DNA of 53,944 nucleotides from Chitinophagaceae bacterium (GTDB taxonomy: Bacteria > Bacteroidota > Bacteroidia > Chitinophagales > Chitinophagaceae). The stretch lies in NCBI GenBank assembly GCA_947447825.1, contig CANFLL010000017.1, positions 1 through 53,944 of the forward strand, in the 5' to 3' direction. The notes beneath the pieces are model-generated. The model saw nothing but the letters and a program-made list of their open reading frames with translations. It searched no databases and was not told the origin of the DNA. The translations under genes and the position numbers were made by a program. Positions 1-53,944 of the stretch are shown one piece after another. How positions within the stretch are numbered: the stretch's first letter is position 1; every line of letters begins with the position of its first letter.

Positions 1-1102
1 CATTAACGCTAATGTCATTACAAACTGCTTGGTAATATTGATTGGCAAGGTCAGCATCGTGAATAATTAATAGGTTCTCATCGTTTGAATTGGTGGCAGA
101 AACTGTCCAATTGTAAGAACCTGTTGCAACTTGTGGATCAGAAGAAGGTGATAATGCATCTGCAATCATTATTTTACTGTGGTATAAGCCACCCCCTGTA
201 TAAAGCACTAAATTGTTCCCTAAAGGTGTACCCAAGGTTGTATAAGGTGTGTAAGTCTTTATAGAAGCATCCGCAATTGCCCTAACATTCACTTTTGCAT
301 TAAACCTATTTAGTATAGTGTTCGCAACACTATTGTCTGTAAACGTATAAATACCAACCGTTAAATCATTACTGGCCGAATTTGCTACGGCTGTTAAGTA
401 TTTGTTACAGCTATCTTTTGGGCTAAAATGTACTTGCACTTTTGTTCCGCCTACATAAAAATAATGTGCTGTTGAAGTTTTTTTATGCGAGCCAAACAAA
501 CTTTTTGTAGTGTCTGGAAGGTTGCCTGTTCCTCCCCACATTTGGTTAAATTGGCTGTAGTAAGCATTGGCAACTTTTTGGTCATGCAATATGATGATGT
601 TATTATAGTCTGTAACCGATTGTTGAACGGAATAATTATAGGAACCTGTTAGCAAATAAGCATCATTTGTGTCTGGTGAGTTCACATCCACTACTAAAAA
701 CTTATTGTGCATAATGGTATAACCAGGGCTTGTAGGGCTTTTTATGATGGGTATGCCCGCATCTAACAGCGAAAGCCCCGTATTTTTTGTAGTTCCATCT
801 GCCACCCAACGCACCACAACACCTCTTTTGTAGGCATTGTTTACGGCTGTTGCAATTTTTGCTGTTGCATCAGACCCATTTGAAAGAAAGTTGTAGACAG
901 CAAAATCTAGTGTGTATTTAGCGTTGTTTATGTAGGAAACAATGGTATCTGGAAACTTACCATTTAAATAAACGGCATTGGTGCCTGTGGATAAAGCATT
1001 ATTTACTGGATGATTAAAGTAACATTTAATTTTTGGATTCTGTGCATTTGCTGCAATTAGTGATACTAATAAATAAAATAATACCAGTGCTTGTCTTTTC
1101 AT
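1..1102 (-). CDS. Secreted phospholipase D-family protein with two HKD motifs (3' end cut by window edge)
   Basis: The reading frame runs off the left edge after about 367 codons. A signal peptide (roughly residues 1-20, hydrophobic core then a small-residue cleavage site ending ANA) precedes two PLD-type domains. Each carries an HxKxxxxD motif: H132/K134/D139 (HNKFLVVD) and H308/K310/D315 (HSKIMIAD), both followed by the GSYN/W segment usual in the family. Two HKD motifs in one chain are expected to form one active site that cleaves phosphodiester bonds through a phosphohistidine; the substrate (phospholipid or nucleic acid) cannot be told from sequence. The start at 1102 leaves a normal signal peptide; an in-frame ATG four codons upstream (1114) is possible. 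The missing C-terminus could carry a T9SS sorting domain. It is divergent from the T9SS gene at 1417. Confidence 0.85.
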   Translation of the reverse strand, partial: MKRQALVLFYLLVSLIAANAQNPKIKCYFNHPVNNALSTGTNAVYLNGKFPDTIVSYINNAKYTLDFAVYNFLSNGSDATAKIATAVNNAYKRGVVVRWVADGTTKNTGLSLLDAGIPIIKSPTSPGYTIMHNKFLVVDVNSPDTNDAYLLTGSYNYSVQQSVTDYNNIIILHDQKVANAYYSQFNQMWGGTGNLPDTTKSLFGSHKKTSTAHYFYVGGTKVQVHFSPKDSCNKYLTAVANSASNDLTVGIYTFTDNSVANTILNRFNAKVNVRAIADASIKTYTPYTTLGTPLGNNLVLYTGGGLYHSKIMIADALSPSSDPQVATGSYNWTVSATNSNDENLLIIHDADLANQYYQAVCNDISVN

Positions 1103-1367
1103 AAATTCTATCATATTTCTTTAAAGGGCTAAAACTTAGGTTCTTAAACTGTACTTTTTATGTTAATGTTTAAATATGGTTCCTCAAACTGTAATAGTAG
1201 CATTCAAAACCCATATTGAACATTGGTAGCTGCATTTATTGCATTCAAATCGGTTAAATAGTAAAATAAAAGTATAATACCAGCGAAAAATGAATGAAAG
1301 AATCAATCTGCTAAAATTTTAATCTTTGTTTTTTTAATAGCTTAACAATTAAATAATATATTTTTTT

Positions 1368-1397
1368 TTGTTTGAATGGATTTTTCTGAGTATTTTG
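1368..1397 (+). promoter_or_regulatory. Bacteroidota-type promoter for the T9SS gene at 1417
   Basis: A TTG at 1368-1370 is separated by 20 bp from TATTTTG at 1391-1397, which resembles the phylum's -33 TTG / -7 TAnnTTTG promoter with one base missing in the -7 element. It lies about 20 bp upstream of the ATG. No Shine-Dalgarno sequence is visible. Confidence 0.45.
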
Positions 1398-1416
1398 CAG
1401 TTTAAATATTTAATTT

Positions 1417-2640
1417 ATGAAGAAAAAATTTACATTAAGTTTTTCTGCAATGTTTGTTGCAGCGTTAATTTCACAATCAGTAAGTGCACAAGTTACCACC
1501 CTACAGGGTATTAAAGCACTTTACTCTGCACCAGGAATTGTGCTTCCAAGTGCCACATTAACGGGCGTAGTTATCTCCGATTCTTCCACTCTTTCAACAA
1601 GTAAGGGTAATTCTATTGTGCAAGCAGGAGGTACTGGTATCATTTTTAGATATGCAAAATACACTCCTTACACTACCGGTGATTCTGTTAGCATTGATGT
1701 TACTGGAGATTCTTTGGTTATGTATAATGGGGCTTTGGAAATTATCAGAAAGGCAAGTACCTTTCCTGCACCAGTGGCTTCTGGTGTACCAATTGCACCT
1801 CTAGTTACTACCCTTGCCGACATTACTGCAAATTTGGATAGCCTTGGTTACACCTTAGTTCAAATTAACAATGCAAAAGTTGCTCCTGGAGTTTCTGGTG
1901 GTTCTTATGGCACTACTGCTGGCACTACCTTTAGTGGTTCTAAAACTATGACAGATGCAAGTGGTTCAATGATGTTGTACACACCTTCTAAATCTAGTTT
2001 TGCTAAAACTGCCATGCCAACAGTTGCTGGTAATTGGACTGGCTATGTTGCTAATTACAATGGAACACCAGAATTTACTTTAAGAAACTTGAATGATTTT
2101 GTCACATTGCCGTTGGTGTTTAAATCTTTCTCTGCTGTTGCTAAAGGAACCAGCAGTGTATTATCTTGGAGTACTGGTAGTGAAGTTAACACTAGCAAAT
2201 TTGTTATTGAAAAAAGCACTGATGGTTTAGTTTTCAATACTTATAACACAGTAGTAGCAAAAGGATTGTCTAGCAATGATTACTCGTTTACCGATGCTAC
2301 TAATAAAGTAAATTCAACTGTTTACTATCGTTTGAAATCTTTAGATAAAGATGGTAAATTTATTTACAGCAATATTATCGTGGTAAAATTTGCGTCTGCG
2401 GTTAAATTAACCCTTGCACCAAACCCAACAATCTCTACCACCAAACTAACTTACGATGCACTTGCAACTGATGCAATTGCTCAAGTTATTAGTTCAACTG
2501 GTGCAACTGTTAAACAAGTAACTTTAAAAGCTGGTTCAACAGAAACTTCTATAAACGTAAGTTCTTTGGCTAAAGGAACCTACTTTTTAGCGATCACTAA
2601 AAATGGTTCAACAAGCACTGTTAGTTTTGTGAAACAATAG
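1417..2640 (+). CDS. Secreted T9SS cargo protein with OB-fold-like N-terminal region
   Basis: A 407-residue protein. Residues 1-24 are a signal peptide ending SAQ. The N-terminal half (about 25-225) is beta-rich, with GVVISDSS, VSIDVTGDSL and a GTPEFTLRN segment like those in DUF5689/OB-fold domains of Bacteroidota surface proteins, but I do not recognise a catalytic motif. Residues about 232-325 look like a fibronectin/Ig-type linker (VLSWSTGSEVNTSKFVIEKS). The last 75 residues form a type A T9SS sorting domain (LAPNPT, then SSLAKGTYFLAI and VSFVKQ), so the product should be exported to the cell surface or medium and the tail removed. Function unknown. A strong terminator follows at once, so the gene is probably monocistronic. 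Confidence 0.85.
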   Translation: MKKKFTLSFSAMFVAALISQSVSAQVTTLQGIKALYSAPGIVLPSATLTGVVISDSSTLSTSKGNSIVQAGGTGIIFRYAKYTPYTTGDSVSIDVTGDSLVMYNGALEIIRKASTFPAPVASGVPIAPLVTTLADITANLDSLGYTLVQINNAKVAPGVSGGSYGTTAGTTFSGSKTMTDASGSMMLYTPSKSSFAKTAMPTVAGNWTGYVANYNGTPEFTLRNLNDFVTLPLVFKSFSAVAKGTSSVLSWSTGSEVNTSKFVIEKSTDGLVFNTYNTVVAKGLSSNDYSFTDATNKVNSTVYYRLKSLDKDGKFIYSNIIVVKFASAVKLTLAPNPTISTTKLTYDALATDAIAQVISSTGATVKQVTLKAGSTETSINVSSLAKGTYFLAITKNGSTSTVSFVKQ

Positions 2641-2658
2641 TCTTTTACATTAGCATTG

Positions 2659-2695
2659 AAATCACACCAAGAATTTCTTGGTGTGATTTTTTTTT
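2659..2695 (+). terminator. Rho-independent terminator after the T9SS gene
   Basis: A near-perfect inverted repeat (left arm 2659-2673, right arm 2675-2689; core CACACCAAG/CTTGGTGTG) runs directly into a T-run ending at 2695. Confidence 0.85.
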
Positions 2696-3072
2696 GTTAT
2701 AGCCACCTAGTTTTCTATAAAGTGAAAAGTTATGTGTATCTAGGTGCATTTTAACCATAAATCAAACTATTTATTGCACAAAGCAAACAAAGATTTTGTT
2801 CAATTATGGTATCCCTCTGGCCTTTTCTTGCCAAAATGTAAACAATGGTTTTAGCGAGTAACACCAGAATTGTGGGTTATGAAGTGTTTGTACCGAATTG
2901 CCAATATGGATTGTAAACCTTAGTGTCCTTTGTTTTTTCCTCGTTTTCTTTGTGGTAAAGCTACAGAGTTATAGCAAAAAGTACCCTTCAATTGTAAAGC
3001 AAGTTTCAACCACATTTTCCCTTCTCTAAAAAATACTTTTTTAATGAATTATTCATCAGGATGCCAATTTTC

Positions 3073-3495
3073 CTGTACAGTAATGGAGCATTACTGTACA
3101 GGAAAACCTTTTTACTGTACAGTAAAATCATTTTACTGTACAGTAAATTCATTTTCCTCTACAGTAAAATCGTTTTACTGTAGAGTAAAACCTTTTTCCT
3201 CTACAGTAAAATCATTTTACTGTACAGTAATGAACTTTTACTGTACAGTAAAAATTGTGTCTGTTAAGCTAAAAGTTATGTTTTTATAGCTAAAAAGGTT
3301 GTTTCCTAAGCTAAAAGTTGTGTCTTTTAAGCTAAAAGTTATGTTTCCTAAAATAAAAGTTAGATCTTCTATGGTAAAAGTGATGTTTGCTAAGGTAAAA
3401 GTTACCTCAATTTAAATAGCAATTACGTTTACTTTCACAAAAGCTGTGTCTGTTAAGCTAAATGTTATGTTTATATAGGTAAAAGTTTGGAAGTA
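3073..3495. repeat. Array A: about 20 units in strict 21-bp register, palindromic word drifting to a second word
   Basis: The cores CTGTACAG/CTCTACAG/CTGTAGAG start at 3073, 3094, 3115, 3136, 3157, 3178, 3199, 3220 and 3241, exactly 21 bp apart. The best units contain the perfect palindrome TTTTACTGTACAGTAAAA. A second word built on GCTAAAAGTTATGTTT follows, with TAAAA at 3270, 3291, 3312, 3333, 3354, 3375 and 3396 and again at 3459 and 3480, in the same 21-bp phase as the TAAAA of the palindromic units. Two degenerate units (3417, 3438) keep the spacing. The open frame across this array is a by-product of a period divisible by three. The rest of the 2641-3815 gap is AT-rich and holds only the terminator above and no recognisable gene. 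Confidence 0.93.
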
Positions 3496-3815
3496 ATTTA
3501 TTTATACTTTTTATCTTTATGAACGTGATTTTTAATATTAAAGAAAAACTATCATCTATAAGTGATTCTTTTATTGATTCTGCAAAACAATTAAGTTCTT
3601 TTTTTATTAATCAATTAATAATAATACAAAAAGTCTTGTTTGCTTTTTTTTTAGTAATGTTGCTTTGTAAGAATAATTTTTGGCGTTAATTGTGGCTAAT
3701 TTGATTTTTTTGCAGCTTTTTTAATATACAAGTATTTTCATAGCAAGCATAATTTGGGTTAAGGGAATCTTGTTCTTAAACATTTTTCTTAATATTATTT
3801 AATAACACAACATAC

Positions 3816-4583
3816 ATGACAAGAATTTCAATTGTTTTTTGCTTTTTTCTCATTTCCATTCTTCCCAATAAGTCTTTTGCATGGGGAAGTAAGGGGCATC
3901 AATTAGTGGCTGAGATAGCTTATAAGTATTTAGATGAAAATACGCAGAACTTAGTGAAGCACTACTTAAAAAGAACCACCATAGCCGAAGCTGGAACATG
4001 GATGGATGATATGCGTTCTAATAATTATTATGATTATATGAAAACATGGCACTACATTGATATTCCGAGAGATAGTGTTTATAAACCAGTTAGTGAAGGC
4101 AATATTGTTACGGTATTGAATAGTATTCTCAATGCCATGAAGCACAAAGAAAATCTTAAAGAAAGTAAAATTAAGGAGTACACATTAATGGCTTTTCATT
4201 TAGTAGGCGATCTGCATCAGCCACTTCACACAGGATACACCGATGACAAAGGCGGCAATGCCATCAATGTTAAAGCACCTCATTATTCTGGTAACCTTCA
4301 TAGTTTTTGGGATACTGAAATAATTGAGCAAAAGAATATAAACATAGATAGTTGCACCCAGTTTTACAGCACTTTCAGTCCGGCTCAAATTAAAGGTATC
4401 ACCAATATTAATTTGTTGCAGTGGATGCAAGAATCTCGTTCTTTTTTAGATAGGGTTTACAATTTTAAAGACGGAAATATCACTAAAGAATATATTGATA
4501 GTAACACCGAAGTAGTAGAAAAACAACTGTTGATTGCTGGTTTGCGTTTGGCAAGTGTGTTAACTGAAATGTTTAAAGCATAA
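3816..4583 (+). CDS. S1/P1-type zinc-dependent nuclease
   Basis: A 255-residue secreted protein. The signal peptide (1-22) ends FA before W23, which would become the mature N-terminus; in S1/P1 nucleases and phospholipase C relatives the N-terminal Trp itself binds zinc. Other family landmarks are WGSKGHQLVAEIA (H28), TWMDD, KTWHYIDIP, the AFHLVGDLHQPLHTG block with two metal-binding His, GGNAINV and NLHSFWDTEII. The length is typical. The family hydrolyses single-stranded DNA and RNA and 3'-nucleotides, here probably in the periplasm or outside the cell for phosphate or nucleotide scavenging. It lies between two T9SS genes in the same direction with an 84-bp gap to the next. Confidence 0.92.
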   Translation: MTRISIVFCFFLISILPNKSFAWGSKGHQLVAEIAYKYLDENTQNLVKHYLKRTTIAEAGTWMDDMRSNNYYDYMKTWHYIDIPRDSVYKPVSEGNIVTVLNSILNAMKHKENLKESKIKEYTLMAFHLVGDLHQPLHTGYTDDKGGNAINVKAPHYSGNLHSFWDTEIIEQKNINIDSCTQFYSTFSPAQIKGITNINLLQWMQESRSFLDRVYNFKDGNITKEYIDSNTEVVEKQLLIAGLRLASVLTEMFKA

Positions 4584-4667
4584 ACGGTACTTCTTTTCCA
4601 GAAAACTATTTTATTGAAAACATTTTTCTTAAATCTAAATTATTGATTTCTAACAACTAATAAATTA

Positions 4668-6191
4668 ATGAAACGAATTTTAGCACTGGCTTTTACTTTA
4701 ATTTTATGTGCATCTTTGAATACGCTACAAGCACAAGTGAAAATTTTATTTGATGACACTAAAAATCAAACTTCTGGTAGTGCCGATTGGGTTATTGATG
4801 CAGATGTAACTAAATATGCTGTTCCCCAATTACCTACGCCAAGCCAAACTACTGTTACATCGAAAACTACTGACACTTTTTGGACAGGTGCTTTATCTAG
4901 TTGGGGCATTGACTGTGTTAATAAAGGGTATCATGTGGAATCTTTGCCCTCATCAGGAAAAATTACCTATGGCAGTAAAACAAATGCGCAGGATTTGAGC
5001 AATTATAAAGTGTACATTATAGATGAACCAAACACAAAATTTACTGCTACTGAAAAAACAGCTATTCTGAATTTTGTAAAGAATGGTGGTGGATTGTTCA
5101 TTATTTCTGATCATGCAGGATCTGATAGAAACAACGATGGCAGTGATTCTCCTACAGTTTGGGATGATTTGTTTACAAATAATGGCACGGTAAGTAATCC
5201 TTTTGGGATAAGATTTGATACGACTAATCCTAATGGAAAAACTTATCCATCAGACATTACAGAAGTAAGTACAAATTTAACAAAGTTGACCAACCCCATT
5301 ATAAAAGGGACTTATGGAACGGTGACCAAACTTAGTTTTTCTAGAGGAACAACGATGGTTTTAGATACGGTGGCTAACAATACCGTTAAAGGGGTTGTTT
5401 TTTCAAAACAATCTACAGGTATAACAAGTGGGGCAATGGTTGCTTATGCTAAATATGGCAAAGGAAAAATAGTTGCTATTGGGGATAGCTCACCCATGGA
5501 TGACGGAACTGGATTTACTAATACTGGTTTATACAAAAGTTATTCTGGCGATAGTAAAGTGGCTGATAATCATCGCTATTTATGTATGAACGCCACTATT
5601 TGGTTGGCTACTACAGATACTGTTTTGCCAATAAATTTTGTGAACGTAACTGGTACTAATAGTAATAACAGTACCACCATTCAATGGCAAGTGAATGGTA
5701 GTGTCAATGAACAATCCAATTATGAAGTGGAGCGTTCTATTGATGGTAATAATTTCAGTACGGTTACTGACGTTAAAGCTGCTAAAAATGTAAACAACGC
5801 ATTAAGTAATTACGAGTTTTCAACTAAGGAAAGCATAACTTCTACCGTTTATTATCGAATTAAAGCTATTGATAATGGGGCAATCACCTATTCGAAAGTT
5901 GTTTCAATAACTCCTTCGCAAGCAACTAGCAAAATAAATATCTTTCCAAACCCTATTTCTTCCAACACAAATAGCTCATTTACGGTGGCTGAGTTAACAG
6001 CAGGAAGTTTACTTACAATAACTAATTTGCAAGGGGTAAAATATTTTGAACAAAAAGTTACTTCGCCATCTATAACGCTAAACACAAATAATGTAGGTGG
6101 AAAAAAATTGTTGAATGGTGTATATATCGTAACTGTTAAATCGTTACTCAACAATACTTCTTCTGTAAGTAGATTGGTTGTAGGGAAATAG
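4668..6191 (+). CDS. Secreted T9SS cargo protein with GATase/DUF4350-like domain
   Basis: A 507-residue protein. The signal peptide (1-22) ends LQAQ. Residues about 25-310 resemble a class I glutamine-amidotransferase-like (DUF4350/ThuA-type) alpha/beta fold: VYIIDEPNTKFTATEKTAI, then FVKNGGGLFIISDHAGSD and later GKIVAIGDSSPMDDG, but no nucleophilic Cys is evident at the usual elbow, so I would not call an enzyme. Residues about 325-415 are a fibronectin-like linker. The C-terminal ~80 residues are a type A T9SS sorting domain (INIFPNPIS, then LLNGVYIVTVKS and SRLVVGK). A large-loop terminator follows. Function unknown. Confidence 0.8.
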   Translation: MKRILALAFTLILCASLNTLQAQVKILFDDTKNQTSGSADWVIDADVTKYAVPQLPTPSQTTVTSKTTDTFWTGALSSWGIDCVNKGYHVESLPSSGKITYGSKTNAQDLSNYKVYIIDEPNTKFTATEKTAILNFVKNGGGLFIISDHAGSDRNNDGSDSPTVWDDLFTNNGTVSNPFGIRFDTTNPNGKTYPSDITEVSTNLTKLTNPIIKGTYGTVTKLSFSRGTTMVLDTVANNTVKGVVFSKQSTGITSGAMVAYAKYGKGKIVAIGDSSPMDDGTGFTNTGLYKSYSGDSKVADNHRYLCMNATIWLATTDTVLPINFVNVTGTNSNNSTTIQWQVNGSVNEQSNYEVERSIDGNNFSTVTDVKAAKNVNNALSNYEFSTKESITSTVYYRIKAIDNGAITYSKVVSITPSQATSKINIFPNPISSNTNSSFTVAELTAGSLLTITNLQGVKYFEQKVTSPSITLNTNNVGGKKLLNGVYIVTVKSLLNNTSSVSRLVVGK

Positions 6192-6213
6192 GACTTTTTT
6201 TCTATAGGATATT

Positions 6214-6282
6214 TACCTCAATGATTAGATGGCAAAGAATAAGGTTTACTTATTTTTCCTGTAATCATTGAGGTATTTTTTT
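6214..6282 (+). terminator. Terminator after the second T9SS gene
   Basis: A perfect 14-bp inverted repeat (TACCTCAATGATTA at 6214-6227, complement at 6262-6275) with a 34-nt loop, followed by a T-run. The long loop is unusual but the stem and T-tail are clear. Confidence 0.75.
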
Positions 6283-6524
6283 GGGTAAAACAAAAGGAAA
6301 GTTTTCTGTTAGGGGAAGGGGGATTGAAACTAAAAGTTATTTATTCAACAATTAAAATAGCTTTTTAATAGAGTTATTAATGCCGTATTTGCAAAGATCA
6401 AAGCAGCCCTTTGAGTACTTTGTTTTTTTCTAGTAATCCTTATGGTAACGTTGCAGAAAAAAACGAAACTTTTATCCTAAATGACGTATTCAATAAAATC
6501 ATTTTGTTAAATCAAGAAAATGAT

Positions 6525-6554
6525 TTGTCATATTATCTTCAACCAATATCTTTG
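6525..6554 (+). promoter_or_regulatory. guaB promoter placed 3 bp before the ATG
   Basis: TTG at 6525-6527, a 19-bp spacer and TATCTTTG at 6547-6554 match the Bacteroidota -33/-7 consensus exactly. The ATG of guaB follows 3 bp later, so transcription would begin at or just inside the start codon, giving a leaderless mRNA. Confidence 0.6.
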
Positions 6555-6557
6555 CCT

Positions 6558-8060
6558 ATGGCAATAATAAAATCTTCCCTAGAGGAAAAAACTCCAAGCT
6601 CAAGACTATTTGGTGTAGGTCTTACTTTTGACGACGTACTCTTAATGCCCGCTTACAGCGAAATTCTTCCAAGAGACGTTAACATTCAATCGAATCTTAC
6701 TAAAGACATAATTTTAAATGTTCCTATCCTTTCGGCAGCGATGGATACGGTTACAGAAGCTAATTTGGCTATTGCATTGGCTAGAGAAGGTGGTGTGGGT
6801 ATTCTGCATAAGAATATGACTATTGAAAAACAAGCCGAACAAGTACGCAAAGTGAAAAGAAGTGAGAGCGGGATGATTATTGATCCAGTTACGCTTACTG
6901 CTGATGCCACTGTGGCAGATGCTTTGCGCATTATGCGTGAAAATAAAATTGGTGGTATTCCAATTGTGGATGCTAATAATTTACTTGTGGGTATTTTGAC
7001 TAATAGAGATTTGCGTTTTGAAATAGCCAATAAAACCAAAAAGATAAGCGAGGTAATGACCTCCACTAATTTGATTACTGCACCTGATGGAACGGATCTT
7101 AAAAAGGCAGAAAAGATTTTACAACAATATAAAATTGAAAAACTTCCCGTAGTAAGCAATGATGGTCATTTGATTGGGTTAATTACTTACCGAGATATTT
7201 TGCAACTTAACAATAATCCAAATGCCGTTAAGGATGGTTTTGGAAGATTATTGATAGGGGCGGCATTAGGAATAACGAAGGATATGCTGGATAGGGCATC
7301 GGCCTTGCAATATGTAGGGGTAGATGTGGTTACGCTTGATAGTGCGCATGGGCATAGTAAAGGCGTAATTGATGCACTGAAAGAATTGCGTAAGAATTTT
7401 AAAGACCTTCAGATTATTGCTGGTAATGTGGGTACTTCTGAGGGAGCAAAGGCTTTAGCCGAGGCTGGTGCAGACGCAGTAAAAGTGGGTATTGGGCCAG
7501 GATCCATCTGTACAACACGCATAGTGGCAGGTGCGGGTGTGCCTCAATTGACGGCTGTGATGGAAGCCTCTTATGCGTTGAAAAACACAGGCGTTCCGGT
7601 GATAGCTGATGGTGGAATTAGATACACAGGCGACATGGTGAAGGCTTTAGCGGCGGGTGCAAACGCGGTAATGATGGGTAGTGTTTTTGCAGGAGTAGAA
7701 GAAAGCCCAGGAGAAACCATCATTTTTGAAGCAAGAAAATATAAAGAATATAGAGGCATGGGAAGTTTGGGTGCCATGAGCCAAGGGAGTGGTGACAGGT
7801 ATTTTCAGGATGTGGAAGAGGGCATTAAGAAGTTGGTGCCAGAAGGAATTGAAGGAAGGGTGGCATACAAAGGAAGCCTTAGCGAAATTGTGTATCAATA
7901 TGCAGGTGGATTGAGGGCAGGAATGGGCTATTGTGGCGCAAAAACAATTAAGGATTTGCAGCAAGCAACCTTTGTTCAAATAACCAATGCGGGTATGAAA
8001 GAAAGCCATGCACATGATGTTGACGTAACGAAGGAGGCACCTAATTACAGTAGGAAATAA
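6558..8060 (+). CDS. guaB: Inosine-5'-monophosphate dehydrogenase
   Basis: A 500-residue protein catalysing NAD-dependent oxidation of IMP to XMP, the first committed step of GMP synthesis, in the cytosol. Seen: the N-terminal [11 protein letters not shown] motif, two CBS domains inserted at about residues 100-220 ([33 protein letters not shown]), the catalytic loop [11 protein letters not shown] with Cys318, the substrate-binding DGGIRYTGD, and the flap near EGRVAYKGS. The frame is open for another 49 codons upstream to a TTG, but that extension has no family similarity and overlaps the promoter, so ATG 6558 is the start. Length and architecture are normal. Confidence 0.97.
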
Positions 8061-8124
8061 ACCAGTGTACGCTTTATTTTTTTATCAATTATATTTATTA
8101 CTTCATCAATAACGAACAGTTTTA

Positions 8125-8166
8125 AACTTTGGATTCACAACTCACAACTTTCGACACTCAACTTTT
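8125..8166 (+). repeat. Heptanucleotide-register element at the 5' end of the HAD phosphatase gene
   Basis: Six consecutive 7-mers without slippage: AACTTTG, GATTCAC, AACTCAC, AACTTTC, GACACTC, AACTTTT. The putative TTG start codon (8129-8131) is the end of the first 7-mer, so the first dozen codons are written in this repeat. Confidence 0.75.
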
Positions 8167-8704
8167 CAGTCAAATTGACAAAGCATGGACACTTTTCATA
8201 GATCGTGATGGGGTTATTAATCATGAAAAGAAAGCTGATTACATCAGAAATTGGGATGAGTTTAAGTTTTATGATGGAGTGTTAGAGGCGATGAAAATAA
8301 TTAATGAAAAATTTGGAGTTATTGTAATGGTCACCAACCAAAAAGGAGTTGGCAAGGGGTTGATGACTGTAAGTGATTTGGACAACATCCATGAAAACAT
8401 GTTGAATAGTGTGGTAAACAATAATGGGAGAGTAGATAAAATATACTATTGCTCCGACCTAGAAGATACTTCGCCCAATAGGAAACCAAATGCTGGAATG
8501 GCATTTCAAGCTAAAAATGATTTTCCTACTATCGATTTCAACAAAAGTTTTATGGTAGGCAACAAGCTTAGTGATATGAATTTTGGTAGGAATGCTGGCG
8601 TTAAAACCGTTTTTGTGGCTACTACTAATCCTGAAACGCCATTTCCTCATCCAAGTATTGATGTTAGATTTGCTGATTTGCTAGAATTTGCGAAAGCATT
8701 ATAA
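8129..8704 (+). CDS. HAD-IIIA phosphatase, HisB-N/GmhB-like
   Basis: About 191 residues with all four HAD motifs: DRDGV (D25 nucleophile, D27 acid/base), TNQKGVGKG (Thr of motif II), RKPNAGM (Lys of motif III) and MVGNKLSDMNFGRNAG (Asp of motif IV). The order and spacing match the HisB N-terminal / heptose-1,7-bisphosphate phosphatase subfamily. The Cys/His zinc-binding loop of GmhB is not present (only YYCSD), so the substrate is uncertain. No ATG lies upstream of the nucleophile: the only conventional candidate is TTG 8129, inside a heptamer repeat, so the true N-terminus is unclear. It follows guaB by 68 bp in the same direction. Confidence 0.8.
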   Translation: MDSQLTTFDTQLFSQIDKAWTLFIDRDGVINHEKKADYIRNWDEFKFYDGVLEAMKIINEKFGVIVMVTNQKGVGKGLMTVSDLDNIHENMLNSVVNNNGRVDKIYYCSDLEDTSPNRKPNAGMAFQAKNDFPTIDFNKSFMVGNKLSDMNFGRNAGVKTVFVATTNPETPFPHPSIDVRFADLLEFAKAL

Positions 8705-8788
8705 TTTATCCTTAAAATTAATAAATCCTTGTCGGCAAACTGTTTTTGATAGTCTAGTCCATTAACTTTGATTCAACACAAAAACAAA

Positions 8789-9850
8789 ATGAAAAAGCTT
8801 CTAATTTTTATTTTATTAATAATTTCTTTTGAAAAGGGGTTTTCTCAAACTTCAAAGGGGGATAGCAGAACAGAGTTAAGACAAAGAGAAGCAAAGCTTG
8901 CAGTTTTTGCTGAAGACATGATTAATGAGAAGCATTGGTATCTGCGCTTTTATGCAGATAGTGTGTTTACTCGTGGCCTAGTGCAGGCTTTAAAAGTGAA
9001 AAACTCCTTTTCTTATCCATTCGATTCCATCACTACCATCTCGAAGCTGTATGCCCCTGACAGTAGTTTTAGAATTTTTACTTGGCAAATGATGAAAGAC
9101 TACACCTATTATCGTCAGAGAGGGGCGATACAGATGCGTACCAAAGATGGTAGTTTAAAGTTGTTTCCTTTGTTTGATGCAAGTTCGTTTACCAATGGGC
9201 CAAATGATTCAATTAGAAATATTAACAACTGGATTGGAGCTATTTATTATAAAATATTGCTGACAAAAGATGGGGACAAAAATGTTTATACGCTTTTAGG
9301 ATTCGATGAAAATGGACCAAGAAGTAATAAAAAGTGGATGGACATTCTTACGTTTGATGAAGTAGGTATTCCTCATTTTGGTGGAGATTATTTTAAATTT
9401 GAAGCTCCTGCAAAAGATACTGTAAAGAATAGAAAGCCAGTTGTTAGGTATTCGGTTGAGTATAAAAAAGAATCGAAGCTGCGGTTTAATTACGATAAGA
9501 ATGCTCAAATGATTGTTTACGATCATTTGATAAGTGAACAAAACGAGCCTGAAAATTTATATACGTATGTTCCTGATGGTAGTTATGAAGCATTTAAATG
9601 GACAAACAATAAGTGGGAACATACAAATAAACTACCTTCTATTGCGCTCACAAATGGTAATGCACCCATGGATGATGCCATATTGAATGAGGATGGCAAT
9701 GTTAACCAGCAAAAACTGGAAGAGATGCTGAAAAAGAACAAAAAACTTCAATTAGAAGAAATGAAAGAAGAGCGTAAACCTGAAAAGGCTGTTAAAGATA
9801 AGAAGCAGCAAGTGCAGCAAACGCCTCCACAACCTCAGAACGAGTATTAA
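8789..9850 (+). CDS. Secreted or periplasmic protein of unknown function
   Basis: A 353-residue protein with a signal peptide (1-20, ending FSQ). The mature part has no motif I recognise; it is rich in aromatic residues (DYTYYRQRGAIQMRTKDGSLKLFPLFD, NNWIGAIYYKILL, YTLLGFDENGPRSNKKWMDILTF), and the repeated beta-type segments suggest an all-beta domain. The last ~45 residues are a charged, likely disordered or coiled tail rich in K, E and Q ending in PPQPQNEY. The ATG at 8789 is preferred to an in-frame TTG at 8768, because the TTG is part of a -7-like TAACTTTG box (8763-8770). Likely a conserved Bacteroidota hypothetical. Confidence 0.7.
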   Translation: MKKLLIFILLIISFEKGFSQTSKGDSRTELRQREAKLAVFAEDMINEKHWYLRFYADSVFTRGLVQALKVKNSFSYPFDSITTISKLYAPDSSFRIFTWQMMKDYTYYRQRGAIQMRTKDGSLKLFPLFDASSFTNGPNDSIRNINNWIGAIYYKILLTKDGDKNVYTLLGFDENGPRSNKKWMDILTFDEVGIPHFGGDYFKFEAPAKDTVKNRKPVVRYSVEYKKESKLRFNYDKNAQMIVYDHLISEQNEPENLYTYVPDGSYEAFKWTNNKWEHTNKLPSIALTNGNAPMDDAILNEDGNVNQQKLEEMLKKNKKLQLEEMKEERKPEKAVKDKKQQVQQTPPQPQNEY

Positions 9851-9922
9851 GTAAGCCTATTCACCGAAACTTTTCCAAGAATAGAAAATTACTTTTATTT
9901 TTCCAATCTAAATAATGAAAGT

Positions 9923-10360
9923 ATGAAAAGTACAAACAGAAACAAATATGCAATTGTTGCCTTAATTGGTTTAATTACGTTTGCAAGTATAGCAGCGATT
10001 TCTCCTAAAGAAATGCAACCTAGAGAAAGGAATTTGAAAGTTTTGCCAAAAGACATTAGCCATGATAGTCTAGATCATTTAATGGATTATTACAAGGTGG
10101 CATTAAATGTGAAATGTGGGTATTGCCATACTCGTTCAGAAAAGAATCCTAAGAAATTGGATATGGCTGCTGATGGAAATCCTATAAAAGAAGTGACTCG
10201 TAAAATGATTTTGATGACCAATGAAATGAATGATAAATACATTCATTCAATCACTCATCCTTCTAGCGATGCCACGCAATTGCAATTGGTTACTTGCAAT
10301 ACTTGTCATCGTGGAAAAGCAAAGCCAGATGTTGCTGCTATATCCATAAAAGAGGATTAA
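9923..10360 (+). CDS. c-type cytochrome with two CxxCH motifs (reaction-centre cytochrome-like family)
   Basis: A 145-residue protein with an N-terminal hydrophobic anchor or signal segment (about 9-26) and two haem-binding motifs, CGYCH (65-69) and CNTCH (125-129). Between them is the helix EVTRKMILMTNEMNDKY seen in the small 'photosynthetic reaction centre cytochrome c subunit'-type proteins that are common in non-photosynthetic Bacteroidota. It should be a periplasmic, membrane-tethered electron carrier; its partner is unknown. A strong terminator follows, so it is probably transcribed alone or as the last gene. Confidence 0.85.
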   Translation: MKSTNRNKYAIVALIGLITFASIAAISPKEMQPRERNLKVLPKDISHDSLDHLMDYYKVALNVKCGYCHTRSEKNPKKLDMAADGNPIKEVTRKMILMTNEMNDKYIHSITHPSSDATQLQLVTCNTCHRGKAKPDVAAISIKED

Positions 10361-10382
10361 AATTGATAGGAAATATTTAAAA

Positions 10383-10441
10383 GGTGAAAGCCTAGTAATT
10401 AAACTTATAACTTGTTTAATTATTAGGCTTTCATCTTTTTT
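10383..10441 (+). terminator. Terminator after the cytochrome gene
   Basis: A 22-nt inverted repeat (10383-10404 with 10414-10435, one or two mismatches; core GAAAGCCTA/TAGGCTTTC), a 9-nt loop and a T-run. The rest of the gap to 10747 is AT-rich with a possible -7 box TAACTTCG at 10716-10723; no riboswitch-like structure was recognised. Confidence 0.85.
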
Positions 10442-10747
10442 ATGGATATAAATCGAGTTTTACTTCATAAGAGACAATTACAATACATGGTTTTTGGTTT
10501 AAAGGGGGCATTTGTTTTGTTGTAAATAGAGTCTTTCAAACAATTATTCTTATTTGAATTCTTTGGTAAAAAACAATTGGCAAACTGTGGGATATGCAGT
10601 TTGAATTTTATGTATCGTTTTGAAATAGCTGCCATTTTGTAGTTTGAAAAGTTATTAAAATGGGAATATTGAAAACCTCAACTCTTAAAGAGTAAATTCA
10701 TTAAGTAAAATAAAATAACTTCGCCGCCTTATTAAATAAAAATAGAG

Positions 10748-11170
10748 ATGCCTGTAATTGAATTAGCTAGAGTGAGTGGTGATTTTGGCTTTGAAGCAAG
10801 TGACGAAAATGGACATGTAGTTAAAATGGACAGTAGCCCCGAAAGTGGTGGTCAAAACTATGGTGTTCGTCCAATGCAAATGTTGTTAATGGGCTTGGGT
10901 GGTTGTAGTGCAATTGATGTTATTATGATATTGAAAAAGCAACGTCAAGAAATAAGAGACTATAAAATGATTATAAAAGGCGACAGAGAAGCTGGAAAGG
11001 AACCTTCTTTGTGGAAAAAAATAATTATTGAATTTCATATTTATGGTAATGTAGATGTAGATAAAGCAAAGAAAGCTGTTGATTTATCACTTAACAAATA
11101 CTGCTCTGTTGCGGCTACACTTATCGGTTCTGGAACAAACATTACCACAGAAACTTTTGTACACGAATAA
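10748..11170 (+). CDS. OsmC/YhfA-family redox protein
   Basis: A 140-residue protein with the two conserved cysteines of the OsmC superfamily: C53 in LGGCSAIDV at the head of the long central helix and C119 in KYCSVAAT. The family reduces organic peroxides or has a related thiol role in the cytosol. The sequence is closer to the YhfA-like branch (PMQMLLMGLGGCSA) than to classical OsmC or Ohr. It precedes metZ by 72 bp in the same direction, separated by a heptamer-repeat element, so co-transcription is possible but not proven. Confidence 0.88.
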   Translation: MPVIELARVSGDFGFEASDENGHVVKMDSSPESGGQNYGVRPMQMLLMGLGGCSAIDVIMILKKQRQEIRDYKMIIKGDREAGKEPSLWKKIIIEFHIYGNVDVDKAKKAVDLSLNKYCSVAATLIGSGTNITTETFVHE

Positions 11171-11236
11171 GTAATGATTAATGATTAATGTTTAGTGATA
11201 AATATTAATCATTAAACTTTTATCATTAAACATTAA
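11171..11236 (+). repeat. Heptamer-register element with polarity switch between the OsmC gene and metZ
   Basis: Nine 7-mers in exact register from 11172 to 11234: TAATGAT, TAATGAT, TAATGTT, TAGTGAT, AAATATT, AATCATT, AAACTTT, TATCATT, AAACATT. The first half is approximately the reverse complement of the second, so the RNA could fold as a long AU-rich hairpin directly after the OsmC stop codon. Confidence 0.85.
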
Positions 11237-11242
11237 GAAGAG

Positions 11243-12406
11243 ATGCATAAACAAACACAAGCAATACGGATTCAAGCTGAACAGTCTCCAGAAAAAGAGC
11301 ATTCTACCCCATTATATCTTACCAGTAGCTTTACTTTTGATACTGCCGAGGATATGCGTGCAGCTTTTGCTGATGAAACTGACGATAATATTTATAGTCG
11401 TTACAGTAATCCTACTGTGGATGAGTTTGTTAAAAAGATGTGTGCTTTAGAAGGGGCTGAAGCTGGTTTTGCAACTGCATCTGGTATGGCTGCCGTGTTC
11501 AATTCTATTTTTGCTTTACTAAAAGCGGGCGATCACCTTATTTGTTGTAGCTCTGTTTTTGGTAGTACTTATGCACTTGCAACAAAATATTTACCTCGTT
11601 ATAACATTGAATGTACTTTGGTTAAGGCAAACAGTCCAGCGGAATGGGAAGCAGCCGTTAAGCCAAACACTAAGATGGTTTTTTTGGAAACACCTACTAA
11701 TCCGCAGCTTGAGATACTGGATTTGGAATGGGTGGGCAACTTTTGCAAACACCATAACTTAATTTTCAACATAGACAATTGTTTTGCTTCACCAATCATT
11801 CAAAACCCTATTGCTTTTGGTGCCGATATTGTTAGCCATAGTGCTACTAAATGGATTGATGGACAAGGTCGTGTTCTTGGTGGGGTGGTTTTGGGAAGAA
11901 AGGACTTAATTCATGAAATCTATATGTTCTGTAGAAATACAGGGCCAAGTATGAGTGCTTTTAATGCTTGGGTTCTTACTAAAAGTCTGGAAACATTAGA
12001 TGTACGCATGGAAAGACATTGCAATAATGCACTTGCAATTGCCACCAAATTAGAGACAAACGAGAAGATTAGTTGGGTGAAATATCCGTTTCTTCCATCG
12101 CATCCAGAATATAGTATTGCCATCAAACAGATGGCGAAGGGAGGAGGGCTTTTGTGTTTTGAACTTAAAGGAGGTATTGAAAGTGGTCGCAAGTTTTTGG
12201 ATGCTTTACAGTTACTTTCTATGACACCAAATCTGGGAGATACACGTAGTATTGCATCGCATCCTGCTAGCACAACCCATTCCAAATTAACAGAAGCTGA
12301 AAGATTATCTGTAGGTATAACACCAGGTTTAATTCGTATATCCGCCGGTTTAGAGAATGTTAATGATATTATTGCGGATATTGAACAGGCTTTAAGTAAT
12401 AGTTAA
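11243..12406 (+). CDS. metZ: O-succinylhomoserine sulfhydrylase-type trans-sulfuration enzyme
   Basis: A 387-residue PLP enzyme of the Cys/Met metabolism family. Seen: YSRYSNPTVDEFVKKMCALEGAE near the N-terminus, ASGMAAV phosphate-binding loop, LETPTNP, and the PLP lysine K203 in SHSATKWIDGQGRVLGGVV, a stretch characteristic of MetZ-type sulfhydrylases. The C-terminal substrate-binding part (SLGDTRS-like LGDTRSIASHPASTTHSKL) is intact. It should convert O-succinyl- (or acetyl-) homoserine and sulfide to homocysteine in methionine synthesis. Cystathionine gamma-synthase or O-acetylhomoserine sulfhydrylase activity cannot be excluded by motif alone. Confidence 0.88.
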   Translation: MHKQTQAIRIQAEQSPEKEHSTPLYLTSSFTFDTAEDMRAAFADETDDNIYSRYSNPTVDEFVKKMCALEGAEAGFATASGMAAVFNSIFALLKAGDHLICCSSVFGSTYALATKYLPRYNIECTLVKANSPAEWEAAVKPNTKMVFLETPTNPQLEILDLEWVGNFCKHHNLIFNIDNCFASPIIQNPIAFGADIVSHSATKWIDGQGRVLGGVVLGRKDLIHEIYMFCRNTGPSMSAFNAWVLTKSLETLDVRMERHCNNALAIATKLETNEKISWVKYPFLPSHPEYSIAIKQMAKGGGLLCFELKGGIESGRKFLDALQLLSMTPNLGDTRSIASHPASTTHSKLTEAERLSVGITPGLIRISAGLENVNDIIADIEQALSNS

Positions 12407-12494
12407 GAGAGGGGAATAAGTTTGAATAGGAAAAGAGGATATTAGATTGAAGTACTAAACTATCAGTAACGAAAAGGCTGACAATGAAAAACTA

Positions 12495-12857
12495 TTAGTA
12501 CATCCCAGTACTTAGTAACACTAGCGTACAAGCATTAATTGGTTCTATATTGTGTTCTTTTGCTAGATTGAACAATTCATTATTCTCTGCACCTGGGTTG
12601 AAAATAATTCTCTTAGGGTTTATAGAAAGGATATAATTGTAGAATTCTTTTTGAAGAATAGGGTTTATATAGAGCGTAATAGTATGAACACCTACTATTA
12701 CTGGATTTTCGTTTATTATTTGAATGTTACCAATATGCCCCGTTGATTTACCAATAGCAATAACTTCATGTTGCAACAAGCATAGTTTCATTACGGCAAG
12801 ATAACTATACCTTTCTGGATTTTCTGATGCACCAATAACAACTGTTTTTTTGTTCAT
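12495..12857 (-). CDS. CoA-binding domain protein (YccU-like)
   Basis: A 120-residue single-domain Rossmann protein of the CoA_binding_2 type: KTVVIGASENPERYSYLAV at the N-terminus, EVIAIG, and INPKRIIFNPGAENNELFNLAKEHNIEPINACTLVLLS near the end. This is the domain found at the N-terminus of succinyl-CoA ligase alpha but standing alone; the biological role is not established. It is convergent with metZ (88-bp gap) and shares strand with sucD behind it, separated by that gene's terminator. Confidence 0.85.
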   Translation of the reverse strand: MNKKTVVIGASENPERYSYLAVMKLCLLQHEVIAIGKSTGHIGNIQIINENPVIVGVHTITLYINPILQKEFYNYILSINPKRIIFNPGAENNELFNLAKEHNIEPINACTLVLLSTGMY

Positions 12858-12954
12858 ATTGGCACAAAAATAAGGGAAATAGTATGTTAGGGGAGGGTAG
12901 GAGGGGATAGGATAAAAGGGAAAGCTGAAAGGACTTCGGATGTTGATAAAAATG

Positions 12955-12997
12955 AAATAGGCAAAGAGTCTGAATTATATTCACTCTTTGCCTATTT
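12955..12997 (-). terminator. Terminator of sucD
   Basis: A 15-bp inverted repeat (12955-12969 with 12983-12997; core GCAAAGAGT/ACTCTTTGC). Read on the minus strand it is followed by a T-rich stretch (ATTTCATTTTTATC), placing it about 65 bp after the sucD stop codon. Confidence 0.7.
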
Positions 12998-13059
12998 TGC
13001 TATTCAATTCTTTACCTATTTCCTCATATCCTATTCTTTCTGTTCTAAGTAAAAAAGAA

Positions 13060-13932
13060 TTATTTTTTCAATGCTTCTGCCATTGTTTTTCCAATGTCTG
13101 CTGGACTTGCTACTACATGAATGCCACATTCTGCCATGATTTTCATTTTAGCAGCTGCTGTATCATCAGCACCACCAATGATTGCACCAGCATGACCCAT
13201 TCTTCTACCCGGAGGTGCCGTTTGACCAGCAATAAATCCTACAACTGGTTTTGTAGCATTATCCTTAATCCAATAGGCTGCATCAGCTTCCATGCTTCCT
13301 CCAATTTCTCCAATCATGATGATACCTTCTGTTTCAGGATCTTCCATCAATAATTTAACTGCTTCAACGGTAGGAGTACCAATAATTGGATCACCACCAA
13401 TTCCGATTGCAGTACTTATGCCTAAACCTGCTTTAACAGTTTGATCTGCTGCTTCATAGGTAAGTGTACCAGATTTAGAAACAATACCAATTTTTCCTTT
13501 CTTAAAGATAAAGCCCGGCATGATACCCACTTTAGCTTCTTCGGCAGTAATAACTCCTGGGCAGTTTGGTCCAATTAAACGTGTGGGTTTACCCAACAAA
13601 TAATTCTTTACTTTCACCATATCCTGAACAGGAATACCTTCTGTTATACAAACAACCAATGCAACACCTGCTTCTGCGGCTTCCATGATGGCATCACCTG
13701 CAAATGCTGGTGGCACAAAAATGATACTCACGTTGGCTCCAGTTGCTTTCACTGCATCGGCAACAGTGTTGAATACTGGTTTATCCAAATGAAGTGAACC
13801 TCCTTTGTTGGGGGTAACACCACCTACCACATTGGTTCCGTACTCAATCATTTGAGTAGCATGAAAAGTTCCTTCAGTTCCTGTAAAACCCTGAACGATA
13901 ATTTTAGAATCTTTGTTTACTAATACTGACAT
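13060..13932 (-). CDS. sucD: Succinyl-CoA ligase, alpha subunit
   Basis: A 290-residue protein, the normal length. Seen: an N-terminal CoA-binding Rossmann domain ([18 protein letters not shown]), [49 protein letters not shown] and the phosphohistidine loop GHAGAIIGG. Together with SucC it interconverts succinyl-CoA and succinate with substrate-level phosphorylation in the TCA cycle. The start is ATG 13932; the 10-codon upstream extension has no family match. A -7-like TATTTTTG lies upstream at 13965-13972 (minus strand). The sucC gene is not adjacent: it is 13 kb to the right on the same strand. Confidence 0.96.
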
Positions 13933-14216
13933 ATTGAGGCTGCACCCTGTTTTGAAGCGCATCGCAAAAATAGGGTAAACGTATTTTCAAAAGAAAATTA
14001 AAAATAAAGTTTTTAACGATAACGATTGAAGATTTTTTTTTGGTTGCCACTAAAGTGGCTTTATTGCAATTATTCCAAGAAAATAGGGCGAATGATGCAG
14101 TTAAAATAATGTTTGTTCATAGATTTTAAGTGAGAACTGCTAACACAAACATTTAATAATTTATCAATTACAATAAAAAACTAATGCTTTAGAATTTGCA
14201 CCTTAAAATAAGGTAG

Positions 14217-14288
14217 TGGCTTTGCCAAGAATCGAACTTGGATCTGGAGCTTCGGAAACTCTTATACTATCCATTGTACTACAAAGCC
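14217..14288 (-). tRNA. tRNA-Arg (CCG anticodon)
   Basis: A cloverleaf can be drawn on the minus strand: acceptor GGCTTTG pairs with CAAAGCC, the D-arm is GTAC/GTAT, the anticodon loop TTCCGAA gives CCG (reads CGG), and the T-arm is CCAAG-TTCGATT-CTTGG. The anticodon stem has one A-C mismatch at its top and the variable loop is short (4 nt). The 3' CCA is not encoded. Confidence 0.88.
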
Positions 14289-14665
14289 ATGAACGCAAAA
14301 GTATAAGAAACAAGCATTGGTTGATAAACTTTATAGTCTATGCGTTTAATAGATGCAAAAAATATGTCGCATTGTGATGAATTTCATTTTTAATACTTCT
14401 CTTTTAATAATAAACTCGCTTATTTGCTTTCACCAAACAAACATTTGATCTTTTTTATTGAATTAATTGCCTTTAGAATAATGATGATTATTTCTGCATT
14501 GCATATTATGGAATCAGGCGAGATAAGTACAATGCTTACATGTTAGGCTTAGTAAGGTGAACCATGTTTAGATTTTTTTCAATACATAAGCCATACCTGC
14601 AATAAGGCGTTTGCTATTTAATTTTCATCATGACAATAACCTAACAGTTCCATCAAATAAAGCAT
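14289..14665. other. AT-rich gap without recognisable gene
   Basis: I see no convincing coding frame, terminator or repeat in this stretch downstream of the HTH gene and upstream (5' side) of tRNA-Arg. Confidence 0.6.
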
Positions 14666-15010
14666 CTACTTACCACCCAAAATGCGCAGTGCATTTTCCA
14701 AAGTTTTCACTTCTATTTCCAATGCAGCAATGCGGCTTTGTAGGGCAAGTGTTTCTGTTGTATTATTTTCTAGTTGGATAGGCTGAAAAGTGGTGGGTAA
14801 AGTGGCGGCAATATCTGCAAAAAAGTTGTGTTTTAGTGCCATGCTCATGGTGTATAGGTTATGGGTGCTTAGGTTTTTTTGTTTGGTATAACCAACAAGT
14901 GTTTTATATTTCACAGAAGCATATCTGGCCAAAGCACTTTTATACAATCGATTATTGCTTATGCAATCACTTATCATTTTGCCTGTATCGGGTAAATTAT
15001 ACTTTTCCAT
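14666..15010 (-). CDS. Small HTH-like protein with C-terminal coiled coil
   Basis: About 114 residues from ATG 15010 (the frame stays open to 15061, but that extension reads into the neighbouring 22-bp array). The segment SALARYASVKYKTLVGYTKQKNLSTHNLYTMSMALKHNFF has the spacing of a Cro/C1-type helix-turn-helix (short helix, turn, recognition helix, two capping helices). The last ~25 residues (LQSRIAALEIEVKTLENALRIL) form a leucine-zipper-like coiled coil, suggesting dimerisation. It is probably a DNA-binding regulator; its target is unknown. It lies immediately beside array B, with which its 5' end nearly merges. Confidence 0.55.
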   Translation of the reverse strand: MEKYNLPDTGKMISDCISNNRLYKSALARYASVKYKTLVGYTKQKNLSTHNLYTMSMALKHNFFADIAATLPTTFQPIQLENNTTETLALQSRIAALEIEVKTLENALRILGGK

Positions 15011-15050
15011 CCTGCAATGTACCATAAAATATTCCCATTGGGGTAAACTA

Positions 15051-15300
15051 TCACCCCACAAGTGGTATTATCCCACTTCCAAAGTCCCATATTGCCACTT
15101 GCTAGGTGGCATTATACCACCTATAGAGTACCATATTACCACTTTATAGATGCTATTATACCACTTGATAAGTACCATCTTGCCACCTACTGGGTGGTAT
15201 TATACCACCTTTAAAGCCCCATATTAGCACTTGTGAGGTGTCATTATGCCACTTGCTAAGTGTTATATTGCCACTTGTTAGGTGATATAAACCTATTGCT
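15051..15300. repeat. Array B: about 11 units in strict 22-bp register
   Basis: The CCACT/CCACC element recurs at 15073, 15095, 15117, 15139, 15161, 15183, 15205, 15227 (as GCACT), 15249 and 15271, exactly 22 bp apart, with degenerate units at both ends (15051, 15293). Good units contain the palindrome GGTGGTATTATACCACC; others drift (AAGTACCATATTGCCACTT). This is the only array with a 22-bp rather than 21-bp basic period. Confidence 0.92.
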
Positions 15301-15326
15301 ATCACTTATTTAATGAGTGGTATAAA

Positions 15327-15358
15327 ATAAAAATCCCCGCTTTTAAATAAAGCAGGGG
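15327..15358 (-). terminator. Terminator of the hypothetical gene at 15402
   Basis: On the minus strand: CCCCTGCTTTATTTAAAAGCGGGG then ATTTTTATTTT. The GC stem plus T-run sits about 45 bp after the stop codon. Confidence 0.75.
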
Positions 15359-15401
15359 AGAAATATTAATGCGCTAAATCCTATTTTGAATTCAAAGAAG
15401 G

Positions 15402-15893
15402 CTATACAGGAACAGCCGGTGGTCTTCCGGTACTCTTAAATCTTTTAGCCAATATATCGTATTTGGACTGTGCGCCCGGCACACCCGCTGAGGCAAGGGA
15501 ACCCAACATTTCATAAATTTTTAATGACACCGAGTAGGCTTCATGAGCCAATAACCTTTTGGTTTGTTCCACACGCACCAGCCTGCCTTTAAGCCAAGCT
15601 TCCTCCGCATCCAGTTGTTCATAAAACGTTTTATCTTTTACCAATTCGGGCACTAAAGCCCCAATACTTGGCGGCAACATAGCCACCGTTTCTGCATCCG
15701 CTATACGGATGGTGTCGTCCACAAAAATCTGATTGTCCACATCAATACTACTAAGCGTTTTCAATTCGCTTTCGGTTAAAGCGATGGTTTTGGCATCGAT
15801 GATAGCGGCATAATCGCTTTTTTTGGTGACTAACAGTGTTTGTTCAGCAGCAGTAAAAGTGGTGCTGATTCTGTTTTGTAAGATGTTTGCCAT
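15402..15893 (-). CDS. Conserved-looking hypothetical protein
   Basis: A 163-residue soluble protein with no signal peptide or membrane segment. I do not recognise a domain. It has an acidic, mostly helical middle (ELVKDKTFYEQLDAEEAWLKGRLVRVEQTKRLLAHEAYSVSLKIYEML) and a short basic, Pro-rich tail (AKRFKSTGRPPAVPV). Its base composition is more GC-rich than the neighbouring genes, and it sits in the stretch between two tRNA genes that also carries vapBC, which suggests acquisition. It has its own terminator. Function unknown. Confidence 0.65.
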   Translation of the reverse strand: MANILQNRISTTFTAAEQTLLVTKKSDYAAIIDAKTIALTESELKTLSSIDVDNQIFVDDTIRIADAETVAMLPPSIGALVPELVKDKTFYEQLDAEEAWLKGRLVRVEQTKRLLAHEAYSVSLKIYEMLGSLASAGVPGAQSKYDILAKRFKSTGRPPAVPV

Positions 15894-16180
15894 GGTAAAA
15901 AAGTATTAAAAAATGAAAATAATTCTCGTAAGATAGACCAGTTGAAACGAATGGCAGATTTATTTTGGTGGAGGATGGGGGATGGGATGCTTTGCTTAGT
16001 AGTCAATTTTCATACAATTTCAATAATTAGCAACTCTAAGCACAGATCAGAGATCACTTTCACTAATCATTAAAGTTCCTCAGAAGAAATGTCTTTTGTG
16101 TATTTAACGTATTTTGTCATTATTCTTTGTATTACTCTAGACCTATTATTGTCTCATACTTAAATTTAATGTAAGTTTTT

Positions 16181-16564
16181 TCAGGATATCAAAGAAGGAT
16201 CCATCAACTTTAGGTTTGTTATCTTGGTAAAATCGGCAGTGTTGCGGGTAAGCAGGGTAAGGTTATATACAATGGCGGTGGCTGCGATTATAGCATCAGG
16301 CAATTTAATATGGATCTGTTTTCGCAGGGCAATGGTTTGGGCAACAATTTCATCGTCTAAATTTATTATGTCGGCTGCTTGTACAAAGAGGGTTGTAATG
16401 TCTTGCTCCTCCTTGTTTGGTATAATAAAACCAAGCACTTCTATTTTAGTAATCACCGAAAGCATTGGTTGTTCATCAACAATTGTATGCAAAAGCTGCA
16501 TTGCTTTTGCCGGCAATGCAGCTTTCAAATAATAAATTACGATGTTGGTATCTAATAAATACAT
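16181..16564 (-). CDS. vapC: VapC-type PIN-domain ribonuclease toxin
   Basis: A 127-residue PIN domain. The acidic residues expected to bind Mg are present: D5 (YLLDTNIVIYYLK), E42 (TKIEVLGF), D90 (KLPDAIIAATA) and D111 (TRNTADF). Family members cleave tRNA or rRNA and are kept silent by a co-expressed antitoxin. The gene starts 5 bp after the antitoxin gene, the usual antitoxin-first order, so the two are almost certainly co-transcribed and autoregulated. Confidence 0.92.
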   Translation of the reverse strand: MYLLDTNIVIYYLKAALPAKAMQLLHTIVDEQPMLSVITKIEVLGFIIPNKEEQDITTLFVQAADIINLDDEIVAQTIALRKQIHIKLPDAIIAATAIVYNLTLLTRNTADFTKITNLKLMDPSLIS

Positions 16565-16569
16565 TGGTT

Positions 16570-16815
16570 CTATAATTGTTTATTCGGCCTTTCGTTCCAC
16601 TCGTTCCTGCTTTCGGCAACATAATTAAGCATTTCATCCGCTGTTTCGTTGGATAGCTTTCCTGCATAATCAGACAACTTTACTTTCGGTTTAATAGGGT
16701 CTGCCTCCAGCGATTTCAAATCCTCGTGCTTTCGTGTCAGTTTCTCCCATTCGTTAATCGGTATCACTACGGCTGTGTGGGCACCAGTTATATCTGTTAA
16801 GTATTGTAAAGGCAT
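16570..16815 (-). CDS. VapB-like antitoxin
   Basis: An 81-residue protein from ATG 16815. MPLQYLTDITGAHTAVVIPINEWEKL is the typical start of Bacteroidota antitoxins of this kind: an N-terminal AbrB/Phd-like beta DNA-binding region followed by an acidic-basic helical tail (DEMLNYVAESRNEWNERP) that would wrap around the PIN toxin. The frame is open a further 22 codons upstream, but that part has no family match. The exact antitoxin family is uncertain. Confidence 0.75.
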   Translation of the reverse strand: MPLQYLTDITGAHTAVVIPINEWEKLTRKHEDLKSLEADPIKPKVKLSDYAGKLSNETADEMLNYVAESRNEWNERPNKQL

Positions 16816-16908
16816 CTTCTTATTTTTAATTCCTACAAATTTAGCAGAATCAAATCGTTTTATTTTATTATCAGTGAACAACTAATCCTAAGATAGGTAA
16901 AATAAATA

Positions 16909-16947
16909 AGCACCTATACCTTTTACAGTATAAGTGCTTCTTTTTTT
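16909..16947 (+). terminator. Orphan terminator-like hairpin
   Basis: AAGCACCTATAC (16909-16920) pairs with GTATAAGTGCTT (16928-16939) and a T-run follows at 16941-16947. No plus-strand gene precedes it within several kb, so it may be a relic or end an unseen transcript. Confidence 0.45.
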
Positions 16948-17071
16948 CGTAGACCCACTTGGGCATGAATGGAGAAAAAAGGGATATTACAAGGGAGTGT
17001 GAACTCAGAAGATAGACTTGAATTGTTGGCAAACTGTCGATAATTCAAGCTAAAAAGCAAATGATGGTTAA

Positions 17072-17504
17072 ATGAGAGAAAATGATGTTGCAGATGTTCA
17101 AAAATTATTACAAGTCATAAAGAGATTAAAAGAACTAGAAAGAGTAGTAACGGTATATTTAGAGTATGCAGAATTCCAGGCATCCCCCTATAATTCCTAT
17201 GTAAATGTCAGATCGGATGCAAAATCAAGATGCTTTCTTGTAATTCAACGAATACCAATTATTAAAATATGCAGGGAGAGTAAGCCACGATGTAGCAATT
17301 GAATTGGAAGAAAAAGAATACAATAAATTTAGGGTTATATATGGGGTAAAAAAGGTTGTCAAACTTTTTGCAGTTCACCATAACCTTCGTTCAGGCAGCT
17401 TCCCGTGTTCAATGATCAGCTTTATATTTCCTTCTTTCTTTCCTTACTTTTTTTCTTATAGCTGTTATTGGACACATTTCAGGTCAAAAAAAAAGCAGTT
17501 ATGA
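17072..17504 (+). pseudogene. Possible frameshifted remnant of a small ORF
   Basis: The first frame (17072-17302, 76 codons) begins plausibly with a helical, charged stretch (DVQKLLQVIKRLKELERVV). From about 17255 another frame reads protein-like (YQLLKYAGRVSHDVAIELEEKEYNKFRVIYGVKKVVKLF) and continues towards 17504. The sense of both halves suggests one gene broken by a frameshift, but I cannot assign a family, so the call is weak. The wider gap 16816-17534 contains otherwise only the two hairpins listed. Confidence 0.25.
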
Positions 17505-17527
17505 AATAGTATCATAACTGCTTTTTT
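17486..17527. terminator. Bidirectional terminator 3' of tRNA-Val
   Basis: A-run, then GCAGTTATGA pairing with TCATAACTGC, then a T-run (arms about 17490-17504 and 17512-17526). On the minus strand it lies 8 bp after the 3' end of tRNA-Val, so it probably ends that transcript; on the plus strand it would end the degraded ORF. Confidence 0.8.
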
Positions 17528-17534
17528 ACTTCTG

Positions 17535-17609
17535 TGGGAGTTGACGGGGTCGAACCGCCGACCCTCTGCTTGTAAGGCAGATGCTCTAAACCAACTGAGC
17601 TAAACTCCC
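17535..17609 (-). tRNA. tRNA-Val (TAC anticodon)
   Basis: A standard cloverleaf on the minus strand: acceptor GGGAGTT/AACTCCC, D-arm GCTC-AGTTGGTTTA-GAGC, anticodon arm TCTGC-CTTACAA-GCAGA (TAC, Val) and T-arm CGGCGG-TTCGA type. The discriminator is A and CCA is not encoded. Confidence 0.96.
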
Positions 17610-17787
17610 TTTTTTGTATCCCTCTTTCGCTTTGGGAGTGCAAATATAGGAGTAGATTTGTTATTGGCAAAACTTTTTTTATTTTTTTGAAAATTTATTT
17701 TTGCAACCTGTTTAAAGCAATTGAAAAAGCTAACATTTGACTGTAATCAAACACCTTTTCTCAATGCAAAAGAAAAGGTAATTTACG

Positions 17788-18978
17788 CTACTTCTTCGTT
17801 TTCTTATATCGCATTATAGCTTCCAAATAATAGTAATCTCCGTAATTTATTGGCACATCTATTTCTCCGGTTGCTTTACCTTTTGGCCAATTGCCTACAC
17901 AATGTTTAATAATAAAGTTGCAATTGCCACTACTTGCTAGATATTCTGGCGTAGAAAGTGTGGAAAGTATCTTTTCAGCTTGTTTATAATAACGCTCTTT
18001 CTGTTCCTTTCCTACATAATTCTTTAACTCTAATAAGGCAGAAGCCATAACTGCGCCAGCAGAAGCATCACGGTAGGTGTCGGGTATTTTAGGATCATTA
18101 AAGTCCCAATATGGAACCCCATCTTTGGGATAATTTGGATTATTCAATATGAAATCAGCAATATGATTCGCTAGATCCAAATACTTTTTGTCGTGGGTAT
18201 AGCGATACATCACCGTAAAACCATACAATCCCCAAGCTTGTCCTCTTGCCCAAGCAGATTCATCGGCAAAGCCTTGATTGGTTATCTTTCTAAGCACTTT
18301 GCCTGTCAGGCTATCATAATCTACTACATGATAAGAACTAAAGTCTTTTCTAAAATGATTCTCCATATCATGGTCGGCATGTTTGATGGCTATTTGCTTG
18401 TACGTATCATCCCCAGTAAGCTTACTTGCTTCAAACAACAATTCTAGGTTCATCATATTATCTATGATAACAGGATAAGTATATTGCTTATAGTCCCAAG
18501 ATTTTATTACGCCTACATTTGGATGAAACCTTGTTGCCAATGACTTTGCAGACTGTATGATAATCTGTTTATAAGCCTCACTCTTGGTGTCGTTTAATCC
18601 TGCTCCAAAGGGTAGGTACATCATAAACCCAAGATCGTGCGTGGTTGTATTGTATTGTTCTTTTTCTAACGCAACACTCCATTTAATAGCAGCTTTTTTA
18701 TAAAAATCATCCTTAGTTAAATCATACAATAACCACAAAGAAGCAGGAAAAAATCCGCTACACCAATCATCACTTTTTACGGTTCGTAGCGTACCATCAG
18801 GCTTTGTGCTACGAGGAAAACGAGTACTATCCTTGTATTCATTTACTGCACGAGCATATTGTGTGGAGGTTGTTTTTATTACTTCCTTCAAGTCAATTTT
18901 GTTCTGTGCTTTTGTTGTTTGATTCAATAATAATCCACTAACTACGATTATTATTCCCTTTTTAATATTGTTCATCAT
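17788..18978 (-). CDS. GH88-family unsaturated glucuronyl hydrolase
   Basis: A 396-residue secreted protein (signal peptide about 1-24, ending TKAQ) with an (alpha/alpha)6-barrel pattern. Two Asp positions typical of the family are seen: D115 in THDLGFMMYLPFG and D173 in PVIIDNMMNLELLF. Other landmarks are WCSGFFPASLWLLYDLTKD and ESAWARGQAWGLYG. GH88 enzymes remove the 4,5-unsaturated uronic acid left at the non-reducing end by polysaccharide lyases. As last gene of a four-gene minus-strand operon headed by a GH2 and including a heparinase II/III-type lyase, it would finish the oligosaccharides made by the lyase. Confidence 0.93.
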   Translation of the reverse strand: MMNNIKKGIIIVVSGLLLNQTTKAQNKIDLKEVIKTTSTQYARAVNEYKDSTRFPRSTKPDGTLRTVKSDDWCSGFFPASLWLLYDLTKDDFYKKAAIKWSVALEKEQYNTTTHDLGFMMYLPFGAGLNDTKSEAYKQIIIQSAKSLATRFHPNVGVIKSWDYKQYTYPVIIDNMMNLELLFEASKLTGDDTYKQIAIKHADHDMENHFRKDFSSYHVVDYDSLTGKVLRKITNQGFADESAWARGQAWGLYGFTVMYRYTHDKKYLDLANHIADFILNNPNYPKDGVPYWDFNDPKIPDTYRDASAGAVMASALLELKNYVGKEQKERYYKQAEKILSTLSTPEYLASSGNCNFIIKHCVGNWPKGKATGEIDVPINYGDYYYLEAIMRYKKTKK

Positions 18979-19008
18979 TAAAGATTTATTTAAATTATTA
19001 AGCCAAAC

Positions 19009-20937
19009 CTATTCTCCCTTCTTAAAGCTATAGATAAACTTGCCCTTTGCCTGTGGATCCTTAGCCGTAAACAACACCCTAGTAATCACCTTATTATCCC
19101 AATGGCGCATCAGTTTACCATACTCTGGCCCCGTCATCAATGGGGTTTCTGTACTTACAGAAAAGGCCTCACCATCATATCTAAGAACCAATTTATCCTT
19201 ATCTCCCACAAAAAAAATCTTGCCTTTTTGAGTTAAATCTACTTTGACAACGGTCATAAACGTTTGTTGCAAAGATGTGGGTTTCTTGTCTAATAAATAT
19301 TCATCTACCACCAACACTTCTTCTTTATCTTTTAGTAAACTATTGGTTCTTTTCCACGAAACAACACCTGCTTCTTTGGGATAAGTACCAGCAATATCCA
19401 TCACCAATTTATCTTCTTTTGCATTGGTTGTATTTACCACATTTCTCGCTGTAAATTCTTTGCCATCATGTTCTCCAAATCCATTAATAGTGGGCAAATT
19501 ATGGCATTGAGATTGATTATTCCATAATTCATACCGATGACTAGAAAAGGTTTTAGCGGTGTACGTTCCCCTACCCACGTCAATTAAGAAGGGTTCATTA
19601 TTCAAGTAAATAAGAAAATCGCCTACATCATTATGGTTGTGGCTCTTGCCATTATGTCCCGCATGCGTACCCAAAAACAAGTTTCCTTTTGTTCGGGCAG
19701 TCATTGTTTGCACATCATCTATCCAAACATGTTCAGGGAATTTGTAAGGAGTAGAGAAAGTAGGCATCGTTTTTATCGTTATAAAATTCTCTATAGACCT
19801 AAACTTCTGAAAACTATCAACACTGTAATATGGCTTGCTATTGGCACTTTGCCACAATCCAAACTGCTTCATTTGTTCATCATTTATGGCGATGCCAAAG
19901 CGGTATAAAAAAGCTCCACTCAGGTTGTTGATAGTTGGTTCGCCATCGCCAATATTCACAAAATAGTTGCCCCCAATGTGCATTTTATAGATGTAGGAAG
20001 CCATCTTTTGTATCAATGGCACATCAAAAATTGTCACCTTGTTATTGGTTCCTTTTTGCGCCCATTCCAAACAATCGAAGGCACTTGCACCGGCAGCATC
20101 CCAATAATGTGCGCCTTCATCGCAACCGCCATCATCGCCCAATCCATTAAAATATCTATCCACGCCCTTCATGCCGTTATACAACATTTCGCTTCGTTTG
20201 GCATTGTCTTTTTCAATTAAAAGATTGGTAGCAATAAAATTAGACATGATCCAAGGATTCCAGTTATTCACTTTTACATCCTTTTTTAGGTAAGGATATT
20301 TATCCAGATTCTCTATCAAAGGTTTAAAGAAACGCTTATTGACTTCTAGTACAATCCGCTTGCGCAACAGCGGGCTAACTGCATCGAGTTTATCCCCAAC
20401 AAAATAATTTACTAAGCCTAAAGTAGTAGCTGTTTCGGCAGTAAACAGTTCCACATAAGGGTTTTCAACATCTGCTATGCCTTGCGAAGGAATAATATGC
20501 GCAGGCACACCCCAATAACTTTCTTCGCAGATAGACCATAATCCTTCCATGATGGCATCCATAAAACGTCCCTTACCTTCAATGCTTTCTGCAACAGCCA
20601 ACTGGGCAAGAGTGGTGCGTTTTACAAAAGATTGGTCTTCATAAAGCGATCTCGTACCATTCTTTTTGAAGGCAAGTATTGAACTAAAAGAAACGGAGTT
20701 AAACTTAAATTTCAGTCCACGCTCTCCATCTTTTATTAGTTTATTCAAAATGCTATCAGGCACTTGCTGCTTCCATTCTTCGGGAGAGGAAGGAAAAGGT
20801 TTGAACTTTTCGATGGGCACAATTGATTGATTAATGTCAGCCAATGTGTATTTGTTCATCAACAGATTCCGTTGTGTAACTTGAGCATTGGAATTAAAGC
20901 AGGTAAAAACTGCGACTGCTATTATTATTTTCTTCAT
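19009..20937 (-). CDS. Heparinase II/III-family polysaccharide lyase
   Basis: A 642-residue secreted protein (signal peptide ending SNAQ). An N-terminal alpha-helical toroid (about 60-370, with WGVPAHIIPSQG, NNWNPWIMSNF and DDGGCDEGAHYWDAAG) is followed by a beta-sandwich heparinase II/III domain, whose hallmark HAGHNGKSHNHNDVGDFLIY and DVGRGTYT are present. The N-terminal YWDAAG and the HNHND region supply the residues used for proton abstraction in this fold. Substrate could be heparan-type, glucuronan, alginate or another uronate polymer. It is third in the operon, 51 bp after the SGNH gene and 30 bp before GH88. Confidence 0.9.
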   Translation of the reverse strand: MKKIIIAVAVFTCFNSNAQVTQRNLLMNKYTLADINQSIVPIEKFKPFPSSPEEWKQQVPDSILNKLIKDGERGLKFKFNSVSFSSILAFKKNGTRSLYEDQSFVKRTTLAQLAVAESIEGKGRFMDAIMEGLWSICEESYWGVPAHIIPSQGIADVENPYVELFTAETATTLGLVNYFVGDKLDAVSPLLRKRIVLEVNKRFFKPLIENLDKYPYLKKDVKVNNWNPWIMSNFIATNLLIEKDNAKRSEMLYNGMKGVDRYFNGLGDDGGCDEGAHYWDAAGASAFDCLEWAQKGTNNKVTIFDVPLIQKMASYIYKMHIGGNYFVNIGDGEPTINNLSGAFLYRFGIAINDEQMKQFGLWQSANSKPYYSVDSFQKFRSIENFITIKTMPTFSTPYKFPEHVWIDDVQTMTARTKGNLFLGTHAGHNGKSHNHNDVGDFLIYLNNEPFLIDVGRGTYTAKTFSSHRYELWNNQSQCHNLPTINGFGEHDGKEFTARNVVNTTNAKEDKLVMDIAGTYPKEAGVVSWKRTNSLLKDKEEVLVVDEYLLDKKPTSLQQTFMTVVKVDLTQKGKIFFVGDKDKLVLRYDGEAFSVSTETPLMTGPEYGKLMRHWDNKVITRVLFTAKDPQAKGKFIYSFKKGE

Positions 20938-20951
20938 GGTAGTTGTGTTTA

Positions 20952-20982
20952 GACCTGATAGGTTTTGGAAACCTGTCAGTTC
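20952..20982. repeat. REP-like palindrome between operon genes
   Basis: AGACCTGATAGGTTTTGGAAACCTGTCAGTT: an imperfect inverted repeat with ACCTGATAGGTTT facing AAACCTGTCAGT. From memory, similar ACCTGACAGGTTT palindromes are dispersed in Bacteroidota genomes. Only one copy is in this window. Confidence 0.5.
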
Positions 20983-20988
20983 AATATT

Positions 20989-22359
20989 TTAAAATGATGA
21001 GGTAAATAAAAAAGTATGTTCTATAGGCTGAGCCACCTTGTAGGCATCTTCCTTAAACGTATCAAAATCTTGCAACAACTGCTTTTGATTGGCTTTCACA
21101 ATATAATACCGATCAAACTGTGTTTTGTAATAAGGCGTATTAGATAGTTTTATCTTGAATAAATTATCCAAGTAATCCTTTACTTCAGCCATATTATCCT
21201 GATTGCCTTTGTAATATGACAAAAACTTAAACTCCACATATTCGATAGTTCTGAGGTCGGAAACTACCTTCCACATCTTATTCAAAGCATCTTTTACAGC
21301 AATGGATTGTTTATACTGTGGTGTGTTTGGATAAACCGAGAGATTAATTCCCTTGGTCAATTCTTCACTTGTAAAAGTGCCAATCACTGTTGTATCAATC
21401 CTCAATTGCTTTGAACCTTTTGCTTTCTTTAGTACTAATTTTTCTACTGATAAATCATTTGTAAATGGCACTAAATCGAACCCAAGCTTTTGTCCTTCTG
21501 ACGAAGGAAACGGCAACGCATTTTCTTTTACCTTGCAACTAAAACCATCCTTACCATTCACATAATCGTAAATAGTGCAATTCTTGCTTGATTTATTACT
21601 CGATTTTGCATCCTTATCAAGCACTATTTCAGAAACAATTTGTGGAGCTTTGGTTGTTTTCAGAAATTGATAAGCCATCACTAAATGCCCCGCACTGCCC
21701 GGATGCACCCTGTCTGGCCCGATGATAGTAGCAGTAGAATCTTTCTTTTGCAACTGAATATTGATGTCATGTAGGATTGTCCAATAATCTACCACAGGCA
21801 CTTTATACTTATCCGCTAACGTTTGAATATAGTCTGCACAACGCTTTAAAGCATCATTAACACCATAATTATTGACTGCTTTCAATGCTCCAGTCTGGTC
21901 ATAATCGGTAGGTTTCTGAAGAATAACCTTTATACCTCTGGATAGGAATATGTTGATTATATTGTCCAATTTAACCTTGTATTTACTGATGGCTTCCTCT
22001 CTTTTGGCAAGCGTATCGGCATTGGTAGAAGAATATAAAGTATATAAACTTCGATTCACGTCGTTCATGCCCAACTTAATCACGGCATGGGTAGGATTAT
22101 GGACTAAAATATCTTCATCCATTCTTTTAAGAACACCGCTACACACATCGCCCGAAATGCCACAGTTGAAAAAAGTAACGGGCTGATCTGGAAAACGAGT
22201 TACATAATACAATAGTATGTTGTGGTAAAACTCGCCATTGCTGGTAATACTATTGCCTACAAAACAAACCCTATCCCCCTTGTGAAATAGGCTTGACTGG
22301 GCAAAGACAACAGCATTAATAAACAAGCAAACAATAAGCAATCTAAATTTCATCTTCAT
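20989..22359 (-). CDS. Secreted SGNH/GDSL-family hydrolase
   Basis: A 456-residue protein with signal peptide (about 1-21). SGNH blocks: FVGNSITSN (S37 nucleophile), CGISGDVC (Gly), LGMNDV (Asn) and DRVHPGSAGH (Asp and His). This N-terminal ~230-residue hydrolase resembles sialate/acetylxylan-type O-acetylesterases; the C-terminal ~220 residues include a lid-like or accessory region (SVYPNTPQYKQSIAVKDALNKMWKVVSDLRTIEYVEFKFL) also seen in PUL-encoded esterases. Inferred role: removing acetyl groups so that lyase and glycosidases can act. Second gene of the operon, 44 bp behind GH2. Confidence 0.88.
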   Translation of the reverse strand: MKMKFRLLIVCLFINAVVFAQSSLFHKGDRVCFVGNSITSNGEFYHNILLYYVTRFPDQPVTFFNCGISGDVCSGVLKRMDEDILVHNPTHAVIKLGMNDVNRSLYTLYSSTNADTLAKREEAISKYKVKLDNIINIFLSRGIKVILQKPTDYDQTGALKAVNNYGVNDALKRCADYIQTLADKYKVPVVDYWTILHDINIQLQKKDSTATIIGPDRVHPGSAGHLVMAYQFLKTTKAPQIVSEIVLDKDAKSSNKSSKNCTIYDYVNGKDGFSCKVKENALPFPSSEGQKLGFDLVPFTNDLSVEKLVLKKAKGSKQLRIDTTVIGTFTSEELTKGINLSVYPNTPQYKQSIAVKDALNKMWKVVSDLRTIEYVEFKFLSYYKGNQDNMAEVKDYLDNLFKIKLSNTPYYKTQFDRYYIVKANQKQLLQDFDTFKEDAYKVAQPIEHTFLFTSSF

Positions 22360-22403
22360 ATTCCTTTAAACAATCCAAAGGGGGTATCGGGGTACAAGGG
22401 CAT

Positions 22404-24191
22404 TTATTTAATGCTATCGTAATAAGCCTTCAACACATACCAAGCTTTCTTTTTTTCTCCTTTATCAGATAGCAATCCCTTCCTGTTCCACCCATCCTGA
22501 TTGGCGGCATTCATCCTGGTTGGCGACCTGAAATCATATAAAACCCAAGGAGTGATGCCACGCAAAAAAGGCACATTTTTAAACATTGTAATGTTGTCCT
22601 TATACAGTTGTTCTTGGTATTCTTCATTCCATAAACCTGCAGAATCTGCCGTACCATGATTACCAAACTTTGCTTCTCCACCAAACTCAGAGATGATAAC
22701 GGGCTTGGTAAACTTAGATTCAAACAGCATAGTACCCGGTTTATCTGGCCAAGCTTTGTACCAACCCATATATCTGTTGATGCCCACAACATCAAGCACA
22801 TTGCTCAAAGTGTCTTCCAGAATTGTTTTATTTCCATCTGTTTTTACATGGTTAAAGGCGGATGCCACCAAACGGGTTGGATCTAAACTTCGGCAAGTGG
22901 CAGCCATGTTTGTCAGTACCCTGTCTCTATCTGCAGCAGGCGTTGTCTCGTTCGAAATACTCCACATAATGATGCTTGCTCTGTTTTTATCTCGCCTAAT
23001 CATTTCCCGAAGCATATTTTCAGCCTTTGCCAAAATGACTGGATTACCAAACTGAATGCCTTGCCACAACGGAATTTCTTCCCAGACCATCAACCCCATT
23101 TCGTCTGCCATCTTTAGTAAATGTTCGCTTTGCGGATAATGTGTGGTTCTGATAAAATTGCAACCTAAGTCTTTAGCGGCTTGTATCAACTGCCTTGAAT
23201 CAGCCTCCGAAGTTGCTCTTCGTTTATCCTTAGAAATCTCTTCATGAAAGTTAACTCCCTTCAAAAAGACTGGTTTTCCATTCAATAAAATATCGAATCC
23301 TTTCACTTCAATACTCCTGAAAGCAATCTTTTCCTTCACCGATTCTTCATCGGTTGAAATAATGACATCATATAATTTAGGGTTTGCAGGAGACCAAAGT
23401 TGTACGTTGGCATTAATAGAAGTTTTAGCATATCCATCCGCATCTGTTGTAAGCTGTTGCTTAATACCTGCCGCAGGAATAGCAATGGTTACCTTTTGGG
23501 TTTTAATCAATCCATCCACTTTAACCCAAGCTTCAATTTCGGAAGTAGAACCTTTTTTTAACTGAATAAAATAATCTTCAATAAATGTCTTGGGTGTTTC
23601 AATCAAACTCACGTCTCTGGTTATGCCACCATAATTCCACCAATCATAGTTCATGGCAGGAATATACTCTTCTTTTCGTTGGGCATTTACCCTAACAATC
23701 AGTTTATTAGTTCCTTCCTTTAATACATCGGTTACTTCAAATTGAAAAGGCGTAAAACCACCTTCATGGCTACCCAATTTCTTTCCATTCAGGTACACTT
23801 CGGCAATGTAATTGACTGCTCCAAAATAAACAAAGCTTCTTTTGCCTTCTTTTTTAGTAGCCGTAAACTCCTTCTTGTACCAAACACTTCCTTCGTACAT
23901 GAAGAGATGAGGATCTTGCGAGTTCCAGTCGCCAGGCACTTTAAGAGTTTGTTTACCAAAAGAATATTCAACAAATTCACTCGGGTTAACGGCTTTTCTG
24001 TCTTGATAAATAGCCATTCCCGTTCCTCTATTATACCAATCTACAATCATTTGCCAATTACCATTTAATGAAGTAACATTTCTACCTGAGGGATTGGTCA
24101 TGAAAGACTGTGCTGAAAGAGTGGGAGAGACTCCAAAAAAAAGAAAAACTGTTACGATTATACAAGCAAGCAATCGATGATTTGATAGCAT
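22404..24191 (-). CDS. GH2-family glycosidase, beta-glucuronidase-like
   Basis: A 595-residue secreted protein (signal peptide about 1-27, ending LSAQ). Sugar-binding jelly roll (about 45-200, with VPGDWNSQDP and GAVNYIAEVYLNGKKLGSHEGGFTPF), immunoglobulin-like domain (200-295) and TIM barrel (300-595). Catalytic glutamates: acid/base E415 in MWSISNETTP and nucleophile E502 in IISEFGGEAKFG. The RTTHYPQSEHLL and WEEIPLWQ segments are GH2 hallmarks. Beta-glucuronidase is inferred from the uronate-processing operon; galactosidase or other specificities are possible. First gene of the operon; no SusC/SusD or regulator adjoins it. Confidence 0.9.
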   Translation of the reverse strand: MLSNHRLLACIIVTVFLFFGVSPTLSAQSFMTNPSGRNVTSLNGNWQMIVDWYNRGTGMAIYQDRKAVNPSEFVEYSFGKQTLKVPGDWNSQDPHLFMYEGSVWYKKEFTATKKEGKRSFVYFGAVNYIAEVYLNGKKLGSHEGGFTPFQFEVTDVLKEGTNKLIVRVNAQRKEEYIPAMNYDWWNYGGITRDVSLIETPKTFIEDYFIQLKKGSTSEIEAWVKVDGLIKTQKVTIAIPAAGIKQQLTTDADGYAKTSINANVQLWSPANPKLYDVIISTDEESVKEKIAFRSIEVKGFDILLNGKPVFLKGVNFHEEISKDKRRATSEADSRQLIQAAKDLGCNFIRTTHYPQSEHLLKMADEMGLMVWEEIPLWQGIQFGNPVILAKAENMLREMIRRDKNRASIIMWSISNETTPAADRDRVLTNMAATCRSLDPTRLVASAFNHVKTDGNKTILEDTLSNVLDVVGINRYMGWYKAWPDKPGTMLFESKFTKPVIISEFGGEAKFGNHGTADSAGLWNEEYQEQLYKDNITMFKNVPFLRGITPWVLYDFRSPTRMNAANQDGWNRKGLLSDKGEKKKAWYVLKAYYDSIK

Positions 24192-24356
24192 ACAATAAGT
24201 TAGTTTAGAATGAATGCTCTAACCGACAATAGTAGTTCTATTTTGTTTAATTTATTTGAAAGAAAGAGTCAATATTTTGTATTTAAGGAAAGTGTGGATT
24301 CATAAGATTAACCCCAATGAAGCTTGTTTTTTGAAGTGGGTAATAATCGTTTGTTA

Positions 24357-24390
24357 AATAAAGAAAGGGACGAGAGTCCCTTTCTTTATT
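24357..24390 (-). terminator. Terminator of the ABC-F gene
   Basis: A perfect 15-bp stem AATAAAGAAAGGGAC/GTCCCTTTCTTTATT with a 4-nt loop. It lies 90 bp after the ABC-F stop codon and before the GH2 operon on the same strand, separating the two transcription units. Confidence 0.85.
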
Positions 24391-24480
24391 TAAATATTCA
24401 CGTACATCAAACAATACATCGACTTAGATTTACATTGAGTAATTCAAAACCCAATGTAGTAATTTATTACTAATAACCAA

Positions 24481-26106
24481 TTAGGAGTACATTTCAATTC
24501 TCAATTCTTTTACCCTTTTATCTTCTAAATATTCATCAAATGTCATTAATCTATCGATAGCGCCTTTAGGTGTTAATTCAATGATACGATTCGCAACTGT
24601 TTGCATAAAAGTATGATCATGTGAGGTAAGCAAAACAATGCCGGGGAATGTGTTACAACCTTCATTGAAGCTTTGAATACTTTCCAAATCGAGGTGATTG
24701 GTTGGCTGATCTAGCACCACACAATTTGGGTTTTGCAACATCATACGGCTCACCATGCAACGAACCTTTTCTCCACCGCTCAAAACGTTCGTTTTCTTGC
24801 TAATGTCATCACCACTAAACAACATCTTGCCAAAAAAACCTCTTAGGAATGGTTCATCAGCATCCGTAACGTGTGCTGGAACATAATTGCGAAGCCAATC
24901 CAACAATGTTTCTCCTTGTGTAAAAAACTCATTATGTTCTACTGGCAAATATGCTTTAGTAACTGTTGTGCCCCATTCAAACTTGCCATTATCAGCTTGC
25001 ATATTATCATTAATAATTTCGAAGAAGCTGGTAATTGCAGAAGGATCTTTACTTAAAAAAGCGATCTTGTCGCCCTTGTTTACACTAAAACTTATTTTGT
25101 CGAATAGCACCCTTCCATCTACTGTTCTCTTTAGGTTTTCAATATTAAGTATCTGGTTTCCTACCTCACGCAATGGTTGAAAGATGATGCCAGGATACTT
25201 ACGGTTACTTGGTTCAATCTCTTCTATAGTTAATTTTTCCAAAGCTTTTTTCCGGCTTGTTGCTTGTTTACTTTTTGATGCATTAGCCGAGAAACGAGCA
25301 ATGAAATCTAGTAAGGCAGCACGTTTATCTTCGTTTTTCTTGTTCTTATCATTCAATTGGCGTGCGGCTAATTGGCTACTTTCATACCAGAAAGAATAGT
25401 TACCAGTGTAGGTTTTAATCTTACTTCTATCCACATCCGAAACATGGGTACATACTGTATCCAAAAAGTGACGATCGTGACTCACCACTAATACAATGTT
25501 TTGATAGTCGGCTAAGAAGTTTTCTAACCAACCAATTGTTTCAATGTCCAGACCATTGGTAGGTTCATCTAATAAAAGTATATCGGGATTACCAAACAAA
25601 GCTTGCGCCAACAAAACCCGAACTTTCATGTTGCTCGGAATGTCTTTCATCAAGCTTTGGTGCATGTTTTCCTCAATACCCAAGCTGCTTAAAAGTGTAG
25701 CTGCATCGCTTTCGGCGGTATATCCACCCATTTCGCCAAACTCTCCTTCAAGTTCACTAGCACGCATATAATCATCTTCGGTAGCATCAGGATCCATGTA
25801 GATTGCATCCTTTTTTTGCATTACTTCCATCATTTTTTTATGCCCCATTAAAACAGTGTTCAAAACTGTTTCATTGTCAAAAGCAAACTGATTTTGGTTT
25901 AATACTGCAAGCCTTTCACCTGGAGTAATGTCCACACTACCTTTATTTGGTTCTATTTCACCAGCCAAAATCTTCATAAAAGTACTCTTGCCAGCACCAT
26001 TAGCACCAATTATACCATAGCAGTTTCCTTTTATAAAATTGATGTTTACATCATCAAACAGTACCCTCTTACCGTAAGCGAGGGTTATATTCCTTGCACT
26101 AATCAT
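24481..26106 (-). CDS. ABC-F family ATPase, YbiT-like
   Basis: A 541-residue soluble protein with two nucleotide-binding domains and the ABC-F linker (about 240-310), no membrane segments. ABC-F proteins bind the ribosome and assist translation or antibiotic resistance. NBD1: Walker A GANGAGKST (34-42), Walker B LLLDEP (D180/E181), but the signature is degenerate (IPSNMKVR, about 156-163), which is a YbiT trait. NBD2: signature LSGGEK (442-447) is normal, but the Walker A position reads LSKDPSAITS (351-360, no Lys) and the catalytic Glu is Gln (Q467 in VVLDQPTNHLD). All three losses fall in the same composite ATP site. A -7-like TAGTTTTG lies at 26133-26140 (minus strand). Confidence 0.93.
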   Translation of the reverse strand: MISARNITLAYGKRVLFDDVNINFIKGNCYGIIGANGAGKSTFMKILAGEIEPNKGSVDITPGERLAVLNQNQFAFDNETVLNTVLMGHKKMMEVMQKKDAIYMDPDATEDDYMRASELEGEFGEMGGYTAESDAATLLSSLGIEENMHQSLMKDIPSNMKVRVLLAQALFGNPDILLLDEPTNGLDIETIGWLENFLADYQNIVLVVSHDRHFLDTVCTHVSDVDRSKIKTYTGNYSFWYESSQLAARQLNDKNKKNEDKRAALLDFIARFSANASKSKQATSRKKALEKLTIEEIEPSNRKYPGIIFQPLREVGNQILNIENLKRTVDGRVLFDKISFSVNKGDKIAFLSKDPSAITSFFEIINDNMQADNGKFEWGTTVTKAYLPVEHNEFFTQGETLLDWLRNYVPAHVTDADEPFLRGFFGKMLFSGDDISKKTNVLSGGEKVRCMVSRMMLQNPNCVVLDQPTNHLDLESIQSFNEGCNTFPGIVLLTSHDHTFMQTVANRIIELTPKGAIDRLMTFDEYLEDKRVKELRIEMYS

Positions 26107-26596
26107 CTCTTAGAAAAATTTATTTCAGGGCGCAAAACTAAGGGTTGAGATTATCAATCCCTCGAAAATCTAGTGTCAATCTGATATTAATTATTGAAGA
26201 TGTACATAATATTAATAACAATCACATTTCAATACCCTTCGGTTTATGAGAATATGATAAAAGGAACTACTTCTGTTTTCAAAAATTCAACTATTTTTCT
26301 TACAACATTCTTAATCATCCTCCTTGGTACTCAATGTGAAATGAACTGATTGCACTGATTAATGCCTCTTGTTAATGATCTAATGGAAATTTTTAAATTT
26401 TTGGTATTGATGACTTATGGATGATGTAATTGTTTATTAACCAATATTTGAGTAGTGATAATAGACCCACTTCTGATAAGTAGTTTTTTATGTAGGTAAT
26501 ACAATTTGAATTGAATCAGCCATTAACATTGTAGAGTCATATTGAGACATTTAATAAAAGATGCAATAACAATGAAAAATTATAGCTTATAAATGA

Positions 26597-26701
26597 CTAT
26601 TTAGTTCAAATGTTTGAATACAAGAAACGTTTGTTTCGATACAAGTCCCTTTTGTAACGATTAGCTTTGCTAATTGTATAAATACACGGAACAAATGGTA
26701 G
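26597..26701. repeat. Array F: short, degenerate 21-bp repeat cluster
   Basis: ATACAAGAAACGTTTGTTTCG (26618), ATACAAGTCCCTTTTGTAACG (26639), ATTAGCTTTGCTAATTGTATA (26660) and a weaker unit at 26681 follow one another every 21 bp, each with internal dyad symmetry. It appears to be an eroded or young member of the same class as arrays A to E. Confidence 0.6.
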
Positions 26702-26838
26702 AAAAAAGAAAGATTTGTATCGACACTTTAGTTTTGAGGAACACAAACAATCGCAGTTTATTTTTATCTCTATAAACAATGGAAAGGAAATAGAATGCAA
26801 ATAGAATAAGAAATATTTTTCCCATCAACCTTTCCAAA

Positions 26839-26876
26839 TAAAAAACGGTCTCCAACTTTCATTGAAAACCGTTCTT
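26839..26876 (-). terminator. Terminator of sucC
   Basis: On the minus strand AACGGTTTTC... pairs with ...GAGACCGTT and is followed by a T-run (complement of the A-run at 26839-26845), about 50 bp after the sucC stop codon. Confidence 0.7.
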
Positions 26877-26887
26877 TTATATTTATT

Positions 26888-26929
26888 GTGATTAATCATT
26901 TATCATTAACCACTAATCATTAAAATTTA
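26888..26929 (-). repeat. Heptamer-register element abutting the sucC stop codon
   Basis: Plus-strand 7-mers AATCATT (26894), TATCATT, AACCACT, AATCATT, AAAATTT (to 26928) in exact register. The sucC stop codon (26927-26929) overlaps the last one. Confidence 0.75.
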
Positions 26930-28138
26930 AGCAACTGCTTGTTTAACCAATGCTGCAGCTTCGCTCAATTGGATAGCTGATTGTACTTTCAATCCACTTT
27001 CATCAATCAATTTCTTAGCTTCTGTAGCATTAGTTCCTTGTAAACGAACGATGATTGGAATTTCTATATTGCCTAATTTATTGTAAGCTTCAATAACCCC
27101 AGCAGCAACACGGTCGCAACGAACAATACCACCAAAGATGTTTATCAAGATAGCTTTAACGTTAGGGTCTTTCATAATAATCCTAAAGCCAGCTTCAACA
27201 GTTTGTGCATTTGCAGTACCTCCTACGTCCAAGAAGTTTGCAGGCTCACCACCGCTCAATTTAATCATATCCATGGTTGCCATTGCCAAACCTGCCCCAT
27301 TCACCATACATCCCACGTTACCATCTAGCTTAACAAAGTTTAGGTTGAACTGACCAGCTTCTACTTCTGTAGGATCTTCTTCTGTAATGTCTCTAAGTTG
27401 AGCAATGTCAGCATGACGAGCCAAAGCGTTATCATCAATATTCATCTTACAATCCACTGCAATCATTTTGTCATCGCTGGTTTTGAAGAATGGATTAATT
27501 TCAATCATGTTTGCATCTAAACCAACATACGCATTGTACAAGTTAGTAACAAACTTTACACAGCTCTTGAAAGCTTCACCCGTCAATCCGAAATTAAAAG
27601 CGATTTTACGAGCTTGAAAAGGCAATAATCCACCTCCTGGATGAACTAGTTCCTTAAATATTTTATCAGGAGTATTGTGCGCCACTTCTTCAATGTCCAT
27701 ACCACCTTCGGTACTGTACATAATCACGTTTTGCCCTTTTGCCCTATCCAATAATATACTTAAATAGAATTCTTTTGTTGGGTTTGGTCCTTCATAGTAA
27801 ACGTCTTGAGCAACCAAGATTTTGTTTACTTTCTTACCAGCTTCGCCAGTTTGAATCGTAACCAAAGTGCCACCAAGAATACCTGTTGCAAAACTTGCTA
27901 TATCCTCAACGCTCTTGCCTACCTTAACACCGTTCATGCCGGTTTCTTTAACTTTTCCCTTACCACGACCACCAGCGTGGATTTGTGCTTTTACAACAGC
28001 AAATTTGTTGTTGGTTTCTGTTTTAATCTGACGGTAAGCTTCTTCAGCCGCCGCCACAGTTTCAACAGCTATGCCTTCTTGAACTGGCACATTATACTTT
28101 TTCAGTAATTCCTTTGCCTGATACTCGTGTAAATTCAT
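26927..28138 (-). CDS. sucC: Succinyl-CoA ligase [ADP/GDP-forming], beta subunit
   Basis: A 403-residue protein of normal length. ATP-grasp domain (MNLHEYQAKELLKKYNVPVQEG; VKAQIHAGGRGKGKVKETG), EINPFF and DCKMNIDDNALAR metal/nucleotide-binding parts, and a C-terminal CoA-ligase flavodoxin-like domain (LDVGGTANAQTVEAGFRII, LINIFGGIVRCDRVA). Partner of SucD encoded at 13.1-13.9 kb. A -7-like TATCTTCG is at 28157-28164 (minus strand), about 20 bp before the ATG. It is terminated independently, so it is a monocistronic unit. Confidence 0.96.
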   Translation of the reverse strand: MNLHEYQAKELLKKYNVPVQEGIAVETVAAAEEAYRQIKTETNNKFAVVKAQIHAGGRGKGKVKETGMNGVKVGKSVEDIASFATGILGGTLVTIQTGEAGKKVNKILVAQDVYYEGPNPTKEFYLSILLDRAKGQNVIMYSTEGGMDIEEVAHNTPDKIFKELVHPGGGLLPFQARKIAFNFGLTGEAFKSCVKFVTNLYNAYVGLDANMIEINPFFKTSDDKMIAVDCKMNIDDNALARHADIAQLRDITEEDPTEVEAGQFNLNFVKLDGNVGCMVNGAGLAMATMDMIKLSGGEPANFLDVGGTANAQTVEAGFRIIMKDPNVKAILINIFGGIVRCDRVAAGVIEAYNKLGNIEIPIIVRLQGTNATEAKKLIDESGLKVQSAIQLSEAAALVKQAVA

Positions 28139-28242
28139 ATTATTTAAAAATTTTGCCGAAGATAAGAGAATCTATATTAGTCTAAAACGAATTGATTGTA
28201 AATTTTACTATTTATTCTGTGAAAACGTTGTAGGGCGGGTTT

Positions 28243-28312
28243 ACCGCAAACCGTTTACCGTTAACCGAAGCGACAAACAACGGTAAACGGTTAACGGTCG
28301 GCGGTTAATGGC
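28243..28312. repeat. Heptamer-register hairpin element overlapping the 3' end of ctlX
   Basis: Ten 7-mers in exact register: ACCGCAA, ACCGTTT, ACCGTTA, ACCGAAG, CGACAAA, CAACGGT, AAACGGT, TAACGGT, CGGCGGT, TAATGGC. The polarity flips at the middle, so either strand can form a long hairpin. The last codons of ctlX and its stop codon (28291-28293) lie inside the element. It is more GC-rich than the other heptamer elements. Confidence 0.9.
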
Positions 28313-29208
28313 AAGAACACTTCTGCCATCATACACCTTGTACTTCCGCCACCATTTGTTTCGATGGTAGTAATATCGCTGTGAATGATTTTATTGAATG
28401 ACTCCAAAGTTTTAAGTTGATTAGCCTCTAAACTATTGTAGGCCTGTGTACTCATCACCAAAAACTTCTCGCCCTGTTCATTCTTCACTTGTAGCATATT
28501 TCCTGCAAAGTGATTAAGTTGATGATAGCTAATGTCAACTATCTGTTTTCCACTGCTTTCAAGTGCTTTCACCAAATAATCTCTTTCAAATTCTTCGGTT
28601 ATTGATGCCAAACAAATAACCACATAAGCATCGGCCATACACATCATTACATTGGTATGATAGATTGGGTTGCCGCCCTCGTCATTAGCCGTAAAAGCAA
28701 TTGGAGTATAGTTCATAGACTTGCAAAACTCGCGTAGCACAAACTTATTTGTTCTTTGAGACAAACAAGCGTATGCCATCTGATTAGTTCTGTCTAGAAC
28801 CATGCTTCCAGTACCTTCCAGATAGGTTTGGTTGGCTTCATAAACAGAAAAATCGATGGTATATTTAACCGTAAACTTCTGTTTTATAACATCTAATACA
28901 TGTGGTTTACGCTCCAATCTTCTGTTAGCAGCAAACATCGGATATAGGCAAACAGTACCATTGCTATGAAAAGAAACCCAATTGTTTGGAAAAATAGAAT
29001 CTGGTGTATGTGGTTCGGGCGTGTCTTGAACTAAGGTTACATTAATTCCATTTGCCGTAAGCTTTTCTACAAAGGCATCAAACTCGGCTAATGCTTTTGT
29101 TTGCACATTATCCTTACTGGCAGTAGCATCCTGAAATAAATTGTTTACCGCCGTTTCTTTGTTAAAATCAAATCGAGAAGGGCGTATCATTAGTATGTGT
29201 GAAGTCAT
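28291..29208 (-). CDS. ctlX: Citrulline utilisation hydrolase, CtlX-type (amidinotransferase fold)
   Basis: A 305-residue cytosolic protein of the guanidino-group-modifying superfamily. The N-terminus MTSHILMIRPSRFDFNKETAVNN is typical of CtlX; FPNNWVSFHSNGTVCLYPM carries the conserved Asn-rich substrate loop, EGTGSMVLDR the Glu/Asp site, HTNVMMC the His, and C292 in NGGGSTRCMMAEV the nucleophile. Related enzymes hydrolyse arginine, citrulline or dimethylarginine. The C-terminal LTADR residues and stop codon are encoded by a heptamer repeat, and the ATG is the last three bases of another (AATTATG). It follows the helicase gene by 31 bp on the same strand. Confidence 0.88.
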   Translation of the reverse strand: MTSHILMIRPSRFDFNKETAVNNLFQDATASKDNVQTKALAEFDAFVEKLTANGINVTLVQDTPEPHTPDSIFPNNWVSFHSNGTVCLYPMFAANRRLERKPHVLDVIKQKFTVKYTIDFSVYEANQTYLEGTGSMVLDRTNQMAYACLSQRTNKFVLREFCKSMNYTPIAFTANDEGGNPIYHTNVMMCMADAYVVICLASITEEFERDYLVKALESSGKQIVDISYHQLNHFAGNMLQVKNEQGEKFLVMSTQAYNSLEANQLKTLESFNKIIHSDITTIETNGGGSTRCMMAEVFLPLTADR

Positions 29209-29240
29209 AATTATTAATTGTCAATTCTAAATTGAAATCC
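29206..29240 (-). repeat. Heptamer-register element filling the helicase-ctlX gap
   Basis: Plus-strand 7-mers CATAATT, ATTAATT, GTCAATT, CTAAATT, GAAATCC (29206-29240) fill the gap exactly from the helicase stop codon to the ctlX start codon; the ctlX ATG is the end of AATTATG on the coding strand. Confidence 0.8.
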
Positions 29241-31975
29241 TATTTTTCCCATTTAATCTCTGGGTTAATTATGTAGCATCCTCGTTTAATGCGTTGAAAT
29301 GCCGACTTGCAACCTGTGTTTTCTGATCTACTAATTTCATTTGAAGCCATAATGCTATTAATGTAGGTTCTGTTTTTGCGATAAGGAGGCAATACTTCAT
29401 CTGGCATTAAAGCGGCTATTGCTTCCAAATTATCCATATCAAAATATCCTGTAATGTAAGGTGGTCGTTCGCTATTTTCAAAAGTTACTTGTACTTTCTC
29501 TTTTTGTATAGCCTCTTTCGTTCTCATGGCAATAAGCAAAAAGAAGAGCATGTGATGGCTGCCCACTTGAATGGTTCGTTTGCCCTCTTGAAACGAAATG
29601 ATAGAAGGTTTCACCAAATGCCATAACTGTTTCATGGTTTGAAGGGTTGCCATTTGAGGTTGCTTGGTTAGCGTGGTTTTATAAAAGCCTTCCACTAAAT
29701 AATCAATAGCAAACCATCCTTTTTGGTCAACGGCTTTTAGGGGGATATTAAGTTTTAAAAGTTCTAAACTTAATGCTATTTGTCCGTGGTTTAAGGAAAG
29801 CATGAGCGCATTGATCCCTTCATCTGTAGTAAAGTTGATGCCATATTTGTTGATAACTGCCAATACACCTTGCTTTTGCCCAAGCCGAATGTTCTTTGCA
29901 AATTCTTTCCTATGCACCCTCAATTCTCGCATGTACAACATAGCACGTTGAAGCTTCAGATTCGCCAATTCTTCAATCCAGTCATAGCGTTGATGGTTAG
30001 TGGCATATTCAAAAAGCTGCTTTCTTTCTTTTTTAACCTCTTCTTCTTTCTTAGCAGAATCTAGGGCTAATGTTTTAATTCGCTCCAACTGCTCCTCACT
30101 AATATATTCATAACCCAAATATTTTGCTCTAATTTGTTCCGCTTGCTCATACTTTCCTTGGTCTTGCAGGCGTTGTGCTTCTGCTAACCATTCCTCTTTT
30201 GTCGATTTTGTTTCAGTTACTTGAATCTCCTTTTTCGTTTCTACTAGTTGTAGTAGTTGCAAGGCTGGGTGGGTAACTTTCTTCTCAAATAAATAAATAT
30301 TCTTTACTGCACGAGTGATGGCTACATAAAATGAGTTGATATAAAACTTATATACCTCCGCATCTTTATCGTTTTTATTAGCTGATCGATTATATTGGAG
30401 CTCTTCTTGCAAAAGATCTTCGGGCGTTACGCCATTGATAATTTCTTTAAACTCTCCTTCATGGTTTGAGATAAAGTTTACCAAGATTACATTTTCATAT
30501 TCCAAACCCTTTGCTTCTTGAACGCTAAACACCAATGGCGTTTTAAAAAACTTTCTGGCTTCTTCCTTAAATGCACCATCGGTCACAATCACTGCAAATC
30601 GTGTACTGTTTTGTGTACGCCTATTTAGTTCTGCCTTCTTTTTGTCATCATCGGTGTAAAGGATGGCTTCACTAGCAGCTTTGCTAATGGTATTTACCAA
30701 ATAATTACTCTCTCTATCAATGGAGCCGAAGCGTGTATTCTTTATTTTAAGAAGATTATTACTCAATGCCACCACTTGTGGACTATTTCGATAATTAGTT
30801 TGCAGCACTTTAATCTGGCTACTACTATCGTGTTTTGAATTAGCGGCAGTTTGATGAAAATAGGTTTTTACCTTACTCCATGAAAAGAAGTTAGGGTGCA
30901 CTATCTGATTGCTATCTCCGGTAAGAATGAAATGTGAAGGATTTATGAGCGATTGAAGAATACACTTCAATTGTACATTGGTAATATCTTGCACCTCATC
31001 AATCATGATATAATCATATCGAGGTTTAATTTTTTCAAGGTATTCAAAGCACAGAATGTTGCTATCAAAATGATTTGTTTCTTTTAGCCATGCAAGATAT
31101 TTTAGAAAGAATGGATATAGTTTTTGCCTGTCCTCTAAGCTAAAAATGGATTGCTTAACGCCAAGTTCCAGATATTCTTTCTCCGAAAGATAGGCAGTGT
31201 GTGTGGGTGAACCTGTTATTACACCTTTGAATTCTTCGAATACCCTGTACGGTTCATTGATGCGTAGAGACTGCGAATGTTTGGCAAACCAAGGGGCAAA
31301 CGATCGAAAGTTTATTTCAGTACCTACTGGTTTTTCCCAGCTAGCAAGATAATCATTGAGTGAAAGGAACTCTGCTTCCTGATGTTCGTTCTCATAACCT
31401 GAAGAGAAATAAAGTGCAGAGGCATTCTCAACTAAAAACTTCGACAATGAAATGTAAGCAACCGATCCTGGCAGTGTCTTTAGCTTTTCTAACACCACGG
31501 CTGTTTTGCCACTACCGGCCGAACCAATTATAATGAGTGGAGGTTGCAGATCGAGTACTTGTAATTGAAGTTCATCGAATGAGATAAACTTATTTAGTAA
31601 GTGAATAGATTTGTTTTTTGGGTGCAAATAACTTAGCTCTGGTAATGATTTTTTACTTTCTGTTTTATCTTCTGAAAAGGGAATCAATTTGTCTTCATCA
31701 GGAAAGGTTGCCCCCCTTAAAAAGCGGCTATGGGCATAATTATGATCTTTTATTATTTCTAATAAAAGCAAATGTTTTTGTTCTTTATAGCTCACGATGC
31801 TAAAGAGTAAACGATCCTTAATGTCCAATCTTGCTCTATAAAACCCTGTTTCGCCCATCTTGCGAACATCAGCACTATCAAAATCTCCTTTTTGTAGCTG
31901 ACTGATCGTTTTGCCAAATGATTTCTCTATACTTTTAATGTTTAAATCACTATGATAAAGAATATTATACGTCAT
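29240..31975 (-). CDS. UvrD-like SF1 helicase with N-terminal RelE-like domain and ankyrin-like C-terminus
   Basis: A 911-residue cytosolic protein. Residues about 1-90 look like a RelE/ParE-type fold (VRKMGETGFYRARLDIKDRLLFSIVSYKEQKHLLLLEIIKDHNY). Residues 140-570 are a superfamily 1 helicase: Walker A GSAGSGKT (151-158), DEVQD (325-329), TGDSNQIVHP (351-360), QTNYRNSPQVV (391-401), SVQEAKGLEYENVIL (483-497) and FYVAITRA (548-555). About 590-665 is a charged coiled coil, and 710-760 contains an ankyrin-like pair (GINALMLSLNHGQIALSLELLKLNIPLKAVDQKGW). No RelE antitoxin gene is adjacent. The domain mix suggests RNA- or DNA-associated quality control or defence, but no function is proven. Transcribed with ctlX. 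Confidence 0.85.
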   Translation of the reverse strand: MTYNILYHSDLNIKSIEKSFGKTISQLQKGDFDSADVRKMGETGFYRARLDIKDRLLFSIVSYKEQKHLLLLEIIKDHNYAHSRFLRGATFPDEDKLIPFSEDKTESKKSLPELSYLHPKNKSIHLLNKFISFDELQLQVLDLQPPLIIIGSAGSGKTAVVLEKLKTLPGSVAYISLSKFLVENASALYFSSGYENEHQEAEFLSLNDYLASWEKPVGTEINFRSFAPWFAKHSQSLRINEPYRVFEEFKGVITGSPTHTAYLSEKEYLELGVKQSIFSLEDRQKLYPFFLKYLAWLKETNHFDSNILCFEYLEKIKPRYDYIMIDEVQDITNVQLKCILQSLINPSHFILTGDSNQIVHPNFFSWSKVKTYFHQTAANSKHDSSSQIKVLQTNYRNSPQVVALSNNLLKIKNTRFGSIDRESNYLVNTISKAASEAILYTDDDKKKAELNRRTQNSTRFAVIVTDGAFKEEARKFFKTPLVFSVQEAKGLEYENVILVNFISNHEGEFKEIINGVTPEDLLQEELQYNRSANKNDKDAEVYKFYINSFYVAITRAVKNIYLFEKKVTHPALQLLQLVETKKEIQVTETKSTKEEWLAEAQRLQDQGKYEQAEQIRAKYLGYEYISEEQLERIKTLALDSAKKEEEVKKERKQLFEYATNHQRYDWIEELANLKLQRAMLYMRELRVHRKEFAKNIRLGQKQGVLAVINKYGINFTTDEGINALMLSLNHGQIALSLELLKLNIPLKAVDQKGWFAIDYLVEGFYKTTLTKQPQMATLQTMKQLWHLVKPSIISFQEGKRTIQVGSHHMLFFLLIAMRTKEAIQKEKVQVTFENSERPPYITGYFDMDNLEAIAALMPDEVLPPYRKNRTYINSIMASNEISRSENTGCKSAFQRIKRGCYIINPEIKWEK

Positions 31976-32842
31976 TGGGCAATATTAAACAACATCAATA
32001 AATTTTTTATTAAATGTGCAAAAACTATTGGTGCGTGTAAATAGTAAAAGGTTACTTCATAGGTTATGGGTGTTAGTATTTATTTTGTAGGTAAGTAGTT
32101 GAATTGAAATAAACAACATTTTTCTTTGTTCAACTATGGAGGGTAATTTAACAGCAAAGCCCGCAATTTTTTTTTGCAAAGAATTTGAAAAGAAAGAAGT
32201 AATTAAGTTGAATCGTTGCTTTTTGTGGACGCAAAGATTTAGCTTGTAAATGTGTCATTTATTTTAAGTTGACTACTTAATAGGCATCTGATTATTCGTT
32301 ATAAGTAATAATGCAAATCAAGGGTTGAATTTGTGTTGAGGTAGGATATAAATTGTAATAGTTGCGAGTACCAACGTCATAGTTGTGAGTACCAACGTCA
32401 TAGTTGTGAGTACCAACGTCATAGTTGTGAGTACCAACGTCATAGTTGTGAGTACCAACGTCATAGTTGCGAGTACCAACGTCATAGTTGTGAGTACCAA
32501 CGTCATAGTTGCGAGTACCAACGTCATAGTTGCGAGTACCAACGTCATAGTTGTGAATACCTGTCGTTAGTGATTATTTTGTAGTTTAAAAACAACCGGT
32601 TTGCTCCTTCTATGCATAAACTATTGCAACTAATTTTATCAATCACATTTTACATTGCGGTTTCCTTACGGAAATGTTTTTTGAACAATGTTGTTAAATT
32701 ATTTTTCAAGAAACAAAGCTGTAATCTTTTATGATCAAGTGAATTATCATTCTTATCTTTCCAATCATTAAATCATTGGTATAATAACTATCATTGCAAA
32801 AAGTAATTACATTATGTTTCAATCATCAGTTAATAATTATCA
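31976..32842. other. AT-rich gap between the helicase gene and queG
   Basis: Besides array C and the heptamer element at 32821-32869, I see no gene here. The short frames across array C on both strands are by-products of its 21-bp period. Confidence 0.6.
32361..32570. repeat. Array C: ten near-identical 21-bp units
   Basis: The unit GTTGTGAGTACCAACGTCATA starts at 32361, 32382, 32403, 32424, 32445, 32466, 32487, 32508, 32529 and 32550 (last one partial). The only variation among full units is T/C at the fifth base (GTTGT or GTTGC). Each has the interrupted dyad GTTG...CAAC with GTAC between. It is the most homogeneous array in the window, implying recent expansion or active homogenisation. 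Confidence 0.97.
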
Positions 32843-32869
32843 ATTATAAATTCTCAATTAGAAAATAAC
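32821..32869 (+). repeat. Heptamer-register element at the 5' end of queG
   Basis: Seven 7-mers in register: AATCATC, AGTTAAT, AATTATC, AATTATA, AATTCTC, AATTAGA, AAATAAC. The likely non-ATG start of queG lies within it. Confidence 0.75.
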
Positions 32870-33781
32870 ACCCTCTTCGTCAAACAAACTGCTAGGCAGT
32901 TGGGTTTCGATTATTGTGGCATTGCCAAGGCAGAACAACTTGGTGATGATGCTAAAAGATTGGAGCAATGGTTGTTAAAAGGTATGAATGGATCGATGGA
33001 TTATATGGCAAATCATTTTGATTTGCGCATTGATCCTACCAAACTTTTGCCAGGTGCTAAGAGTGTAATTACTTTGTTGAAGAACTATTATCCATCACAA
33101 AAGCAAGTAATTGATAGTCCTAAGGTTTCAAAATATGCCTACGGAAAAGATTATCACGAGGTGATAAGAAAACAATTAAAGAACTTTTTGCAAGAGATGA
33201 ATGACCAGATAGGGGAGGTGCATGGTCGTGGTTTTGTGGATTCAGCCCCTGTGTTAGAAAGAAGTTGGGCGATTAAAAGTGGATTAGGATGGGTGGGCAA
33301 AAATGGTAACCTGATTAATAAACAACAAGGATCGTTCTTTTTTATTGCTACCCTTATTGTAGATGTTGAATTGAAATATGATGATGTATATATCAAAGAC
33401 TATTGCGGTAGCTGCACAAAATGTATTGATGCCTGCCCAACAGAAGCCATTTTGCCAAACAAAGTGGTGGATGGAAGTAAGTGTATTAGTTATTTTACGA
33501 TTGAATTAAAGGATCAATTAATCCCCAACAACATGAACGGTAAGTTTGACGACTGGATGTTTGGGTGCGATACCTGCCAAGATGTCTGCCCATGGAATAG
33601 ATTTAGTAAGCCTCATACTGAAGAAGCGTTTAATCCGTTAAATGAAATTTTAACTTACAAAACTTCCGATTGGGAATTGTTGACAGAAGAAAGATTTAAA
33701 GAAATATTCAGACATTCTCCTCTTAAACGCACTAAATATGCAGGCATAAGAAGAAATTTAAGATTTATTTCTATCAGTTGA
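32843..33781 (+). CDS. queG: Epoxyqueuosine reductase
   Basis: It reduces epoxyqueuosine to queuosine in tRNA, the last step of queuosine synthesis, using cobalamin and two [4Fe-4S] clusters. Seen: GFDYCGIAKAE at the N-terminus, ERSWAIKSGLGWVGKNGN, the cluster motifs CGSCTKCIDACPTEA and CDTCQDVCPWN. A TTG at 32900 gives 293 residues, but the frame upstream (ENNTLFVKQTARQLGF) matches the first helix of the family, and no ATG, GTG or TTG precedes it before the in-frame stop at 32834. ATT 32843 is my best start; it is uncertain. Confidence 0.9.
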   Translation: MINSQLENNTLFVKQTARQLGFDYCGIAKAEQLGDDAKRLEQWLLKGMNGSMDYMANHFDLRIDPTKLLPGAKSVITLLKNYYPSQKQVIDSPKVSKYAYGKDYHEVIRKQLKNFLQEMNDQIGEVHGRGFVDSAPVLERSWAIKSGLGWVGKNGNLINKQQGSFFFIATLIVDVELKYDDVYIKDYCGSCTKCIDACPTEAILPNKVVDGSKCISYFTIELKDQLIPNNMNGKFDDWMFGCDTCQDVCPWNRFSKPHTEEAFNPLNEILTYKTSDWELLTEERFKEIFRHSPLKRTKYAGIRRNLRFISIS

Positions 33782-33836
33782 GCGTCTTAAATAATTATCA
33801 TCTATTCTTCCAACTCACTATTTTTTATTTACGATC

Positions 33837-33878
33837 AACTTTTGACTCTTAATTTTCAATTTCAACTTTTTATTTATG
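33837..33878 (+). repeat. Heptamer-register element ending in the next start codon
   Basis: 7-mers AACTTTT, GACTCTT, AATTTTC, AATTTCA, ACTTTTT, ATTTATG; the final ATG is the start codon of the following gene. Confidence 0.75.
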
Positions 33879-34379
33879 ATAAATTTCACCACCACACTAA
33901 AGAAGTTTAGGGAGCAGGGAGAGAAAACGGGTTGGACTTATATTGAGGTATCAGCCGAAATTGCTCAACAACTAAAATCCAATTATAAAAAGAGTTACAG
34001 GGTAAAGATAACACTTGATGGTGTTTTGTTTGAAGCCGTGGCAATGGTGCCAATGGGAGAGGGGAACTTTATTTTAGCCATAAATGCGACCATGCGAAAA
34101 GAAATAGGTAAGCAAAAAGGCGAAAGTGTGCAGGTTACAATGGAGGTGGATGAGAAAGGATATGTACTAAATGCCGACTTTGTGGCTTGCTTAGAAGATG
34201 ACAACAAAGCGTCAGAATATTTTTATTCTTTGCCACAAGGTCATCAAAACTACTTTAGCAAATGGATAGAAAGTGCAAAAACAATCGAGACCAAGACTAA
34301 GCGAATTGCTAACAGTATAACTTATCTTTCAAAAGGGCTTGGCTATGCAGATATGATAAAGGGAACAAAAAAAATATGA
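33876..34379 (+). CDS. DUF1905/YdeI-OmpD-associated family protein
   Basis: A 167-residue cytosolic protein. The first ~95 residues are a DUF1905-type beta barrel (FTTTLKKFREQGEKTGWTYIEVSAEIAQQL, YRVKITLDGVLFEAVAMVPMGEGNFILAINATMRKEIGKQKGESVQVTMEVDE). The tail (about 120-165; YFYSLPQGHQNYFSKWIESAKTIETKTKRIANSITYLSKGL) is the 'bacteriocin-protection' YdeI-type helical end. Function unknown. Both ends are framed by heptamer elements: the start codon is part of ATTTATG and the TGA stop part of ATATGAA. Confidence 0.85.
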   Translation: MINFTTTLKKFREQGEKTGWTYIEVSAEIAQQLKSNYKKSYRVKITLDGVLFEAVAMVPMGEGNFILAINATMRKEIGKQKGESVQVTMEVDEKGYVLNADFVACLEDDNKASEYFYSLPQGHQNYFSKWIESAKTIETKTKRIANSITYLSKGLGYADMIKGTKKI

Positions 34380-34450
34380 AATATGAAATATGAAATACAG
34401 GAAAGAGTTTCATACTTAATTCTCCATACTTCATATCTCATACTCTTAAA
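34374..34450. repeat. Heptamer-register hairpin element filling a convergent gap
   Basis: Eleven 7-mers in exact register: ATATGAA x3, ATACAGG, AAAGAGT, TTCATAC, TTAATTC, TCCATAC, TTCATAT, CTCATAC, TCTTAAA. The first stop codon (34377-34379) is inside the first unit and the opposing gene's stop begins at 34451, so the element fills the whole gap. Its two halves are complementary and could serve as a bidirectional terminator. Confidence 0.9.
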
Positions 34451-35245
34451 CTAATTAAACACTTTTTGAACTTTCTGCACTGTGTGTGCATTGAAATACC
34501 CTAATGCTCCATTTGATACATTGCTTGTTGGGTTTGAAGGTGAAGTTGGTTGACCATTGGTTGGGTCTTGACCACTTAACTCCTTAAAGTAAGTGAAGTT
34601 AGGTTTGTCAATGCACTGCATTTCTACTTTTACAGTATCTCCGATCTGAATGTAAGTACTATCATTATTAAGTTGACGTGCAATGTATTTGCCATCAGAT
34701 AAACGGTCATTGAAAACAAATATCTGTTTTAATGGTGTACTGTTAACGGTTTCCAGAAATCTGTAAGCATTGTAAATGCCAGCAATATCTTGAAAGTTTG
34801 GAATAGGATTGGTTGCCTTTCTACCAAAAAAGGCAGTTGTTAAAAAGGTTAGTGAATCTAAGAAAACCTGTTGAGGCATTGTGGAAACAGCAGTGTATTC
34901 TTTTCCTTCAGCATTAATATATAAGTGATAAGTATGCAATGGACTTCCCTTTGTGACATTTGTGGCATAAACTCCTGCCGAAACCTCAGATAATAAATCT
35001 GCAACTCCAGTTGAATCATCTGTTATTTTAACAATAGCACCACTAACGGTTGGGTACACATTGTCTGCAGAATAACTTACAGATTTGGTCAATTTTACTG
35101 TGTAAGGACCTGCTTCATTAGTAACATTTCCTTGAACCACCAATACAGGGGCAGCGTTATTAAGATCGACATTGATGATTTTTTTACAAGCTATTGCACT
35201 TGAAAACAACAAGATTGATAAGGTATATCTATTAAAAAGTTTCAT
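34451..35245 (-). CDS. DUF4249 outer-membrane lipoprotein
   Basis: A 264-residue lipoprotein: signal peptide with lipobox (SSAIAC, Cys about residue 20), then VDLNNAAPVLVVQGNVTNEAGPYTVKLTKSVSYSADN, the characteristic start of DUF4249, with tandem beta-rich domains. DUF4249 proteins are typically encoded next to a TonB-dependent receptor and are thought to be its surface partner, by analogy to SusD. Here the ATG comes directly after the receptor's stop codon, so the pair is one operon. The ligand is unknown. Confidence 0.88.
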   Translation of the reverse strand: MKLFNRYTLSILLFSSAIACKKIINVDLNNAAPVLVVQGNVTNEAGPYTVKLTKSVSYSADNVYPTVSGAIVKITDDSTGVADLLSEVSAGVYATNVTKGSPLHTYHLYINAEGKEYTAVSTMPQQVFLDSLTFLTTAFFGRKATNPIPNFQDIAGIYNAYRFLETVNSTPLKQIFVFNDRLSDGKYIARQLNNDSTYIQIGDTVKVEMQCIDKPNFTYFKELSGQDPTNGQPTSPSNPTSNVSNGALGYFNAHTVQKVQKVFN

Positions 35246-37582
35246 CTATAAAAATTTAAAGTTGTAAGTAACTGAAGGAATTAGCTTAAACAGTGTAGTT
35301 TGTTCTGCCACAGTTTTGTTAGGATTGTTAGGGTCATCTTTAAAGTCAATGCTGTAAGCGTTGGCTCTGTTAAGTGCGTTGTAAATGGAGAAACTCCAAT
35401 TACTTTCATATTTAGCCGTCTTCTTTCCTTGCAAAGTTGCGGCTATGTCTAACCGTTTGTAGGTAGGCATTCTGTAGCCATTTTTCTCTGTGTAGTTAAA
35501 ATAGGTATGTCCATCAATGTTATATTTCCCACTAGGGAAAGTAACTGCGTTGCCAGTGTAATACACATACGTTGCAGAGAGTGTCCATTTTTTATTTAAT
35601 TGATAGATGCCAACTACAGACACTTCATGCGTACGATCTTGTGTTGCATTATACCAATTGTTGTTGTTGATTCCATCAATTTTTCGTTCTGTCTTTGATA
35701 AGGTATAACCAATCCAGCCATTAAACTTGCCATATTTCTTCTTCAAGAACAATTCAATACCATAGGCTCTTCCTTTTCCAAATAGCAATTGATTTTCTAC
35801 ATTTTCATTGGCCCGAAGTTCTGCTCCATTTTTATAGTCTATCTGGTTTTGCATATCCTTATAATAGATTTCGGTAGAGAACTCATACAAATTTTGCTTG
35901 AAGTTTTGGAAATAACCCAACGATACTTGGTCTGCAATTTCGGGCTTCACATTATTACTACTGCCTATCCATAAGTCAGTAGGGCTAGAACCTGTGGCAT
36001 TAGAAAGTAGGTGAAGGTTTTGAATGTTTCGAGTGTAAGAGAACTTGATAGACTGATTGTCATTCAATTTATAGCTGGTAGCAAATCTTGGTTCTACATA
36101 AGTGTAGGTTTTCACAAAGCTACCATCGCCATATTTTGTACTGTCTTTTGTACTGCCATCATCATTATAGGTATAAAATGTACCAGCACCTAATGCACTA
36201 AACGTTGATAATCTAAGACCGTAAGTAAGGTTAAAATGGTTGGACGCATTCCATTCATGCGAAATGTAAGCGGCACTCTCTAAGCTTTTCTTCTTTTGTA
36301 AATCAACATTGTTAAAGCTTGATTTTGCTGAAGCTGAAATTGTTCCAGGAACAATGTTATGGTGAATGATATCTAAACCAAAGTTTAGCCTGTTATCCGC
36401 ATTAATAAAATATTGAAAGTCTTGTTTTAGGTTCAAATCCCTAATCTTAGAAGTTATATAAATGTTGTTTGTACCTGCATTTATTTTAATGTTATAGCTG
36501 TAATTGGAATAGATAAGTGAAGTGTTAGAGAACAAACGGCTGTTGAATACGTGGTTCAAACGAAGGGTGCTAGTTAGATTACCATAATCTATCCCGAAAA
36601 CACTTCCAAAACCAAAGTTGTCTCTCCCAGTGTATGCAGAAAGATATAGCCTGTCTTTACTACTTAGCCTGTAGTTTGCCTTAGCATTTAAGTCGTAAAA
36701 ATATAAGCTGTTTTGGTTGAGTGTAGTGTCTTTGGAAAGTTTCAAGAACATATCTGCATACGTTCTTCTGGCACTAACAGTAAACGATCCTTTGTCTTTT
36801 ACTATTGGACCTTCCACATTTAAGCGAGAAGAAATAAGACCAATACCACCACTAACGCCATACTTTTGGTTATTGCCATCGTTCATCTTGATGTCAATAA
36901 CTGATGATAATCGCCCACCATATTCTGCGGGCATTCCGCCTTTATAAACCGTTAAGTCTTTGATGGCATCCGAATTAAAAGTAGAAAAGAATCCAAGTAA
37001 ATGAGAAGGGTTATACACTACTGCCTCATCCAAAAGGAGTAAGTTTTGGTCGGCACCACCACCACGCACATAAAAACCACTGTTGCCATCACCTGCACTT
37101 TTAATGCCTGGCAACAACTGAATGGTTTTAAGCACATCTTTCTCTCCAAAAAGTACGGGTATGTTTTTTACTTCATCAATAGAAAGCTTCTGAACACCCA
37201 TGATTGCACGGGAGATGTTATCACTTTTCTTTCGGGTAGTCACCGTTACTTCCTGCAAAGTGTTTGTGCTTTTTTCCAACGTTATTTGCTGTGTGATATT
37301 TTTATCGAGTATAATATCAACAGTATCTGCTTGGTAACCAGAAAAACTTACCACTAATTGATACTTGCCAGATGCTGCACCAACACTGTAAAACCCATAC
37401 GAATTGGTGATGGTGCCCAGACCTCGTTGACCAATAAACTGCACATTTGCACCCAATAATGTTTCGCCAGTTGCCTTATCTCTAACAGTACCATTCACGG
37501 TAAACTTAGTTTTGGCTTGTTGACAAAAGGTGGTTAAGGGCAATAATAGGAGGAGTAAGTGTATTGCTGTTTTAAACTTCAT
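35246..37582 (-). CDS. TonB-dependent outer-membrane receptor with carboxypeptidase-like N-terminal domain
   Basis: A 778-residue protein with signal peptide (about 1-20, ending FCQQ), a CarboxypepD-regulatory-like beta-sandwich (25-110, FTVNGTVRDKATGETLLGANVQFIGQRGLGT), a plug domain (about 120-230, DVLKTIQLLPGIKSAGDGNSGFYVRGGGADQNLLLLDEAVVYN) and a 22-strand-type barrel ending in TYNFKFL with a terminal aromatic residue. It should import a ligand through the outer membrane with TonB energy. It is not a SusC (shorter, no SusD neighbour). Upstream lies a 250-bp gap in which I see no clear promoter. Confidence 0.93.
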   Translation of the reverse strand: MKFKTAIHLLLLLLPLTTFCQQAKTKFTVNGTVRDKATGETLLGANVQFIGQRGLGTITNSYGFYSVGAASGKYQLVVSFSGYQADTVDIILDKNITQQITLEKSTNTLQEVTVTTRKKSDNISRAIMGVQKLSIDEVKNIPVLFGEKDVLKTIQLLPGIKSAGDGNSGFYVRGGGADQNLLLLDEAVVYNPSHLLGFFSTFNSDAIKDLTVYKGGMPAEYGGRLSSVIDIKMNDGNNQKYGVSGGIGLISSRLNVEGPIVKDKGSFTVSARRTYADMFLKLSKDTTLNQNSLYFYDLNAKANYRLSSKDRLYLSAYTGRDNFGFGSVFGIDYGNLTSTLRLNHVFNSRLFSNTSLIYSNYSYNIKINAGTNNIYITSKIRDLNLKQDFQYFINADNRLNFGLDIIHHNIVPGTISASAKSSFNNVDLQKKKSLESAAYISHEWNASNHFNLTYGLRLSTFSALGAGTFYTYNDDGSTKDSTKYGDGSFVKTYTYVEPRFATSYKLNDNQSIKFSYTRNIQNLHLLSNATGSSPTDLWIGSSNNVKPEIADQVSLGYFQNFKQNLYEFSTEIYYKDMQNQIDYKNGAELRANENVENQLLFGKGRAYGIELFLKKKYGKFNGWIGYTLSKTERKIDGINNNNWYNATQDRTHEVSVVGIYQLNKKWTLSATYVYYTGNAVTFPSGKYNIDGHTYFNYTEKNGYRMPTYKRLDIAATLQGKKTAKYESNWSFSIYNALNRANAYSIDFKDDPNNPNKTVAEQTTLFKLIPSVTYNFKFL

Positions 37583-37835
37583 AAATTAATTTTTCGGTAT
37601 TACTGTGTTAGTAGCAAAAATAGCCGTTCATACTTTAACTATACAATACATTAAAAACAACTAATTGTTAAACATCTTGTGTGAAATGTAATTAAATACG
37701 CTGCATAATTGCAATTATAAAGCAAGGTTTTAGGTAAAATGATGAGCTTGCAGCTTGCAGTTAGAATAAATTATTCAATCCTTTTCTTATTATAATTTTT
37801 ATTTTTTGGTAATCCAAAATAGTTTTAGAATACCG

Positions 37836-38405
37836 TTACAAGCAATGGATTGAACTATTGCTTTCATCAAGCTTTTTTTGAGAATACTTTTTAAGAGAAT
37901 AAATATTCACTCCTAAATACTTTACAGGGATAAGAACTTTGTCTCCATATTTTTTGAAATCAGCTTCAATTTTTTTTCGTTTCTTATTGTTTTTAAATTT
38001 ATTTATTATCTCTTCTTTATTTTTAACTGTCAGAACTAAATGATGCCCTCGTGAAGAAATTGAGTCTATTTTTTGAATATTACTCCAAGGAATAAAGCCT
38101 ATCGACCCAAAATCTATTTTCTCTGTTATTCCTGTTTTTCCAACCATTAATACTGGCTTTTTTTGAGTATATCTGTTTAGCCAAAAACGAAAAGTAAGGA
38201 AAATGTAGTAGTAGGGGATAGCAATTGCAACCAGTCCTAAACCAACAAAAGGAAGAAAGAATTTTATAAATTTCGATGAATGATTGAAAAATTTAAATAA
38301 TAGGTCAGTAACCTCAAAAGGAATAAAAATTAAAATCGCTGATATAATCAATAATGGAATTTGCAATTTAGACTTATCGTAATAAATCTCCAGTGTATCT
38401 TTCAT
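37836..38405 (-). CDS. STM3941-like membrane protein
   Basis: A 189-residue protein from ATG 38405 (the frame is open to 38474). MKDTLEIYYDKSKLQIPLLIISAILIFIPFEV begins like the STM3941 family. Two membrane segments (about 15-33 and 47-72) precede a PH-like cytosolic domain (KPVLMVGKTGITEKIDFGSIGFIPWSNIQKIDSI, HHLVLTVKN). Function unknown. It follows the protease gene on the same strand by 83 bp. Confidence 0.6.
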   Translation of the reverse strand: MKDTLEIYYDKSKLQIPLLIISAILIFIPFEVTDLLFKFFNHSSKFIKFFLPFVGLGLVAIAIPYYYIFLTFRFWLNRYTQKKPVLMVGKTGITEKIDFGSIGFIPWSNIQKIDSISSRGHHLVLTVKNKEEIINKFKNNKKRKKIEADFKKYGDKVLIPVKYLGVNIYSLKKYSQKKLDESNSSIHCL

Positions 38406-38488
38406 ATAAAAGGTAGCCAATTGATAGAACAACGAAAATAGGGGTTTTAACAAAAGACTATTACATTCATTCAATTTGAATAAAGTGA

Positions 38489-39169
38489 TTATTTGTTATT
38501 TATTTTGCCATAAACATCTTTAATAGAAGCGTTTTCTAATGCAATGCCATTAAATACCTGAATAGCAGGCTTGTCTTTCTGAGGTATCTCTCGTTGCAAA
38601 AAGGCGGTATCAATTCCATGAACTATTCCTTCAAAATCAAAAACAGGCCCGCCACTCATGCCATTTAAAGAGATGTCCTGTGTTAAAAAGCCCACATAGT
38701 TTTTGCCGCCATCTGTAACCGTAAGTGTGTCAATAATAAAAGTGGGTTGCCAATATTGTCTTACCGAACCCACGTTTATGCCACCATCAGGATTTACAAA
38801 AAGCTGTGCTAATGGGTATCCACATAAACAAATAGACTTACCTGGTTTCGGCTTGTCGAACGCAGCTTTTACTGGAACGGTGCCTTTTAAATTAAATTTG
38901 CCAAGAAAAATATCTCTAACAGGGTCACGATAAAGCTCTGTAACTTTTTCTGCTGGATTAATGATGTGGTCGGGTATGTTTCCACGATATTCAAAACTTG
39001 CATTGGCAGGAGCTTCTGTAATTACATGTAGTGCTGTTAGAAAATGCCCTTCATTACTAATAAAAAAGCCAGTTCCACTAACGCCAATCTGCGTTTGTGG
39101 GCCATTAACAGAAACAAAGAATAGTGGGAAGATGGATTGTTTTATTTTTTCTATTGCTGATTGATACAT
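38489..39169 (-). CDS. Trypsin-like serine protease, possibly cytosolic
   Basis: A 226-residue protein with the trypsin-fold triad: H48 in FLTALHV, D86 in DPVRDIFLGKF and S172 in SLNGMSGGPVF. The GTGFFISNEGHFLTALHV and GYPLA segments fit the peptidase S1C-like group, but there is no PDZ domain. No signal peptide is evident at the N-terminus (MYQSAIEKIKQSIFPLFFV), so location is uncertain. It may act with the downstream STM3941-like membrane protein. Confidence 0.8.
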   Translation of the reverse strand: MYQSAIEKIKQSIFPLFFVSVNGPQTQIGVSGTGFFISNEGHFLTALHVITEAPANASFEYRGNIPDHIINPAEKVTELYRDPVRDIFLGKFNLKGTVPVKAAFDKPKPGKSICLCGYPLAQLFVNPDGGINVGSVRQYWQPTFIIDTLTVTDGGKNYVGFLTQDISLNGMSGGPVFDFEGIVHGIDTAFLQREIPQKDKPAIQVFNGIALENASIKDVYGKINNK

Positions 39170-39333
39170 ACTTACTTTTAAGTTTAATTTGTTTGAAATA
39201 AGAATGAAAACTGTTTAAAAAATGATTTAAGTGCTGGTGCAAATGTATTGTTGCAGGCCATGCAAGTTGAAATTTAAATCTTAAACTTCCGTTTTGTGTT
39301 CTATTATCAACCAAAAAGGAGCTTTACCATTGC

Positions 39334-39605
39334 CTCGTGAATCAATAGGAAAGCTTCGCCAATCAATATTATTGCCTAATAATACATTCTTATTGTCTCG
39401 CGAATCAATCGGAAAGCCTCGCTAATCAAAATTATTGTTGTAATAATACATTCTTATTGTCTCGCTAATCAATCGTAAAGCCTCGCTAATCAAAATTATT
39501 GTTGTAATAATACAATCTTATTGTCTCGTAAATCAATCGTAAAGTCTCGCTATTCAATATTATTGTATAATTACACCTTCTTATTGTATCGCGCAGCAAT
39601 CGGAA
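39334..39605. repeat. Array D: 64-bp higher-order repeat built from 21+21+22-bp subunits
   Basis: CTCG-starting modules begin at 39334, 39397, 39461, 39525 and 39588 (spacing 63, 64, 64, 63). Each module contains CTCGCGAATCAATCGGAAAGC, CTCGCTAATCAAAATTATTGT and a 22-bp third unit ending in CTTATTGT. The first two are clearly related, so the module is a trimer of the basic 21-bp unit. ATTATTGTTGTAATAAT is a local dyad. The frames across it (39486-39701 minus) are likely by-products. Otherwise the gap 39170-39806 holds nothing recognised. Confidence 0.9.
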
Positions 39606-39792
39606 TGTATCAGTTCTCGATAGATTTCTATGATATCCTATTTTCAACTCTGTAAGATCTTTGTTTTCAGCCATCTGTTCTTCAGGATAAGACCATTCCA
39701 AATGCTAGCTGCCAAACCTTATTTTTAATAGCTTACTAAAGCAATTCTTCTTTCGGGCTAATCATTTTCTTTTTTTTATTTGAACGATTTAT

Positions 39793-39800
39793 TATTTTCG
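39793..39800 (+). promoter_or_regulatory. -7-like box just upstream of the RelA/SpoT gene
   Basis: TATTTTCG, one base off TAnnTTTG, ends 6 bp before the ATG at 39807. If used, the transcript would be nearly leaderless. No clear -33 TTG. Confidence 0.35.
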
Positions 39801-39806
39801 TTATCC

Positions 39807-42062
39807 ATGACAGAAGAAAATATTTTGCCAGATAATACTTCACTGCTTAAATACACGCTTTCGCCAGAACAGGAGAAGAAGGAAATATTACGCCAATATA
39901 GGGCGTTACTAAGAGGGCTTCGACCTAAGCTTAAGAAAGGCGATAGGGAGTTAGTGCGTCGTTCTTTTGAGATTGCTGTGGAGGCGCATAAAAATATGCG
40001 TCGTAAAAGTGGCGAACCTTACATCTTGCATCCATTGTCTGTGGCGATGATTTGTGTGGAAGAAATTGGGCTTGGTGTAAGAAGTACTATTTGTGCCTTG
40101 CTACATGATACCGTGGAAGACACGGACGTTACTCTTGATGAGATTCAATCAGAATTTGGTATTGAAATATCTAAAATTGTAGATGGACTAACCAAAATTT
40201 CTAGCGTTGTAGGGTCAGGTACCAGTCAGCAAGCAGAGAATTTTAAAAAGATACTTTTAACCCTTACCGATGATCCAAGGGTAATATTGATAAAGCTTGC
40301 TGATAGACTTCACAATATGCGTACAATGGACAGCATGAAGAAGGAAAAGCAGCTAAAGATTGCTTCCGAAACTGTTTGGGTTTATGCTCCATTGGCGCAT
40401 CGGATGGGTTTATATACCATTAAAACAGAATTGGAAGATTTGTCTATGAAGTATCTGGAAACAGAGGCTTACAAAGAAATTGCGAAGAAACTGGCCGAAA
40501 CAAAACGCGAAAGAACTAGATACATAAATGAATTTATTAGACCATTGAAGGAAAAACTGGAAGCTACTGGTTTTAACTTTGAAATTTATGGTCGACCTAA
40601 AAGCATTCATTCTATATGGAATAAGATAAAAAAGAAGTCGGTTACATTTGATGAGGTGTATGACCTGTTTGCCATTCGGATCATATTAGATGCCCCACCA
40701 GAAATGGAAAAAGAACAGTGCTGGAAAGTATATTCAATGATTACGGATGAATATAATCCTAGTCCTGAACGTTTGCGAGATTGGTTGAGTAACCCCAAAA
40801 GCAATGGCTATGAAGCCTTGCACACAACGGTTATGGGACCACAGGGTAAATGGGTGGAAGTGCAAATAAGAACCAAACGGATGAATGAAATTGCTGAAAG
40901 AGGACTAGCAGCACATTATAAATATAAAGAGGGTAGTAGTGATGAAGACCGTTTTGATAAATGGTTTGGACAAATTAGGGAGGTTCTTGCTCAGGAGGAT
41001 ACAGATAGCGTAAACTTTTTAAATGATTTTAAAACCTCTTTTCTTGCAGAAGAAATTTATGTGTACACGCCAAAAGGGGAGGTTAAGATGCTCCCTAAAG
41101 GAAGCACGGCACTCGATTTTGCTTTTGCTGTTCACAGCCAAGTGGGCAGTCATTGCATTGGGGCTAAGGTTCACCATAAATTAGTACCAATAAGCCATAA
41201 ATTGCGTAGTGGGGATCAGATAGAAATTATTACTAGCAACAAGCAAAAGCCTACCGAAGATTGGTTAACTTTTGTTGTTACGGCTAAGGCAAAAGCTAAG
41301 ATTAAAGATTCTTTAAAAGAAGAAAAAAGAAAGATTGCAGAAGATGGTAAATATATTTTGCAAAGAAAGTTAGAGGGAATAGGTGCTAGTTACAGTCAGA
41401 ATAACATTGATGAATTGATGGGTTTCTACAAGCTTTCTTCTCAGCTTGACTTGTTTTATTTAATTGCTACTAAGGGGATTGATCTCAAGGAATTGAAAGA
41501 TTTTAATGTTTTGGGGGATAAATTAGAACCACCAAAACCTAAGCATCTAATTACCGAGATAGTTCCTGATCAACCAAAGCAATACACCAAAAAAGATAGC
41601 GAACTCATCATCTTTGGAGAAAGTAGTGAGAAGATAATGTATAGTCTTGCAAAATGTTGCAATCCTATTCCTGGTGATGCTGTTTTTGGTTTTGTAAGTA
41701 CTGGAAAAGGATTAATAATTCACAGAACCAATTGCCCCAATGCTACCCAATTAATGGCTAACTATGGTCATAGGATTGTGAAAACTAAATGGGCTAAAAA
41801 CAAAGAGATTTGTTTCCTTACTGGTTTAAAAATAGTAGGTGTTGATGATGTAGGGGTGGTAAACAAAATCACCAACATTATTAGTGGAGAACTTAAAATA
41901 AATATTGCGGCTTTAACCATTGAAGGAGGAGATGGATTGTTTGAAGGCACAATTAAGGTGTTTGTGCATGACAAAGAAGAATTAGAGGAATTGGTGGATA
42001 GACTGAGAAGTTTGCCTGGTTTGAAAGTTGATCGGTTTGATACGGACGATACGCCGAAATAG
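39807..42062 (+). CDS. rsh: Bifunctional (p)ppGpp synthetase/hydrolase (RelA/SpoT homologue)
   Basis: A 751-residue cytosolic protein with the full long-RSH layout: HD hydrolase domain (HPLSVAMICVEEIG, ALLHDTVEDT with the His-Asp pair, KLADRLHNMRTM), synthetase domain (YGRPKSIHSIWNKIKKK, SNGYEALHTTVMG, VEVQIRT), TGS domain (EIYVYTPKGEVKMLPKGSTALDFAFAVH) and a C-terminal conserved-cysteine and ACT region (CCNPIPGDAVFGF). The synthetase loop reads ERLRDW, the basic motif of bifunctional enzymes. It should control the stringent response. The ATG at 39807 is preferred over a TTG at 39780 that lies upstream of the -7-like box. Confidence 0.96.
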   Translation: MTEENILPDNTSLLKYTLSPEQEKKEILRQYRALLRGLRPKLKKGDRELVRRSFEIAVEAHKNMRRKSGEPYILHPLSVAMICVEEIGLGVRSTICALLHDTVEDTDVTLDEIQSEFGIEISKIVDGLTKISSVVGSGTSQQAENFKKILLTLTDDPRVILIKLADRLHNMRTMDSMKKEKQLKIASETVWVYAPLAHRMGLYTIKTELEDLSMKYLETEAYKEIAKKLAETKRERTRYINEFIRPLKEKLEATGFNFEIYGRPKSIHSIWNKIKKKSVTFDEVYDLFAIRIILDAPPEMEKEQCWKVYSMITDEYNPSPERLRDWLSNPKSNGYEALHTTVMGPQGKWVEVQIRTKRMNEIAERGLAAHYKYKEGSSDEDRFDKWFGQIREVLAQEDTDSVNFLNDFKTSFLAEEIYVYTPKGEVKMLPKGSTALDFAFAVHSQVGSHCIGAKVHHKLVPISHKLRSGDQIEIITSNKQKPTEDWLTFVVTAKAKAKIKDSLKEEKRKIAEDGKYILQRKLEGIGASYSQNNIDELMGFYKLSSQLDLFYLIATKGIDLKELKDFNVLGDKLEPPKPKHLITEIVPDQPKQYTKKDSELIIFGESSEKIMYSLAKCCNPIPGDAVFGFVSTGKGLIIHRTNCPNATQLMANYGHRIVKTKWAKNKEICFLTGLKIVGVDDVGVVNKITNIISGELKINIAALTIEGGDGLFEGTIKVFVHDKEELEELVDRLRSLPGLKVDRFDTDDTPK

Positions 42063-42244
42063 TAAATTAGTGATGGTGAATAGTGAATAGAAAGAAGTTT
42101 AAAGTTGAAAATAGAGCCCGGAAAAATGTTGATTATTTTTTATAGGTTCATTTTTAAACCACAGACTTTTAACTTTCGAATTTCAACTCTCAACTTTTGA
42201 CTTGTGACTTTCAACTTTTCACTCTTGACTTTTAAAATATAATT
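42061..42244. repeat. Two opposed heptamer-register arrays between rsh and the next gene
   Basis: Left arm 42061-42109: AGTAAAT, TAGTGAT, GGTGAAT, AGTGAAT, AGAAAGA, AGTTTAA, AGTTGAA. Right arm 42164-42247: GACTTTT, AACTTTC, GAATTTC, AACTCTC, AACTTTT, GACTTGT, GACTTTC, AACTTTT, CACTCTT, GACTTTT, AAAATAT, AATTATG. The arms are roughly complementary. The rsh stop codon falls in the first unit and the next ATG in the last. Confidence 0.9.
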
Positions 42245-42760
42245 ATGAATTTACAAGAAATATTACCAACAGATTTTCACCCACAATCTAAGGTGTGGGT
42301 TTATCAAAGTAGCCGTTTGTTTGGCATGAATGAAGTGTTTGAGATAGAGGCTTTGTTCGAAAAGTTTATTTCATCATGGAAGAGTCATGGTGCGCCAGTG
42401 AAAGGCTATGCTAATTTATTCTATGGACAATTTATTGTTTTAATGGCCGATGAAACAACCACAACAGTAGGAGGATGTAGTACTGATAGTAGTGTTCATT
42501 TGATAAAGGACATTGAGCAACAATTTAAAGTAGATATGTTTAACAGGCAGAATCTAGCATTTTACATAAAAGATAAAGTGCAATTATTGCCTTTGGCACA
42601 CCTTAATCATGCACTAGAAAATGGTTTCATCACAGTTGATACACTTTATTTCAACAATTTGGTGGCAACAAAAGAAGCTTTAATAAACGAATGGTTAGTG
42701 CCTGCAAAGGATACATGGTTGAGTAGAAAGCTAGAGGCATTTGAGGCAAAAACAAATTAG
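42245..42760 (+). CDS. Conserved hypothetical protein ('ABC transporter ATPase'-type misnomer family)
   Basis: A 171-residue soluble protein. I recognise the pattern KVWVYQSSRLF, ANLFYGQFIVLMADETTTTVGGCSTDSSVHLIKDIEQQF, which recurs in a Bacteroidota family often auto-labelled as an ABC ATPase although no Walker motif is present. The GCSTDSS loop is its most distinctive feature. Function unknown. The start codon is the end of an AATTATG heptamer. Confidence 0.7.
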   Translation: MNLQEILPTDFHPQSKVWVYQSSRLFGMNEVFEIEALFEKFISSWKSHGAPVKGYANLFYGQFIVLMADETTTTVGGCSTDSSVHLIKDIEQQFKVDMFNRQNLAFYIKDKVQLLPLAHLNHALENGFITVDTLYFNNLVATKEALINEWLVPAKDTWLSRKLEAFEAKTN

Positions 42761-42796
42761 GAGTTGAATGAGATATTTAAATGGTTAAAAGAGTGT

Positions 42797-42852
42797 AATT
42801 GATATAAAAATGGTCTAAAGTAGTGAAACTTTAGACCATTTTTATATCAATT
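42797..42852. terminator. Strong bidirectional terminator
   Basis: A perfect 24-bp stem (AATTGATATAAAAATGGTCTAAAG, 42797-42820, and its complement 42829-42852) with an 8-nt loop, between two convergent genes. Confidence 0.88.
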
Positions 42853-42928
42853 CTAGGTAGCTAATAACAGAGAAATCCTCTTTTTAATTTCAAATGGAGT
42901 ATTTAAAACTAAAAATACATTCACTTTC

Positions 42929-43168
42929 CTAGGATAGATGCTTTGCCACGAAGCATAGCATTAAACCAATTTGTACCCCAATTACAAGAACCATAAATGC
43001 AAATGATAAGTTTTTAGATCGCTTTAAACGCTTAAACTCACTAATATACTCTTTAATAATTCCTGATTCATAACCTCTAGAAACTAGGTTAGACTCAATA
43101 GTGTTTTCTGAAATGTTTTCGCTAATCCAATCTTCAATGGTAGCAGCATTAATTAGACTCTGATTCAT
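42929..43168 (-). CDS. Small single-pass membrane protein
   Basis: A 79-residue protein. The N-terminal 50 residues are charged and helical (IEDWISENISENTIESNLVSRGYESGIIKEYISEFKRLKRSKN), the last 25 form one transmembrane segment (FAFMVLVIGVQIGLMLCFV). Positively charged residues precede the segment, predicting an N-in orientation. Function unknown. Confidence 0.55.
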   Translation of the reverse strand: MNQSLINAATIEDWISENISENTIESNLVSRGYESGIIKEYISEFKRLKRSKNLSFAFMVLVIGVQIGLMLCFVAKHLS

Positions 43169-43823
43169 GATGACAAATTTTTGTGGGTGTAAATCGTTAT
43201 TTGTACTGCGAAATACAATATAAATTCCAATATAACTGTCCTGCTTTGTCTTTTTTTTCTTGTTTTAATTCAAATTTAATATTAACTAGAAGCGAGGCTT
43301 TATTTGCGTAAAATGTTGCTTGTTTTTTTTTAATTTATTGGTAAGCTAATGAAGAAAACGATAGCGAAATCAATGCTTTTCAGTGAGTTTAATTTGGTTG
43401 TTTTGTTATTTCTACTTTTAAAAATTCAAGTTAGCTTATCATATTTCTTTTTTTGACTTTTATTGATGGTAAATCTATCTCTAAAGCAAGTGATTGTTTT
43501 TCTAAAGTTGGTTGTTAATTTTTATTTCTAGACTTTTTTCATTTCTGAACAGTTTTTCTTGGGGATTAGTTTTCAGTTTCTCATGCTGTTACTCGTAAAG
43601 TAATTATTGTAATTCACAAAATGTAAGATTCGTACTTAGCTATTCTATTGCTTTTTATTTTTTCACTTTTAACAGACCACTAAGTGTTTTTGATAGTAAT
43701 TGAGATTGATTCATGCGAGTATTTCTATTAATTCACCATCATAAATAGTGAACTTTTAAGGATATGGCTAATATTTAAAAATTACAAACGACAGCCAATT
43801 ATATTTGTGTCTAAATATTTTTT
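43169..43823. other. AT-rich intergenic region with a -7 box before the ROK gene
   Basis: About 650 bp without a recognisable gene or repeat. TATATTTG at 43800-43807, 16 bp before the ATG at 43824, fits the -7 consensus; no -33 TTG at the right distance. Confidence 0.5.
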
Positions 43824-44789
43824 ATGAGTAACACATCTAACCATAAATATGCCATCGGAATAGATCTTGGCGGTACAAGTACAAAGTTTGGAATAGTAGA
43901 TAATGACGGAAACATACTAAGTCAGGATCGTATTCCTACTGCAAGTGAAAAACCTGTAGATGACTTTATTGAAACACTACATGCTAAACTTCAACCGATG
44001 ATTGATGCGGTTGGCGGAAAGGAAATGTTTGTTGGAATTGGCATGGGGGCTCCTAATGGAAATGTTTATACAGGCAATATTGAATATGCAGCAAACCTTC
44101 ACTGGCATGGTATTGTGCCAATTGCGCATTTGGTAACTGAAAAATTTGGCATAAAAACATCACTTACTAATGATGCTAATGCCGCAGCAATGGGCGAAAT
44201 GATGTATGGTGCTGCCAAGGGAATGAAGCATTTTATTACAATCACCTTAGGTACTGGTGTGGGAAGTGGTATTGTTATAGATGGCAAAATGGTTGTTGGT
44301 AATGATGGGTTTGCAGGCGAATTGGGGCATACGATTGTGCGCCACAACGGTCGTTTACATAAACTAACTGGCAGTAGAGGATGTTTAGAAGTTTATGCAA
44401 GTGCCACAGGTGTAAGGCAAACTGCTATTGAGTTTTTGGAGCAAGAGCCTACTAAGCCAAGCTTACTACGAAACTTTGCTGAAACAGAATTAAGTAGTGA
44501 AAAAGTGTATGAATGCGCCCTTAAAGGCGATGAAATTGCAAAGAATGTATTCGATTTTACAGGAGAGATTTTAGGAGAAGCATTGGCAAACTTTGTCATG
44601 TTTTCATCTCCACAGGCAATCATTCTTTTTGGCGGACTCACTAAAGCGGGTAGTTATATAATGAATCCTACCAAAGAAGCGATGGAAAGAAATTTATATC
44701 AAGTATTTAAAAATAAAGTGCAGTTAGTATTTAGCAATCTTAAAGAATCGGATGCTGCCATTTTAGGGGCAAGTGCTTTGGTTTTGTAA
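43824..44789 (+). CDS. ROK-family sugar kinase, glucokinase-like
   Basis: A 321-residue cytosolic kinase. Phosphate loop IGIDLGGTSTKFGIVD (D14), catalytic D117 in LTNDANAAAMGE, the second phosphate loop TLGTGVGSGIVIDG, and E166/H169 in GFAGELGH. The ROK zinc motif CxCGxxGCxE is reduced to KLTGSRGCLE (180-189): the first two Cys are Lys and Thr, only C187 remains. Glucose is the likely substrate; other hexoses are possible. Confidence 0.88.
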   Translation: MSNTSNHKYAIGIDLGGTSTKFGIVDNDGNILSQDRIPTASEKPVDDFIETLHAKLQPMIDAVGGKEMFVGIGMGAPNGNVYTGNIEYAANLHWHGIVPIAHLVTEKFGIKTSLTNDANAAAMGEMMYGAAKGMKHFITITLGTGVGSGIVIDGKMVVGNDGFAGELGHTIVRHNGRLHKLTGSRGCLEVYASATGVRQTAIEFLEQEPTKPSLLRNFAETELSSEKVYECALKGDEIAKNVFDFTGEILGEALANFVMFSSPQAIILFGGLTKAGSYIMNPTKEAMERNLYQVFKNKVQLVFSNLKESDAAILGASALVL

Positions 44790-45102
44790 TGCTAAGGAAG
44801 TGAAAAGTAATAAGTTGAAAGTTTTATTAATAAATACATTCGTTGCATAAAAGATTTTTGCATTAAAATTTTGTAGGTGATATATAGACGCATATCAAGT
44901 GACTTAATAAAGCAAAAAACTTTTATCCAACAGGAAACTGCTTGAAGTAAAATTTCAAAATTTATTTTGATTTGATTTTCTCAATGAGGAATGGGGTTAA
45001 TAAATAACCCAAATGCATAATTAGTTAAGTGCTTCAACTATTAAACTTTTTTACTGTTTGCAGTTCTGACATTTTTCAATCTTTTTACAATTAACAAACA
45101 CA
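44790..45102. other. AT-rich intergenic gap
   Basis: Nothing beyond AT-rich sequence is recognised; no clear terminator stem or promoter. Confidence 0.5.
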
Positions 45103-46389
45103 ATGAAGAAAATTCAATCAACAATTTTTGTTTTTCTATTAATAGCAATTTCATTAAATGGCTATTGTGCTAATCACATTATCAATAATGATAACAATCC
45201 AGATTCTAGTAATGCTGGTATAAAAGTGCCAGAAGGATTTACGATTACTAAAGTTGCAGATAATGTTGGTAGAGCTAGACATATAGTGGTTTCGCCACAG
45301 GGAACTATCTACGTGAAAAGCATGAAGAAGATTAATGGTAAAGGGATATTTGTTTTGAAGGATTTAAAAGGGAGTGGTCAATTGAATACTGTGGATACTT
45401 TTTGCAATTATGGAGGAACAGGGATTGCTATTAAAGGGAACTATTTATATGCTTCAAGCGATGAGGAAGTTTTTCGTTATAAATTAAATGCTAAAGGAGA
45501 AGTGATTGATCCAAAGAACCCTGAAAAGATTATAACTGGATTAATTGAACATCATCAACATGAAACCAAATCTATTGCACTTGATAATGTTGGTAATATA
45601 TATGTAAATATTGGAGCTTATTCCAATTCTTGTCAAGAACAAGATAGAACCAAAGGAAGTCCTGGTCGTAAACCATGCCCTGTTCTAGATAGTGCTGGTG
45701 GAATTTGGATGTTTAAAGTGGATAAATTAAATCAAACTTACGGAGATGGAATTAGATATGCTACGGGTCTTAGAAATGTGGTAGGATTAGATTGGAATCA
45801 GCAGACTAATTCATTGTTTGTAATGCAGCATGGAAGAGATCAACTATTTCAAAACTGGCCACAATACTTCACAGAACAAGAAAGTGCCGAATTGCCAGCC
45901 GAGTGTATGTATGAGTTGCATAATGGTTCTAATTGTGGATGGCCATACATATATTATAACCAACATTTGAATAAAAAGATGTTAGCCCCCGAATATGGTG
46001 GCGATGGAAAAATAGAAGGTGATGCTAGTTTTCAGAACCCTGTCATCGCCTTTCCTGGTCACTTAGCACCTAATGGATTATTGTTTTACACTGGCAATCA
46101 GTTTCCTGAAAAATATAAGAATGGAGCTTTCATTGCATTTCATGGTAGTTGGAACAGAGCTCCTTTGCCTCAAGCAGGCTATTTTGTGGTGTTTGTTCCC
46201 TTCAAAGATGGGAAGCCAACAGGCAAATGGGAAATTTTTGCAGATGGGTTTTCAGGAAAAGAGGTTATTAATTCAACTCGTAGTGCCGATCATCGCCCTT
46301 GTGGTTTAGCGCAAGGGCCAGATGGTTCATTGTATATTAGTGATGATGTGAAAGGAACAATTTATAAAGTAAAATATACAGAGCACTAA
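45103..46389 (+). CDS. PQQ-dependent sugar dehydrogenase-like beta-propeller (GSDH family)
   Basis: A 428-residue secreted protein (signal peptide about 1-22). The beta-propeller of the glucose/sorbosone dehydrogenase family shows in GFTITKVADNVGRARHIVVSPQGTIYV, YATGLRNVVGLDWN, MQHGRDQL, SNCGWPYIYYN, HLAPNGLLFYTG, AFHGSWNR and DHRPCGLAQGPDGSLYISDD. The last two are typical PQQ/Ca-binding family blocks. It would oxidise a sugar or sugar-like substrate in the periplasm. The cytochrome c gene 203 bp downstream is a probable electron acceptor. Confidence 0.85.
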   Translation: MKKIQSTIFVFLLIAISLNGYCANHIINNDNNPDSSNAGIKVPEGFTITKVADNVGRARHIVVSPQGTIYVKSMKKINGKGIFVLKDLKGSGQLNTVDTFCNYGGTGIAIKGNYLYASSDEEVFRYKLNAKGEVIDPKNPEKIITGLIEHHQHETKSIALDNVGNIYVNIGAYSNSCQEQDRTKGSPGRKPCPVLDSAGGIWMFKVDKLNQTYGDGIRYATGLRNVVGLDWNQQTNSLFVMQHGRDQLFQNWPQYFTEQESAELPAECMYELHNGSNCGWPYIYYNQHLNKKMLAPEYGGDGKIEGDASFQNPVIAFPGHLAPNGLLFYTGNQFPEKYKNGAFIAFHGSWNRAPLPQAGYFVVFVPFKDGKPTGKWEIFADGFSGKEVINSTRSADHRPCGLAQGPDGSLYISDDVKGTIYKVKYTEH

Positions 46390-46592
46390 AGTTAACTCAC
46401 TGAATAAATTATTCAGATGAACAATGTGATTGATTTGCTTGATTGAAAATAATTGTAGCCTTTATCTGATGACCCAAATTTTTATTGAGCTAAGTAGAAA
46501 AACAAAAAGTTTATACATAACTGTATAAGAAAAAAGTATCATTTTTTGTGTCATTCTACCTAAATTTTGTTTAAAAAGAAAATAAACTTTTA

Positions 46593-47036
46593 ATGAAAAA
46601 GAATACTATAATAATGTCCATAGCTTTCATTGGGCTTGTTTGTGAATTGGCTTTTGCGCAAAATGCGAAGCCTAAGCAAAAACTGAATGAAACGCCCACA
46701 GCTTCCATAGAAAGGGGGAAGGCAATCTATTTAAAAGAGTGTCTTAGTTGTCATCAGGCAGATGGGGGAGGTGTTCCTCATATTAACCCTCCATTAGCAG
46801 GAAACACTGTTTTATTGAATGATAAAACAAAAATTATATGGGTGGTATTGAAAGGGATGACTGATAGAATTCCTATTGATGATGAATATTACAGCAACAA
46901 CATGGCTTCTCATGCTTATTTGTCTAATCAGGAAATTGCTGATGTATTGTCTTATGTACGCAATAGTTTTGGCAATAAAGCAACTGTTATCACTGCGGCA
47001 GAAGTTAAATCCGTTAGGGGCGTAAAGAAGAAATAG
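46593..47036 (+). CDS. Class I cytochrome c, secreted or periplasmic
   Basis: A 147-residue protein with signal peptide (about 1-22, ending AFAQ). Haem motif CLSCH (C50, C53, H54) is followed by QADGGGVPHINPPLAGN and a C-terminal helix (SNQEIADVLSYVRNSFGN); a Met in NNMASHAYLS is the likely distal ligand. This is the standard small monohaem domain. Likely partner of the sugar dehydrogenase upstream. Confidence 0.9.
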   Translation: MKKNTIIMSIAFIGLVCELAFAQNAKPKQKLNETPTASIERGKAIYLKECLSCHQADGGGVPHINPPLAGNTVLLNDKTKIIWVVLKGMTDRIPIDDEYYSNNMASHAYLSNQEIADVLSYVRNSFGNKATVITAAEVKSVRGVKKK

Positions 47037-47355
47037 AAAAAGGGGTGTTTTTGATAAAAATGGAAGCTATGTAGGCAAGTGTTAAGATATGCGGATGAAA
47101 CTCTATAATTACGATTTGTTAAATATGCTGAAAAGGCTTGTGGATGGTAAGAACGTTGGTTTTAAAATTGAAGTTTAGTATGATATTGCTAACAACAAAT
47201 CTGTAAATCTATCTACTTAAAATGCAGAAATATTTTGTTCAATCATAAATAAAATAAATATTTCAGACGATGCTCTATTTATAACCAAATCGATTTCACA
47301 AAATAATCGGTTACTTTTTAATTCTACTTTCAAACATTAGATTTCATACTGGTTG

Positions 47356-47817
47356 TGTGTAATATTGTGAGGTTATTCATTAGTTTTTCATTAAAATCTT
47401 TATTGTAATAGAAAAACCCATGTATTGAATAAATATAATATTGAGGTTGGTTACAATTGCTAAAATTGATTTGACTAAAAGGAATGATTAATTTCCTTGA
47501 TTTCAAATGAAGGAAGGTTCTCTCATTTCGCAAACTCAATTCTGCTGAGTAAAATCTATAAAACCCTTAAAACCCTTTACTGTCAATGAATACATCATTT
47601 AGTTTAGCAATTTTAGTATCAAAAAACGTCATTTATTCACCTGAGTCAGTCCACAACTCAGGTGAGTCCTTGGCTGACTCAGGTGAGTCGTCGACTCGCT
47701 CAACTGGATCATTGTCTGATTCAACTGAGTCGTTGACTCACTCAGGTGAATCTTTGTCTGACTCAGGTGAGTCGTGGACTGACTCAAGTGAACTTAAGTG
47801 TGACTCAGTTGAATAAA
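47356..47817 (+). repeat. Duplicated element, copy 1: conserved 5' region plus array E (21-bp units)
   Basis: From about 47356 (GTGTGTAATATTGTGAGGTT) to 47817 the sequence is similar throughout to 53480-53944, in the same orientation. The first ~280 bp are unique sequence; array E follows, with CTCA/TTCA at 47636, 47657, 47678, 47699, 47720, 47741, 47762, 47783 and 47804, all 21 bp apart. The core GACTCAGGTGAGTC is a near-perfect palindrome. A frame from ATG 47586 reads through as heptads of the type SGESLSD and is open in both copies. A minus-strand frame in the 5' region (47330-47539) has a stop codon in copy 2, so it is probably not a gene. Confidence 0.92.
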
Positions 47818-48254
47818 TGGAAGAAAGAGGACAAAAGAATGTACTCATTTTGATATGCTGCGTGTTTGGGATAAGCATCGAGAAAGTTTAGAACTTTATT
47901 AGAGTTGGAACGGGTGCATAAGAGTTTATCGCTTTTTCTCTTGAAATTAGCGGTAGATTTCCTGAGTGATAACGATCATTTTAATTTGTCAAAATAGAAT
48001 TAAGTAGAAATTATTTCAAGTTGAATCAGCTAGTCCTGGTCTTTGTATTTGCAATTTGCTCGTTTTAAGCGAAGAAATGACGTACTGGTAAATGAGAGGT
48101 ATTGTTAATTACGGTAAGGTTTGAAGAGGGTTCTTATTTTTATTCAGACCGATGGTGCAGCTTTTAAAAGTGTATAAGCATTCGAATGGCTTACGGAAGT
48201 TGAAACTAATAAATAAAATTCCCATACTTACCTTTTATGTAATCTTGAATTTAA

Positions 48255-48262
48255 TATATTTG
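48255..48262 (+). promoter_or_regulatory. -7 box of the urease accessory operon
   Basis: TATATTTG lies 21 bp before the ureE ATG at 48284. No convincing -33 TTG at the usual distance. Confidence 0.4.
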
Positions 48263-48283
48263 AGACTCACACATTCATTATTA

Positions 48284-48775
48284 ATGCTTATTCAACAGAA
48301 ACAAGGAAATATTGCAACTTCTCCATCCAATAAAAAAATAGATTGGCTCTCGTTGGAATGGTATGAGGCAAATAAGCGGATATTGAGTAAAAGAACAGAA
48401 GCGGGCAAGGATATTTCCTTACGCTTCCTGAACGAGAACCCTAATCTTACACAAGGTGATATTCTTTTTGATGATGAAACTTCTGTAGTTGTGGTGGCAA
48501 TCCAGCCCTGTGATTGTATTGTTGTGAAGCCTACCAATATGTTCGAGATGGCTTCTGTTTGCTATGAAATTGGCAACAAACACTTGCCATTATTCTTTGA
48601 AAATGATGCAGTGTTGGTTCCTTTTGAGCAACCATTATTCAAATTACTCACTGCACAAGGATATTTAGTTATCAATGAGAAAAGGAAATTATTGCAACCC
48701 CTAAAAACAACCGTTGCCCCACACGGAGGCGGCAATGAAACCCTATTTTCTAAGATAATGAAACTGACCAGTTAA
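48284..48775 (+). CDS. ureE: Urease accessory nickel chaperone UreE
   Basis: A 163-residue protein from ATG 48284 (the frame is open 44 codons upstream, without family similarity). N-terminal peptide-binding-like domain (LSKRTEAGKDISLRFLNENPNLTQGDILFDDETSVVVV), then the nickel-binding domain with EIGNKHLPLFF; H100 matches the conserved nickel ligand at the dimer interface. The usual His-rich tail is absent (only PHGGGNETLF). UreE brings nickel to the urease activation complex. Its stop codon overlaps the ureF start (TAATG). Confidence 0.92.
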   Translation: MLIQQKQGNIATSPSNKKIDWLSLEWYEANKRILSKRTEAGKDISLRFLNENPNLTQGDILFDDETSVVVVAIQPCDCIVVKPTNMFEMASVCYEIGNKHLPLFFENDAVLVPFEQPLFKLLTAQGYLVINEKRKLLQPLKTTVAPHGGGNETLFSKIMKLTS

Positions 48776-49461
48776 TGGATAATGCGCTTTTAGGGTTATT
48801 ACAACTGTCGGATCCCACATTACCGATAGGAGGTTTTTCTCATTCGGCAGGATTAGAAACGTTTGTGCAACAAAATATAGTGAAAGATGCGGCTACTGCA
48901 AAAGAATTTGTGACTGAAATGCTAGCACAGAATCTACAATATACTGATGCCGCTTTTGTTTCTTTGGCTTTTGATGCTGCACAAGCAAACGACTTTGAGC
49001 TGCTTTTAGCACTAGATAATGAGTGTACTGCCGTAAAACTACCTATAGAAATGCGGCAGGCAAGCCAGAAGTTAGGACTAAGATTGATGAAGATATTTCA
49101 ACCATTGTGTAAACATGAATTGGCAGATAGGTATATGGCTGCCATAAAAACACAAGAGGCGGCAGGGCATTATTGCATTGCCTTTGGATTATATTCCTTT
49201 GCTTTTGGTGTTGATAAAAGAGATGCTTTAACAGGTTTCTATTTTAATGCGGCGGTTGGTTTTGTGACAAATTGTGTTAAACTTATTCCCCTTGGTCAAC
49301 AGGATGGGCAACATATATTGTTTTCATTGCACCCATTGATTACAGAACTTGTGGAGAAAACAATGCAGCCCAATATAGATTTGATAGGTTTATGCTGTAC
49401 TGGATTTGATATTAGAAGTATGCAGCACGAACAACTATATTCGAGGCTGTATATGTCTTAG
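48775..49461 (+). CDS. ureF: Urease accessory protein UreF
   Basis: A 228-residue all-helical protein: QLSDPTLPIGGFSHSAGLETFVQQ is the UreF N-terminal signature; ECTAVKLPIEMRQASQKLGLRL and GHYCIAFGLYSFAFGV follow. It acts as the GTPase regulator that couples UreG to the UreD-urease complex. Translationally coupled to ureE by a 1-bp overlap. A heptamer-register element starts right after the stop codon, in the 164-bp gap to ureG. Confidence 0.94.
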   Translation: MDNALLGLLQLSDPTLPIGGFSHSAGLETFVQQNIVKDAATAKEFVTEMLAQNLQYTDAAFVSLAFDAAQANDFELLLALDNECTAVKLPIEMRQASQKLGLRLMKIFQPLCKHELADRYMAAIKTQEAAGHYCIAFGLYSFAFGVDKRDALTGFYFNAAVGFVTNCVKLIPLGQQDGQHILFSLHPLITELVEKTMQPNIDLIGLCCTGFDIRSMQHEQLYSRLYMS

Positions 49462-49463
49462 TA

Positions 49464-49624
49464 GTTGTTTGTTGTTAGTGATTAGTGATTAGTGATAAGT
49501 CGGGAGTTGAAAGTTATAAGTATTAGGGTATAAGTTTTAGTCTAGTTTTTTTAAAAGTTAATGAGTTTATTTGTCTTAAGGGGATGGGGTTCATTTTTAA
49601 TCATAATTCAAATCTTAAATAATA
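49464..49624 (+). repeat. Heptamer-register element between ureF and ureG
   Basis: Eleven 7-mers in exact register from 49464 to 49540 (GTTGTTT, GTTGTTA, GTGATTA, GTGATTA, GTGATAA, GTCGGGA, GTTGAAA, GTTATAA, GTATTAG, GGTATAA, GTTTTAG), then a reverse-polarity group TTAATCA, TAATTCA, AATCTTA, AATAATA at 49597-49624. The two groups could pair. Confidence 0.85.
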
Positions 49625-49625
49625 G

Positions 49626-50264
49626 ATGGCGGATAGAAAGTATATAAAGATTGGGGTTGCAGGACCTGTGGGTTCTGGAAAGACTGCGCTGATAGAAAGG
49701 CTAAGTAGAAAGTTGGCAAAGGAGTATAGTATTGGGGTGATAACCAATGATATTTACACGAAGGAAGATGCGGAGTTTTTAACACAGAACAGTTTACTTC
49801 CGGCTGATAGAATTATTGGGGTAGAAACGGGCGGCTGTCCGCATACGGCAATAAGAGAAGATGCAAGTATGAATCTGGAAGCTGTTGAGGAAATGGCTAA
49901 TCGTTTTGCCGATATTGAATTAATATTTATTGAGAGTGGAGGCGATAATCTATCGGCAACATTCAGCCCCGATTTGGCAGACCTTACCATCTTTGTGATT
50001 GATGTGGCAGAAGGAGATAAAATTCCTCGTAAGGGTGGTCCTGGTATTACAAGAAGTGATTTATTAGTGATTAATAAAATAGATTTAGCGCCTTACGTTC
50101 ATGCAGATTTGGGCGTGATGGAACGAGATGCACGATTGATGCGTAAAGGAAGTCCATTCATCTTTACTAACCTGATGAGCTTACAAGGATTGGAAGACGT
50201 GATTGGCTGGATAAAGAAATATGCTTTGCTGGAAGCAGTATCCGAACCAAAACTTTGGCGATGA
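49626..50264 (+). CDS. ureG: Urease accessory GTPase UreG
   Basis: A 212-residue SIMIBI GTPase. P-loop GPVGSGKT (13-20), switch/metal motif [11 protein letters not shown] with C71-P72-H73 that binds nickel at the dimer interface, [15 protein letters not shown] and [18 protein letters not shown], and the guanine-specificity motif [11 protein letters not shown] hydrolysis drives nickel delivery to the urease site. The stop codon overlaps the ureD start (ATGA). Confidence 0.97.
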
Positions 50265-51058
50265 TTGCAAAGTTGCACATAACCACCGCCCTCCGTGACG
50301 GTATTACTTATTTTAAGGAAAGTTATTTTACGCCGCCCTTTAAGGTTGCCAACATAACGGAGGATAAAAAGGCAAATAAGCTCAATTTAATGCTGATGTG
50401 TTCTTCGCCAGGCATATTGGATGAGGATATTTATGAAATGAAGATAGAGCTGGCGGAGGAATGTTTTCTTCAACTACATACTCAGTCCTATCAGCGTTTG
50501 TTTACCATGAAAAAGGGGGCATCTCAAAGAATGAATGTTCATTTGCAGCCTAATGCATCTTTTATTTATTTGCCACATCCTTCGGTTCCTCATGAGGATT
50601 CTATTTTCACAGCTATCAATAAGATTTATCTAACTGATGGTTGCACCTTGGTTTGGGGTGAAGTATTAACCTGTGGTAGAAAGCTAAATGGAGAGGTGTT
50701 TAAGTTCTCTAAATACCATAATATCACAGAAATATATTTGAATAATAAATTGATAATAAAAGAAAACCTATTGATGCAGCCTGCAACTATAAACGTAAAA
50801 GCTATTGGTCAATTGGAGGGCTTTACACATCAGGCTACCTTAATTTATCTGAATGAAACTGTTGATACAAAAAAGTTAAACAAGACAATTAGCAATTATC
50901 TTTCCTTGCAAGTGGGGATTATTTTTGGTATTTCTACCCCACAAAAGAATGGATTAATCATAAGGCTGTTAGGACAGAAAGGCGAACAACTTGACAATTG
51001 CCTAAAAGCTATTACTACTCAATTACCAATCATTAAACAAGTAGCGTATGCAATCTGA
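50261..51058 (+). CDS. ureD: Urease accessory protein UreD (UreH)
   Basis: A 265-residue protein from ATG 50261, overlapping ureG by 4 bp; an in-frame TTG two codons earlier is less likely. Beta-rich UreD pattern: [88 protein letters not shown]. It is the scaffold that links UreF-UreG to the apo-urease. Sequence is divergent from enterobacterial UreD, as usual for the family. Confidence 0.88.
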
Positions 51059-51749
51059 GATGGGAATATTGTTGGCAGCGGCAGTAACTGTTGGATGCTT
51101 GCACACTGCTGCAGGTCCTGATCATTATTTGCCCTTCATTGCCCTGTCAAGATCTCGTGGATGGAGCTTTGCCAAAACATTGCTCTGGACAATCATTTGC
51201 GGTTGTGGTCATGTGTGGAGTTCTGTATTGCTCGGTTTGGGTGGAGCCGCTTTGGGATGGTCATTAACTAAAGTGAAAGTACTAGAAAACGTTCGGGGTG
51301 GCATTGCAGGCTGGGCATTGCTTGGTTTTGGCATTATCTATGGCATTTGGGGACTATATCGAGCTTATGCAAACAGGCCGCACAAACATTTCGACATGTT
51401 CGAAGATGGCAACATCTATGTTTATGAACATAAACATGGTACAGCGATACGGCAAGAAGAGAGACACAAAGTAACTCCTTGGGTAATGTTTATCATTTTT
51501 GTTTTAGGCCCTTGCGAACCCATGATACCCCTTCTTTTCTATCCAGCAGCTAAGAGTTCTTGGTTCGGAATGTTGTTGTTGATAATAGTTTATACATTAG
51601 TAACTCTTGCTACCATGATAATCATGGTTATACTAGGTTATTACGGATTGGCATTCATTAAAACTGAAAAACTAGAACGTTATGCTCATGCATTAGGTGG
51701 ATTAACCCTTTTTATTTGTGGAACGGGAATGGTGTTTTTGGGGTGGTAA
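51048..51749 (+). CDS. UreH/HupE-like nickel permease
   Basis: A 233-residue membrane protein with about 6 transmembrane segments. GCLHTAAGPDHYLPFIALSRSRGW carries the H-x(4)-D-H type signature of NiCoT/UreH-like transporters in the first segments; CGCGHVWSSVLLG and VLGPCEPMIPLLFYPA are further conserved blocks. A His-rich cytosolic loop at about 112-140 (PHKHFDMFEDGNIYVYEHKHG, ERHK) could hold metal. It overlaps ureD by 11 bp and is the last gene of the operon. Nickel import is inferred from context; export is possible. Confidence 0.82.
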   Translation: MQSEMGILLAAAVTVGCLHTAAGPDHYLPFIALSRSRGWSFAKTLLWTIICGCGHVWSSVLLGLGGAALGWSLTKVKVLENVRGGIAGWALLGFGIIYGIWGLYRAYANRPHKHFDMFEDGNIYVYEHKHGTAIRQEERHKVTPWVMFIIFVLGPCEPMIPLLFYPAAKSSWFGMLLLIIVYTLVTLATMIIMVILGYYGLAFIKTEKLERYAHALGGLTLFICGTGMVFLGW

Positions 51750-51870
51750 ACTTTTTTTATAATGTGTAGTATCTAGTTATTTACATTCTTAATCTGCCTT
51801 CAATTTAACTGATTACAACCTATCTACTGATGTTTGTTTTAAGACACCTAGATCTACTAATAATTTATAC

Positions 51871-53376
51871 TCATTTTTCAAGTTGTGCTTGATATAAGGA
51901 ATGAGGCAAAACACCACCCAGGTTTGTTGCTTCCCAAATGCCATTTGGCCTAACTAATTTTGCCCCCTCATTTTTACCAATAAAGCCAATATTCCAATTG
52001 TACGCCATCGGAGGGTTCTGAATGGCAGCAGTTGCAGAAGTACAATTCCAAAAAACTTGATATGCCCCACTCCAACCATGACCTGTTCCCCAATTGCCCC
52101 TGTCTTGTGCATTCATAGCACCATCCGAAACAATACAATCATATAGTGTTCCAGTAGCCCAACGGTGGTGCGGCCCAATGTCAGCATGGGTTAGCGTAGC
52201 GGTGCAGTGCGTGAACACATTGGGACCACAAACTCTAGCACCAGTCACATAGTCATGCCTTCCATTGCGTGCAGAGCAATTCTTTATCAAATTCAACTGT
52301 CCATCACAGTTAAAAGAATACCGTCTTCCTCCTTCTATTTTTGAAATAGGATCTAGGCAAGAACAGTTATCAACAGTAATATTTTTTGCAGAAGAATGAA
52401 TACTAACACAACTCTGCCCGAAATGAAGAGAAGTAACCTGCTGAATCCAACAGTTTTCTGCGGCTTCTATACTGATAGCTTCCCATCCATGCTGCTCATC
52501 ATTATCAGTAGTGTAGGTTGATTTCATAAGTATATTTTCAATGGCACACTCACTAATTCTACCTTTAAATGAATACGGAATTAAGGTGTTTTCTCCATAT
52601 TTATCATCTAATGCCATCATTACAGGAATGTTTACTGTGATTAATCCTGTCTTTTTATCTATTGCTGTAACTATTCTTTCATAGCTCAAATCGAACCCTG
52701 ATGCAGACCAGTTTTTGCCTCCCTCCCGTAAATCTTTGATTTCATCCATACCAATTGCATGAATCCATTCATTATTAGCAACTCTATTAATTAATACAGG
52801 TTGACCAATGTGGAGTTGTTTCACATTCTTTACATGAAAACTGAATGCACCCACAGGCACATATATATCGGTAATTGGTTGTGCTTCCTGCACTTGTTTA
52901 TTCATCTTTCCTTTGCCTTTAATGCTGATCAAAACACGTTGAGTTGTGGCATTAAACGTTATCAAAGTTCCTTTTTCAGTATCTCCTTCTCCACGTAGAA
53001 TTATATTATTTGAAATGATGTTGATTGTAGAATTAATGTTATAGTTGCCTGCTTTTAAAAGAATAACTCGAGGTTCATTATCTGTTGTAAGGTTGCTAAC
53101 ACTATCAATGAGGTATTGAAGTGCATGAGTGTCATCGCTGCCGCTTGGTAAAAGTGTTGCAATAATTTTTCCTTTTGGAAATGGTTTTTGTCCATTATGA
53201 TAGCCAACGGCAGAAAAGTCTGGAATGCTATTGCCTAATGAATCATGCCAATACGCTAATTTATTTTCCTTGTTTTTATACACCCACTTTGACGTTGTTT
53301 GCGCAACAGTAGTTAGATAGGAGAGGATAAATAAGCAAGCAATAAGATTGCTTTTAAAGTTTGGGATAGAGTGCAT
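51871..53376 (-). CDS. Secreted right-handed beta-helix protein, pectate-lyase superfamily
   Basis: A 501-residue protein with signal peptide (about 1-25, ending TVAQ). DFSAVGYHNGQKPFP and SGSDDTHALQYLIDSV are the start of a Pectate_lyase_3-type beta-helix; repeated N-rich rungs follow (IENILMKSTYT, NITVDNCSCLDP, LIKNCSARNGRHDYVTG, VFTHCTATLTHADIGPHHRWATGTLYDCIVSDGAMNAQDRGNWGTGHGWSGAYQVFWNCTS). The GPHHRWATG and NWGTGHGWSGA blocks recur in a secreted Bacteroidota subgroup. It may bind or cleave a uronate polysaccharide, which would link it to the lyase operon at 17.8-24.2 kb; not proven. Confidence 0.75.
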   Translation of the reverse strand: MHSIPNFKSNLIACLFILSYLTTVAQTTSKWVYKNKENKLAYWHDSLGNSIPDFSAVGYHNGQKPFPKGKIIATLLPSGSDDTHALQYLIDSVSNLTTDNEPRVILLKAGNYNINSTINIISNNIILRGEGDTEKGTLITFNATTQRVLISIKGKGKMNKQVQEAQPITDIYVPVGAFSFHVKNVKQLHIGQPVLINRVANNEWIHAIGMDEIKDLREGGKNWSASGFDLSYERIVTAIDKKTGLITVNIPVMMALDDKYGENTLIPYSFKGRISECAIENILMKSTYTTDNDEQHGWEAISIEAAENCWIQQVTSLHFGQSCVSIHSSAKNITVDNCSCLDPISKIEGGRRYSFNCDGQLNLIKNCSARNGRHDYVTGARVCGPNVFTHCTATLTHADIGPHHRWATGTLYDCIVSDGAMNAQDRGNWGTGHGWSGAYQVFWNCTSATAAIQNPPMAYNWNIGFIGKNEGAKLVRPNGIWEATNLGGVLPHSLYQAQLEK

Positions 53377-53479
53377 CGTTAGTTTATTTTGTTTTCGTTA
53401 AACAGCATCTAACTAAGAAAGTTTAAATGAAAAAAGTGTTTAATCTAATTCTACTTTGACACATGAGAGTTTACAATGT

Positions 53480-53944
53480 TTGTGTGTAATATTTTGAGGT
53501 TAAGTATTCGTTTTTTAGTAAAATCTTTGTTACAATAGGTAAACCCATGTTTTGTAAGAACAAAATATTGAGGTTGTTTACACTAGTGAAAATTGGTTTG
53601 ACCGAAGGAAATGATTAATTGCCTTGATTTCAAATGAAGGAAGCTTCTCGCATTTCGCAAACCAAATACTGTTGAGTAAAATCTACAAATGTCTTAAAAC
53701 CCTTTACTGTCAATGAATACATCATTTAATTTAGCAATTTTAGCATCAAAAAACGTCATTTATTCACCTGAGTCAGTCCATGACTCACCTGAGTCGTGGA
53801 CTGACTCAGGTGAATCTTTGTCTAACTCAGGTGAGTCGCCGACTAACTCAGGTGAATCTTTGTCTGACTCAGTTGAGTCGTCGCTTGACTCAGGTGAATC
53901 TTTGTCTGACTCAGGTGAGTCGTGGACTGACTCAAGTGAATTTA
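53480..53944 (+). repeat. Duplicated element, copy 2 (cut by right edge)
   Basis: Direct repeat of 47356-47817. The 5' ~280 bp are conserved with scattered substitutions and short indels, then array E units have CTCA/TTCA at 53763, 53784, 53805, 53826, 53847, 53868, 53889, 53910 and 53931, exactly 21 bp apart. This copy has at least nine units. The frame from ATG 53713 again reads as SGESLSD-type heptads and is open to the window end. Unit order differs between the copies, so units have been gained, lost or converted. Confidence 0.92.

Follow-up and report, generated by a model that had tools for sequence, protein, structure and literature searches.

Satellite-like 21-bp arrays with differing words lie at even distances along the chromosome of a Chitinophagaceae bacterium

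The window analysed here, a stretch of 53,944 nucleotides of a Chitinophagaceae bacterium (assembly GCA_947447825.1, contig CANFLL010000017.1), contains intergenic tandem arrays of short units. A first-pass annotation had described seven arrays of one grade; Tandem Repeats Finder, a repeat search and direct reading confirmed six of them (A, B, D, E, F and G), all given here without strand. Array A (3056..3433; Tandem Repeats Finder span 3068-3404) has a period of 21 bp and consists of 7.8 copies of TTACTGTACAGTAAAATCATT followed by 7.4 copies of TAAAAGTTATGTCTTTTAAGC with unchanged phase; the fold z of its first 210 bp is -7.5 against column-permuted controls. Array B (15062..15288) shows periods of 22, 44 and 88 and its words contain GGTGGTATTATACCACC. 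Array D (32358..32561), made of 9.7 copies of ATAGTTGTGAGTACCAACGTC at period 21 with 96% matches, is flanked by divergent helicase-like and queG-like genes, while array E (39329..39605), in which a higher-order unit of 64 bp (roughly 3 x 21) occurs 4.4 times, has a trypsin-like protease gene on one side and a relA/spoT gene on the other. Arrays F (47634..47825; Tandem Repeats Finder span 47656-47812) and G (53747..53944; span 53769-53941) both have periods of 21/42 and belong to one word family, the word of F being GACTCAGGTGAGTCGTTGACT. The seventh stretch, C (26600..26700, likewise without strand), is a decayed array at most, because Tandem Repeats Finder gives no entry at 26.60-26.70 kb and its best lag-21 match is only 35 of 63; in 138 stretches called array-free this match was 25.3 +- 4.0, reaching 33 or more in four and 53 at maximum. 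Stretch C lies in the window's longest interval without arrays. An RNA-family search of the window at gathering thresholds returned two tRNAs.

The words had been described as unrelated, which holds for A, B, D and E, whereas F and G carry the same word and are copies of one dispersed non-coding element. The copy bearing array F (47318..48003, + strand) is ~690 bp long and has inverted ends at 47318-47334 (+) and 47987-48003 (-) with the consensus TTAATTCTACTTTGACA; the copy bearing array G (53445..53944, + strand) is cut by the contig end and retains its left inverted end at 53445-53461. The element was found at 40 or more loci of the genome, a lower bound with 40 of 98 candidates scored, and its copies are 75-92% identical. 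Both ends are present in 18 of the 30 loci examined, with no constant target-site duplication visible by eye. Such a non-coding, multi-locus element with inverted repeats at defined ends resembles MITEs, and arrays could be mere interiors of MITE-like transposable elements, as is true of every locus of this element, F and G included. Inverted repeats at defined ends were found for this element only; the other array families show no common ends, and most of them recur between loci without common flanks. In the genus's remaining families with several loci, flanks matched at E 1e-4 in no pair of loci but L120/L122 (about 210 bp shared). In addition, locus L117:5396 bears the F/G word without the flanks of the element, contigs C25 and C57 carry the word family of array D without common flanks, and D-family arrays start and stop at differing phases. 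We consequently regard it as very unlikely that the arrays are only transposon interiors, and no one transposon-derived repeat explains them. Plasmids gave no match to the F element. In viral contigs, two array words had an exact match in 1 and 8 contigs, one per contig, and no lag-21 array was found at the loci retrieved.

A census of this genome covered 1.0 Mb of contiguous sequence, about a quarter of the total, and yielded 78 arrays, from which ~360 (363) per genome are extrapolated. Their period is sharply 21 bp or its multiples and near-multiples (41, 42, 62-64). In 854 kb of own DNA, at a threshold of at least 36 of 63 matches, lags of 19, 20, 21, 22 and 23 gave 1, 1, 71, 5 and 3 arrays, respectively; the broad, unbiased spread of periods named beforehand as evidence against a fixed step was not found, with 71 arrays at lag 21 against one at lag 20. 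Lag 7, with 51 arrays, and its multiples, among them lag 14 with 34, make up a second main peak, and smaller ones lie at 36 (12), 41 (8), 18 and 62 (7 each). The 71 lag-21 arrays include arrays of the 7-bp class, and 61 were left after heptamer removal and stricter thresholds: lag-7 identity is below 0.45 in these 61, and the remaining 10 were set aside as heptamers. An origin of the step from heptamers (3 x 7) was rejected on this low lag-7 identity, mostly 0.11-0.37 in the arrays printed. Lengths of the 61 arrays cluster about a median of 217 bp (sd 61; about 10 units). The units within an array are homogenised, higher-order repeats with periods of 42, 63 and 84 are frequent, and array edges are diverged. 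According to gene calls from a home-made gene finder, 47 of the 61 lie in called gaps and 5 at stretch ends, where one side has no flanking gene; the other 9 overlap only short, roughly array-sized ORFs (168-324 bp). A coding origin (21 = 7 codons) was rejected on these positions.

Arrays fall into many word families, and 57 non-redundant words have no clear common motif: their 4.07 bits compare with 3.79 +- 0.13 in 30 permuted controls, about 2 sd above the null mean yet within the null range (maximum 4.13), and a shared motif was therefore rejected. The self-complementarity of these words nevertheless exceeds that of GC-matched intergenic 21-mers (z 5.2), and arrays fold more stably than column-permuted ones (mean z -2.9; below -1.64 in 27 of 39). 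The dyad is a tendency: a stricter whole-unit symmetry test was significant at 0.05 in only 9 of 39 arrays, and some arrays, including D, have no dyad excess.

Palindromic units of ~20 bp in intergenic arrays recall the REP palindromes, with which BIME arrays and RAYT transposases are associated. REP elements appear in PMC3733652 as GTAG- and CGTC-tagged palindromes. The present arrays resemble REP/BIME in their short palindromic intergenic units, which may form arrays, and five Y1_Tnp matches were found in G000, so mobilisation by RAYT (Y1) transposases was weighed. The arrays differ in their strict 21-bp step and in having no clear common sequence; the shared-motif test on the 57 words revealed no clear common tag beside the palindrome. 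Nor does the number of Y1 transposases track arrays across 20 genomes: G009 (67% complete) and G010 have arrays with 0 and 1 Y1_Tnp, respectively, while G013 has 9 and no arrays in its 8 kb. A REP/BIME-like origin hence appears highly improbable, and the co-occurring recombinase envisaged by the first-pass annotation was not identified.

Fold potential is present on both strands, which would suit RNA-level elements, that is, trains of hairpins at gene borders that would end or insulate transcription in either direction. Arrays also shun gene starts, which lie within 60 bp of only 3 among the 47 divergent arrays and 4 among the 66 tandem ones, and 7 of 14 convergent arrays are at most 60 bp from a 3' end. 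However, neither convergent nor tandem gaps are clearly preferred (63 tandem, 47 divergent and 13 convergent gaps bear arrays, against 59, 30 and 11% of array-free intergenic bases), and the placement shows no clear 3'-end preference as for intrinsic terminators. With the dyad axis picked to maximise pairing, double changes that compensate each other exceed the control only to a modest degree (110 vs 69), and single-side changes (918 vs 1269 in the control) far outnumber them. Since even spacing, described below, is not predicted either, an RNA-level role seems improbable.

The arrays follow each other at about 11.5 kb, regularly whatever their word. Taking random intergenic positions as null and the coefficient of variation (CV) of gaps as statistic, the first set (contigs C1-C4 and C17, 41 arrays) gave 0.48 against 0.90 +- 0.12, a value reached in 0 of 1000 draws. 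This was replicated in contigs C5-C10 (39 arrays, CV 0.585 vs 0.874 +- 0.115, P 0.002) and in the relatives G004, G006, G007 and G011 (57 arrays, CV 0.60 vs 0.81 +- 0.09, P 0.004, with contig G012.C111 and its one array left out); some of this DNA, namely the initial 20 kb of C5-C10 and portions of the contigs from relatives, was already known when the replication was run, though it had not entered the first spacing test. The own contigs pooled (78 arrays, 67 gaps) gave a CV of 0.496, with 0 of 1000 draws in each of eight null variants. Regularity persisted at each of five thresholds, whether the F/G element was included or left out, P being 0 in nine of ten runs of 400 draws and 0.0025 in the other, and at every threshold spacing was more regular with element-borne arrays included than excluded; the pooled and threshold tests merge arrays less than 300 bp apart, while the first-set and replication tests do not. 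The 30 heptamer arrays, in contrast, are irregular (gap CV 0.81, P 0.17-0.41). Even spacing as a by-product of regularly placed permissive gaps was rejected, because 407 gaps of at least 150 bp are available to 78 arrays and a lattice thinned to that extent would remain far from regular. Regular spacing across unrelated words implies that the arrays are handled as a single class by some factor, and the regular distances point to an architecture-type organising role rather than to random repeats.

The relatives compared are uncultured Chitinophagaceae. What was noticed in the window, namely a step of 21 bp, a leaning towards dyads and a position between genes, holds across the quarter of the genome that was sampled and likewise in those genomes of the genus with good sampling; arrays are absent from 122 kb covering seven other families of the order. 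At one orthologous locus, five species retain a 21-bp array whose word diverges by as much as half: identity is 0.87-0.92 in coding sequence and 0.85-0.98 in the right flank (four species), but 0.49-0.62 in the word in 8 of 10 pairs. Thus at this locus, the one compared closely, the word changed quickly between species whereas period and site were kept. Together with the even spacing regardless of word, this supports the earlier proposal that geometry rather than sequence is kept. The array is absent at that locus in G007 and G008, as it is upstream of mutL in G002, G005 and G011; at spoT, an array lies upstream in four of eight relatives (G003, G004, G006 and G007) and downstream in one (G002). 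Among 21 conserved gene adjacencies of at least 150 bp, 20 have arrays in neither genome and one in both, which is suggestive of arrays avoiding conserved gene neighbourhoods, 21 adjacencies being too few for a test.

Tentatively, we propose that these satellite-like arrays are word-independent sites of chromosome architecture, recognised by geometry and not by one sequence, a function that we infer and consider quite possible, if short of probable. With somewhat more reserve, the sites may form a chromosome-wide, geometry-defined system in which arrays of some ten 21-bp dyads, fast-evolving and each with a separate word, recur at ~11.5-kb intervals and may anchor loops or bound supercoil domains. 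Each 21-bp dyad could be occupied, always on the same face of the helix, 21 bp being two helical turns, by a dimeric DNA-binding protein with little sequence specificity, and the bound dimers would bridge or insulate, the arrays being, for example, anchors or boundaries of ~10-kb loops. Under selection, phased dyad arrays would persist at roughly 10-kb distances, and the word of each array would be free to drift through slippage or unequal exchange among its units. Sharp period, peaked length, even spacing, dyads, the lack of a clear common motif and the changed word at the orthologous locus all favour this proposal. Against it, an ordinary dimer that reads a specific sequence is hard to square with unrelated words, HU-family counts are alike inside and outside the genus, the arrays show no suppression of indels, compensating changes are modest, whole-unit symmetry is significant in few arrays, arrays are missing at some orthologous sites, and contig G012.C111 of the same genus has a single array in 80 kb.

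The main rival is a neutral or selfish satellite, in which old 21-bp arrays spread bare or inside mobile elements, were homogenised by slippage and unequal exchange, and carry words that drift without function; the period would be inherited because indels are rare. Eukaryotic satellite DNA such as alpha satellite likewise consists of fixed-length tandem monomers with higher-order repeats, diverged edges and fast word turnover. The present arrays share these traits, including homogenised tandem units and lineage-specific turnover with period and site kept, but differ in having ~10 monomers of 21 bp per array and in forming many intergenic arrays evenly spaced on a bacterial chromosome. Word families at non-homologous loci without common flanks, the word switch within array A at constant phase, higher-order periods of 42, 63 and 84 with diverged edges, one family inside an element with inverted ends at 40 or more loci, and the presence of arrays in the genus's well-sampled genomes, with none in the 122 kb of seven other families, all suit such a satellite. 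So does the gap/substitution ratio: the spacing had been said to show no indels, which is true by eye, but for 39 arrays the ratio amounts to 0.039, compared with 0.021 and 0.013 for the two parts of the F/G element outside its array, a control that consists of one element's flanks and may be constrained. Selection against indels was accordingly rejected. The replicated even spacing and the dyad excess across unrelated words, the peaked array length and the orthologous site kept under a different word speak against a functionless satellite, which we hold to be a serious but doubtful explanation.

Other systems share single traits with the arrays. Plasmid iterons are direct repeats about two helical turns apart, with a word specific to each replicon as here to each array; the present arrays differ by their number beside ordinary genes, their dyad-symmetric units and the lack of a recognised adjoining replication gene in the window, where no Pfam-matched neighbour of an array is a Rep protein or replication initiator, both neighbours of B and one of G having no Pfam match. 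Cyanobacteria contain intergenic short tandemly repeated heptamers (STRR), and PMC4679880 describes intergenic TAACTGA repeats in Beggiatoaceae. These are also head-to-tail arrays, many per genome, but have one word of 7 bp, and heptamers form a separate, unevenly spaced class in this genome. Unlike the repeats of CRISPR arrays, the 21-mers here are contiguous, without unique spacers. To our knowledge, all bacterial repeat classes are defined by a common sequence; the arrays here have in common only step length, array size, dyad tendency and chromosomal distance. Bacterial ~10-kb domains are, as far as we know, usually described without fixed boundaries. If a nucleoid protein or a topological effect were responsible, the arrays would be sequence landmarks for such domains, whose maintenance and evolution would become testable, and geometry-defined sites would correspond, in bacteria, to satellite-based chromatin positioning. 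In favour of the architecture proposal, the abstract of PMC3420936 mentions '10 kb domains' of supercoiling. Intergenic tandem repeats in Planctomycetota are reported in PMC9426551. Titles and abstract beginnings of the open-access literature searched describe no such arrays, a limited negative.

Counts of HU-family proteins do not track arrays (1-4 inside the genus, 1-3 outside), and an HU expansion was rejected. Side-by-side protein binding, which the first-pass annotation had suggested, is possible. DNA curvature, suggested there too, may or may not contribute: at 10.5 bp the A/T content of the words has no raised harmonic (z -0.3 vs intergenic 21-mers). AA/TT steps are raised at 10.5 bp (z 3.2, against permuted columns only, other harmonics being raised too), and the first harmonic of purine/pyrimidine is raised against both permuted columns (z 4.9) and intergenic 21-mers (z 2.4).

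The source genome of the window comprises 4.65 Mb in 187 contigs, and its closest named relatives, judged from one window protein, are uncultured Chitinophagaceae MAGs. Of the seven arrays initially reported in the window, six were confirmed by TRF and direct reading, namely A (3.07-3.50 kb), B (15.05-15.30), D (32.36-32.57), E (39.33-39.61), F (47.64-47.82) and G (53.76-53.94), while C (26.60-26.70) is at most a remnant. Their repeat words had been described as unrelated, which does not apply to F and G, two copies of one element. Where a Pfam scan of 20 window proteins found a family, array-adjoining genes are ordinary (S1/P1 nuclease, queG-like, relA/spoT, trypsin-like protease, cytochrome c, ureE); both neighbours of array B and one neighbour of array G had no Pfam match.

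The fixed period of about 21 bp proposed in the first-pass annotation was borne out by scanning the genome and its relatives, period 21 being foremost by TRF and by a lag test of self-match at fixed offsets. Within 854 kb of the genome's own DNA (the window plus 40 stretches), TRF detected 131 repeat clusters, the smallest period being 21 in 52, 42 in 11, 41 in 5, and 62, 63, 64, 83 or 85 in one or two each; periods 7 (14 clusters) and 14 (13 clusters) were likewise common. The lag test yielded 71 arrays at lag 21, one at lag 20 and five at lag 22, with a second peak at 7 and its multiples formed by a separate heptamer class, which also contributes to the lag-21 count. A stricter set (raised thresholds; lags 21, 41, 42, 44 and 62-64) contained 71 arrays, or 61 once heptamers were removed. 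These 61 have a peaked distribution of total length, with a median of 217 bp (sd 61). Called gaps hold 47 of them, 5 are at stretch ends, and the other 9 overlap nothing but ORFs about as long as the array. Array-bearing gaps are flanked by tandem genes in 63 cases, divergent genes in 47 and convergent genes in 13, against 59, 30 and 11% of array-free intergenic bases; gene orientation thus matters little. A period of exactly 41 (20+21) recurs in different words (L091, L096, L116, L125, L166, L176, L241, L242) beside 62, and periods exceeding a multiple of 21 (43-44, 64-65) occur as well. Heptamer and 14-bp arrays (e.g., GACTTTT, TAATGAT) are found in the window at 42164-42233, 11172-11236, 49475-49500 and elsewhere.

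The same word families turn up in other species and at unrelated loci, where the flanks do not match, with two exceptions: the GACTCAGGTGAGTC family, housed at 40 or more loci in an element 588-735 bp long that has inverted ends, and the pair L120/L122, which has about 210 bp of flank in common. The element housing the GACTCAGGTGAGTC family is the non-coding one, about 690 bp long, that carries arrays F and G (window 47318-48003 and 53445-53944); its inverted ends measure at least 17 bp (TTAATTCTACTTTGACA), and its copies are 75-92% identical; both ends were present in 18 of 30 loci examined. A one-mismatch match to its end lies at 19233. Another short dispersed repeat family is represented at 44845-44929 (~85 bp), a stretch to which over 20 partial matches (74-79%) are scattered in G004, a genome of the same genus, and a perfect 25-bp inverted repeat with arms 6 nt apart occupies 42797-42852. 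In G006 (C53, ~60263-60512; L244), an array stops 13 bp ahead of a gene whose first residues resemble an IS256-type transposase.

Eight same-genus genomes have sequence at the amidase/dihydropyrimidinase locus. Arrays were recognized by eye in five of them (G001, G003, G004, G006, G010) and not in G007 or G008, and G012 has a different neighbour. G005 is truncated here at the end of a contig, and no close homologue was found in G000, G002, G009 or G011. The five array-bearing genomes are 0.87-0.92 identical in coding sequence and 0.85-0.98 in the right flank (four species, G001 being truncated). Their words match at 0.49-0.62 in eight of the ten pairwise comparisons, the other two giving 0.95-0.97. 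Between G004 and G010, identity is 0.98 over 50 bp of flank but 0.60 in the word. In L272 and L290-L294 from this locus, unit half-sites seem to vary independently (left AATAAAAG, AATCCAAG; right CTTTATT, CTTGGATT), as if palindrome halves were swapped like modules. Arrays of differing words also lie upstream of spoT in 4/8 relatives. Arrays were further seen upstream of mutL in 4 of the 7 genomes whose sequence extends at least 1.2 kb beyond the gene on that side (including query genome G006 and G000), and around rsmF in 4 of 12 genomes examined, query genome included (13 matched, G001 left out; one array AT-rich and doubtful).

No motif clearly common to the 57 non-redundant words was found. 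Their self-complementarity nevertheless exceeds that of GC-matched intergenic 21-mers (z 5.2), and G+C is 0.389 in arrays versus 0.309 in other intergenic DNA. Compared with a control in which unit columns were permuted together, keeping repeats and composition, folding was stronger in 27 of 39 arrays (z < -1.64; mean z -2.9, negative in 35), and whole-unit symmetry tested per array reached the 0.05 level in only 9 of 39. Compensating double changes were in modest excess (110 versus 69 in the control), with the axis picked for maximal pairing, a bias in favour of this result. They are far outnumbered by single-side changes (918; control 1269), so base pairing is not closely maintained.

The earlier inference from missing indels that spacing is kept did not hold up: 39 arrays showed 56 gaps, some probably at array edges, per 1447 substitutions, versus 26/1224 and 7/534 in the two parts of the dispersed element that lie outside its array. 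Period constancy within an array needs no selection, since indels are rare and units homogenised; what calls for an explanation is that unrelated words have one period, that array length is peaked, that dyads are in excess and, most of all, that arrays are evenly spaced. On C1-C4 and C17 (the window contig), the CV of gaps between arrays was 0.50 (0.48 with slightly different lags) versus 0.90 for 2000 random intergenic draws, lower values being more even. C5-C10, finished later as a test, gave 0.585 versus 0.874 ± 0.115 (P 0.002), and relatives' contigs (G004, G006, G007, G011) 0.60 versus 0.81 ± 0.09 (P 0.004). Pooling 999 kb of own contigs, with arrays <300 bp apart merged, gave 78 arrays and 67 gaps (mean 11.5 kb, none <2 kb) with a CV of 0.496, matched by 0/1000 draws in each of eight null variants. 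With a CV of 0.81, the 30 heptamer arrays were indistinguishable from null (P 0.17-0.41). Across five thresholds, CV was 0.47-0.52 including the F/G element family and 0.51-0.62 excluding it (nulls 0.87-0.96); element-borne arrays are expected to raise regularity if all arrays form one class. The main rival, only slightly less likely, is a neutral or selfish satellite, whose inherited period and neutral drift account for the same period in unrelated words but not for even spacing. Consequently, we tentatively favour the arrays as candidate word-independent chromosome-architecture sites, a role whose every functional step we infer. Neither Y1 transposase nor HU protein counts track arrays across genomes.

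In G000 and the seven same-genus genomes for which 20 kb or more was sampled, array density is 5-9 per 100 kb and the period is 21 or close to a multiple of it; G002, G003 and G010 have arrays too. Three of the five arrays counted in G012 also contain 18- and 26/27-bp steps, and one of its contigs (80 kb) holds a single array. None was seen in small samples of G005 and G008 (15 and 3 kb by lag test, plus the amidase/dihydropyrimidinase and mutL/rsmF loci), nor in 122 kb covering seven other families of the order. Of the 80 loci sharing the window query protein, those from the eight closest relatives total 123 kb and have 8 non-coding arrays. The remaining 72 loci have 12 arrays over 1.31 Mb, including several whose period is 20, 22 or 44. 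Near the query gene in other Chitinophagaceae loci (L034, L043, L081, L039, L049, L062), lag-42/63 repeats read like genes rich in lysine and alanine and possibly histone H1-like; at four of the six loci they fall within long open frames.
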